Under the pieces are notes generated by a model. It was not told where the DNA came from, did not search any database, and was given only the letters and a program-made list of their open reading frames with translations. This document shows, one piece after another, positions 1 to 41,039 of a stretch of 41,039 nt of DNA. Location: positions 1 through 41,039 of the forward strand of contig JAGCNO010000089.1 of assembly GCA_017645905.1 (NCBI GenBank). Direction: 5' to 3'. The translations under genes were made by a program, and so were the position numbers. Each line of letters begins with the position of its first letter. Position 1 is the stretch's first letter. This stretch comes from Prevotella sp. (GTDB lineage Bacteria > Bacteroidota > Bacteroidia > Bacteroidales > Bacteroidaceae).

Positions 1-77
1 ACATTGGTTAGTTCAAACCATTCCAGCATGTGTTCAGGCAACAAGCATTTGGCAAGTGTTTCGTATTGTGGATTCAT
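1..77 (-). CDS. Transposase N-terminal fragment (ISAon1-type), cut by window edge
   Basis: The first 25 codons of a leftward gene run off the left edge. The translation begins MNPQYETLAKCLLPEHMLEW and continues FELTN. This LPE..LEWFELT pattern matches the N-terminal, DNA-binding part of ISAon1-type transposases in Bacteroidetes, often annotated as a separate N-terminal-region protein. A -7 promoter box on the same strand lies at 249-257, giving a leader of roughly 165 nt. The remaining transposase and the distant inverted repeat are outside the window, so completeness cannot be judged. Family call is from remembered consensus; confidence is moderate. Confidence 0.55.
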   Translation of the reverse strand, partial: MNPQYETLAKCLLPEHMLEWFELTN

Positions 78-248
78 TGTGATATCGCGTTTCCTATTAA
101 AACGGAAATATCATGATTTTAGTATAACTGATTCCACGTAGTTATGCAGGTGATCCAAAGAAACTCTGTGTGCCAGTGTTCTCGGTGTTTCAAAGAACAT
201 TCGAATCTTGAATTAATATAAAAAGATGTTTCTATGCACATTTCGTGG

Positions 249-257
249 GCAAAGGTA
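249..257 (-). promoter_or_regulatory. -7 promoter box for the transposase
   Basis: Reads TACCTTTGC on the minus strand, a full match to the Bacteroidetes primary sigma factor -7 element. It points at the transposase start at 77. Confidence 0.5.
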
Positions 258-451
258 CGAAGAAAAAATGAAACGGCCATCATTATTTAGAAAAAAATAG
301 CCCCTTGTTGACCCATCTTCAAACCGGCGTTGCCTTGGACGCTGTTGACGCCGAGGAGGCTCCCCGTGTGGACTTCCATGATTTAATGCCCTAACTTCAT
401 AAACTATCCTAAAAGTGGCTACAAAGTTAACTTATTTCAATCAATTATCAC

Positions 452-460
452 TACCTTTGC
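452..460 (+). promoter_or_regulatory. -7 promoter box for carbonic anhydrase
   Basis: TACCTTTGC. Transcription should begin around 465. This makes an ATG at 473 nearly leaderless and favours the in-frame ATG at 494 as the translation start. Confidence 0.6.
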
Positions 461-493
461 CGATAGATTTAAATGTATTTAGGTATTACACGT

Positions 494-1057
494 ATGATAG
501 ACCAAATTATTGCCTTCAACAAGACCTTTGTAGAACAAAAGGGCTATGAGAAATATCTGACAAGCAAGTATCCAGACAAGAGGTTAGCAGTACTGTCGTG
601 TATGGACACCCGACTTACCGAACTGCTCCCTGCAGCTTTGGGCTTGAAGAATGGAGATGCGAAGATTATTAAGAACGCAGGAGGCTTAGTTATTTCAGCC
701 TTCGATTCGGCTATGCGAAGCCTTATCGTCGCCATCTATGAGTTGGGCGTAGAGGAGATTATGGTGGTGGCCCACTCTCATTGCGGAGCCTGTCACATGA
801 GCTTCGACCACTTCCACCACGAAATGATTGCAAGAGGGATCACGGATGAAACACTTGACACCATCCGCAAGTGTGGCATCGACCTGCATCATTGGCTGGA
901 GGGTTTTAAGGACACACCTGAATCTGTCCGCAAGACCGTCGAAACAATCAAGACCCATCCGCTTGTTCCAAAGGATATAGTGGTTAGGGGTTTTATCATT
1001 GACTCTGAAACGGGCGAATTAGAAGAAGTATGTAATCATAGGGAAACGTTGCTTTAA
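494..1057 (+). CDS. Beta-class carbonic anhydrase (YtiB-like)
   Basis: A 187-aa cytoplasmic zinc enzyme predicted to interconvert CO2 and bicarbonate. Numbered from the chosen start, the family motifs are CMDTR with Cys36, Asp38 and Arg40, and HSHC with His94 and Cys97. These supply the three zinc ligands (Cys36, His94, Cys97) and the Asp/Arg dyad. Length fits the short YtiB-type branch of beta-carbonic anhydrases. An in-frame ATG at 473 would add seven residues (MYLGITR), but family members start at MxDQxxAFNK, and a promoter box at 452-460 leaves little leader for the upstream ATG. It has its own promoter and is followed by a decayed gene fragment, so it looks monocistronic. Catalytic activity is inferred; some members of this branch may be weak or non-catalytic. 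Confidence 0.88.
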   Translation: MIDQIIAFNKTFVEQKGYEKYLTSKYPDKRLAVLSCMDTRLTELLPAALGLKNGDAKIIKNAGGLVISAFDSAMRSLIVAIYELGVEEIMVVAHSHCGACHMSFDHFHHEMIARGITDETLDTIRKCGIDLHHWLEGFKDTPESVRKTVETIKTHPLVPKDIVVRGFIIDSETGELEEVCNHRETLL

Positions 1058-1085
1058 AAGTTTTAATCAAGCAAAAGCAAATGGG

Positions 1086-1301
1086 GTATATTGCAGAATA
1101 AATAATTATGAAGCTACACGTAACTATTGGCCTATAAGAAAAAGTGCACCTCATGAGATTAGATATGTGTTGGGTGTCTATAAAGGAGTTGTTCGTAGCG
1201 TAATAGAGGTCAAATCATGGCAATGGACTACAGTCGCAGAAGATGGAACGATATTTAAGTTAGACCGCTGTGTCTTTGAAGGTACAGTGTGGCAGCATTA
1301 A
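1086..1301 (+). pseudogene. C-terminal remnant of an unidentified gene
   Basis: A frame stays open from about 1022 to a TAA at 1299-1301 but has no ATG, GTG or TTG in a plausible starting position. The translated tail contains INNYEATRNYWPIRK, YVLGVYKGVVRSVIEV and a closing FEGTVWQH. The pattern 'YEATRxxW ... YVLGVYKGxVRxVxEVxxW' resembles the C-terminal part of several poorly characterised Bacteroidetes proteins, so this is most likely the surviving 3' end of a deleted gene. The frame overlaps the end of the carbonic anhydrase gene in +1, which is probably chance. Function unknown. Confidence 0.5.
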
Positions 1302-1342
1302 TATCAGGATTAGGGATATGAAAACCTGTCAGAAGTGTCAGG

Positions 1343-1903
1343 GTGAAATGGAAAAAACAGGAGAAAGGGAATTTGGACGTGAACAGAATTGTCAGAAAAG
1401 CAAGACCTACGGACATGGCTGAGATTATGAAGGTCATGGATGCCGCAAAGAAGATTATGCGGCAGTCTGGCAATGTGCACCAATGGGGAGAGGGCTATCC
1501 GTCAGAGGCTGTCATAACTGCTGATATGGAGAAGAAAGGTGCATTTGTGATAGAGGATGACAGTGTTATTGTCGGCTACTTTGCTTTCCTGTCATCCCCG
1601 GAACCTACTTATGCCAGGATCTATGAAGGTGAGTGGCTTGATGATGAGCAACCGTATCATGTGGTCCATCGGATTGCCAGTTATCCCAATGCTCATGGTA
1701 TTTTCAACAGCATCATGGACTTCTGCTTCTCCCATGATACAAACATCCGCATAGACACCCATAAGGATAATCGGATTATGCAACACAACATCGAGAAGCA
1801 CGGTTTTACCTATTGTGGCATCATCTTTCTGGCATCCGGAGACGAACGATTGGCATATCAGATGATTAATCCCACGTCCAGTATTTCTTTAGTTCACTTG
1901 TGA
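1343..1903 (+). CDS. GNAT-family N-acetyltransferase
   Basis: A protein of up to 186 aa with the layout of a GCN5-related acetyltransferase, transferring an acetyl group from acetyl-CoA to an unknown substrate. The N-terminal strand and helix read VRKARPTDMAEIMKVMD. The middle carries a strand GAFVIEDDSVIVGYFAF. The C-terminal part carries IRIDTHKDNRIMQHNIEKHG, typical of the conserved 'D.xNxxMxxxxEKxGF' segment near the acetyl-CoA pocket. The ATG at 1343 adds about 12 residues before the fold; an in-frame GTG at 1379 (protein starting VNRIVRKARPT) fits the family better. No promoter box was found directly upstream. The tail after RLAYQ is longer and less conserved than usual. The substrate cannot be told from sequence. 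Confidence 0.8.
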   Translation: MKWKKQEKGNLDVNRIVRKARPTDMAEIMKVMDAAKKIMRQSGNVHQWGEGYPSEAVITADMEKKGAFVIEDDSVIVGYFAFLSSPEPTYARIYEGEWLDDEQPYHVVHRIASYPNAHGIFNSIMDFCFSHDTNIRIDTHKDNRIMQHNIEKHGFTYCGIIFLASGDERLAYQMINPTSSISLVHL

Positions 1904-1962
1904 TTTCATCCCAGTCCTATAGGGTGAATGTACCAGGTCCCATCATCATAATCTCTTATAGT

Positions 1963-3252
1963 CTATAACAAGCCAAAATGACGTAAAGCATTCAGTACAC
2001 CGTCATCGTCAACAGATGTGGTCGTGTAGTCTGCCTCATTCTTTAGCGATTCAATGGCATTCCCCATAGCCACGCCAATGCCGGCGCCCTTGATCATGGA
2101 ACTGTCATTGCCACCGTCGCCAAAGGCCATCGTACATTGTGGGTCGAGGCCTAAGTGAGTGGCCAAGGCCTTGATTCCTTCTCCTTCGTCGGCTCCTTTG
2201 GCCGTAATATCCGTAAAGGCAGGATGCCATCGGCCAGAGGTACAATTTGGAATACGCTGCATGATGTCTCGCTCATATTCTTCGGGGAAGAATGGTGTCA
2301 GCTGGAGGATTCGCTGTTCGAGAACCACGTCTAACGGTCTTGCCTGGTTAAGATTCTCTACAGCAATCTCTCCGCGGAACACCCTGTCAACCTCTCCCTG
2401 CGGGTCAAGTACAGCCACATCTTTCTCTCCTACGACAATCAGCCCGTAGTCCTTTTCCTGTGCATCCTTTACAACTGTCAGCACATCCTGTTGGGGAATG
2501 TCTTTACATCTGATGACCTCCTTGCCTACAAAACACAAGGCTCCGTTAATAGTAACATAGCCGTCAATGAGATGCTCAATGGCTCCAAGGTTGGTGATAA
2601 TCAGGGGAGGACGGCCTGTGGAGATAAAGACTTTGTGACCGTTGGCCTTGGCTTGGGTAAGAGCGGATATGGTAGAGGGAGGGATTTCGTGGGTCTTGAA
2701 ACTCACCAGCGTCCCGTCTATGTCAAAAAAGAGGGCATACTTGATTCCCAGTTCCTTTCCAAAGCATCTCTTGAACTCACTCTCGAAATTAGGGGTCAAC
2801 ACTCCTTTCCCCATTACCTCACGAATCTCATGCATCGTCCAGAAGCGGCCACCATCCAGTTCCTCAGTCGAAGGACGTATCTCGCCGTCGTAGGTGGTAC
2901 GGTGTACATACACCAGTTCACGTTCATGCCTGCTTTCAAAAACATACTTGTCAATGAACTCAGACTTGAAGTCGGTAATCCCCAACTCTTCACGCACTTC
3001 ACGCTGGAGAGCCTCCCCTGGAGTCTCACCATAGTCTATGTGTCCCCCAACGGCTGTGTCCCACTTCCCCGGCTGTATGTCTTTCCAGTCAGGCCGTCTC
3101 TGGAGATAGATTTCCCCCTTGGACTTGAACACATGAAGATGCACGACGGGATGTAGCAGTTTCGAACCGCCGTGACATTCACCTCGTGTGGAAGAGCCTA
3201 TAACTTTTCCACTTTCGTCTACAATCGGGAATATCTCTTGTTGATTATCCAT
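1963..3252 (-). CDS. Nudix hydrolase fused to Cof-type HAD phosphatase
   Basis: A 429-aa two-domain enzyme. Residues 1-165 form a Nudix domain with a complete box at 70-92 (G70, E76, R84-E85, E88-E89, G91), in the IDI/YfcD-like style with 'HxVVHLHVFKSKGEIYLQRR'. Residues 172-429 form a Cof/HAD-IIB phosphatase: motif I DIDGT (Asp177, Asp179), motif II STGRP at 211-215, and motif IV GDGGND near 378-383. Both sets of catalytic residues are intact, so both halves should be active. The likely role is hydrolysis of a nucleotide-linked or isoprenoid-type pyrophosphate followed by removal of the remaining phosphate, or house-cleaning of two metabolites; this is inference. It lies 56 nt downstream of vsr on the same strand and may share its transcript. 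Confidence 0.85.
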   Translation of the reverse strand: MDNQQEIFPIVDESGKVIGSSTRGECHGGSKLLHPVVHLHVFKSKGEIYLQRRPDWKDIQPGKWDTAVGGHIDYGETPGEALQREVREELGITDFKSEFIDKYVFESRHERELVYVHRTTYDGEIRPSTEELDGGRFWTMHEIREVMGKGVLTPNFESEFKRCFGKELGIKYALFFDIDGTLVSFKTHEIPPSTISALTQAKANGHKVFISTGRPPLIITNLGAIEHLIDGYVTINGALCFVGKEVIRCKDIPQQDVLTVVKDAQEKDYGLIVVGEKDVAVLDPQGEVDRVFRGEIAVENLNQARPLDVVLEQRILQLTPFFPEEYERDIMQRIPNCTSGRWHPAFTDITAKGADEGEGIKALATHLGLDPQCTMAFGDGGNDSSMIKGAGIGVAMGNAIESLKNEADYTTTSVDDDGVLNALRHFGLL

Positions 3253-3308
3253 ATCATTTTAATCGATATGTTGATAGCCAATTATGTTGGCTTGATACGT
3301 ATAGTCCT

Positions 3309-3866
3309 TTATATATGGTCCCCTTTTGTTTCTTCAGCTGCCATCGGCATATTCATATCCTCTTCTTCCTGCTTCGGATAGGGCACGACTATTTCTTGAT
3401 GGTCTTGCAGCCAGATGTGGTTTAGGGTGAAGGCGATAGACTCCAGCGTCTCTTCGCGTTTCGATGGTTTCAACTCACATTCCCACACCGTGATGCAGTG
3501 CCATCCCATTGCAGCCAACTGCCGCTGGTCTTCTTTATCCCGCTTCTTATTCCTGCGAATCTTCGCTATCCAGAAATCCCTGTTCGTCTTTGGAATCTTA
3601 CAGCACTCACTATTCTCAATCGTAAATTGTAAATCGTCAAATGGTAGATTGATGTGGTGCCCATGCCAAAAGCATCCGTTTACAAAGATGCACGTTCTGT
3701 ATTTCTTCAGCACCAAGTCTGGATGTCCGGGCAGCCGCTTATGGTTTAGTCTATATCTGAAGCCTCTTTTCCACAGCCCACGCCTCACAATCATCTCCGG
3801 CTTCGTGTCCTTCGACCGAATGGCCGCCATGTTGGCGTGTCGTTGCTGTGCTGTGAGCCTGTCCAT
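3309..3866 (-). CDS. vsr: Very short patch repair endonuclease (Vsr)
   Basis: A 185-aa endonuclease that nicks 5' of the T in T:G mismatches arising when 5-methylcytosine deaminates. Family signatures are clear: MAAIRSKDTKPE (Glu24) at the N-terminus, LPGHPDLV with the metal-binding Asp50, and FVNGCFWHGH with the His68/His70 pair. Vsr proteins are usually near 140-150 residues; here a tail of about 40 residues ends in acidic EEEDMNMPMAAEE. Vsr is normally encoded beside a Dcm-type cytosine-5 methyltransferase, but none is present in this window. The gene ends 56 nt before the Nudix-HAD gene, and the small secreted repeat protein gene ends 8 nt upstream of its start on the same strand. Confidence 0.92.
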   Translation of the reverse strand: MDRLTAQQRHANMAAIRSKDTKPEMIVRRGLWKRGFRYRLNHKRLPGHPDLVLKKYRTCIFVNGCFWHGHHINLPFDDLQFTIENSECCKIPKTNRDFWIAKIRRNKKRDKEDQRQLAAMGWHCITVWECELKPSKREETLESIAFTLNHIWLQDHQEIVVPYPKQEEEDMNMPMAAEETKGDHI

Positions 3867-3874
3867 AGTGATTT

Positions 3875-4285
3875 CTAAAAGAATCCAAAGAAGAAATACA
3901 CGGCGGCATACTGCATGGGCACGCCCCTTGCAGAGCCGATGGTGTGGTTATTGCTGTCTCTCACCGTACCGTCGCTCTCTACCTTCCCTACATACGAATT
4001 ATTCCGGTTGCGCACTGTCCCGTTGCTCTCGACCTTGCCCAAATAGGAGTTGTTGCTGTCCCTGATGTCGCCATTGCTCTCTATCTTTCCTAAGTAGTGA
4101 CTATTGCCGTCACGGATGTCACCGTTGCTGCTGATGCGGGCGATGACCGAGTTGTTGCTGTTCCTCACCGTTCCGTCACGGTCTATCTTGGCGATGACCG
4201 AGTTGTTGGAATTCCTTATCGTCTGGGCAAAGCCGGTAACGCCTACAGACAAAGCCAGTAGCAGAAATAATACGATCCTTTTCAT
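3875..4285 (-). CDS. Small secreted repeat protein (possible beta-flower type)
   Basis: A 136-aa protein with a signal peptide, MKRIVLFLLLALSVGVTGFA, cleaved before Q. The mature part is about six tandem repeats of roughly 16 residues of the form 'GTVRxSNNSxIGKVESD', ending in a hydrophobic aromatic tail (AAVYFFFGFF). Such alternating short strands suggest a beta-repeat or '4-fold beta flower'-type fold known from Bacteroidetes; the name is tentative. A longer reading to 4336 adds MGFFDFLNSNN ahead of the signal peptide and is less likely. Function unknown; periplasmic or surface location is predicted. DNA repeats of about 48 bp underlie the protein repeats, so copy number could vary between strains. 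Confidence 0.72.
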   Translation of the reverse strand: MKRIVLFLLLALSVGVTGFAQTIRNSNNSVIAKIDRDGTVRNSNNSVIARISSNGDIRDGNSHYLGKIESNGDIRDSNNSYLGKVESNGTVRNRNNSYVGKVESDGTVRDSNNHTIGSARGVPMQYAAVYFFFGFF

Positions 4286-4396
4286 AGTCCCACTCAAAAC
4301 ATGATTATTGGAATTAAGGAAATCGAAAAAGCCCATAACGTTATTTGTTTATTTCTCGGCAAAGGCTTCCCGGGGCGATTCGCATCCAGTGCGACA

Positions 4397-4810
4397 CTAC
4401 ATCCCAGAATTGTCGTTGTTAATCAAATGTTGTATAACTGATATTAGTTCATGAGCAGGAGAAACAAATGACAGCAATTCCTCTTTCTCTACAGAAAACT
4501 GGCAGTTATAGTCACCTTTTTCTCGCAGTTGTTCCATTCTGTGAAGGAAAGCCCCAAGTCGGTCATCTATGATTCCTGTCTTAATGAAATGAAGGCCAAA
4601 CTGAGAAAGCATTCCCGAATGGCGACGGCTGGCCAGCCTGTTTTGAATGAAAAGAGCCTGCACAGCGTGAAAACATGCATAGTAGAATCGATTGGCGGCA
4701 ATGTCCCATTGCTGCAAGTCACACATCATGTCGGCCTGTTGAAGGAAGTGGTTTGCTTTCTCCATCTGGAGACCGACTATTGTTCTTCTGTCGATGTCGC
4801 TTAAACTCAT
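4397..4810 (-). CDS. HEPN-domain protein, HepT-like toxin
   Basis: A 137-aa all-helical protein with the HEPN signature AANRFYYACFHAVQALF. Arg41 and His48 form the R-x(6)-H pair that in active HEPN RNases is the catalytic site. It starts inside the stop codon of the upstream nucleotidyltransferase gene (ATGA overlap, 4807-4810), a tightly coupled arrangement typical of HEPN/MNT (type VII) toxin-antitoxin pairs. There the HEPN protein acts on RNA and is silenced by AMPylation by the MNT partner. That this copy is toxic is inference; some PF05168-type HEPN proteins are not RNases. Confidence 0.82.
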   Translation of the reverse strand: MSLSDIDRRTIVGLQMEKANHFLQQADMMCDLQQWDIAANRFYYACFHAVQALFIQNRLASRRHSGMLSQFGLHFIKTGIIDDRLGAFLHRMEQLREKGDYNCQFSVEKEELLSFVSPAHELISVIQHLINNDNSGM

Positions 4811-5121
4811 GATAATGATATTCCTTCGCGTATCACATTATGGTAGAACGGAGTAATACGACTTGCTTCCCATTCTTTTTTTGTGTACATGATGGGATTG
4901 ATATCTGCCCCGACATCCCATCCGAGCTTTGCAAGCGGATAGGTGATGTTGTCATAGTCTTCTGGCAGTAGTCGTTCTTTGTCCAGGATTACAAGAATGT
5001 CCCAGTCAGAGTCCGGCCGCTCATCTCCACGTGCTTGCGAGCCGTAGAGAATGGCCTCTGCTTTCTGAGGCAGATGTAGCAGAAGGGTCTGTTTGATGTT
5101 GTCGAGTATGTGTTTATCCAT
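4807..5121 (-). CDS. MNT-domain nucleotidyltransferase, MntA-like antitoxin
   Basis: A 104-aa minimal nucleotidyltransferase. The pol-beta-fold signature GSQARG sits at residues 27-32, followed by SDWD with the metal-binding Asp39 and Asp41. As an MntA-type antitoxin it would transfer AMP to its HEPN partner and thereby neutralise it. The start is placed at 5121 because a -7 box occupies 5132-5140; a longer frame to 5163 would begin upstream of the promoter. Only about 10 nt separate box and ATG, so the mRNA should be almost leaderless. First gene of a two-gene operon with the HEPN gene. Confidence 0.82.
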   Translation of the reverse strand: MDKHILDNIKQTLLLHLPQKAEAILYGSQARGDERPDSDWDILVILDKERLLPEDYDNITYPLAKLGWDVGADINPIMYTKKEWEASRITPFYHNVIREGISLS

Positions 5122-5131
5122 ATTGTACGGT

Positions 5132-5140
5132 GCAAAGGTA
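5132..5140 (-). promoter_or_regulatory. -7 promoter box of the MNT-HEPN operon
   Basis: TACCTTTGC on the minus strand, ending about 10 nt before the ATG at 5121. Confidence 0.6.
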
Positions 5141-5194
5141 GTGATTTTTCGCAGAACAAGCAAGAAAAGCCGAAAAAAAGTTTTGTGGCATAAA

Positions 5195-5213
5195 CGCTTG
5201 CTCCAGGCAAGCG
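5195..5213. repeat. Hairpin preceding 22-bp array A
   Basis: Arms CGCTTGC (5195-5201) and GCAAGCG (5207-5213) pair perfectly around a 5-nt loop, directly before repeat array A. Confidence 0.5.
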
Positions 5214-5217
5214 CTGA

Positions 5218-5305
5218 GAAAAAGCCGTTCTTTCTATGGGAAAAAGCCGTTCTTTCTATGAGAAAAGATAGTCTTTTCTATGAGAAAAAGCCGTTCTTTC
5301 TCCGA
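5218..5305 (+). repeat. 22-bp tandem array A (4 units)
   Basis: Four contiguous units of exactly 22 bp start at 5218, 5240, 5262 and 5284. The core is GAAAAAGCCGTTCTTTC followed by TATGG, TATGA or TCCGA. The third unit differs: its centre is GAAAAGATAGTCTTTTC, an inverted repeat with 7-bp arms. Variant order is GCCG-TATGG, GCCG-TATGA, GATAGT-TATGA, GCCG-TCCGA. It lies between divergent genes, immediately upstream of the beta-helix gene, reading in the same direction. Confidence 0.9.
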
Positions 5306-5375
5306 GAGAGTCCGTTCATTATGCCAATAATTCTAAATTGTGGGTGCAAAATACGGATGTATCGTTTTTTTTGAC

Positions 5376-5384
5376 TAACTTTGC
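5376..5384 (+). promoter_or_regulatory. -7 promoter box of the beta-helix gene
   Basis: TAACTTTGC. It overlaps a possible TTG start at 5381, which argues for a downstream ATG (5402, 5408 or 5420). Confidence 0.55.
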
Positions 5385-5419
5385 AAGCAGTTTTCGATGC
5401 TATGCAAATGAGTAATCTG

Positions 5420-8400
5420 ATGAAGAGAAACATATTGATGTTAGTCGTTTGGGGTGTTGGTGGTTTAGTCGTTTGGGGTGCGGCACCAAAGAAGCCTAAG
5501 CCAGAGCTTTACGTGCCGATGGACTACAGCTACTGCGGGTATCGCGCCTCGGAGCGGGTGGTGCCCGATGTGAAAGTGGCGGCATTCCTGGAGTGGCAGG
5601 AAGGCGACTGCTCTCCGCTCATACAGCAAGCCATAGACGCTGTGTCGGGGCTGAAGGCTGATGTGAATGGTTATCGTGGAGCGGTGGTGCTTGGCGAGGG
5701 CGTGTTTCGGATAGACAAACCGCTGAGGATTACGGCCAGCGGCGTGGTGCTTCGGGGCGTGGGCCGTGACAAGACCCGGATTGTAAAGCATGGAGTCGAT
5801 AGGGGAGCGCTAATATATGTAGAAGGTCAATGGTCAAAGGTCGAAGGTCAGCGGTCGGAGGATACGCTTTTTATTGCAGCCGATTGCATCCCTGCCGGCA
5901 CAACTGTCGTTCCTTTCCCTTCATCTTCTCTCCTCCTTCCCTCCTCTTTCACTCCTCAGAAAGGAGAGCGTATCGACATCGTCCGACCTTGTACGCAGGA
6001 GTGGATTGACCATTTGGGTATGGGCGACTTTGGAGGAGGCTTAGACTACACGGGATGGAAGCCCACGGACATAGAGCTGCGATGGGACAGGACTGTTACT
6101 GACGTGCGGGGAGATACACTTTTCCTTGACGCTCCCATCACTACAGCCATTACCAAGGAGTTCGGCGGGGCGTATATTGTCCGAGGTCGGCATGAGGGAG
6201 AGATTATGGAGTGTGGTGTGGAGGACCTCACTTTGGAGAGTGCGGTGAACGACTGGAACCCAAAGGACGAGGACCATTGCTGGGATGGCATATCTATGAA
6301 TAATGTGCGCGACAGTTGGGTGAGACGAGTCAACTTCCGTCATTTTTCCGGGTCGGCGGTGAACTTGCAACGGCAGACGAGCCGCATAACTGTAGAGGAC
6401 TGCATCGCCCAGGAGCCAGTATCGGAGATTGGTGGCTGGCGTCGGCAGGTATTCCTTACCCGTGGCCAGCAGACGTTGTTCCAGCGTTGTGTCTCGCGGC
6501 AGGGGATACATGACTTCGCTGCAGACTACTGTGCCGCCGGGCCTAATGCCTTTGTGCAATGCGAGGGTGAGGAGTCGCTGGGCTTTAGCGGCAGCATCGG
6601 CTCTTGGGCACCGGGACTGCTTTTCGACATTGTGAATATCGACGGCCACGACCTGCGCTTTGCCAATCTGGAGCAGTTCCAGTTTGGTACGGGCTGGAAC
6701 ACGGCGAATTCGATGTTCTGGCAATGTACCGCCTCGACGATAGAGTGTTATTCGCCTGATACCCTCAACCGCTCGAGTGCTCACGGGTGCTGGGGAACGC
6801 TGACGGGCAACGGCAACTGGACCAGCAGCAACGATCATGTGCAGCCCCGTTCGCTATTCTATGACCAATTGGAAAAGAGGAAGCCCCACCCCCAACCCCT
6901 CCAGCGGGGTCGGGGATTACAAATCCCCTCCAGTGGGGAGTATATACCTCTGAGACAGGAAGACCTTTTGCAACCTTATATATTACCACGCTCTACCAAC
7001 GCTACCAGTTCGCCGACTGTCGAGGAGGCTATGGAGTTGGCGCAGGAGTCGCTTACCGAGCCGAGGATGACGATGGAGATGTGGATAGACAGCATAAGCA
7101 GACTCTCCTCCAACCCCTCCATGTCATGGAGGGGAGTATATACACCTTCTGCACAAAATAAGACTTCCGATGGTAAAGCAGAGAGCAAAAGTAACTACTC
7201 CCCTCCCTATGGGGAGGGACTGGGGGGAGGGTCTCTCTACTCCATCCCCTGGTGGAGCGGTCGGGTGAAGGACAACTTCTGCCAAAAGGAAGCCAGACCG
7301 GCCATTACGCGTTTCGTGCCTGGGCGTGAGGGAACAGGCTGGACAGACCGCATCGACTCAGTGGTGAGCTATCTAAAGAATAACGGCTATGGAGCCCTTG
7401 ACCACCACTACGGCCTGTGGTATGACCTGCGACGTACTGACCATGAGCGTGTGCGTCGTGCTGATGGTGATGTGTGGGCACCCTTCTATGAGCAGCCCTT
7501 TGCCCGTAGTGGACAGGGGACGGCCTGGGATGGGCTTTCGCGTTACGACCTTACAAAGCCGAATGAGTGGTACTGGAGCCGCCTTCGTGAGTTTGCCGAT
7601 AAGGCCGCTGAGGAGGGCATCATGCTCTTCAACCACCACTACTTCCAGCACAATATCCTCGAAGCTGGTGCACATTGGGTGGACAGCCCGTGGAGGCCGG
7701 TGAACAATATCAACAACACACCTTTTCCCGAACCAGTTCCCTTTGCTGGAGACAAGCGTATCTTCATGGCTGAGCAGTTCTATGACGAGACTAACACCAC
7801 ACTACGACCGCTTCACCGCCAGTACATCCGCATGTGCCTTGACCAGCTAAAAGACCAGCCAAACGTAGTGCATCTTATTAGCGCGGAGTATACTGGGCCG
7901 CTTCACTTCACCCGTTTCTGGTTAGAGACTATTGCTGAGTGGGAGCAGGAGACAGGCCGACACCCGCTCATCGCCCTTAGCTGTACTCGTGATGTGCAAG
8001 ACAGTCTCCTTAACGACCCCGAACTGAACAAGGTGGTAGACATCATCGACATCCGCTACTGGCACTACAACACGGAAGGTCTCTGGGCTCCAGAGGGTGG
8101 CAAGAACATGGCTCCTCGCCAATGGATGCGCAAGATGAAGGTGGGCAAGACGGGCTTTGATGAGGCTTATCGAGCCGTGCGAGAGATGCGCGACCGCTAT
8201 CCTGACAAGGCTGTGACGTTCTTTGCCCAACAATATCCTAACTACGGTTGGGCTATCCTTATGGCAGGCGGTTCGATGGCCAACGTCCCGCTTTACAATA
8301 AACAAGAAACAATAAACAATAAACTTCTCGGCGACATTGCGAAGATGCGGCCTATGGACGGAGAGGGCTGCGTGGCCCTTGGCAACTCCGAAGTGGGCTA

Positions 8401-8578
8401 CCTTGTCTACACCAAGGCATCAGACGTTTCGCTAAAGATAGAAGAAGGGAAATTCGCTATCTACGAAGTGGACGCCTTGTCTGGCGCAATCACCTTAAAG
8501 GAAAAGAAGAAGCTGCTGCAAGGTACGTTCACCCTTGGCGGCACCAGCCCTAACCGTGTCTTCTGGCTACGCAAGTAA
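5420..8578 (+). CDS. Large secreted beta-helix protein with DUF6298-like C-terminal region
   Basis: About 1052 aa with signal peptide [20 protein letters not shown]. Residues ~30-480 look like a right-handed parallel beta-helix of the pectate-lyase superfamily: an N-terminal cap with [19 protein letters not shown], then '[17 protein letters not shown]', and later rungs such as [20 protein letters not shown]. Residues ~620-980 form a second, probably alpha/beta domain ([60 protein letters not shown]) recalling DUF6298-type regions of Bacteroides polysaccharide enzymes. A polysaccharide substrate is inferred. The linker at ~490-625 and the signal peptide are built largely from palindromes and low-complexity words (6884-6940, 7114-7134, 7198-7233). 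Start chosen at 5420 for the signal peptide; ATGs at 5402 and 5408 are alternatives. The 3' end overlaps pepT by 12 nt, tail to tail. Confidence 0.72.
6884..6940. repeat. G/C palindrome inside the beta-helix coding region (1)
   Basis: Contains CCCCTCCAGCGGGG and then GGGGATT-ACA-AATCCCC (6912-6928, perfect 7-bp arms), followed by a third short fold. It encodes [19 protein letters not shown], a translation typical of mobile palindromic repeats rather than of a folded domain. Confidence 0.7.
7114..7134. repeat. G/C palindrome inside the beta-helix coding region (2)
   Basis: CCCCTCCATG (7114-7123) and CATGGAGGGG (7125-7134) form a perfect 10-bp inverted repeat around one base. Confidence 0.7.
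7198..7233. repeat. G/C palindrome inside the beta-helix coding region (3)
   Basis: CCCTCCC (7201-7207) pairs with GGGAGGG (7212-7218), followed by a further G-rich run to 7231. It encodes [12 protein letters not shown], a typical translated repeat. Confidence 0.65.
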
Positions 8579-9781
8579 CTGGCAAATCCCGACGATAACC
8601 CTTACGGCCTTCTCCATCGACTGAACGGGAATGAACTCGTAAGGGCCGTGGAAGTTGAGCCCTCCGGCAAAGATGTTCGGACAGGGCAGACCCTTGAATG
8701 ATAGCTGTGCGCCGTCGGTACCGCCACGTATGGGCTGCACTCTTGGCTCAACTCCTGCACGCCGCATGGCCTTGAGAGCCAGGTCGATAATATGTTGCTG
8801 GCCGGCAACAACCTCTTTCATATTATAATACTGGTCGTGCATCTCCACCGTGACGGTGCCCTCGCCGTAACGGCTGTTCATCTTTGTGGCAATATCTGCC
8901 ACGAGTTTCTTCCGTTTGTCGAAACGTTCCCGGTCGTGGTCACGGATGATGAGCGACAGGCAAGCCTCAGATGTGCTTCCATTAATAGATGTGACGTGGA
9001 AGAAGCCCTCATACCCTTCTGTCGTCTCAGGACGCTCATCGGCAGGCAGTTGCGTCTCAAACTCCATAGCCAGCAGGGAGGCGTTCACCATTTTCCCCTT
9101 CGCATAGCCGGGATGCACGCTGACACCCTGCACGGTTACCTTAGCCGAGGCAGCGTTAAAGTTCTCGTACTCAAGCTCCCCAACATCGCCGCCGTCCATC
9201 GTGTATGCCCATTGGCAGCCGAAACCCTCTACATCGAAATGGTCGGCCCCACGACCAATCTCCTCATCGGGCGTGAAGGCTATGCGCACCCTTCCGTGTT
9301 TCACTTCCGTGTGGTCACGCAGCCACGTCATAGCCTGCACTATCTCGGCGATACCAGCCTTATCGTCGGCACCAAGAAGGGTGTGGCCATCCGTGACGAT
9401 AAGGTCCTCTCCCTTATGTGCAAGCAGTTCAGGAAAGACCGATGGCGAGAGGACTATGCCCTCCGAGAGCATAATGTCGCCTCCGTCATAGTGCTCTACG
9501 ATGCGAGGTTTTACGCCTTTGCCTGAGCAGTCGGGGCTGGTGTCGTAGTGGGCGATGAAACCTATTGTCGGAAGGTCTTCGGTTACGTTTCCGGGCAATG
9601 TGGCATAGACATAGCCCTTATCGTCGAGCACCACGTCGTGAAGTCCTTCGCGCTTCAGTTCTTCTGCCAAATATTGGGCGAAGACCATCTGCCCGGGCGT
9701 GCTGGGAGTGCTCTGGCTCTCCTCCGACGACTGCGTGTCGAAGGCGGTATAATTCAGGAATCGTTCTGTAACGGTCATCAT
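8567..9781 (-). CDS. pepT: Peptidase T (tripeptide aminopeptidase)
   Basis: A 404-aa cytoplasmic zinc metallopeptidase of the M20 family that removes the N-terminal residue from tripeptides. Metal and catalytic motifs are intact: HYDTSPD (first zinc His and catalytic Asp), [11 protein letters not shown] (bridging Asp), [10 protein letters not shown] (catalytic Glu and zinc Glu), the MDGG segment, and [17 protein letters not shown] with the terminal zinc His in LNFHGPYEF. Length matches E. coli PepT (about 408). Start is ATG at 9781 or the adjacent ATG at 9778. It begins 3 nt after the RNA methyltransferase gene on the same strand and is probably co-transcribed with it. Confidence 0.95.
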
Positions 9782-9784
9782 CTT

Positions 9785-10582
9785 TTATTTTCTTAGCTGC
9801 CAGAAGGCTACGGCAGCGGCGGCGGCAACGTTCAGGGAATCTACGTTGTGAGCCATTGGAATACGCACCACATAGTCGGCTGAGGCAATGGTCTCATGGG
9901 GCAGACCGTCGCCCTCTGTACCCATAACGATAGCCAGACGCGGCTCGGCCATAAGGGCAGGATGGTCAAGGGGCACGCTATTATCAGTAAGCGCCATAGC
10001 AGCCGTACGGAAACCATAGTCGTGGAGGCTGTCAAGAGAATCGTTGAGCCACGTCCAAGGCACAAGGAATACCGAGCCCATTGACACCCGGACAGCACGG
10101 CGGTTCAAGGGGTCGCACGACGTCCGGGTAAGGAGCACACCATCGATACCCAAGGCAGCAGCCGAGCGGAAGATAGCCCCGATGTTGGTCGTGTCTACCA
10201 CTCCGTCGATAATTACCACGCGACGGGCATCGCGACAGACCTCCTCTACCGAGGGCAACTGCGGACGTCGCATAGCACAAAGCACTCCACGTGTGAGGGT
10301 ATAGCCCGTAAGTTGTGAGAGCAGTTCCCGGCTTCCGGTATAGACAGGCACGTTGTTGCCCATACGGCTGATAATGTCGGCAGCATCGCCCTCAATATGC
10401 CGACGCTCGCAAAGCAAGGCCAAAGGCTCGTAACCCTGATTGAGGGCTACGTGGATAACCTTCGGGCTCTCTGCAATGAAAATTCCTTTCTCCGGGTCGA
10501 GCCGGTTGCGCAGCTGTGCCTCGGTCAGAGACGTAAACAGCTGCACACCAGGCTCTTCCAGCGATATCAGTTCATAATGCAT
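9785..10582 (-). CDS. SpoU/TrmH-family RNA methyltransferase
   Basis: A 265-aa SAM-dependent 2'-O-ribose methyltransferase of the SPOUT (trefoil-knot) class, target tRNA or 23S rRNA. The N-terminal part (about residues 1-105) resembles the RNA-binding domain of this family. The catalytic part carries motif 1, DTTNIGAIFRSAAALG, and motifs 2/3, VMGTEGDGLP and IPMAHNVDSLNVAAAAAVAF, with the knot-forming NVDSLNVA signature. The exact modified nucleotide cannot be told. It lies between repeat array B upstream and pepT downstream, all on the minus strand. No promoter box was seen in the 119-nt gap, so it may be read from the ROK kinase promoter. Confidence 0.88.
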   Translation of the reverse strand: MHYELISLEEPGVQLFTSLTEAQLRNRLDPEKGIFIAESPKVIHVALNQGYEPLALLCERRHIEGDAADIISRMGNNVPVYTGSRELLSQLTGYTLTRGVLCAMRRPQLPSVEEVCRDARRVVIIDGVVDTTNIGAIFRSAAALGIDGVLLTRTSCDPLNRRAVRVSMGSVFLVPWTWLNDSLDSLHDYGFRTAAMALTDNSVPLDHPALMAEPRLAIVMGTEGDGLPHETIASADYVVRIPMAHNVDSLNVAAAAAVAFWQLRK

Positions 10583-10584
10583 CG

Positions 10585-10694
10585 TGTTTGAACGGCTTTC
10601 TCTCTTAGAAAGAACGGCTTTTTCGCATAGAAAGAACGGCTTTTTCTCCCAGAAAGAACGGCTTTTTCTATGGGAAAGAACGGCTTTTTCTCCC
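10585..10694 (-). repeat. 22-bp tandem array B (about 5 units)
   Basis: Units of 22 bp start at 10607, 10629, 10651 and 10673 on the plus strand, with core GAAAGAACGGCTTTTTC (reverse complement of the array A core) and joints GCAT, TCCC, TATG and TCCC. A degenerate unit occupies 10585-10606. Array polarity is minus, matching transcription toward the RNA methyltransferase gene. The GATAGT variant seen in the other three arrays is absent here. Confidence 0.88.
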
Positions 10695-10701
10695 AGGGGC
10701 T

Positions 10702-11688
10702 TTACTTAATCTCCCAGCCTACAGCCGAAGCTCCGAGGACAGCAGCCGAAGCCCCGTCGAGGGCACTTACGAGGAACTTGGCCTTTCCGCGGAAGATGGG
10801 CATGACGTGGGCATCGTAGGCATCGCGGATAGGTTTCATAATCAGCTCGCCAGCTTTCACCATTCCGCCGAAGAAGATGAATGCCTCGGGCGAGGAGAAG
10901 GCAGTGAAGTCGGCACAGGCCTCGCCGAGCATCTTGCCCGTAAAATCGTAAATCTCCTTGGCCAGTTCGTCGCCCTTGCCGGCAGCGATGGAGACGTCGA
11001 GCGAAGTAATCTGCTCGGGGTCCATCTCGCGCAGGATAGACGGCCGCTGTGTCTTGGAGAGCAGTTCGCGGGCTGTACGTGCCACACCCGTTGCCGAGCA
11101 ATAGGCCTCTAAACAACCCTTACGGCCGCAGCCGCAGGAACGTCCTTCTTCGCCGCGCACCATCGTGACGTGACCCAGCTCACCGGCAAAGCCGTCGTGA
11201 CCGTAGAGCAGCTGTCCGTTGACCACGATGCCTGACCCAACGCCCGTGCCAAGGGTGATGACGATGAAGTTCTTCATGCCACGTGCCACGCCGTAGACCA
11301 TCTCGCCGATGGCGGCAGCGTTGGCGTCGTTGGTAAGGGCCACGGGGATATTGCCCAGACGGTCGCTGAACATCTGGGCCAGGGGTACCTTCGTGTCGTG
11401 TGCCCAGGGCAGGTTGGGTGCATACTCGATGGTGCCGCAGTAGTAGTTGCCGTTGGGAGCTCCGATGCCCATCGCCTTGATGGTCTCTAAGCCTCCCACC
11501 TGGTCGATGATGGGCTGCAGGGCCTCCACGCAAGCATCGACGTAAGCCTCGGCAGTAGCATAGCCGCCAGTCTTGATGGCCGTAGTAGCCTTAATCTCGC
11601 CACGCGAGTCAACGATTCCAAACACGGAGTTGGTTCCTCCAAGGTCGAGGCCAATAACGTATGGCTTCATTTCATTCTGACTGTTCAT
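10702..11688 (-). CDS. ROK-family sugar kinase (glucokinase-like)
   Basis: A 328-aa cytoplasmic kinase that would phosphorylate a hexose, most likely glucose, with ATP. The N-terminal phosphate-binding segment is GLDLGGTNSVFGIVDSRG, the catalytic region has LTNDANAAAIGE, and the ROK zinc site is GRSCGCGRKGCLEAYCS, with Cys-Gly-Cys-Gly and the later Cys. A second glycine-rich stretch reads FIVITLGTGVGSGIVVNG. The start at 11688 (MNSQNEMKPYV) was preferred because a frame beginning at 11733 would overlap the -7 box at 11730-11738. It is divergent from the LysE gene. Sugar specificity is inferred; some ROK kinases act on fructose, mannose or N-acetylglucosamine. Confidence 0.88.
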   Translation of the reverse strand: MNSQNEMKPYVIGLDLGGTNSVFGIVDSRGEIKATTAIKTGGYATAEAYVDACVEALQPIIDQVGGLETIKAMGIGAPNGNYYCGTIEYAPNLPWAHDTKVPLAQMFSDRLGNIPVALTNDANAAAIGEMVYGVARGMKNFIVITLGTGVGSGIVVNGQLLYGHDGFAGELGHVTMVRGEEGRSCGCGRKGCLEAYCSATGVARTARELLSKTQRPSILREMDPEQITSLDVSIAAGKGDELAKEIYDFTGKMLGEACADFTAFSSPEAFIFFGGMVKAGELIMKPIRDAYDAHVMPIFRGKAKFLVSALDGASAAVLGASAVGWEIK

Positions 11689-11729
11689 AGTGTAGTTTTT
11701 TAGGTTAATGATTAATGAATAAGTATGGT

Positions 11730-11738
11730 GCAAAGATA
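11730..11738 (-). promoter_or_regulatory. -7 promoter box of the ROK kinase gene
   Basis: TATCTTTGC on the minus strand, about 42 nt before the ATG at 11688. It is divergent from the box at 11813-11821. Confidence 0.6.
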
Positions 11739-11812
11739 ATGCTTTTTACAGACATGAGAGATTGTTTAACTTCCTTTAACCACAAAGAATGTCGTAAATG
11801 GTAAAAATGTTG

Positions 11813-11821
11813 TACCTTTGC
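11813..11821 (+). promoter_or_regulatory. -7 promoter box of the LysE gene
   Basis: TACCTTTGC, 18 nt before the ATG at 11840. Confidence 0.6.
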
Positions 11822-11839
11822 AGCACCTACTACATTGTT

Positions 11840-12520
11840 ATGCCGTTCGACGTCAATACTATACCAAATCTTTTCGACATCGTCATCAAAGGCTTGCTGA
11901 TAGGCATCATAGCCTCTGCACCTATGGGACCTGTGGGCGTGCTGTGCGTACAGCGCACGCTGAACAAGGGCCGCTGGTATGGTTTCGTTACGGGTTGCGG
12001 TGCTGCCCTGAGCGACATCATCTACGCCGGTATTACCGGTCTCGGCATGGGTCTCGTGGTCGACTTCGTGAGCAACGACACCAACCGCTTCTATCTTCAG
12101 ATCGTGGGAAGCCTCCTGCTGCTCTGCTTCGGCTTCTATACCTACCGCACAGACCCCACGCGCAAGCTGCGCACACCCGGACAGCAGAAGGGAACGCTCA
12201 CGCACAACGCCGTGACGGCCTTCCTCGTCACGCTGAGCAATCCCCTTATCGTCTTCCTCTTCATGGCCCTCTACGCCCAGTTTGCCTTCGGCCTGCAGCT
12301 CGACAAGCCCCTCGAGATGGTGGTAGGGTTCGTGAGCATCGTCGGCGGCGCACTCCTCTGGTGGTGGGGACTGACGTGGCTCATCGACCAGGTGCGCACG
12401 AAGTTCAGTACCGACGGCATCAAGATCATCAACAAAATCATCGGCATGGTCGTCATGCTCGGCAGCATCATTATCCTGCTCACCACCCTGACCAGCCTGC
12501 ATCTCTACAACATCTTCTAA
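11840..12520 (+). CDS. LysE/RhtB-family exporter
   Basis: A 226-aa inner-membrane protein with about six transmembrane helices. Its first helix region carries the family signature ASAPMGPVGVLCVQRTLNKG followed by GFVTGCGAALSDIIYAG, matching the LysE/RhtB pattern (PGP motif, R-x-L-x-x-G, G-x-x-x-G-D). Members export basic or neutral amino acids; the substrate here is unknown. The start at 11840 is chosen because the promoter box ends at 11821; an upstream in-frame ATG at 11798 lies before it. A hydrophilic loop of about 25 residues (TDPTRKLRTPGQQKG) separates helices 3 and 4. It converges on the TonB receptor gene with a 29-nt gap and no clear terminator hairpin. Confidence 0.85.
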   Translation: MPFDVNTIPNLFDIVIKGLLIGIIASAPMGPVGVLCVQRTLNKGRWYGFVTGCGAALSDIIYAGITGLGMGLVVDFVSNDTNRFYLQIVGSLLLLCFGFYTYRTDPTRKLRTPGQQKGTLTHNAVTAFLVTLSNPLIVFLFMALYAQFAFGLQLDKPLEMVVGFVSIVGGALLWWWGLTWLIDQVRTKFSTDGIKIINKIIGMVVMLGSIIILLTTLTSLHLYNIF

Positions 12521-12549
12521 AGATCCGTTCTTTCTGGCTTCCCCTGATG

Positions 12550-14676
12550 CTATCGTGACATCTTTCCAAGGTGCCAGGTGACTCCTGCCACGACCCAGCG
12601 GCCGGGCTGGGGGACGTTGCCGAAGTCTGTGTAGGAGCGGTTGTTGAGCAGGTTGTTGGCCTCGGCATAGAGGGTGAAACGGGGTTGCGACCAGGCAAGA
12701 CGGGCGTCCATAAGGGCGTAGGGACGGTAAGGACAGAGTTCACCGGAGAAAGTGGTGTAGGTGCCCACACGGTCTTGCCAGCGCACTCCCAGACGGCCAC
12801 TTAGGTTACGCCAGAGGGGTGCCTGAAGGATGGCTACGAGCTTGTGGCGAAGATACTCCAAGGCATATTGCGACACAAGGCCGGTTTCCAGCTTCTTATC
12901 TTGGTTGAGATAGGTGTATGAGAGGCGTAGAAGTACGGGAAGTTTTACTTCTACAGTAGTTTCTATACCGCTGGTGTTCAGGCGAGTGTGGTTGACGCTT
13001 TGCCAAACGGCGGCATCGCCTTGTGAGGTGTCCATCACCCAGTCAATCATGTTGCGGCCGTGATGGTAGAAGAGCGTGGTCTTGGCTTCGACATGGGGCG
13101 TGGCAAACTGGGCGCCAATCTCTATGGCCTGCATCTCCTCGGGTTTAAGGTGAGGGTCGGCGGCATAGCCCTGCAACTTGTAGTACATCTCGGTAAAGGT
13201 GGGCAACCGCAAGGAGGTGTTCCACCCGGCAAATAGCTTTAAAGTGGTTTGGTGGTTTGTGAGAGGAACGTCATAACTGATATCTATTCCGGGATAGAGG
13301 GTCATGTGCATGTCGCTCCAGGAGCTTTTTGCCGCTACGAAGCCTGCCGAGACGGTAAGATGTCGTAGCAGGACGTTGTGCTCGAGATGGGCGGAGATGT
13401 TCGTACGGTTAATGCCGAGGGTGTAGTCTCGGTCTGTTCCGCTAATGTGACGGGAACGGAAAAGGGGTTCGCCAAGGTTGCCGCTGACGAGGTCCTCGTT
13501 CCGAAGTTCGGCACCAATGGCCGTACGTCCTAAGGGAGAGTCGAAATAGGAGTTAATCTTCAAGCCGTAGACGTCACATCGGTTGTAGTTATAGGGCATG
13601 AGGTCGGGACGGTCACGGTAGCCCTCGTAACGGTCACGGTGTTGCTGCCAGTAGACGGCGGGCTGGAGGTGAAAGGACGGGGATTGCAAATCCCTGATAA
13701 AAGACGATTCAGTACTTCCGAGGGCGAGGTCGGCCTGTACGCTGGCGAAGAGCTTCGTGGTGTGTTCATACTGCTCGTCGGCCTGCCAACGGGGCGTGGC
13801 ATAGAAGGTGCCGCTGCCCCATTCTCGGTCAGAAAGGCCGAAGTGCCAGTTTACATGAAGGTTACTGGTATCGTAGGCGCCCTGATAGAAGGCCTTTGAG
13901 CCGCTATAGCCGGTATTCAGATTGCCAGAACGGGAATGGGAGTAGCCGTCGGAGCGGGCGTAGCTGGAGGAGAGGTGAGTGGTGAGGGGTAAGTGGTGAG
14001 AGGTTAGCATTGCCGTAAATCCAGTCTTGGCATAACCGTAGGAGCCCGCCTCAAGGTTCACTTCTCCCCTCCTTTGGAGGGGCTGGGGAAGGTTTGTTAC
14101 AATGTTAATGGCTCCTACGAGCGAAGACGTGCCGTAGATACGTCCGGCAGGACCTTCAAGTACCTCTATACGGACAATGTCTTCGAGTTGGCAAGGAAAG
14201 TCGAAGGAGTTATGCCCCGTCTGCGGGTCGCCGATATTGATGCCGTTGAGCAGAATGGTGATTTGCTCCTGTGTACCACCTCGGATGGAGACGTCGGTCT
14301 GGGAGCCAAGCGCTCCCCGTTGCCGTACATCTACGCCGACAGCGTATTTGAGCAAATCGTTAACATTTTGTACTGGCGCCTGCGCAATATCCTCACGGCT
14401 CAGTACAGTTACCATGCGTGCCGCCTGACTCGTAGCCAGCGGCGCTCGGGAGCCGGTGACGCCAACGTCACTCAGATAAACCTCCCTGACATGTCCGGTG
14501 GAGTCGGCACGCCACACCTCGTCGCTGACATTAGGTGCCTTAGCAGCAGAGAGCGTGGCGACGCTGAGCACGGAGATAATAACCTCGCGCCCCAGACATG
14601 CAAAGAGCGAATAGCCCTTCCGCTGAAACTGGCGGAATACGAGCACCTCGCGCTTCAAGAATAATGGTTTGTACAT
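12550..14676 (-). CDS. TonB-dependent outer membrane receptor (BtuB-like)
   Basis: A 708-aa outer-membrane receptor. An extended Bacteroidetes-type signal region (RKGYSLFACLGREVIISVLS) precedes a plug domain at about residues 65-180, with the TonB-box-side strand EVYLSDVGVTGSRAP, then VNDLLKYAVGVDVRQRG, TDVSIRGGTQEQITILLNG and IEVLEGPAGRIYGTSSLVGA. The rest is a 22-strand barrel. The plug resembles BtuB-like receptors for corrinoids or chelated iron; the ligand is unknown. At least three segments derive from repeats: LPQPLQRRGEV (14066-14082), MLTSHHLPLTTHLSSS (13971-14005) and RDLQSPS (13680-13694). It starts 21 nt after tamL, so the two are likely one operon. The C-terminus (WHLGKMSR) lacks the usual terminal Phe. 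Confidence 0.88.
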   Translation of the reverse strand: MYKPLFLKREVLVFRQFQRKGYSLFACLGREVIISVLSVATLSAAKAPNVSDEVWRADSTGHVREVYLSDVGVTGSRAPLATSQAARMVTVLSREDIAQAPVQNVNDLLKYAVGVDVRQRGALGSQTDVSIRGGTQEQITILLNGINIGDPQTGHNSFDFPCQLEDIVRIEVLEGPAGRIYGTSSLVGAINIVTNLPQPLQRRGEVNLEAGSYGYAKTGFTAMLTSHHLPLTTHLSSSYARSDGYSHSRSGNLNTGYSGSKAFYQGAYDTSNLHVNWHFGLSDREWGSGTFYATPRWQADEQYEHTTKLFASVQADLALGSTESSFIRDLQSPSFHLQPAVYWQQHRDRYEGYRDRPDLMPYNYNRCDVYGLKINSYFDSPLGRTAIGAELRNEDLVSGNLGEPLFRSRHISGTDRDYTLGINRTNISAHLEHNVLLRHLTVSAGFVAAKSSWSDMHMTLYPGIDISYDVPLTNHQTTLKLFAGWNTSLRLPTFTEMYYKLQGYAADPHLKPEEMQAIEIGAQFATPHVEAKTTLFYHHGRNMIDWVMDTSQGDAAVWQSVNHTRLNTSGIETTVEVKLPVLLRLSYTYLNQDKKLETGLVSQYALEYLRHKLVAILQAPLWRNLSGRLGVRWQDRVGTYTTFSGELCPYRPYALMDARLAWSQPRFTLYAEANNLLNNRSYTDFGNVPQPGRWVVAGVTWHLGKMSR
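13680..13694. repeat. Small palindrome inside the TonB receptor gene
   Basis: GGGATT-GCA-AATCCC, the same core as the palindrome at 6912-6928 (GGGGATT-ACA-AATCCCC). Confidence 0.6.
13971..14005. repeat. Low-complexity word inside the TonB receptor gene
   Basis: A purine-rich series built from GGTGAG, GGTAAG and GTGGTGAG, close to the intergenic word at 20641-20664. It is in frame and encodes SHHLPLTTHLSS. Confidence 0.55.
14066..14082. repeat. G/C palindrome inside the TonB receptor gene
   Basis: CCCCTCC-TTT-GGAGGGG, perfect 7-bp arms and a 3-nt loop, followed by GCTGGGGAAGG. Located just after the conserved AINIVT segment that ends the plug. Confidence 0.7.
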
Positions 14677-14697
14677 AAAAATGAATAGAAAAGAATA

Positions 14698-17169
14698 TCA
14701 GAAAGGATACCCGATGGCCAGGTGCAGGGTGTGCATGTCCTTGAACCGTGGTATGTTGAAGTATCCGCTCTTTTCGGTCTTGTAAGGCACATGGAGGCCA
14801 AAGCCCCAGTCTATGCGCACGACAAGGAAGTCGAGGTCGTAGCGCAGACCAATGCCCGTGCCCGTGGCCAGGTCTTTAAAAAGGTTCTTGGGCTTGAATC
14901 CCATCTGGCCAAACGTGTCGTTCCATTCGTCGATGATTTGCTGCTCCTCCTCGTTTTCGGCCTCGACCGGCAGGGTCCAGTCGGTAGAATCCCACACGTT
15001 GCCCATGTCGAGGAAGAGGGCACCGTAGAGGTTCCCTACCAGTCGCCGACGGTACTCGAGGTTCATCACCAGCTTGAGGTCTCCGTTGCACATCACGTAT
15101 GCAAACTGGTTGCCGCCAATTGTGAAGCCTGGGAAGGCACCTGGGCCGATGCTCCTGACAGGGAAGGCTCGGATGCTGTTAGCGCCGCCCACATAGAACT
15201 TCTCGCTGAAGGGCGCGTCGGTGGTGTTGCCGTAGCTGTAGAGGTAGCCCGCGTTGATATGGCCTACGAGCTGCGAGTGCTGGTCGAGTGTCCAAGTCTT
15301 GGTAAGGTCGGTCTCCAGTCGGAGGAACTGGGCGTAGGCAGTCTTGAAGAGGGTCTTGTCCTTCTCGTTCCACCTTTTGCCTTTGGCCAGGAAGAAGAGC
15401 GACGTCAGGTTGCCGGCCTCCTCAATGCTTGTCTCCCATCGCAAGGGGTTGTGCTTGTTCTTAGGGCTGTTGTAGATGTAGGTGTAGCGCATCTTTGGGA
15501 TGAAGCGGTCGCTCATGTTGGCGGCAAGGAACATGTTGCTCGCAAGGAGGGAGTCGAGCAAGTGGGTGTGGCTGTTCTTAAACTGGTACTTCACCGTTAG
15601 GGGCGAGAACTCGTGCTGGCTGCTCTCCGATGTCTGCCATCGGTAAGTCCACTCGCCTGCCACGATGTGCATCTTGTAGTAGTTGGGACGGCGCACGATG
15701 TCGCTCGACACCTTTGCTATGGTCCATGGTGTGGAGTAAAAGCGGCGTGGGCGTCGGCTTCGGGCTGTCCGCTCCTCTGTAGAGAGCGAGTCTCTGCCAA
15801 CCTGTTGAGGGCGGCGACGTGGCCCGTCCTTGACGAAGGGGAACAGGATGCGGGGAAACTCTACGCTGGCGTCGATACCATACTGGTAGGAGTTGTTGCT
15901 GCTTCCCACTCCGCTCTGCCACTCGTAGGCACCGTGAAGGTTTATGTCCAGGCGCTCGCCTCCTCGGAAGGCATTTCGCCGCACCAGACCCACCTTCACC
16001 TCCGGGCCACGACGACCGATGGTGCGGTTCACGAAGTTAGTCTCCACGTAGAAGTCGTAAGGCTGGTCGAACACACAGTTAAGGGTCAGGTCGAGGGTGT
16101 CGGTACCAGGACGTGGCCTGAACTGGAAGTCGACCGACGAGAACACGCCCGTAGCGTTCACCTTCTGCATGGACTCCTGATAGTTGTCGTAGCTGAACAG
16201 GCTTCTCGGACGCAGCCTCATGTTGCGCAGCACCACCCTGGGACGCATGGGAGGCCGCTTACCGTTGTAGCGTATTTTCAGGAAGCTGCGGTCTGTGCTG
16301 TCGGTGAGCTGTTCGCGGAAAGAGCGCCGCATCTGCATCGTTATATTGCCGATGTACCAGGGGCGGAGAGCCTGCTCGGGAAGGGAGTCGGCCAGCTGCA
16401 GCCTCAGTCGGGCATGTTCTGCCACAGCAAAGGTGTCGGCCAGGAACGAGGCATAGCCCGGCTGGTAGTAGTAATAGCCGTTGTTGCGCATAAGCTGTGA
16501 CAACCTGGAACGCTCACCGTCGAGGTTGCCCACGCTGAAGGGTGTTCCCTGAGTGATGCGGGTCTCAGCACTCGTGGAGTCAATGAGATGGCGCATGGGA
16601 GAGGGGAAGTTCTCGTAGCTTAGGGTGTCGACGACAAAGAGCGGACCGGGGCTGACCGTGTAGCCTATCTTCATCTTCTTCGGGTTGCGCTGGGGCACTT
16701 CTTCATAGGTCACCTTGCCGTGCATATAGCCGTTCTTGCGCAGCACCGACTGAGCCACCGAGGCACGCAGGGCAGGGTTCACCTGACTCATCAGCACAGG
16801 CGGCTTGCCAAACGACTTCTTCATCCATTTCTTGAGCTTGCCGCTGCTGTCGCCTGCCCAGTTCCATATCCACAGACGGTAGGGGAAGGGCGTGCGGTAG
16901 TAACTGCTGCCGAAGAGCGCACCATTAGGAGCCGTAGCAAGGGCGGCCTCCACCTCCTCCTGAGTGGTGCTGAAATGGTCGCGATGCATCTCGCGAACCT
17001 CTCGCTGCTCGCCTTTCAGGGAATCAGTCAGCTCCTCGTAGTCCTGATATTCTATCTTCGTCAGGCCCACAAAGAGCTGGTCCCCGTCGGGAACGTTCTT
17101 CGTCGTAGAGCACGACAGAAGCACAACCGGCAGCAGGAGGCTAAGAAATAGTATGTATTTATTTGTCAT
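14698..17169 (-). CDS. tamL: TamL-type lipoprotein, BamA/TamA-family outer membrane protein
   Basis: About 823 aa. The signal peptide MTNKYILFLSLLLPVVLLSC ends in a lipobox cysteine followed by STTKNVPDGDQLFVG, the hallmark of the Bacteroidetes TamL lipoprotein. POTRA-like domains follow (about residues 25-380), and then an Omp85 beta-barrel with ERLDINLHGAYEW, YVGGANSIRAFPVRSIGPG, GTGIGLRYDLDFLVVRIDWG and the terminal strand LHLAIGYPF. It is thought to act with a TamB partner in outer-membrane biogenesis or lipid transport; tamB is not in this window. In-frame ATGs lie at 17187, 17175 and 17169. All overlap the end of the fic gene, suggesting translational coupling. The TonB receptor gene follows by 21 nt. 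Confidence 0.88.
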   Translation of the reverse strand: MTNKYILFLSLLLPVVLLSCSTTKNVPDGDQLFVGLTKIEYQDYEELTDSLKGEQREVREMHRDHFSTTQEEVEAALATAPNGALFGSSYYRTPFPYRLWIWNWAGDSSGKLKKWMKKSFGKPPVLMSQVNPALRASVAQSVLRKNGYMHGKVTYEEVPQRNPKKMKIGYTVSPGPLFVVDTLSYENFPSPMRHLIDSTSAETRITQGTPFSVGNLDGERSRLSQLMRNNGYYYYQPGYASFLADTFAVAEHARLRLQLADSLPEQALRPWYIGNITMQMRRSFREQLTDSTDRSFLKIRYNGKRPPMRPRVVLRNMRLRPRSLFSYDNYQESMQKVNATGVFSSVDFQFRPRPGTDTLDLTLNCVFDQPYDFYVETNFVNRTIGRRGPEVKVGLVRRNAFRGGERLDINLHGAYEWQSGVGSSNNSYQYGIDASVEFPRILFPFVKDGPRRRPQQVGRDSLSTEERTARSRRPRRFYSTPWTIAKVSSDIVRRPNYYKMHIVAGEWTYRWQTSESSQHEFSPLTVKYQFKNSHTHLLDSLLASNMFLAANMSDRFIPKMRYTYIYNSPKNKHNPLRWETSIEEAGNLTSLFFLAKGKRWNEKDKTLFKTAYAQFLRLETDLTKTWTLDQHSQLVGHINAGYLYSYGNTTDAPFSEKFYVGGANSIRAFPVRSIGPGAFPGFTIGGNQFAYVMCNGDLKLVMNLEYRRRLVGNLYGALFLDMGNVWDSTDWTLPVEAENEEEQQIIDEWNDTFGQMGFKPKNLFKDLATGTGIGLRYDLDFLVVRIDWGFGLHVPYKTEKSGYFNIPRFKDMHTLHLAIGYPF

Positions 17170-18328
17170 TGTCATTATACATCGCAAGTCCTTTTACCGT
17201 CAACAGATACTTCTGGCGAGGATGGTGGGGAGAGTCGGGGTAGAGCGGTCGGACGAAACCTTCAGCCAGCGAAGGATTCAGCGAATAATCCAGAAAATTC
17301 TCTCTGTCCTTTAAGCCGACTTTTTCCATTATCTTTTTTACTGAAAGTTGTTCTTCTCCCAACGCCATCACAAGCCTTAAAATGTTTTTGTTGTCAATAT
17401 GAATTAAACTTGTCGGGGTACTTGTCGGGGTACTTGTCGGGGTACTTGTTCGGTACTTGTTCGGTGCTGCCAGATTTGGTTGCACCCGCCATTCTTCCGT
17501 TGGATGTATGTGTAGATAGCGGTTGCGCAAGTCCCAATGCTCGCCTAACAGCAAGTTGCAGAAGAAACGCTCAAGAAAGACTGGTGTGTAGTCAATACCT
17601 TTGCGGACATTCTTATAGTTGGCACGTACCAAAGCGTTGCGGAAATACCAAGAATGTTTGGCATAGAGGTCGTTCTCAACATCAAATCCTATGGAGCGCA
17701 GATACTGAATGACAAATACGGCCGTAGTACGCGTGTTGCCTTCACCAAAAGCATGTATCTGCCAAAGGCCAGACGTGAATTTAGCGATATGAGCGACCAT
17801 CTCGCCCGTACTCAGACCTTTATAGCTGAAGTTGCGTTCCTGCTCTATGTCATAGTCAAGAGCCCGCCGTAAGTCTTCCCAATTCAGATAGTTCACCGTG
17901 TCGCCCTCTAACACCCATTCCCGTTTTGTGATATCATACTTGCGCAGTTCTCCGGCATGTTTCATTACGCCGTTGAAGATGCGGCGATGCATGGATATGT
18001 ACCCCTTTGTCGAGAAGTCGCAGGTCTTGACAGCCAGAATGCCTTTGATGTTCTTCGAAACCTTGTCGGCCTCTTCCGTGTCATCGTCGTCAGCCTCGCG
18101 TGAGGTCTTACTCTCGTAATAGCTGTCGAGCAGACGGCCCACCTCGTCGATGCTGATTTCGCCCTCAATGTTTCGGCGTGCCAGTTCGTTCAGGTATGCC
18201 GACGTCTTGAGCCCGTCCACCGCCTGAAGCCCAATGGCCGTGCTCCAGGCGTAGGCGGCCTCACGTTTCCCCGGTTCGCCTTGACGGATATACTCGTCGA
18301 AGTTTATATATAGCTCTTTCCCGTCCAT
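17159..18328 (-). CDS. Fic-domain protein
   Basis: A 389-aa Fic protein expected to transfer AMP or another nucleotide group to a target protein. The catalytic loop HAFGEGNTR lies at residues 192-200, with His192 as general base. An N-terminal helical region at about 45-60 (LNELARRNIEGEISIDE) resembles the VbhA-type inhibitory segment: the Glu-Gly is kept, but the usual Ser/Thr four residues earlier is Arg. A repeat-encoded linker of STPT units at ~290-305 leads to a C-terminal winged-helix-like tail (LSVKKIMEKVGLKDRENFLD). The coding DNA of the linker mixes 12-bp and 11-bp tandem repeats (17409-17466). The gene starts 3 nt after the dockerin-like mini-ORF and overlaps tamL downstream. The target is unknown. 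Confidence 0.87.
   Translation of the reverse strand: MDGKELYINFDEYIRQGEPGKREAAYAWSTAIGLQAVDGLKTSAYLNELARRNIEGEISIDEVGRLLDSYYESKTSREADDDDTEEADKVSKNIKGILAVKTCDFSTKGYISMHRRIFNGVMKHAGELRKYDITKREWVLEGDTVNYLNWEDLRRALDYDIEQERNFSYKGLSTGEMVAHIAKFTSGLWQIHAFGEGNTRTTAVFVIQYLRSIGFDVENDLYAKHSWYFRNALVRANYKNVRKGIDYTPVFLERFFCNLLLGEHWDLRNRYLHIHPTEEWRVQPNLAAPNKYRTSTPTSTPTSTPTSLIHIDNKNILRLVMALGEEQLSVKKIMEKVGLKDRENFLDYSLNPSLAEGFVRPLYPDSPHHPRQKYLLTVKGLAMYNDNDK
17409..17466. repeat. Mixed 12-bp / 11-bp tandem repeat inside fic
   Basis: Three exact copies of CTTGTCGGGGTA (17409-17444) adjoin two 11-bp copies of the form CTTGTTCGGTA/G (17445-17466). Gain or loss of a 12-bp unit keeps frame; an 11-bp unit change shifts the frame of the last ~85 codons. 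Confidence 0.8.
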
Positions 18329-18331
18329 GTC

Positions 18332-18547
18332 TTACTGCCCTGCCATGATGTCGATGATATTGGCAACGTCAGCCACGTCAACCGTGCCGTCTATGTTCAG
18401 GTCTCCCCATACAGCACCTTCTCCGGGATCCACCTTACTGAATCCTTGGTACACGGGGGTGCCGTTACGCCAGCGGATGGTGGCGGTAGCCACGTCGCTC
18501 GCACCAATGATTTTATAGACAGTCTCTTTATAGTCCTTTGGGTTCAT
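18332..18547 (-). CDS. Solitary dockerin-like mini-protein, possible gene remnant
   Basis: A 71-aa frame. Its C-terminal half, GDLNIDGTVDVADVANIIDI, is a calcium-loop repeat of dockerin type (D-x-N-x-D-G-x-x-D-x-x-D). Dockerin-like modules normally end large secreted Prevotella proteins, whereas this frame has no signal peptide and only one repeat. It may therefore be the 3' end of a lost gene that gained a start codon, or an intact small protein. It ends 3 nt before fic, which would allow co-transcription from the -7 box at 18669-18677. Confidence 0.5.
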   Translation of the reverse strand: MNPKDYKETVYKIIGASDVATATIRWRNGTPVYQGFSKVDPGEGAVWGDLNIDGTVDVADVANIIDIMAGQ

Positions 18548-18668
18548 CTCTGCAAATTATTATTGAATCATTCGCGGTCATTCGTGAACATTCGTGTGAA
18601 AGAAATCTTAAAGATAACTTTACCACGTTATTTCTTTACGGTCACTATGTTTGTCATAGTTTCGGGAT

Positions 18669-18677
18669 GCAAAAGTA
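18669..18677 (-). promoter_or_regulatory. Candidate -7 box for the dockerin/fic/tamL/TonB run
   Basis: TACTTTTGC on the minus strand, 121 nt upstream of the mini-ORF at 18547. A TTTG lies upstream (18692-18695), but the spacing is shorter than the usual -33/-7 distance, so this is a weaker call. Confidence 0.4.
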
Positions 18678-18743
18678 CAAATAAAAATCGACAAAGAAGA
18701 AAAATACGGAAAAAATATCATTTCCAAGCAGCGAAACTGTACT

Positions 18744-18886
18744 GTGCGCAGCCGCTCCCCTCCCATATTGGGGAGGGAAGGGGTGGGGTTATGTGTCTAT
18801 ATGAGGGCTATATTATTTTGACTGCCAAAATATTACTGACCCCACCCCTAACCCCTCCCCTACAAGGGAGGGGAGCGGCTGCGCAC
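18744..18886. repeat. 143-bp long inverted-repeat element (MITE-like)
   Basis: The outer arms 18744-18764 and 18866-18886 are perfect 21-bp inverted repeats (GTGCGCAGCCGCTCCC at the left end). A second inner pair, GGGGTGGGG (18780-18788) and CCCCACCCC (18840-18848), extends the fold, leaving a central segment of about 50 nt rich in A and T. The size and terminal repeats fit a non-autonomous palindromic element; no target duplication was identified. Confidence 0.75.
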
Positions 18887-19015
18887 GGATAGCCTGTCCC
18901 CAAGTCATGATGATAAAAAATATTTACAACTACCCCGTCATACGTTGAAAATTTGGAGCGGGGACGGTCTGGGATTCAACGGAGCGAGTTATGAGAAGGG
19001 ATATGGGCGACATGG

Positions 19016-19097
19016 AGAAAAAACGGCTTTTTCTCATAGAAAGAACTATCTTTTCCCATAGAAAGAACTGCTTTTTCTCATAGAAAGAACCGTCCTG
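19016..19097 (-). repeat. 22-bp tandem array C (3.7 units)
   Basis: Units start at 19016, 19038, 19060 and 19082 (partial). Read on the minus strand the order is GCAG-TATGG, GATAGT-TATGA, GCCG-CTCC. This is the same variant order as the last three units of arrays A and D. Confidence 0.88.
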
Positions 19098-19271
19098 TTT
19101 CCAGGTCATCTACGTTCTGATTTTGCTTGTCAATAAATCGGATAGTGTTCATATACAGGATGTTACAAAAATGCTGTCTATGAAATGCAGACGTTTTGAG
19201 GGTTGAACAGTCATCACAAAAAGCTCATTCTGGAGGTGAAAGGGCGTTAAATTGCCGTTTCTTTGTGTTAA

Positions 19272-19303
19272 TTCCTGCACAAATCGGCGGTTTTGTGCAG
19301 GAA
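19272..19303. repeat. Perfect 12-bp stem hairpin
   Basis: TTCCTGCACAAA (19272-19283) and TTTGTGCAGGAA (19292-19303) pair around an 8-nt loop. There is no following T-run, so it is not a classical terminator; it could be part of an untranslated RNA or a protein-binding site. Confidence 0.6.
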
Positions 19304-19473
19304 AAAGAGGGCAGAAATTTGCACAAAAGTGCCGTCGTGTGCATGTTTGCGTTCTGGTTGAAGGGTTTTCCTGATGCGTTTTATTGTCAGTTTTCTTTAC
19401 ATTTATTCTAACCAGAATAAATCATGATAATTGCAAGACCGATGCGAATGTCTTTTTCTTTAACATGAATGAC

Positions 19474-19532
19474 CATGAATGACCACGAATTATTAAAAAA
19501 TTAAATTAATGACAAATTCGTGGTCATTCATG
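19474..19532. repeat. Hairpin with perfect 18-bp arms
   Basis: CATGAATGACCACGAATT (19474-19491) and AATTCGTGGTCATTCATG (19515-19532) flank an A/T-rich 23-nt loop. Related words (GGTCATTCGTGAACATTCGTG) occur at 18566-18600. Confidence 0.75.
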
Positions 19533-19660
19533 ATTATTCGTGTGAAAAGACAAAATCCATGAATATTTCAGGTTACAAGTATTCCTGTATTCAGGTAAGC
19601 CTTTTTCGCCCTAATTTCGTTAATCTTCCCAAAATGCTTCGCGGTTACATGCTTTTTTAG

Positions 19661-19669
19661 TATTTTTGC
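19661..19669 (+). promoter_or_regulatory. -7 promoter box of the GT8 gene
   Basis: TATTTTTGC, 7 nt before a first ATG at 19677 and 28 nt before the preferred ATG at 19698. Confidence 0.5.
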
Positions 19670-19697
19670 AGTCTCAATGTTTAATGGTCAATGTTCA

Positions 19698-20639
19698 ATG
19701 AATATAGTCTGTGCCACCGATAACAACTTTGTGCAACATTGCTGCGTGATGCTCGTCTCCGTGCTGATGAACAACGAGGATGTGACCGTCTACTTGCTTA
19801 CTGAAGGCCTGACCCCTGATAACGAGCGAATCATTAGCGAAGAGGTGACGGCACGTGGCGGCAAGGTTCATTTCTGTATCGTCGACCCTACGGTCATCGA
19901 CCGCTTCCCCATGCCGGCAGGAGCCGAGCTGGCACACATCAGCCGCGCTACTTACTACCGGCTGCTCATCCCCGAACTGCTGCCAAGGGAGGTGGGCAAG
20001 GTGCTCTATTTAGACTGCGACATCGTGGTGAACCACTCTATTGCCGACCTCTGGAACATCGACCTCACGGGCTATGCCTTGGCTGCCGTGCCGTCGGTGG
20101 GCTTTGGAAAGGAGGCCGTAAGGCTGGGCTACCCTATGGAGTATGGCTACTTCAACGCTGGGGTGACGCTCATCAACGTGGACTATTTCCGCCAGTACGA
20201 CGTTAGCCGCAAGCTGATGGAATACATCGCCAGCAACTATGACCACATAAAATTCCACGATCAGGACACGCTCAACGCCGTGCTCTACGACCAATACCTG
20301 CACTTGGAGGCACAATGGAACATGACGCCCAACGTGTACGACTCCGACTACCCACAGCACGGCGACCGCGTGGACGGGCGTATGGTGAACGACTATGCCG
20401 CCGACAAGCGCAACGCTCTTGCACATAAGGCAGACCCCACTATCGTGCACTTCGCGTCGCACCCCAAGCCTTGGCAACGCAACTGCGTCCACCCGCTATA
20501 CCACTTGTATTATGATTACGCCGGCCAGACCCTGCACTTCAGCAACCTGAGGCCACAAAGCATCCTTACACGTGGATGGGCCATCGTGATATACAGGGTG
20601 CGGAAACTGGCTTCCAAAATAAAACATCGGGTGTTTTGA
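19698..20639 (+). CDS. GT8-family glycosyltransferase
   Basis: A 313-aa retaining glycosyltransferase of the LgtC/GT8 type that would add a hexose, likely galactose or glucose from a UDP-sugar, to a lipopolysaccharide or capsule acceptor. The fold begins NIVCATDNNFVQHCCVML. The metal-binding DxD motif is in VLYLDCDIVVNHS, the acceptor-side sequence is YFNAGVTLINVDYF, and a later FHDQDTLNAVLYDQ and VHFASHPKPW complete the family pattern. The start is placed at 19698, where homologues begin (MNIVCA). The upstream ATG at 19677 adds seven residues encoded by the low-complexity word AATGGTCAATGTTCAATG. It converges on ybeY across a hairpin. Confidence 0.9.
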   Translation: MNIVCATDNNFVQHCCVMLVSVLMNNEDVTVYLLTEGLTPDNERIISEEVTARGGKVHFCIVDPTVIDRFPMPAGAELAHISRATYYRLLIPELLPREVGKVLYLDCDIVVNHSIADLWNIDLTGYALAAVPSVGFGKEAVRLGYPMEYGYFNAGVTLINVDYFRQYDVSRKLMEYIASNYDHIKFHDQDTLNAVLYDQYLHLEAQWNMTPNVYDSDYPQHGDRVDGRMVNDYAADKRNALAHKADPTIVHFASHPKPWQRNCVHPLYHLYYDYAGQTLHFSNLRPQSILTRGWAIVIYRVRKLASKIKHRVF

Positions 20640-20649
20640 GGGGTGAGTA

Positions 20650-20717
20650 GTGAGGGGTGAGAGGATAGTTATGGGGATGGTGTGGTAACCTCTCACCTCT
20701 CACGTCTCACCCCTCAC
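20650..20717. terminator. Intergenic hairpin between convergent GT8 and ybeY genes
   Basis: GTGAGGGGTGAGA (20650-20662) and TCTCACCCCTCAC (20705-20717) form a perfect 13-bp stem with a 42-nt loop. It is placed where it could end both transcripts. It is made of the same GTGAGGGGTGAG word found inside the TonB receptor gene and has no T-tract, so terminator function is inferred. Confidence 0.45.
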
Positions 20718-20726
20718 TCCCCATCA

Positions 20727-21137
20727 CTAAAGCAACGCCAAGGCCTGATTCTCGGCGGCCTCCATCTGCTCACGCTCGCCTGGGCCTTTGTCGTTTAGGC
20801 CGCAAAGGTGGAGGATGCCGTGAATGATGACACGATGCAGCTCGTCATCGTAGTCCTTCCCTAACTGTTCGGCATTGGAGCGCACGGTATCGAGCGAGAT
20901 GACGATGTCGCCATTGAGCACATCGTCCTCGCAATAGTCGAAGGTGATGATGTCCGTGTAGTAGTCGTGCTGCAGGTACTCACGGTTCACCTCCAGAATC
21001 TTCTCGTCGTCGCAGAAGAGGTAGCCCACCTCGCCCACACGCTTTCCATAGCTCTTTGCCACCCGCTTAATCCAGGCCGAAGTGTCGCGGCGGCGGATGG
21101 GCGGCATCTTCACGTTCTCACAATTGTAGGTAATCAT
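20727..21137 (-). CDS. ybeY: YbeY endoribonuclease / rRNA maturation factor
   Basis: A 136-aa zinc RNase acting in 16S rRNA 3'-end maturation and ribosome quality control. The motif HGILHLCGLND holds two zinc-binding histidines. The third ligand position, His in E. coli (HGMLHLQGYDH), is Asp here, as I recall for other Bacteroidetes YbeY proteins. An upstream strand reads LNGDIVISLDTV, as in the family. It is the last gene of a likely GH51-coaD-ybeY transcript; the 29-nt gap to coaD contains the word AAGATTGAAGATTGAAAATT. Confidence 0.92.
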   Translation of the reverse strand: MITYNCENVKMPPIRRRDTSAWIKRVAKSYGKRVGEVGYLFCDDEKILEVNREYLQHDYYTDIITFDYCEDDVLNGDIVISLDTVRSNAEQLGKDYDDELHRVIIHGILHLCGLNDKGPGEREQMEAAENQALALL

Positions 21138-21166
21138 GTCTAAGATTGAAGATTGAAAATTGAGGA

Positions 21167-21625
21167 TTAGTCTTTCGGCGGCAGGAATGATGAGGTGTCA
21201 ACGCCGAAGTGTTGCAGCTCGCGCACCATCGACGAGGAGATGCTGCTCAGCTTGGGCTCGGCATAGAGGAGGATGGTCTCGACCTCGCCATTGGTAATGA
21301 GGCGGTTGATGTCGGCCTGCTCACGCTCATATTCGAAGTCCTTCACCGAGCGCACACCCTTGACGATGAAGCGGGCTCCGTGCTCGCGGGCAAAGTCGAC
21401 GGCAAGGCCGTAGTAAGGCTTCACTTCTACTTGAGAATTGTCGGCATATAGGGCGGCGATGGACGCTACACGCTCTTCGGCAGAGGGCAGGCCGGGCTTC
21501 TGAACATGGTCGCCGACAACGCCAATGACAAGGCGGTCGAAGAGAGGGAGGGCACGACGGACGATGCTGTCGTGACCCAAGGTAAAGGGGTTGAAGGTCC
21601 CCACAAAAACTCCGATTCTTTCCAT
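21167..21625 (-). CDS. coaD: Phosphopantetheine adenylyltransferase
   Basis: A 152-aa enzyme that makes dephospho-CoA from 4'-phosphopantetheine and ATP in coenzyme A synthesis. The nucleotidyltransferase signature GTFNPFTLGH occupies residues 9-18. RFIVKGVRSVKDFEYE and LSSISSSMVRELQHFG (the ISSTxVR-type motif) complete the active site. The start at 21625 (MERIGVFVG) is fixed by the family; a longer frame continuing to 21778 overlaps the preceding gene and is spurious. It lies 41 nt downstream of the GH51 gene and 29 nt upstream of ybeY. Confidence 0.95.
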   Translation of the reverse strand: MERIGVFVGTFNPFTLGHDSIVRRALPLFDRLVIGVVGDHVQKPGLPSAEERVASIAALYADNSQVEVKPYYGLAVDFAREHGARFIVKGVRSVKDFEYEREQADINRLITNGEVETILLYAEPKLSSISSSMVRELQHFGVDTSSFLPPKD

Positions 21626-21666
21626 ATCTCTTAGTTGGTGGTTTGGTTGTCTAATTCCACATACGT

Positions 21667-24195
21667 TCAAAGTTCTATGACGCGGAGGGAATAAGGCGGG
21701 AGGAGGGTAGGAGTGGAGGTTTCTATCTCCTCGGCCTTGGCTTTCTGGTCGTCGATGGCACCTGTGAATTGCTGGCACTTTACGGTAGCGGGAATTTGGA
21801 TTCCCTCTACGGTAATGTGGAGGGTCGTCGGCAGGGCGTTGATGAGCTTCAGGTATCGCTTGCCGGTCTTGCTGTCGCGCACAAGGCTGGCACCGAGACG
21901 GCGGGTTAATTCTGAATTCTGTATTTGTAATTCGGAATTAACCCAACGGTCGCCACCATAGACGGAGAACAGCCGCTGAATCTCGTAGGCTGGGGTGGTG
22001 CGGATGCTGGTATTCGAGAAGTAGATCATGTCGGGATTCCAGTTTGAATGGCCGTCCTTGCAGAGCATGGGAGCATAGGAGGTCATCTCCACGATGTCGC
22101 CGTTGCGCTCAATGTCGGTCAGGTAGAGGGCTTCGGCAAGGGCTGTCTCCACGTGGGGCAGCTTTACATGTGTCGAGGCCGCCCACTCTCCAAGGTAGAC
22201 TTTCGTGGCCGATTCCCCTCTCGGATAATTGTCGTAGTAATCACGATGGTTAATAAACCAGCCCGTCGACTCGTAATAGTGCTCATCGGTCATGTATTGC
22301 AAGCCCGGATTGCGGCGGCAGAGGTCCCAGCCCTCGATGTAGTCGGCCGAAGGAGTATGGAACGGCCCTACGGTACCACATATCTTTATCTCCGGGTGAC
22401 GCTCGCGGATGGCACGGCAAATCATCTCGTAACGTTCCTCGAATACGGTAGAGATAATGTCTTCATTTCCAATGCCTATGTACTTTAGGTTAAAGGGTTG
22501 CGGATGGCCGGCAGCAGCACGCTTGGCTGCCCATTCGTTGGTGGCGGGGTCGCCGTTAGCCCATTCTATGAGATGGCAAAGCTCGTCAACGTAGGCAGGC
22601 ATTTCGGCCATTGGGATTCCTCCTTGCTGACCGCCTATGCCCTTGGCGTTTAGGGCCGAGTTCTGGCAGGGAACGCCGGCAGCAAGAACAGGAAGCGGCT
22701 CGGCACCGATGTCCTCACAGAACTGGAAATACTCAAAGAAACCCAGGCCACGTGTCTGGTGGTAGCCCCAGATGTTGAAGTCGGGCTTGCGCTCCTGCAG
22801 CGGGCCTATGGTGTAATTCCAATGGTAAATGTTCTCCAAGCCTTGCCCGTGACTCATGCAGCCGCCTGGGAAGCGAATGAACTTCGGCTTGAGGTCGGCG
22901 ATGACCTGTGCGAGGTCTTTACGCAGCCCGTTCTTCCGGCCCTTGAACGTCTCCTGCGGGAAGAGCGAAATCATGTCGACGCCAACACGTGCCACCCGTT
23001 TCGGAATGATGGCCAGCCGAGCCTTCGCGTCGGAGGCTTTGGCAGTAAGTACGGTAGCATACTGCTGCCAGTCGCCGGCTCGGGTGTTCAGTTTGCCTTG
23101 GGCCAGCACGGCACCATCCTGTCCCACCAGCTGAATGACGAAGTCCTGCTTCTGGCCGCCCGCAAAGACATACATGGAGAAGTCGTATCGTTTGCCCTTC
23201 TCGACCACGATGCCGTCCCAGCCTTCGTTCCAAAGCGTGTCCTGCAATAGCACGGCATAGTGAGGATTATTGGGGTGCAGAGGGTGCCCGGTGTCAATCT
23301 CTATGGGGTGAGACGAGTGCCAGGCCGTAGTGGCATCCCATTCACGGCGGTCTCTCGGCGAGTATTCAAAGTCGCGGTTCTGCACCAGCTCGGCATAGAG
23401 ACCTCCGTCGGCGGCATAACTGATGTCTTCGAAGAAGATGCCGATGAGCTTGTCGCTGATGGGCTTCTCCTTCGTGGTGTCGATAGTCAGCTTGGCCTCT
23501 AAGGTCTTCGGCAGGCCGGTGAGGTTCCTAGCGTCGTCGTGCATCCGCTCGCTACTCAGACGCCCATCGCGGGCAATCTTCTCAAAGTGCTGGCGGATGG
23601 CGGCAAGCTCGGAGGTGCTCACCTCAAACATCTGACCGTCATGTCCTTTGCCGTTCAAGACCAGATGATGCTTATATTCCGATAGAGGTATTACGGCTCT
23701 TTCGCTCTCCTGGACTTCCCTTGCCGAAACATCTTTGGTGAAATGCCGGAAGTCGTAGCTGGCGGTGACGAGGCGTAGTCCCTGTTCCGACTCATAGGTA
23801 ACCTCGAAGCCCTTATCTGTGGGACGCACCACAGGCTTCAGGCACTTGCGAGTGCTCACGATAGGGTAGTCCTGCGGCCGCCAGTTCACCAGGTTGCGGC
23901 TATAGGAAGCAGCAAACTGCGGCGAGCGGTCGTTCACCTGGAACACTAACCGCCACGTGCCGTCGCTGGCCCTGCATACCGACGGGACGTACATGCGTTT
24001 CTCGGCGCCCCACGTCCCGTAGTCGCTGGAGCACAACTGTCCCAGGTCTTTCCAACCTTCGCCTTCCTGTACGGCAATACGTAGCCCGCCGCGCTCATCG
24101 GGCGAATAGATAAACACTTTGTCACTCTGCCCCTTGGCCGTAACAGCCATTACCAGCACCAAGATGGCCGTCAGTAGTCTTGATATTAGTCTCAT
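21667..24195 (-). CDS. GH51 alpha-L-arabinofuranosidase
   Basis: A secreted or periplasmic 842-aa glycosidase removing arabinofuranosyl side chains from plant polysaccharides such as arabinan or arabinoxylan. The signal peptide MRLISRLLTAILVLVMAVTA is followed by a GH43-like propeller fragment (about 25-200; TWGAEKRMYVPSVCRASDG). Then comes a carbohydrate-binding-like segment and a TIM barrel with the acid/base Glu578 in YIGIGNEDI and the nucleophile Glu670 in VYLGEWAAS. RFPGGCMSHGQG is a further GH51 hallmark. Near the end of the barrel, about residues 750-764 (VNSELQIQNSELTRR) are encoded by a palindrome (21903-21944). Two earlier ATGs, at 24216 and 24204, would add 7 or 3 residues before the signal peptide. 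Likely head of an operon with coaD and ybeY. Confidence 0.92.
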   Translation of the reverse strand: MRLISRLLTAILVLVMAVTAKGQSDKVFIYSPDERGGLRIAVQEGEGWKDLGQLCSSDYGTWGAEKRMYVPSVCRASDGTWRLVFQVNDRSPQFAASYSRNLVNWRPQDYPIVSTRKCLKPVVRPTDKGFEVTYESEQGLRLVTASYDFRHFTKDVSAREVQESERAVIPLSEYKHHLVLNGKGHDGQMFEVSTSELAAIRQHFEKIARDGRLSSERMHDDARNLTGLPKTLEAKLTIDTTKEKPISDKLIGIFFEDISYAADGGLYAELVQNRDFEYSPRDRREWDATTAWHSSHPIEIDTGHPLHPNNPHYAVLLQDTLWNEGWDGIVVEKGKRYDFSMYVFAGGQKQDFVIQLVGQDGAVLAQGKLNTRAGDWQQYATVLTAKASDAKARLAIIPKRVARVGVDMISLFPQETFKGRKNGLRKDLAQVIADLKPKFIRFPGGCMSHGQGLENIYHWNYTIGPLQERKPDFNIWGYHQTRGLGFFEYFQFCEDIGAEPLPVLAAGVPCQNSALNAKGIGGQQGGIPMAEMPAYVDELCHLIEWANGDPATNEWAAKRAAAGHPQPFNLKYIGIGNEDIISTVFEERYEMICRAIRERHPEIKICGTVGPFHTPSADYIEGWDLCRRNPGLQYMTDEHYYESTGWFINHRDYYDNYPRGESATKVYLGEWAASTHVKLPHVETALAEALYLTDIERNGDIVEMTSYAPMLCKDGHSNWNPDMIYFSNTSIRTTPAYEIQRLFSVYGGDRWVNSELQIQNSELTRRLGASLVRDSKTGKRYLKLINALPTTLHITVEGIQIPATVKCQQFTGAIDDQKAKAEEIETSTPTLLPPYSLRVIEL
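21903..21944. repeat. Palindrome inside the GH51 gene
   Basis: GGGTTAATTCTGAATT (21903-21918) pairs with AATTCGGAATTAACCC (21929-21944) with one G-T mismatch and a 10-nt loop. It is in frame. Confidence 0.75.
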
Positions 24196-24249
24196 GTTAA
24201 TCATTATTGAATCCACCTTAAAGTATTCACAATAATTATATTTAGTGGT

Positions 24250-24258
24250 GCAAAGTTA
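24250..24258 (-). promoter_or_regulatory. -7 promoter box of the GH51-coaD-ybeY run
   Basis: TAACTTTGC on the minus strand, about 55 nt upstream of the ATG at 24195. Confidence 0.55.
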
Positions 24259-24445
24259 CATAATAAAAAGGAAATGAGCAAATATTTTACTGGAAAACTG
24301 CTCTATGTCTTTTCCTGTATTTAGCACATAAAAGCCGTTCGGCATTTTAACGCCCAGACCTCGGTCAGAGAGTTTTTTTATACTCAAATAGGCAGTATTG
24401 TAGCCGAAATAGGGGCTCGTAATTGTAATTAAACAGGTGTTTTTG

Positions 24446-26806
24446 TTACAAAAGCAGAAGTCCTATCTGGCTCACGAGGGCACTAATGACCCAGGCGAGG
24501 ACGGTGGTGTAGACGGCGGCTGTGGCAGCCCAGCGCCAGGAGCCGGTCTCGTTCTTGATGGCCGCGATGGTGGCTATGCAGGGGAAATAGATGAGGATGA
24601 AGAGCAGGAAACAGTAGGCCGTCAGCGGGGTGAGGTCGTTGGCGAGGGGTATTAGGTGTTGGGTGCTGGGCGTTTCAAGCTCTTCTGCGTCCTCTGTTCC
24701 GCTATAGAGCACACCGATGGTGGAGGCCACGATTTCCTTGGCTCCTACGCCCGCTATGAGGCTCACGTCGAGCTTCCAGTTGAAGCCCTGAGGCGTGAAG
24801 ACGGGCTCGATGGTCTTGCCCATACGACCGATGTAGGACTGCTCCTGCTGTTCTTGTAGCGTCAGACTATCATTGTGCGGGAAATATCCTAAGGCCCAGA
24901 CGATTATCGATGCTACGAGGATGATGCCGCCCATCTTCTTCAGATACTCCTTTCCCTTCTCCCAGGTGTGGCGTCCGATGGCTTTTGGCGTGGGCCAGCG
25001 GTAGGGCGGCAGCTCCATCACGAAAGGCGTATCCTCGCCTCGGATGACGAACTTGGAGAGCACATTGCTGACCACGACGGAGAGCAGTATGCCGACGGCG
25101 TAGAGCGACATCATCACCCATGAGCGCCATTGGGCGGCAAAGAACGTGCCCGTAATCATGATGTAGACCGGCAGGCGGGCCGAGCACGACATGAAGGGCA
25201 GGATGAGCATCGTGATGAGGCGTGAGCGGCGGCTCTCGATGGTACGCGTGGCCATGATGGCGGGCACGTTGCAGCCGAAGCCCATCACCAGCGGGATGAA
25301 CGACTTGCCGTGCAGCCCCATCTTGTGCATCAGGCGGTCCATGATGAAGGCCGCACGGGCCATGTAGCCCGAGTCCTCCATGAGCGAGATGAAGAAGTAG
25401 AGGATGAGTATCTGCGGCAGGAACACGATGACCGAGCCGACGCCTCCAATGACGCCATCGACAAGCATGGAGCGCAGGGGACCTCCGGGCAGGGTCTGCT
25501 CCAGCCAACCGCCCAGCCAGTCGACAGCGGCCTGAATCCAGTCCATCGGGTACTGGCCGAGGGCGAAGGTGGTCTGGAACATGACGAAGAGGATGGCGAA
25601 GAAGATGGGGAAGCCCACGAAGCGGTTTGACAGGACGTTGTCTATGATGTGGGTCATGCGGTAGGTGTCCGTCTTCGTGCCTGTGACGTAGCCGGCCTCG
25701 GTGAGGGCACCATTGACGAAGCCATACTTCGCGTCCATGATGGCCGTCTCGGCATCGTCGCCAGTCTCCTCCAGCACACGGGCGGCGGCACGGTCACGCA
25801 CCTCAAACAGCTTGTCGTTTCCCACTACAAGGCGCTCCACGCTGCTGTCGCCCTCAAGCAGTTTGATGGCAAGATAGCGGGTTGAATAGCGCTTGTGAAT
25901 ATTCTCGTCGGGTTTGAGGTACTTCTGCAGATGGGCGATGCCGTCTTCCAGCTCGTGTCCGTAGTTGATGTGCAGGTGGCGGGCGATGTGGCTTGTACCC
26001 TCATAGACCTGAATGACGGCACGGAAAAGGTCTTTCACGCCCATGCCGTTCTTGAACGACGTAGGCACCATCGGTATGCCGAACAGCGTGGAGAGCGTGT
26101 CAATGTCTAAATGGTCGCCACGCTTCTCAAACTCGTCGTACATGTTGAGGGCACAGACCACACGAAGGTCCATGTCCATGAGTTGCGTAGTGAGGTAGAG
26201 GTTGCGCTCCAGGTTCGATGCGTCGACGACGTTGATGACCACATCGGGCATCTGGTCGGTCAGGTAGCGTCGCACGTAAAGCTCCTCGGGCGAGTAGCAT
26301 GAGAGGGAGTAAGTGCCGGGCAGGTCGATGAGGTTGAACTCGTAGCCGAACATCTCTGCGTGGGCCTCGCTGGCATCGACGGTCACGCCTGAGTAGTTGC
26401 CCACATGGCCGTGGGCACCGCTGGCGAAGTTGAAGAGCGAGGTCTTGCCGCAGTTGGGGTTGCCGATGAGGGCCACATTGATGGTTCGGCGCTGGCGCAA
26501 GGCCTCGTGGCGCAGGTAGTCATCGGGATGGTCGGTAGCGTCGAAGGTAACGGCCGCACAAGCCGTCTCCTGCTGCCACGACTGCTCCGACACCACCTCG
26601 ATAAGCTCAGCCTCCTGGCGGCGGAGGCTCACCTCGTAGCCCATAAGCCGGTATTTTACAGGGTCTTGCAGAGGCGCGTTGAGCAGCACCTCCACGAGCT
26701 TTCCCTTCACAAAGCCCATCTCAATGATGCGCTTGCGGAAGCCGCCATGTCCGTGAACCTTCACGATGACACCATGCTCGCCAGTCTTCAATTCCGATAG
26801 TTTCAT
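24446..26806 (-). CDS. feoB: Fused FeoA-FeoB ferrous iron transporter
   Basis: A 786-aa inner-membrane Fe(II) importer. Residues 1-73 are a FeoA SH3-like domain (KVHGHGGFRKRIIEMGFVKG). After a linker, the cytosolic GTPase domain shows G1 GNPNCGKTS at 115-123, G2 NYSGVTVD and G3 DLPGTYSLS. The membrane part holds two Gate motifs with conserved cysteines (IPLVMGFGCNVPAIMATRTI and LPFMSCSARLPVYIM) and the terminal helices. Fusion of FeoA to FeoB is common in Bacteroidetes. A short word (24651-24673) encodes TQHLIPLA just before the last helices. The start at 26806 follows a -7 box (26816-26824) by only 9 nt, so the mRNA is nearly leaderless. Confidence 0.95.
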   Translation of the reverse strand: MKLSELKTGEHGVIVKVHGHGGFRKRIIEMGFVKGKLVEVLLNAPLQDPVKYRLMGYEVSLRRQEAELIEVVSEQSWQQETACAAVTFDATDHPDDYLRHEALRQRRTINVALIGNPNCGKTSLFNFASGAHGHVGNYSGVTVDASEAHAEMFGYEFNLIDLPGTYSLSCYSPEELYVRRYLTDQMPDVVINVVDASNLERNLYLTTQLMDMDLRVVCALNMYDEFEKRGDHLDIDTLSTLFGIPMVPTSFKNGMGVKDLFRAVIQVYEGTSHIARHLHINYGHELEDGIAHLQKYLKPDENIHKRYSTRYLAIKLLEGDSSVERLVVGNDKLFEVRDRAAARVLEETGDDAETAIMDAKYGFVNGALTEAGYVTGTKTDTYRMTHIIDNVLSNRFVGFPIFFAILFVMFQTTFALGQYPMDWIQAAVDWLGGWLEQTLPGGPLRSMLVDGVIGGVGSVIVFLPQILILYFFISLMEDSGYMARAAFIMDRLMHKMGLHGKSFIPLVMGFGCNVPAIMATRTIESRRSRLITMLILPFMSCSARLPVYIMITGTFFAAQWRSWVMMSLYAVGILLSVVVSNVLSKFVIRGEDTPFVMELPPYRWPTPKAIGRHTWEKGKEYLKKMGGIILVASIIVWALGYFPHNDSLTLQEQQEQSYIGRMGKTIEPVFTPQGFNWKLDVSLIAGVGAKEIVASTIGVLYSGTEDAEELETPSTQHLIPLANDLTPLTAYCFLLFILIYFPCIATIAAIKNETGSWRWAATAAVYTTVLAWVISALVSQIGLLLL

Positions 26807-26815
26807 AAACCGATT

Positions 26816-26824
26816 GCAAAGGTA
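26816..26824 (-). promoter_or_regulatory. -7 promoter box of feoAB
   Basis: TACCTTTGC on the minus strand, ending 9 nt before the feoAB ATG. No Fur box was recognised by eye. Confidence 0.6.
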
Positions 26825-26906
26825 GTAAATAATTTGTGAAACTACCGAAAAAGAACACACTTTTTTGCATAATACCTAAAAAAGATGATACTTAACGGCG
26901 GGCGTA

Positions 26907-27030
26907 GTCACACAGATTCCACAGATAGCCACAGATTATCAAGCGGTTGCGTAGTCCATCTGATGATACGACCTCACGGATTGGCTTGCAGTAACTATAA
27001 ATCTGTGAACATCTGTGTCATCTGTGTGAC
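26907..27030. repeat. 124-bp inverted-repeat element
   Basis: Terminal arms GTCACACAGAT (26907-26917) and ATCTGTGTGAC (27020-27030) are perfect. Each end also carries extra CACAGAT / ATCTGTG copies (26920-26936, 27000-27017). Located in the divergent feoAB-metK gap, directly before array D. Confidence 0.65.
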
Positions 27031-27065
27031 AAATAGATGATTAGTGTGGCGTAATCGCTGTCTGA

Positions 27066-27153
27066 GAAAAAGCCGTTCTTTCTATGCGAATAAGCCGTTC
27101 TTTCTATGAGAAAAGATAGTCTTTTCTATGAGAAAAAGCCGTTCTTTCTCCGA
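27066..27153 (+). repeat. 22-bp tandem array D (4 units)
   Basis: Units start at 27066, 27088, 27110 and 27132. Units 3 and 4 are identical to units 3 and 4 of array A, and unit 1 differs from it only in its last base. Polarity is toward metK. Confidence 0.9.
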
Positions 27154-27279
27154 GCTTGTTTTTCGGACAAAGAGTGTCAAAGGGGTGAAGGAAATACCGT
27201 TTTTTACTTATATTATCTAAAAATAGGTAGAGCGGGCAAAGTTTTTAACGAAATCGTGCGTCATTTCAAGGAATATTTG

Positions 27280-27288
27280 TACCTTTGC
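27280..27288 (+). promoter_or_regulatory. -7 promoter box of metK
   Basis: TACCTTTGC, 28 nt before the metK ATG. No SAM riboswitch structure was recognised in the short leader. Confidence 0.6.
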
Positions 27289-27316
27289 ACGCTCAAAACG
27301 AAAAACAAGAATCAAT

Positions 27317-28594
27317 ATGTCATATTTCTTTACCTCAGAGTCGGTGTCGGAGGGTCATCCCGACAAAGTGTCCGACCAGATATCAGACGCTATCCTTGAC
27401 CAGTTCCTGGCCTATGACGAATCAGCCCGTGTGGCCTGCGAGACCTTTGTGACTACCGGTCAGGTGGTTATCATGGGCGAGGTGAGCAGCGAGGTTTACA
27501 TCGACGTGCAGACCATCGCCCGCAACACCATCAAGCGCATTGGCTATACCAAAGCAGAGTATCAGTTCGACGGAGACTCGTGCGGCATCCTTACCGCCAT
27601 TCACGAGCAGAGCCCGGACATCAGTAGGGGAGTGGACAGAACCTCCCTCAGCCCCTCCGAAGAGGGGGAACTTAACCAAGGCGCTGGTGATCAGGGAATG
27701 ATGTTTGGCTATGCCACCAACGAGACGGAGAACTACATGCCTGTGAGCATAGACCTGGCTCATCTTATCATGCGCACACTGGCCGACATCCGCAAGGAGG
27801 GCAAGCAGATGACTTACCTCCGCCCCGACGCCAAGAGCCAGGTGACGGTACAGTATAGCGAGGAGGGCGTGCCCGAGCGTATTGATACTATCGTCGTCTC
27901 TACGCAGCACGATGAGTTCGATACCGACGAGCGTATGCTTGCCCGTATCAAGGACGATGTGAAAAACATCCTTATCCCCCGCGTGAAGCAGAACATCCAT
28001 TCGGAGAAGGTGCTCGCCCTCTTTGGTGACGACATCAAGTACTACGTCAACCCCACGGGCAAGTTCGTTATCGGAGGCCCTCACGGCGACACAGGCCTTA
28101 CGGGTCGCAAGATAATCGTCGATACCTACGGCGGCAAGGGAGCTCATGGCGGCGGAGCTTTCTCGGGCAAGGACTCCTCGAAGGTAGACCGCTCGGCAGC
28201 CTATGCCGCTCGCCACATTGCGAAGAACATGGTGGCAGCCGGAGTAGCCGACGAGATGCTGGTGCAGGTGAGCTATGCTATTGGTGTGGCCGAGCCTATG
28301 AACATCTATGTGAACACCTACGGACGGAAGCACGTCAGCATAAACGATGCCGAGATTGCCAAGAAGATTGAGAAACTCTTCGACCTCAGGCCCAAGGCTA
28401 TTGAGCGCTCGCTGAAGCTGCGCCAGCCCATGTATCTCGAGACTGCAGCCTATGGCCACATGGGTCGTCAGCCAGAGGTGGTGAAGAAGACCTTCACCAG
28501 CCACTACCACGAGACGAAGGAAATCGACGTGGAGCTCTTCACCTGGGAGAAACTTGACCGCGTGGACGATATTCGCCGGGCGTTCGGATTATGA
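27317..28594 (+). CDS. metK: S-adenosylmethionine synthetase
   Basis: A 425-aa cytoplasmic enzyme making S-adenosylmethionine from methionine and ATP. Family motifs are intact: [17 protein letters not shown] at the N-terminus, the signature [15 protein letters not shown] at 122-136, the phosphate-binding [20 protein letters not shown] and the glycine-rich [19 protein letters not shown]. Between GVDR (ending residue 108) and QGAGDQG the protein has 12 residues, [12 protein letters not shown], where E. coli MetK has five (ADPLE). The extra length is encoded by a CCCCTC-CGAA-GAGGGG palindrome. Start is the ATG at 27317. The stop overlaps the DUF4271 gene start (ATGA, 28591-28594). Confidence 0.97.
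27652..27667. repeat. G/C palindrome inside metK
   Basis: CCCCTC-CGAA-GAGGGG, perfect 6-bp arms around a 4-nt loop, preceded by ACCTCCCTCAG. It is in frame in metK codons ~112-117. Confidence 0.75.
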
Positions 28595-29559
28595 TTGCGC
28601 CGCAGGATTCCATAGGGGCTTCCTTGTACGACGAGTTTTCCTCCCAGTTGCTGGAAGACGCGCTGCTTGAGTTGCACCCTAAGGTCAGGAAGGGATATGT
28701 CAAAGCCGACACGCTGCGTCCGGGAGAGTGCTACATCATGCCCTTTCCCGAAGATTCGGTTCCTGAGAACATCATAGGCAATGACCTTCAGGACATTGTC
28801 AGCAACACTTTCTTTACTGAAAAGAATCCCGACCTGCCCACCGACCTGCCTTACCGCACCGTTGGCGAGCCAGGCGATCCTGTGCCTTACACCGTGCGTG
28901 GCGACAACTCGCTCACCATCCTGCTGCTGCTCTGCTTCGTACTCTTCGTTGTCTCGCTGGCCCATTCCAAGCACTTCCTGGCAAAGCAGCTGAAAGACTT
29001 CTTCTGGCCTACCAGCAACGACCGTGAAAGCGGAGAAAGTGGTGGCGAGCTGCGCTTCATGATGTTCCTCTCGCTGGTCAATGCTCTGGTGCTCGCCATC
29101 AGCACCTACCTGCTTGCCAGCAATGCTATCGACCAAAGGGTCATAGAGAGTACCGGCGTGATGCTCATCGCCATACTCTTCGCTTCGTTCACCTCTTACT
29201 ATTGCCTGAAATGGCTCGTGGCCTCCATCGTGAACCTTACCTTCTTTGGTGGAAAAAAATCTTTACAATGGATGACCCTCCAACTGCAGGTGACGGCACT
29301 CGAGGGAGTGCTCCTCTTTCCCGTCCTCGCCCTGCAGATTTACTTCGACTTCTCTGCGCAAAATGCACTAATATATATAGGTCTTGTTCTTTTTTTGAAC
29401 AAAATCCTAATATTTTACAAGGCTTACCAAATCTTTTTTAAAGGAAATGGTCTTTATTTGCAAACTTTTTTGTACTTTTGCAGCCTTGAAATAGCACCTA
29501 TGCTCGCTTTGTGCGGTGCAGGGCTTGCAATTATCGACACGATAAAAATAAATTTTTAG
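28591..29559 (+). CDS. DUF4271 integral membrane protein
   Basis: A 322-aa protein. A soluble N-terminal part of about 105 residues, acidic and proline-containing, is followed by about six hydrophobic helices ([35 protein letters not shown] and others) and a short polar tail. This matches DUF4271, a Bacteroidetes membrane family of unknown function usually found beside hemD. It overlaps metK by 4 nt, indicating coupled translation, and hemD follows after 18 nt. The C-terminal part of the gene is A/T-rich and includes an internal -7 box (29473-29481) for hemD. Confidence 0.85.
29473..29481 (+). promoter_or_regulatory. Candidate internal promoter for hemD
   Basis: TACTTTTGC within the DUF4271 coding region, about 97 nt upstream of the hemD ATG. 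Confidence 0.4.
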
Positions 29560-29577
29560 GACAAAACTTAAAAAGAA

Positions 29578-30327
29578 ATGATTAAGAAGATTTTGGTTTC
29601 GCAACCCAAACCGACGAGCGACAAGTCGCCTTACTATGACATTGCAGAACGCTTCGGAGTGGAGCTGGTGTTCCGTCCGTTCATCAAGGTGGAGGGAATC
29701 TCTGCACGAGAGTTCCGCACTCAGAAGGTGACTATCACCGACTATACTGCTGTCATCTTCACCTCGCGGCATGCTATCGACCACTTTTTCACCCTCGCCA
29801 AGGAGCTTCGCGCCAACATCTCCGAGGACATGAAATATTTCTGCGTCACCGAAACCATTGCCCTCTACATCCAGAAATACGTGCAATATCGCAAGCGTAA
29901 GGTGTTTTACGGAGCGTCGGGAAAGGTCGACGACCTGCTGCCGATGATGGTCAAGCACAAGAACGAGCGCTACCTTGTGCCACAGAGCGACGTGCACAAC
30001 GATGCCATCGCTCAGCTGCTCGACTCGAAGAAGCTGCAGCACAAGGAGTGCGTGATGTATCGTACGGTGAGCAACGACTTCACCGAGGAGGAAGTCAAGG
30101 CTTTTGACTACGACATGCTGCTCTTCTTCAGCCCTTCGGGTATTGAGGCGCTGTCGAAGAACTTCCCCAACTTCCAGCAGGGCGACATTGCTATCGCTAC
30201 CTTCGGTCCCACAACAGCCAAGGCCGCCGAGGATGCCGGACTGCGGCTCGACCTGAAAGCTCCATCAGAGAAATATCCTTCGATGACGGGTGCCCTTCAG
30301 CATTTCCTGCTGATGCAAGAAGACTAA
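29578..30327 (+). CDS. hemD: Uroporphyrinogen-III synthase (HemD family)
   Basis: A 249-aa HemD-like protein, predicted to close and isomerise hydroxymethylbilane to uroporphyrinogen III. The two-domain alternating fold is visible: [20 protein letters not shown] at the start, [20 protein letters not shown] in domain 1, and [20 protein letters not shown] and [19 protein letters not shown] in domain 2. These follow the family's weakly conserved 'SxxAVxxF' and 'GPxTAxAAxxxGL' pattern. HemD proteins are divergent, and many Prevotella lack complete haem synthesis, so the true activity is uncertain. Its 3' end overlaps yidD on the opposite strand by 4 nt. Confidence 0.82.
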
Positions 30328-30575
30328 GGAACTGGATCGTAGCCGGAACCGCCCCAAGGATTACAGCGTAATATACGCCAAATGGCCAGTACGAGACCTC
30401 GTACTGGCCCATGTTTTATAATAGCCTCACGAGCATATTGTGAGCAAGTGGGGGTGAAGCGGCAAGAAGCAGGAGTGAATGGGCTGATGCACCGCTGATA
30501 GAAGATGATGGGCAGAATCAGCAGCCACTTCAGTACCAGGCTGATGTAATGTTTGGCGATGCGCAGCCAGTTCAT
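30324..30575 (-). CDS. yidD: Membrane protein insertion efficiency factor
   Basis: An 83-aa membrane-associated protein thought to assist YidC-mediated insertion. The family signature is nearly complete: [38 protein letters not shown] and [16 protein letters not shown]. The N-terminus is a single amphipathic or hydrophobic helix. It follows rnpA by 27 nt on the same strand, the conserved pairing of these genes. Confidence 0.93.
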
Positions 30576-30602
30576 GATAATTGTGTAATTCGTAGGAAGA
30601 AG

Positions 30603-31007
30603 TCAGTCTTTAGTCTTCAACTTCTCTGCGATATGAGTGAGAAGATACTTTACGCGGTTCACTATTTCTTTCGTGGGAAGGTGAATGTCAGAGAGCCAGA
30701 TGAAGGCGATGGAGACCGTCTGGTCTGAGGGAATGGCGGGCAGTAGCAAGTGCTTGTTGGTGCGGTAGGCTTCGCGCAGCTGCCGCTTTACCCGATTGCG
30801 GTCAACAGCATGACGGAAGCGGCGCTTGGGCACGCTGATAAGCAGCTGTGCCGGCGGCCTATCGTCCTCGCGTACCTTTATTATATATACTACCCTAAGA
30901 GGAAAGGCAGCCCGGGTGTGGCTGCCTACTCCTGTGAATAGCTCGTCAATCTGCTTCTGACTGACTATGCGTTCAGACTTCTTGAATTGAAAACCTTCAA
31001 TCTTCAA
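30603..31007 (-). CDS. rnpA: Ribonuclease P protein component, TTG start
   Basis: A 134-aa protein cofactor of RNase P in tRNA 5'-end processing. It has the N-terminal FKKSERIVSQKQIDELF segment and the RNR signature RNRVKRQLREAYR. The frame has no ATG before the domain: a stop lies two codons upstream of TTG 31007, and the protein has no other methionine. TTG at 31007 is therefore the likely start. The start region sits in the word TGAAAATTGAAGATTGAAGG. The gene lies 17 nt after the DUF349 gene and before yidD on the same strand. Confidence 0.9.
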   Translation of the reverse strand: MKIEGFQFKKSERIVSQKQIDELFTGVGSHTRAAFPLRVVYIIKVREDDRPPAQLLISVPKRRFRHAVDRNRVKRQLREAYRTNKHLLLPAIPSDQTVSIAFIWLSDIHLPTKEIVNRVKYLLTHIAEKLKTKD

Positions 31008-31024
31008 TTTTCAATATTCAATGA

Positions 31025-33055
31025 TTACTCTTCAGCCTTTTCTGCCTGTGCGGGCTGAGGCTTACTTTCAGCATCAATAGCCTTAATCTTCTCAAAGACA
31101 AGCTTCAGGTCGTCCTTGAGCTTCTCCACCTTGCGGTTCATCTCGTCAATGAGCGAGTTGCCCTTCTTCGAGCTGACGCTGAGGAATCCGAGGTTGTTCT
31201 CGTAGGTCTGGATATCCTGCTTCATCTGCTCGTACTGGCGCATGAGTCGTGCACGCTCGTTGTCGAGGGCACCCTCGCCACGCTCAGCCACCTGCTTGAG
31301 GTTATCCTTGAACTTCGAGAGACGGCGCTTGGCTACAGAAATATTCAGTTCCTTGTAGAGCTTGTCGAGCACGGCATGATACTCTTCGTAGAGCTTATCC
31401 TTCTCCTTGAAGGGCACGTGGCCGATGCTGTTATACTCCTCGACCAGCTTCTGCACCTTTTCCTGCAATCCTTCGCCAGCTTCCTCGGCTGCGGCTTTCA
31501 GACGTTCCAGTACGTCGCGCTTCTTCTCCAGATTAGCATGTTCCTCGCCACGCTGTCCGGCACCTGCGGCATTGCGGGCCTCAAAGAACTTGTTGCAGGC
31601 ACCGAGGAACTCCTCCCACAGCTGGTCGCCCAGTTTCTTGGGCACCATTCCGATGGTCTTCCACTCCTTCTGCAGGGCGATGAGCTTGTCGCTTGTCGAG
31701 CGCCACTCGGTGCTGTCCTGCAGGGCCTTAGCCTTCTCTATGAGGGCGCGCTTCTTGTCGGCATTCTCCTTGTAGGTGTCCTTCAGAGCCTTGAAGTGTT
31801 CACCCTTGCTGGTGAAGAACTGGTCGCAGGCATTGCGGAAACGCTCGAATATCTTCACGTTCATCTTCTGCGGAGCAAAGCCCACAGTCTTCCATTCTGC
31901 CTGCAGGGCAATGATTTCCTGTGTGTGGCGGTCCCAGTCGGCGCTGGTCTTGTTCTCCTCGGCAATGATGGCCTCCACCTTCTCGCAGAGTTCGGTCTTC
32001 TTGGCCAGGTTCTGCTCCTCACGCTCACGAAGAGCCTCGAAGTGCTGCTGATGACGCTTGTTGATAACTGTCGAGGCAGCCTTGAACCTCTGCCACACCT
32101 CCTCGCGCAGCTCGTTGCTCACAGGTCCGATTTCGCGATATTCGGCATGCAACTGCTGCAGCTTGTGGAAGGCACCGATGATGTCCGTCTCATCGGCCAG
32201 CTTCTCGGCCTCCTCACAAAGGCGAGTCTTAGCCTCGAGGTTCTTCTTGAAGTCCAGCTCACGGGCCTCGCTGTTCAGCTTCAGCAGGTCATAGAACTGC
32301 TCTACGTAGTGCTGGTAGTTGCGCCACAGGTCGTTAGCCCTCTCGGCGGGCACAGCCTTAATCTCGCGCCACTCCGTCTGCAGGGCCTTGAACTCCTGGT
32401 ATGTCTTGCTGGCCTCCTCAGGTGTGGTCACCATAGCCTTAATCTTCTCTATGATATTCAGCTTGCGCTTCAGGTTTTCCTCCTTCTCAGCTTCCTGCTG
32501 GCGGAACTGTTGCTGACGGCGCTCCTTGATTATGCCCATCTCGGCTTTGAACACCTCTTCGTCCTCGTCGGGCAGCACCTGATACTGCTCGGGGTCGCCT
32601 CCGCCGTCGATAAACGCCTTTAGGTTTGCCTCGCGCTCTGCGATGTGCAGTTTGTAGAAGACGGTTTTCAGTTGCTCCACCTCGTCCTTCTGCGGAGGTT
32701 CCTCGCCGTGGGCAATTTCCTTCACGCGCTCCAGCACCTCCTTCTTGGTCTGGTACACACGACGTGGCTGCTCCTCCTCTGCAGCGGGTTCCTCTGCTAC
32801 TGGTTCCTTTGCGGGTTCCTCTGCTACAGGCTCCTCTGCGGGTTCTTCTGCTACAGGCTCCTCTGCTGCTGGTTCTTCGGCTACGGGTTCCGTTGCTGGT
32901 TCTTCGGCTACGGGTTCCTCTGCGGGTACAGCTTCTTCCTGCGGGGCTTCTTCTGCGGTTGATACTTCAGGAGCAGCGGCTTCCTGGTTGATTACTTTTG
33001 CCTCTTCTTCGACTGGCGAAGCATTCACGAGGGTGTTCTCTTGAGAGTCCATCAT
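31025..33055 (-). CDS. DUF349 repeat protein with acidic Pro/Ala/Glu N-terminus
   Basis: A 676-aa, highly charged and mostly helical cytoplasmic protein. Residues ~30-95 are a low-complexity region of VAEEPAAEEP-type repeats, encoded by tandem DNA repeats at about 32770-32945. The rest comprises about six DUF349 modules of ~70 residues, recognisable by recurring 'LQAEWKTVGFAPQKMNVKIF', 'LQKEWKTIGMVPKKLGDQLW' and 'YNSIGHVPFKEKDKLYEEYH' patterns (W-x-x-x-G-x-x-P), and ends in a coiled coil and a short Ala/Gln/Glu tail. DUF349 function is unknown. The gene heads a likely DUF349-rnpA-yidD transcript. Confidence 0.88.
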   Translation of the reverse strand: MMDSQENTLVNASPVEEEAKVINQEAAAPEVSTAEEAPQEEAVPAEEPVAEEPATEPVAEEPAAEEPVAEEPAEEPVAEEPAKEPVAEEPAAEEEQPRRVYQTKKEVLERVKEIAHGEEPPQKDEVEQLKTVFYKLHIAEREANLKAFIDGGGDPEQYQVLPDEDEEVFKAEMGIIKERRQQQFRQQEAEKEENLKRKLNIIEKIKAMVTTPEEASKTYQEFKALQTEWREIKAVPAERANDLWRNYQHYVEQFYDLLKLNSEARELDFKKNLEAKTRLCEEAEKLADETDIIGAFHKLQQLHAEYREIGPVSNELREEVWQRFKAASTVINKRHQQHFEALREREEQNLAKKTELCEKVEAIIAEENKTSADWDRHTQEIIALQAEWKTVGFAPQKMNVKIFERFRNACDQFFTSKGEHFKALKDTYKENADKKRALIEKAKALQDSTEWRSTSDKLIALQKEWKTIGMVPKKLGDQLWEEFLGACNKFFEARNAAGAGQRGEEHANLEKKRDVLERLKAAAEEAGEGLQEKVQKLVEEYNSIGHVPFKEKDKLYEEYHAVLDKLYKELNISVAKRRLSKFKDNLKQVAERGEGALDNERARLMRQYEQMKQDIQTYENNLGFLSVSSKKGNSLIDEMNRKVEKLKDDLKLVFEKIKAIDAESKPQPAQAEKAEE

Positions 33056-33234
33056 TTAACTGTTTTAGTTACTGAATCGGTTGGTACTAACATATAATTC
33101 TCATGCAATCAGTCTGCTCAGGCACACGATTGAGGCGGTAAAATTACAAAAAAGTCCTGACACACCGCAAATTCTCTCACATCTTTTTATTATCTTATTG
33201 TTTTTTAACAAAGCGCCAGAACCGTCGCCTCCTG

Positions 33235-33618
33235 TCATTTTTCCTTCTCGAAGGCAATCCCTTCGTAGAGCCCCTGAGAGCCTTCACGGCTTTCGGGGAG
33301 GAAGTGCAGGCGCACGCCGCGGATGTTTTTCTTGGCGTGGAAGTCGCTTATTCTGTCCACCTTGTCGCTCTCAATCTCAAGCTTCATCATGCCCAAGTTC
33401 TCCAGCCTCACACGGTCTCCCTTGCGCAGGTGGCTTTTGATGACTTCGGCAACGCTCAGCATGACGCCCAGCACATTGGCCTCGCTGGTACCCATACGCT
33501 GGGCAGCCTCCCGATAGATCTCGCGTGACTCGATGGTCTGCTGATGCACGGCCACCGCCTTGTACTTGCCGAAGGTCGAAAGCCTCGGCTTAGTCTCCTT
33601 TTCGATTTTATACTTCAT
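33235..33618 (-). CDS. HU-like DNA-binding protein (Bacteroidetes HU-HIG type)
   Basis: A 127-aa protein with an HU/IHF-like fold. A short N-terminal extension (MKYKIEKETKPRLSTFGKYK) precedes the helical segment TSEANVLGVMLSVAEVIKSH and the beta-arm region LRKGDRVRLENLGMMKLEIE. The combination resembles Bacteroidetes-specific HU-HIG proteins, which bind DNA and may affect nucleoid structure or regulation. The tail is rich in charged residues (FEKEK). A -7 box at 33944-33952 on this strand implies a long leader of about 320 nt that holds nested hairpins. Role unknown. Confidence 0.75.
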   Translation of the reverse strand: MKYKIEKETKPRLSTFGKYKAVAVHQQTIESREIYREAAQRMGTSEANVLGVMLSVAEVIKSHLRKGDRVRLENLGMMKLEIESDKVDRISDFHAKKNIRGVRLHFLPESREGSQGLYEGIAFEKEK

Positions 33619-33754
33619 GTTCTTTCCTATTAATAATTTGTATACCTATGATTATCCTATCCTCCATTCCTGACCGCCCTCTTTCCTGCCAAGAACTACT
33701 TAAACCCGACAGAAGTCCGTAGCAAGCCGCCCTTCATCTACGTTCTGTCTTTGA

Positions 33755-33835
33755 AATTCTCTCGAGAATTTACCAGAAAAAGCCGTTTAAAGTCCATGAA
33801 AGAACGGCTTAAACCCAGAAATTCTCTCGAGAATT
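33755..33835. repeat. Composite palindrome: duplicated hairpin flanking an inverted GCCGTT pair
   Basis: The hairpin AATTCTCTCGAGAATT occurs twice in the same orientation (33755-33770 and 33820-33835). Between them AAGCCGTT (33780-33787) and AACGGCTT (33803-33810) form an 8-bp stem. The inner arms match the core of the 22-bp arrays. Confidence 0.75.
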
Positions 33836-33943
33836 TTATAGTATTCCCTGCATTTTGTTAGTGAAACATTCTTTCAGTCAGTCAGTAAAAGCCGTTCCAG
33901 CTTCCTTCCTGCCAGGCTCTTTATGGCCATCATTCTTGTGACT

Positions 33944-33952
33944 GCAAAGTTA
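33944..33952 (-). promoter_or_regulatory. -7 promoter box toward the HU-like gene
   Basis: TAACTTTGC on the minus strand, 326 nt upstream of the HU-like start. Confidence 0.4.
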
Positions 33953-34090
33953 CAAAATATTTGGGAAACGCGAAAGAAACTTCAGAAAAAATATGCAACT
34001 TTCCGAAAAAGCTTTCATGCGAAAGAATAAGTAGTAGAAATTGCAGATTCCTGCTAAAATACGTTAATGTCGAAAAAAATGCACGATTTT

Positions 34091-34123
34091 TTTGGTTTTG
34101 TGCAGAAAACGCCGTACCTTTGC
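34091..34123 (+). promoter_or_regulatory. Promoter of the acyl-CoA ligase pair
   Basis: TTTG at 34091-34094 (-33) and TACCTTTGC at 34115-34123 (-7), with centres about 26 bp apart, the expected spacing. The ATG follows at 34146. Confidence 0.65.
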
Positions 34124-34145
34124 ACAAAATTTTGAAAATTGTGCA

Positions 34146-35798
34146 ATGAACGCAGGTTCAAGTTTCAATAAATACATACACGATGCCATTACCCACAACT
34201 GGGACAGCGATGCCCTGACCGACTATCAGGGACAGACTTTGCAGTTTCATGATGTGGCTCGAAAGATAGAGAAACTTCATATTCTCTTCGAACACAGCGG
34301 CATCAAACCAGGTGACAAAATCGCCATTTGCGGACGCAATTCGGCACATTGGGCCGTCGCTTTCTTAGCGACGCTGACTTATGGAGCTGTGGCGGTGCCC
34401 ATACTTCATGAGTTTAATGCGGAGCAAACACATAATATTGTGAACCACTCCGAGGCAAAACTGCTTTTTGTCGGCGACTTTGTGGCGAAGGACATCGACC
34501 ATTCGTGTATGGAGCAATTGCTGGGTGTAGTCTATTTGCCCGACTTCTCGCTGCTCCTGTCGCGCTCCGAGGAACTGACTAATGCCCGTGAGCACCTGAA
34601 CATGATGTTCGGAGAGAAGTTCCCCTGTGCCTTCCGTAAGGAGGACTTCGGCTACTATGAGGACAAGCCCGAGGAGCTGGCACTCATCAACTATACCAGC
34701 GGCACTACGGGATTCTCGAAGGGCGTTATGCTGCCTTACCGTGCTCTCTGGGGCAATCTGGACTTCTGTCTGCGCCGACTGGGCCACATAGTGAAGAGCG
34801 GGCTGAATATGCTGGAGATACTTCCTATGGCCCACATGTATGGCCTGTCGATAGAGTTTATCTTCGGCTTCTGTAGCGGATGCCACATCTTCTTCCTTAA
34901 CCGTCTGCCGTCGCCGTCGCTTATTGCAAAGGCCTACACCGAGATACGCCCGTGTGTTGTTATCGCCGTACCTCTTATCGTCGAGAAAATCATCCGCAAG
35001 AAAGTGTTCCCGAAGCTTAATTCCCCTCGCATGAAGCTGCTGCTCGCCATGCCTGTGGTGCAGAACAAAGTGAAGGAACGCATCTGCCAGCTGGTCTACG
35101 AAGCCTTTGGCGGACAGGCCTATGAGATTATTGTGGGTGGCGCATCCCTGTCGAAGGAGGTGGAGCAGTTCTTGCTCTCTATCGGCTTCCCGTTGACCGT
35201 TGGCTACGGCACTACAGAGTGTGCCCCGCTTATCAGCTATAGCGACTGGCGTGAATTCCTGCCCGGCAGCTGCGGACAGGTACTCGACAACATGGAGGTG
35301 CGCATACTTAGCGACGATCCGGAGAACATACCTGGCGAGATAGTGACGCGGGGAACAAACGTCATGCTGGGCTACTATAAGAATGAGGAGGCAACACGCC
35401 AGGCTCTTGACGACGATGGATGGTACCATACTGGCGACCTTGGCACGATGAACGCCGAGGGTCATATCTTCATTCGCGGACGTATCAAGAACATGCTCCT
35501 GGGAGCCAACGGGCAGAACGTATACCCCGAGGAGATAGAGGACTTGCTGAACTCCATGCCTATGGTCAGCGAGAGCCTCGTGGTGCAGCGCGGCGAACAG
35601 CTCGTAGCACTTATCTATCCCGATCAGGACGAGACTGCCGGTCTACAGCAAGACGAGCTGGAGGCCGTCATGGAGCAGAACCGCCAGAACCTTAACCAGC
35701 AGATGCCTGCCTTCTCGCGCATTAGCCGAGTAGAATTACAGAAAGAGGAGTTCGCAAAGACTCCGAAGAAGAGTATAAAACGATACCTTTACTCATAG
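34146..35798 (+). CDS. AMP-binding long-chain acyl-CoA ligase (copy 1)
   Basis: A 550-aa adenylate-forming enzyme expected to activate a fatty acid with ATP and load it onto CoA. Core motifs in order: A3 phosphate loop INYTSGTTGFSKG near residue 183, A4-like LPMAHMYGLS, A5 GYGTTECAP, A7 YHTGDLG, A8 RIKNMLLGANGQNVYPEEIE, and the C-terminal A10 lysine region FAKTPKKSIKRYLYS. The start at 34146 is set by the promoter box ending at 34123; the open frame upstream has only a TTG, located in the promoter. Fatty-acid substrate is inferred; other carboxylic acids are possible. A close paralogue follows after 4 nt. Confidence 0.88.
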   Translation: MNAGSSFNKYIHDAITHNWDSDALTDYQGQTLQFHDVARKIEKLHILFEHSGIKPGDKIAICGRNSAHWAVAFLATLTYGAVAVPILHEFNAEQTHNIVNHSEAKLLFVGDFVAKDIDHSCMEQLLGVVYLPDFSLLLSRSEELTNAREHLNMMFGEKFPCAFRKEDFGYYEDKPEELALINYTSGTTGFSKGVMLPYRALWGNLDFCLRRLGHIVKSGLNMLEILPMAHMYGLSIEFIFGFCSGCHIFFLNRLPSPSLIAKAYTEIRPCVVIAVPLIVEKIIRKKVFPKLNSPRMKLLLAMPVVQNKVKERICQLVYEAFGGQAYEIIVGGASLSKEVEQFLLSIGFPLTVGYGTTECAPLISYSDWREFLPGSCGQVLDNMEVRILSDDPENIPGEIVTRGTNVMLGYYKNEEATRQALDDDGWYHTGDLGTMNAEGHIFIRGRIKNMLLGANGQNVYPEEIEDLLNSMPMVSESLVVQRGEQLVALIYPDQDETAGLQQDELEAVMEQNRQNLNQQMPAFSRISRVELQKEEFAKTPKKSIKRYLYS

Positions 35799-35802
35799 AC
35801 TT

Positions 35803-37464
35803 ATGGAAAACATTCCAAGCTTTAACCAGTTGATTCAGAAGAGTATCATCGACTTCTGGGATTTGGATGCGCTGACCGACTACAAGGGCCAGACCCTGCA
35901 ATATCACGACGTGGCACGCAAAATTGAGAAAATCCACATATTGTTTGAGAACTCTGGTGTGGTGAAGGGCGACAAGATTGCCCTTTGTGGCCGCAACAGC
36001 AGCCAGTGGGCTGTGGCCTTCCTTGCCACGCTCACCTACGGGGCCATTGCCGTGCCCATCCTCCACGAGTTCATGCCTGAGCAGATTCACAATATCGTGA
36101 ACCACAGCGACGCCAAGCTTCTCTTCGCCGGCGACCATGTGGCTGGTACGATAGATGCTAACCAAATGCCGGGACTGGAGGGTATCATCAGAAGCACGGA
36201 CTACACCCTGCTGCTGTCGCGCTCGGAGAAACTGACCTATGCCCGCGAGAACTTGAACGCGCTTTACGGCCAGAAGTTCCCCAAGTATTTTCGTAAGGAA
36301 CACATAAAATATTATTTTGAAAAGAGCCCCGACGAGCTGGCACTCATCAACTACACCAGCGGAACAACGGGTTTCTCGAAGGGCGTGATGATTCCCTACC
36401 GTGCACTTTGGTCGAACTATGACTTCGCCTGTCAGGTGCTGGGCAGCACCATTGCCAAGGGCGACAACATCATCTCCATCCTGCCCATGGCCCACATGTA
36501 TGGCATGGCCTTCGAGTTTATCTTCGAGTTCCTCCACGGCTGTCATGTGTTCTACCTGACGCGCACGCCGTCGCCGGCCATCATCGCCCAGGCCCTGGCC
36601 GAGGTGAAGCCTCGTGTGGTCATTGCCGTGCCGTTGGTCATAGAGAAGATCGTGCGCAAGAAGGTGTTCCCCAAGATTCAGAATAACCGCATGCGCCTGC
36701 TGCTGCAGATGCCTATCATCTCGCAAAAGGTACGCGAAATGATTTGCCAAGAGGTGCTCAAGGCCTTCGGAGGCAACATGTACGAAATCATTATTGGTGG
36801 TGCAGCCTTCAATCAGGAGGTGGAGTCGTTCCTCAAACGCATCAACTTCCCCTATACTGTGGGTTACGGAGCTACGGAGTGTGCTCCCATCATCTGCTAC
36901 AGCGACTGGCACACCTTCGCCCCAGGCTCCTGCGGACGTGCCGTGCAGCACATGCAGGTGAAGATTGACTCGCCAGACCCATCCTCTGTTCCAGGCGAGA
37001 TACTGGCCAAGGGAATGAACGTCATGCTGGGCTACTACAAGAACGAGGAGGCAACACGCGAGGCCCTCGACAAGGACGGATGGTATCATACTGGCGACCT
37101 CGGTACGATGGATGAAGACGGCAACGTTTATATCAACGGCCGTTCGAAGAATATGCTGCTCGGTGCCAACGGACAGAACATCTATCCCGAGGAGATAGAG
37201 GATAAGCTCAACTCGATGACTCTTGTCGCAGAGAGCATCGTCGTGCAGCGTGAATCGAAAATCGTGGCGCTCGTACATCCTGACCTGGAGGAGGCACGAC
37301 TGATGAAATTCACCCACGAAGATCTGGAAGGCATCATGGAGCAGAACCGCACCACGCTGAACCAGACACTACCAGCATACGAGAAAATCAGCGAGATAGA
37401 GATTTACGACGAGGAGTTTGCAAAGACTCCGAAGAAAAGTATCAAACGCTATCTTTACACATAA
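35803..37464 (+). CDS. AMP-binding long-chain acyl-CoA ligase (copy 2)
   Basis: A 553-aa paralogue of the preceding gene, 4 nt downstream, with the same motif set: INYTSGTTGFSKG near residue 183, LPMAHMYGMA, GYGATECAP, YHTGDLG, RSKNMLLGANGQNIYPEEIE and KTPKKSIKRYLYT. The two proteins align without large gaps along their whole length and are very similar at the N-terminus (LTDYKGQTLQYHDVARKIEK) and at the last 15 residues. This points to tandem duplication. No promoter box was seen in between, so both are probably read from 34115. The proteins differ most around residues 105-165, which may reflect different chain-length preference; this is inference. Confidence 0.88.
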   Translation: MENIPSFNQLIQKSIIDFWDLDALTDYKGQTLQYHDVARKIEKIHILFENSGVVKGDKIALCGRNSSQWAVAFLATLTYGAIAVPILHEFMPEQIHNIVNHSDAKLLFAGDHVAGTIDANQMPGLEGIIRSTDYTLLLSRSEKLTYARENLNALYGQKFPKYFRKEHIKYYFEKSPDELALINYTSGTTGFSKGVMIPYRALWSNYDFACQVLGSTIAKGDNIISILPMAHMYGMAFEFIFEFLHGCHVFYLTRTPSPAIIAQALAEVKPRVVIAVPLVIEKIVRKKVFPKIQNNRMRLLLQMPIISQKVREMICQEVLKAFGGNMYEIIIGGAAFNQEVESFLKRINFPYTVGYGATECAPIICYSDWHTFAPGSCGRAVQHMQVKIDSPDPSSVPGEILAKGMNVMLGYYKNEEATREALDKDGWYHTGDLGTMDEDGNVYINGRSKNMLLGANGQNIYPEEIEDKLNSMTLVAESIVVQRESKIVALVHPDLEEARLMKFTHEDLEGIMEQNRTTLNQTLPAYEKISEIEIYDEEFAKTPKKSIKRYLYT

Positions 37465-37487
37465 ACCTAAACCAGTCGTACTTCCTC

Positions 37488-39770
37488 TTATAGCGGGTCT
37501 ACATCGTAGTATATCTGTAGCGAGGCATAGCGCTTGTCCTGCATCATTTGCTGTTGAGCATTGCGCAGGTATTGTTTGGCCAGAGTGATGTCAAGACCAG
37601 GCTCCAGTTTCAGCACCAGTTTGCGTATGCACAGTGTCTTGACACGTGCTACGGCAGGCTTGTCGGGACCCAGAACCCGGCTTCCGAACCATTGGCGCAG
37701 ACGGCTGCCCATCTCCAGTCCGGCGGTGTCGGCCACCGCATCGCTTTTGTGTTTCAAGTAGACATAGATGAGCCGGTGGAAGGGCGGGTAGTGGAAGGCC
37801 AGCCGTTCGTCGGCCAAATCGTGATAGAAAGCCTGGAAATCGTTTCTCACCACATGATCTATAACCGACTGATGAGGGTCGCGTGTCTGAAGTATCACTA
37901 GTCCGCGTTTGCCTTTGCGCCCCGCACGTCCACTCACCTGCATCATCATCATGTAGGCGTGTTCGTAGGCTCGGAAGTCGGGATATTGGAGCATGGCGTC
38001 GGCATCAAGGATGCCCACCACGGAGACACGGTCGAAGTCCAGTCCCTTGCTAATCATCTGGGTGCCGATGAGCAGGTTAGTCCGCCCGGCGGCAAAGTCG
38101 TTGATGATTCGCTCGTAGGCATGTTGTGTTCGTGTGGTGTCAAGGTCCATGCGGGCTATGCGGGCATCGGGCAGTAGCTCACGTATCTGGTCCTCAATCT
38201 TCTCTGTACCGAAGCCCCGTCCCTGTAGCTCTTTGCTGCCGCATGCCGGACACTCTGTGGGCACGCGGTAGGTGAAGCCGCAGTAATGGCACGATAGCTG
38301 GTTTGTCGTTCGGTGGAGTGTGAGGCTCACGTCACAATGTTCACAATGGGGAACCCAACCACACTGGCGGCACATCACCATTGGTGCCCAGCCGCGACGG
38401 TTCTGGAAGAGGATGGCCTGTTGGCCGTTCTCCAAGGCCTCGCGCACGCGCACTAATAATAGTGGTGAGAAAGGGCCGCGCATCATTTTGCGGTGGCGTA
38501 GGTCCTGGATGTCTACCACTTGTATTTCGGGCATTTCGATGCCCTGGTGTCGCTCCTTGAGTTCCACCAGCCCGTACTTGCCTTTTACGGCGTTGTGGTA
38601 GGTCTCCATCGAGGGAGTGGCCGTGCCAAGCAGTACGCTGCATCCCTTCCCAGTCTGCGAGGCGAGCATGATGGCTGCGCTCCTGGCGTGGTAGCGTGGC
38701 ATGGGGTCCTGCTGCTTGAAACTGGTCTCGTGCTCCTCGTCGACGATGACCAGTCCAAGGCGTTGGAAGGGTAGGAAAACTGCCGAACGGGCACCAAGGA
38801 TGATGTCGTAGGGAGCCCCGGAGAGCTGCTTCTGCCATATCTCAACACGCTCGGCGTCGCTGTATCGTGAGTGGTAGATGCCCATGCGGTCACCGAATAC
38901 ACGGCGGAGACGGTCCATCATCTGCACCGTGAGGGCAATCTCGGGCAACAGGTAGAGCACCTGGCGATGGCTCTCCAGTTCACGCTGAATGAGGTGCATG
39001 TAAAGTTCCGTCTTTCCGCTGCCGGTGACACCATGCAGAAGGGTCACCTTCCGCTTCATCATGGAGAGCAGCACCTTGTTGTAGGCATCCTGCTGAACCG
39101 TGCTCAGTTTCTTGATCAGCTCGGGATGTGGCTGGCCGCCGTGGTTCAGCCGGCCCACCTCCACCTCGTAGGTCTCCAGCAGCCCGCGTTTCTCTAGTGC
39201 CTTTACGGTATCGTGCGTGGCACCGCTGACATTGAGCAGCTCCTCACGAGTTACCTCTAACTTTTCACTTATCACTTCACACTTATCACTTACCATGTCC
39301 CATCCTGAGAGTTGGAGATATGCAGTAAAGGCTTCCTGCTGCTTTGGTGCCCGGGCCAGCATGTCGAGGGCGGCGTGAAGGGCTTGTTCACTTTGGAACA
39401 GAGACGTAAGACGTATATAGGTCTCGGTGCGCGGCTTGTAGCCTTCTTCAGCCTTTAGGCCAGAGGGCAGCGCAGCCTTGTAGACCTCACCGATGGGAGA
39501 CATGTAGTAGTCGGACATCCACTGCCACAGGAGAAATTGACTTGGTAGCACAATGGGCTCCCGGTCCATCACCTGAAGCAGGTCTTTTACCTCATAGTCT
39601 ACGGGCTTCTCGTCGTGGAGCCGGGCTACCAGGCCAACGTAGCGTTTACTTCGTCCGAATGGCACCAGCACACGAACACCTACCTGAACCTGTCCCTGCA
39701 AAGCCTGAGGCAGGGAGTAGGTGAAAAAGCCTTCGAGAGGAAGGGGAAGGATGACGTCGGCGTAGGTCAC
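37488..39770 (-). CDS. priA: Primosomal protein N' (PriA helicase)
   Basis: A 760-aa replication-restart helicase that recognises stalled forks and loads the primosome. It has an N-terminal fork-binding domain (ADVILPLPLEGFFTYSLP), Walker A GVTGSGKTELYM, a DEEH-box in LVIVDEEHETSFKQQDPMPR, a cysteine cluster CRQCGWVPHCEHCDV / CHYCGF / CPACGS for two zincs, and helicase motifs V/VI with TQMISKGLDFDRV and QVSGRAGRKGKRG. Residues ~159-175 (VSDKCEVISEKLEVT) are encoded by a GATAAGTG/GAAGTG word (39251-39296), in the linker between fork-binding and helicase domains. Start is ATG at 39770, about 25 nt after the -7 box. Confidence 0.96.
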   Translation of the reverse strand: MTYADVILPLPLEGFFTYSLPQALQGQVQVGVRVLVPFGRSKRYVGLVARLHDEKPVDYEVKDLLQVMDREPIVLPSQFLLWQWMSDYYMSPIGEVYKAALPSGLKAEEGYKPRTETYIRLTSLFQSEQALHAALDMLARAPKQQEAFTAYLQLSGWDMVSDKCEVISEKLEVTREELLNVSGATHDTVKALEKRGLLETYEVEVGRLNHGGQPHPELIKKLSTVQQDAYNKVLLSMMKRKVTLLHGVTGSGKTELYMHLIQRELESHRQVLYLLPEIALTVQMMDRLRRVFGDRMGIYHSRYSDAERVEIWQKQLSGAPYDIILGARSAVFLPFQRLGLVIVDEEHETSFKQQDPMPRYHARSAAIMLASQTGKGCSVLLGTATPSMETYHNAVKGKYGLVELKERHQGIEMPEIQVVDIQDLRHRKMMRGPFSPLLLVRVREALENGQQAILFQNRRGWAPMVMCRQCGWVPHCEHCDVSLTLHRTTNQLSCHYCGFTYRVPTECPACGSKELQGRGFGTEKIEDQIRELLPDARIARMDLDTTRTQHAYERIINDFAAGRTNLLIGTQMISKGLDFDRVSVVGILDADAMLQYPDFRAYEHAYMMMMQVSGRAGRKGKRGLVILQTRDPHQSVIDHVVRNDFQAFYHDLADERLAFHYPPFHRLIYVYLKHKSDAVADTAGLEMGSRLRQWFGSRVLGPDKPAVARVKTLCIRKLVLKLEPGLDITLAKQYLRNAQQQMMQDKRYASLQIYYDVDPL
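39251..39296. repeat. Low-complexity word inside priA
   Basis: On the coding strand this is repeats of AAGTGATAAGTG and GAAGTGATAAGTG, in frame, encoding VSDKCEVISEKLEV. Confidence 0.6.
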
Positions 39771-39794
39771 AACAGAATGATAACTCTAATCGTG

Positions 39795-39803
39795 GCAAAG
39801 GTA
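39795..39803 (-). promoter_or_regulatory. -7 promoter box of priA
   Basis: TACCTTTGC on the minus strand, 24 nt upstream of the ATG at 39770. Confidence 0.55.
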
Positions 39804-39918
39804 AGCAAAATAGAGATAACAGGGAAATGAGAATGGTATAAAAATGCTTAAAACCGTGTTTTCTAGACAAATTTATCTAAAAAAACTATCGCCAGTCTTA
39901 TATATAAAAAATAATGTG

Positions 39919-39927
39919 TAAATTTGC
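39919..39927 (+). promoter_or_regulatory. -7 promoter box of the Bax inhibitor-1 gene
   Basis: TAAATTTGC, 27 nt before the ATG at 39955. Confidence 0.55.
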
Positions 39928-39954
39928 ACCCCCAATTACAAAACATTAATTATT

Positions 39955-40674
39955 ATGGACTACAGAGATTTATCAACATCAATTAATCGCGAACAACAGC
40001 TGGAGGCCGCAGCAGCCTTTCCAGTACTGATGCGCAAGGTTTACCTTTGGATGACTTTTGCACTAGTCATCACTGCCTTCACTGCCTACTATGTTGCTAC
40101 GAATGAGACCATACTAGCGGCTATAGTCAACAATCAGGCGCTCTTCTGGGGGCTCATCATTGCTGAACTAGTCCTCGTATTCAGCGTCACAGCTGCCATT
40201 AACAAGCTTTCCCTTACGGTGGCTACGCTGCTATTCGTGCTTTACTCCGTCATCAACGGTGCGACACTTTCGTTCATCCTGATGATATACACCGCGTCGT
40301 CTGTCGTAAGTGTATTCTTCATTACAGCAGGAACCTTCGCTGCTATGGCGGCATACGGCTATTTCACCAAGACCGACCTCTCGTCCTGGGGTAAGTATCT
40401 GATAATGGCACTCATCGGACTAATTATTGCCTCCATAGTTAATTTGTTCACACAGAGCTCAGGATTACAGATGATCCTCAATTACGCTGGCGTGCTCATC
40501 TTTGTCGGCCTTACCGCTTACGACACTCAGAAGATCAAGGTTATGCTCCTACAGGCTACCGATGCTGGAGAAGGCGCACAGAAAATAGCACTCATGGGAG
40601 CGCTCTCACTCTACCTCGATTTCATCAATCTTTTCATCCATCTCCTACGTATTTTAGGTGACAGAAGAGGTTAG
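39955..40674 (+). CDS. Bax inhibitor-1 / YccA family membrane protein
   Basis: A 239-aa inner-membrane protein with seven predicted helices. A polar N-terminus of about 25 residues is followed by FPVLMRKVYLWMTFALVITA, the YccA-type entry helix. The last third contains YLIMALIGLIIASIVNLFTQ and the family signature VLIFVGLTAYDTQKIKV, then ALSLYLDFINLFIHLLRILG with the conserved 'LYLDFINLFxxLLR' ending. Bacterial members bind FtsH (YccA) or conduct Ca2+ (BsYetJ); which applies here is unknown. It is monocistronic and lies directly upstream of an rRNA operon promoter. Confidence 0.92.
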   Translation: MDYRDLSTSINREQQLEAAAAFPVLMRKVYLWMTFALVITAFTAYYVATNETILAAIVNNQALFWGLIIAELVLVFSVTAAINKLSLTVATLLFVLYSVINGATLSFILMIYTASSVVSVFFITAGTFAAMAAYGYFTKTDLSSWGKYLIMALIGLIIASIVNLFTQSSGLQMILNYAGVLIFVGLTAYDTQKIKVMLLQATDAGEGAQKIALMGALSLYLDFINLFIHLLRILGDRRG

Positions 40675-40728
40675 TTTGTTAATACAAACAAAATAGGTGT
40701 AGATTTTTCTTAAAGAACCAAAAAATAT

Positions 40729-40760
40729 TTTGCCGTTTTAGGAAATCTGTGTACCTTTGC
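40729..40760 (+). promoter_or_regulatory. rRNA operon promoter
   Basis: TTTG at 40729-40732 (-33) and TACCTTTGC at 40752-40760 (-7), centres 25 bp apart. Transcription would start near 40765, about 255 nt before the 16S start. Confidence 0.7.
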
Positions 40761-40764
40761 ATCC

Positions 40765-41018
40765 GCTTTCGCTCAAAAATAGGACGAAAGTCATCATTTA
40801 GAGTTCTTTGAAACGCTTACATAGACAGAAGAAGTAGTACAAGAAGCAGCATGTATATATAATTAATGTATACATGTTGGGTATTAGAAACGAACCGTTC
40901 AATTCACTTTTTAGTGATAGTTTACTTGAATCTTTTTGATCCGTCCTTGAGCACAGATTAATACGGACTCCGTGCCCCGCCATTATGCTCGGTGTGCCGT
41001 GCCGTGAGATATTTTTTT
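40765..41018 (+). other. rRNA leader with boxA-like site and hairpin
   Basis: The leader carries GTTCTTTGAAAC at 40803-40814, resembling the antitermination boxA of Bacteroidetes rRNA operons. CATGTATA (40850-40857) and TATACATG (40869-40876) form a perfect 8-bp stem. An open frame on the opposite strand here is not credible. Confidence 0.6.
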
Positions 41019-41039
41019 ACAAAGAAGAGTATGATCCTG
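41019..41039 (+). rRNA. rrs: 16S rRNA, first ~21 nt (cut by window edge)
   Basis: The last bases, AAAGAAGAGTATGATCCTG, match the universal 16S 5' end (E. coli GAAGAGTTTGATCATGG), with A in place of T in AGAGTATG. Position 1 by alignment is about 41019. Confidence 0.8.

Follow-up and report, generated by a model that had tools for sequence, protein, structure and literature searches.

A 22-bp register kept by arrays of differing dyad repeats in some Prevotella genomes suggests a DNA-binding or mobile-element system not yet recognised

The nearest published relative that we found of the arrays described here is BrickBuilt of Porphyromonas gingivalis, a species of the same bacterial order as the present Prevotella sp. 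genome. In the available part of its description, BrickBuilt is an intergenic element of direct tandem 23-nt repeats, 1 to 22.8 in number, with a leader and a tail and predicted long stem-loops; 19 copies with IS5-like terminal repeats are reported, from P. gingivalis and P. gulae only, and P. gingivalis W83 also has 22-nt tandem repeats (PMC4596501). Compared with what that part of the report contains, the present arrays are alike in being short, tandem and intergenic and, in the chromosome G374 of the same genus, in having a leader and a tail. They differ in period (22 bp against 23 bp), in number (roughly 300 arrays in the own genome, an estimate from core matches and sampled arrays, against 19 copies) and in terminal repeats, which are IS5-like there and of which none are shown here. 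Also, BrickBuilt belongs to two species, whereas the unit sequence here changes by species and the 22-bp register is fixed.

REP sequences and BIMEs, as the available text describes them, are extragenic palindromes tagged by GTAG or CGTC, with partners separated by 1-5 bp in some dimers but in most by 20-100 bp (PMC3733652). Set beside that text, the arrays are similar in their extragenic palindromic units of high copy number and of species- or strain-specific type, in some genomes mixed with other repeats, and the BIME feature of different module types in one element is found here in the palindrome AATTCTCNNGAGAATT together with core units. They differ by their exact 22-bp register, and they have neither a consistent GTAG/CGTC tag nor an association with RAYT. 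The iterons of plasmid origins are tandem sites of about 17 bp, spaced by about 22 bp and bound by one protein. Their spacing and site length are like those of the arrays, but iterons belong to a replication origin and lack dyad symmetry, whereas the arrays are chromosomal, number in the hundreds and change in sequence. A CRISPR array was ruled out, the linkers being of 5 bp and not unique spacers of about repeat length, and so was a known RNA family, with 0 Rfam matches at the gathering score within the window. Literature on such Prevotella arrays was not among the matches listed, in which subscription papers are only partly covered.

Arrays of the window and of the genome

The window is the whole stretch of DNA analysed, 41,039 nucleotides. 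A preliminary description had reported four arrays in it, whose coordinates and 22-bp period were verified. Array A (5218..5305, + strand) has four units, GAAAAAGCCGTTCTTTC twice, GAAAAGATAGTCTTTTC and GAAAAAGCCGTTCTTTC, with linkers tatgg, tatga and tatga and the end tccga. Array B (10585..10694, - strand) has five units in the gap that separates the ROK kinase gene from the SpoU methylase gene, array C (19016..19097, - strand) four, GAAAAGATAGTTCTTTC among them, and array D (27066..27153, + strand) four, between feoB and metK. The fifth, array E (33755..33835, no strand assigned), is absent from the earlier description; it reads AATTCTCTCGAGAATT, tacca, GAAAAAGCCGTTTAAAG, tccat, GAAAGAACGGCTTAAAC, ccaga, AATTCTCTCGAGAATT and represents a second type of palindrome that keeps the 22-bp register.

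It had been claimed that arrays A and D share two consecutive units and that array C repeats their order on the minus strand. Both were seen: the consecutive 22-mers gaaaagatagtcttttctatga and gaaaaagccgttctttctccga are common to A and D, and C on its minus strand has a tatgg unit, a GATAGT-type unit and a CTCC-ending unit in this order. The variant order holds for A, C and D, but not as a rule. The series of GATAGT unit, tatga, core unit and TCC marks a sub-family of 5 arrays, three of them A, C and D, among the 67 found in 690,888 sampled bases with the window included, a density biased upward as the own-genome stretches were drawn from contigs with known matches (those of G374 were evenly spaced). 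A genome-wide search for the unit, proposed in the preliminary description and allowing up to 2 mismatches, found the core 470 times on the forward and 507 times on the reverse strand of the 3.40-Mb genome; the reversed pattern turned up 5 and 3 times, so the repeats are not due to chance. Arrays are mostly small, with 3-5 units in 30 of 39.

Spacing and symmetry of the units

The unit is an imperfect inverted repeat of 17 bp with a 5-bp linker. Among same-strand neighbours up to 60 bp apart in the own sample, 177 of 185 are at exactly 22 bp, 7 at 44 and 1 at 43, and opposite-strand neighbours are offset by 0, 22, 43 or 44, so that units flip strand in register. The chromosome G374 has 60 neighbours at 22 bp with 37 distinct linkers, and any other distance occurs at most 6 times. 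Linkers vary freely, with 67 distinct 5-mers in 184 own 22-bp steps, and over 172 own 22-mers each position of the 17-mer carries 0.92-2.0 bits of information and each linker position 0.1-1.05 bits. The palindrome AATTCTCNNGAGAATT, which is unlike the core, is in register with core units in 12 of 12 cases, or 13 of 14 when up to 2 mismatches are allowed. When near-perfect palindromes were taken whatever their sequence, neighbouring unrelated pairs showed no enrichment at 22 (0 in the own, G374 and G337 sets and 1 in each of the other two, identity limit 9), so the mosaic claim is carried by the single motif AATTCTCNNGAGAATT.

Perfect palindromy as a universal property of the unit was rejected, since the palindrome is incomplete in many units. 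In the GAAW-N9-TTTC families the inner pairs are complementary in 0.47, 0.46, 0.23 and 0.64 of cases, compared with 0.34, 0.20, 0.27 and 0.34 in 64 single matches elsewhere; judged by eye, paired linkers within an array are not complementary in general. A/T tracts recur at 11 bp more strongly in arrays than in intergenic controls (2.62 against 1.43 in the own genome, 2.36 against 1.31 in G374, 1.88 against 1.23 in G337), a signal that is in part a harmonic of the 22-bp repeat itself. At 10.5 bp the G337 arrays are no better than the control (1.53 against 1.46).

Scans blind to unit sequence gave the same period. For periods 20-26, at slightly stricter thresholds than in the other scans, 20 clusters at 22 and 2 at 21 were found in own sample 1, and 20 at 22 and 0 at 21 in G374. 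Own sample 2 (periods 18-30) gave 32 at 22 and 3 at 21, and the relative G337 (periods 20-24) 12 and 3, with 0 at any other period throughout. Shuffled own and G374 sequence gave 0 clusters and 305 kb of other families 0 arrays. Among 42 same-genus genomes, chosen by two unit patterns, the loci hold many different units; the dominant unit differs among many of these genomes and is common to some, and several unrelated units occur side by side in a single genome. Even G085, which is poor in both patterns, holds another unit family. On viral contigs the own core as a tandem pair was found 0 times, and a general AAAG-N5-CTTT train in 3 stretches on 2 contigs. What is conserved is distance and not sequence, as different units in many genomes, and two palindrome types within one array, obey 22 bp. 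This exact rhythm despite a repeat that differs by species suggests that a DNA-binding or mobile-element system has so far gone unrecognised.

Sites, ends and gene context

Five sites of the own genome (G000) could be compared with G337, where 1 array is kept, 1 has another unit and 3 are empty. At locus D, a 4-unit in-register array (GAGAAAGCCGTTTTGTC, GAGAAAGCCGTTTTCTC, GAAAAAGCCGTTTTCTC, GAGAAAGCCGTTCTTTC) is at the same place, and array D is kept across 13-15% gene divergence, which makes a host function possible and counts against a mobile-element reading. In the gap of locus B, G337 has an array of TTCCCACCGTGGGAA, a unit that differs from that of G000, and G096 has this gene pair without an array. 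Array C is within a segment of about 17.2-19.6 kb that is missing from that site in G337. The three empty sites may reflect either insertion or loss, and the flanks of the three filled/empty pairs are too diverged for reading junctions or target-site duplication.

In 41 of 67 arrays the 5-mer after the last unit starts with TC, compared with 27 of 206 internal linkers (Fisher P = 7e-14). The G374 array is embedded in a repeat some 215 bp long, which has a leader and a tail; the best 40 of 155 candidates match it at 76-100%, 35 of these 40 over more than 200 bases, and the element ends share TATRTTTATGCA in direct orientation. The biased end and this repeat suggest dispersed element copies with definite ends, and the proposal of dispersed copies of one single element survives in a weaker form. 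The conserved leader and tail are seen in G374; in the own genome 50 of 134 array flanks are like another array's flank, partly through unit-like and module sequence, so that a fixed leader and tail are not evident there. An autonomous copy of the G374 element was not among the matches listed, and a search for its homologues on plasmids gave no match. For the best 40 of 155 G374 copies, chromosomal gaps look random (CV 0.98), and orientation by replichore is 12/5 against 11/12, which is not significant (P = 0.20).

Gene context follows intergenic length. Own arrays between genes oriented --, -+, ++ and +- number 22, 20, 12 and 5 against 17.9, 18.9, 14.6 and 7.7 expected (P = 0.49), with genes called by a simple purpose-written caller and two of the three arrays scored "inside" genes overlapping a gene end; G374 behaves likewise (P = 0.73). 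The preliminary description saw the polarity of each array as matching a gene further on, but only 17 of 34 arrays between co-directional genes point with them. Arrays are thus indifferent to gene orientation, the outcome that this description had named as refuting its regulatory idea, and the 5' regulatory or RNA role suggested there fails.

Proposed mechanism and competing explanations

We hold with about even confidence that the arrays are interspersed, non-coding mosaic DNA elements of the BIME/MITE kind, whose register is set by a putative DNA-binding protein. They would be short trains, mostly of 3-5 dyad-symmetric 17-bp sites with 5-bp linkers, acting at the DNA level. Spaced by 22 bp, close to two turns of the helix, the sites would lie on one helix face, and a putative dimeric protein, which would have to occupy neighbouring sites together, would set the register. 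This protein could be a mobilising enzyme belonging to the element or else a nucleoid protein, and spread and homogenisation within a genome may swap one unit sequence for another. The register held across changing linkers, unit orientation and unit sequence supports this element reading, as do the kept, replaced and empty sites between two species, the 11-bp recurrence of A/T tracts and the neutral gene context. Against it count the partial palindromy, the lack of general mosaic enrichment, the G337 10.5-bp phasing at control level, the partly harmonic nature of the 11-bp signal and the empty sites, which may reflect loss. Neither a partner protein nor a target-site duplication nor an autonomous copy came to light, and whole-array duplication alone could preserve spacing. 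More tentatively, hundreds of two-turn-phased dyad arrays and a putative co-changing DNA-binding protein may form an address system that is rewritten by species while the register and some sites persist. If so, it would be a bacterial counterpart to fast-evolving pairs of satellites and binding proteins. Such arrays would bear on how bacterial intergenic DNA comes to be colonised or organised in a major genus of the rumen and gut.

It seems rather unlikely that the arrays are fixed nucleoid-architecture sites, bound by a co-evolving host protein and serving the host by A/T-tract bending or wrapping or by domain organisation. The two-turn register with 11-bp A/T phasing, the neutral gene context, array D in G337 and the B gap, which keeps an array with another unit, would all fit such sites, but 3 of 5 testable G000 arrays are without counterpart in G337, the spacing of the best 40 of 155 G374 copies looks random, unrelated units coexist in one genome, and arrays also occur on contigs classed as viral. 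Plain minisatellites, in which slippage amplifies 22-mers and the rhythm is a by-product, are unlikely. Their linkers would be near-identical, which 67 distinct 5-mers in 184 steps are not, and units flip strand in register, AATTCTCNNGAGAATT keeps the same register, and different sequences keep the same 22 in several genomes, although the 22-mers are in direct tandem and the repeat number of BrickBuilt varies from 1 to 22.8 in the available part of its report (PMC4596501).

The usual account of interspersed palindromic repeats invokes one transposase family or transcript ends. REP elements moved by RAYT (Y1) transposases are likewise short, extragenic, species-specific inverted repeats in hundreds of copies, but they are a very improbable explanation here. 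Among 30 array-rich genomes 14 have PF01797 (RAYT, Y1; E<=0.001), and among 30 array-poor ones 16 do (P = 0.80); the two classes were set by two unit patterns only, which leaves room for further families in the poor class, as in G085. It was found in none of the array-rich G374, G402, G102, G342 and G012. By raw count, 12 of the 172 own 22-mers and 10 of the 60 from G374 have GTAG or CGTC on one strand or the other, within the linker or the 2 bp next to it. It is also quite improbable that the arrays act in transcripts as terminator, 3' stabiliser or 5' leader. Divergent gaps hold 20 and convergent gaps 5 of 59 own arrays, as length predicts, and there is neither an orientation bias nor an Rfam match in the window. 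Folding is weak in arrays A-D and in that of G085 (z -0.9 to -2.4), and an RNA hairpin as a universal array property was rejected. In favour of a role in transcripts, array E and the folded arrays of G374, G337 and G274 fold strongly (z -6.2 to -7.7), and some arrays, at locus B and on viral contig L329, begin directly after a stop codon.

The arrays and their fixed register

Sequence inspection confirmed the four arrays of the preliminary description, A (5218-5305, plus strand), B (10585-10694, minus), C (19016-19097, minus) and D (27066-27153, plus), at the places and in the form claimed. They are built from 17-bp imperfect inverted repeats, here called units, joined by 5-bp linkers. In the sample taken from the same genome (G000), the commonest unit, GAAAAAGCCGTTCTTTC, makes up 104 of 260 units and the next, GAATAAGCCGTTCTTTC, 65 of 260. 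A fifth array, E (33755-33835), is symmetric, with two core-like units flanked on both sides by AATTCTCTCGAGAATT. Across the 3,401,236 bases of G000, in 181 contigs, the core (the commonest unit family) is matched with at most two mismatches 470 times forward and 507 times reverse, and the reversed pattern 5 and 3 times. We counted 67 arrays in 690,888 sampled bases, window included, a density biased upward because the stretches were taken from contigs already known to have matches; array E, with units too divergent to be recognised this way, is not included. From the core-match total and the sampled count, we estimate about 300 arrays in the whole genome.

What the arrays conserve is their spacing. 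Of 185 pairs of same-strand neighbours no more than 60 bp apart in G000, 177 lie at exactly 22 bp, seven at 44 and one at 43, and opposite-strand units are offset by 0, 22, 43 or 44 bp. The linkers are nearly free: 184 steps of 22 bp hold 67 distinct 5-mers, and over 172 22-mers of this genome linker positions carry 0.1-1.05 bits against 0.92-2.0 bits for unit positions. The same period appears when unit sequence is ignored. Scanning for triplets of 17-bp inverted repeats at a given period, we found in a first G000 sample 20 clusters at 22 bp, two at 21 and none at 20 or 23-26; in a second, 32 at 22, three at 21 and none at the remaining periods of 18-30. G374, a complete chromosome from the same genus, had 20 clusters at 22 and none at 20, 21 or 23-26, and shuffled G000 and G374 sequence gave no clusters. 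G337, the nearest species to G000 among those met in this analysis, gave 12 at 22, three at 21 and none at 20, 23 and 24.

Different palindromes can share the register. AATTCTCNNGAGAATT, a palindrome distinct from the core, is found at 12 places in the G000 sample, always in register with a core unit (21.5 bp centre to centre in 11 cases, 43.5 bp in one), and with up to two mismatches 13 of 14 occurrences are in register. When near-perfect palindromes of any sequence were tested in general for unrelated neighbours, 22 bp was not an enriched distance. Since the core, with six of eight pairs, could not pass the near-perfect filter, AATTCTCNNGAGAATT is the one source for the mosaic claim.

In all three genomes tested, A/T tracts show an 11-bp periodicity, about one helical turn, to which a harmonic of the 22-bp repeat contributes. 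Phasing at 10.5 bp in G337 was not above control (1.53 vs. 1.46).

Unit sequences and their palindromy

Units of the form GAAW-N9-TTTC at 22 bp were matched in 23 of the 398 genomes of the genus, among them G000, and their cores differ from genome to genome. The reversed pattern, intended as a control, proved to represent a related class of units, WAAG-N5-CTTT with the same 22-bp period. At least 10 forward matches of either class occur in 38 of the 398 genomes, again with G000. The second class, rerun on 20 such genomes, gave 21-391 forward matches each, and its own reverse gave 0. Among loci of 42 genomes, where single-match genomes may include chance matches, CAAAAGTTCAACTTTTG-type units were found, for example, in G374, AAAGGTAACCTTT in G010 and GAAATCACCGTAATTTC in G386; AAAGCATAGCTTT is common to G063 and G372, and G265 has an GAAAGAGCCGTTCTTTC-type unit close to the G000 core. 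Six unit types occur in G337 within 227 kb. Samples of 40 kb from each of ten genomes, the majority with few matches to either pattern, yielded one array at 18 bp and two at 22 (G085 and G274), the latter two with yet other units. Outside the family, 20 genomes of the same order gave no array at periods 18-30 in a total of 305 kb, a thin sample per genome.

Palindromy of the units is partial. In a dyad test of class 1 units from 22 genomes, whose outer four pairs were fixed by the search pattern, the inner pairs were complementary at 0.47, 0.46, 0.23 and 0.64, against 0.34, 0.20, 0.27 and 0.34 in 64 single matches elsewhere. Near-perfect dyads exist (TTCCCACCGTGGGAA, AAAAGTTCAACTTTT); other units mainly share the dyad ends. 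RNA folding is weak for arrays A-D (z -0.9 to -2.4) and the G085 array (z -1.0). It is strong for array E and the folded arrays of G337, G374 and G274 (z -6.2 to -7.7), because their dyad units can pair with each other.

Turnover and gene context

The arrays turn over between species. At site D (feoB/metK), a 4-unit array stands in register in both G000 and G337; the G337 units are GAGAAAGCCGTTTTGTC, GAGAAAGCCGTTTTCTC, GAAAAAGCCGTTTTCTC and GAGAAAGCCGTTCTTTC, so that in one of them both arms have changed together. In G337, the gap between ROK and SpoU (site B) is filled by a 4-unit array of TTCCCACCGTGGGAA type; in G096 the two genes occur as a pair with no array between them. For three other G000 arrays (L271:10799, L283:1216, L283:11867) the corresponding G337 gap holds no array; both genomes have arrays at two of five testable sites. 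Synteny breaks at L271:15794 and L283:18051, where no array adjoins the left flank in G337. The segment carrying array C and a Fic-domain gene (about 17159-19630 of the window) is absent from the matching G337 site; the flanks there are separated by about 105 bp, and a portion of the fic gene has a match elsewhere in that genome. In G346 (L191), just past the ROK stop codon, an array-like train of GCAGTCCCTTTTTT runs about 21 bp apart by eye, and the following gene differs.

An uncultured Prevotella MAG (L070, L071) has the G000 unit family, GATAGT type included, and the remaining 1.8 kb of L071 has no match in G000 among the best 40 of 355 candidates. This is a hint, not proof, of spread among distant species. 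Such arrays are also present on two contigs of a viral collection. One of these contigs (IMGVR_UViG_2558860931_000002) has two AAAGCATAGCTTT arrays, at L329:6507 and L330:6883, one beginning at a stop codon; L329 was judged by eye to be phage-like from a long tape-measure-like ORF.

Gene context is neutral. In G000, 59 of 67 arrays have a called gene on either side (-- 22, -+ 20, ++ 12, +- 5), five are at edges, and three run into called genes, in two cases just at the gene end. This context tracks intergenic length (P = 0.49; in G374, P = 0.73). It had been proposed that polarity matches a gene further on and that the arrays have a 5' regulatory or RNA role. Between co-directional genes, 17 of 34 arrays point with the genes, so neither proposal held; together with the neutral context, this argues against any 5' or 3' role common to the arrays.

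Element ends, proposed mechanism and known kinds

The arrays combine a fixed register with free linkers, differing units, neutral context and turnover. A putative protein dimer on each unit, with contacts between neighbours, could set the register, and spread and homogenisation may change unit sequence. RAYT transposases, the Y1 transposases of REP elements, were rejected as a partner, as they do not track the arrays. The nearest known system found is BrickBuilt, a MITE/minisatellite of Porphyromonas gingivalis, whose description also mentions 22-nt tandem repeats in strain W83 (PMC4596501). REP/BIME elements share their style with the present arrays but not the tag, enzyme or register (PMC3733652). 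None of the papers listed in the literature searches describes such arrays in Prevotella.

Some arrays have recurrent ends. The 5-mer past the last unit starts with TC in 41 of 67 G000 arrays, against 27 of 206 internal linkers. The order GATAGT unit, tatga, core unit, TCC recurs in 5 of 67 (A, C, D, L276:3866 and L277:9454). Flanks resemble another array's flank in 50 of 134 cases, in part due to stretches resembling units and to a module around ATTACGCAAGCGTCTCC. In G374, the array is embedded in a repeat some 215 bp long that has a leader and a tail; all 40 scored candidates (the best 40 of 155) match at 76-100%, and for 35 the match exceeds 200 bases. The alignment also shows two palindromes in its tail that keep a 22-bp spacing of their own, shifted by half a period relative to the units.

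Several minor observations were made. Among the 40 scored G374 copies, eight of nine are plus at 0.87-1.36 Mb and eight of nine minus at 1.45-1.90 Mb, with the switch where GC skew changes sign; orientation of these copies across the whole chromosome is not significant. CTTTTGTAGTACAAGAC-type arrays at 22 bp stand at G337 contig ends (L236:12657, L237:8808), as if breaking the assembly. A second repeated module, ATTACGCAAGCGTCTCCTTCGTCGCCGAGCG with its variant CCCTTCGGGATGCC, lies within or adjoining G000 arrays, apparently interrupting a unit (L064:13650, L065:8188, L068:16761, L274:4579 and others). Finally, positions 32774-32927 of the window hold a tandem repeat with periods of 15, 27, 57 and 84 bp within ORF 31025-33055.
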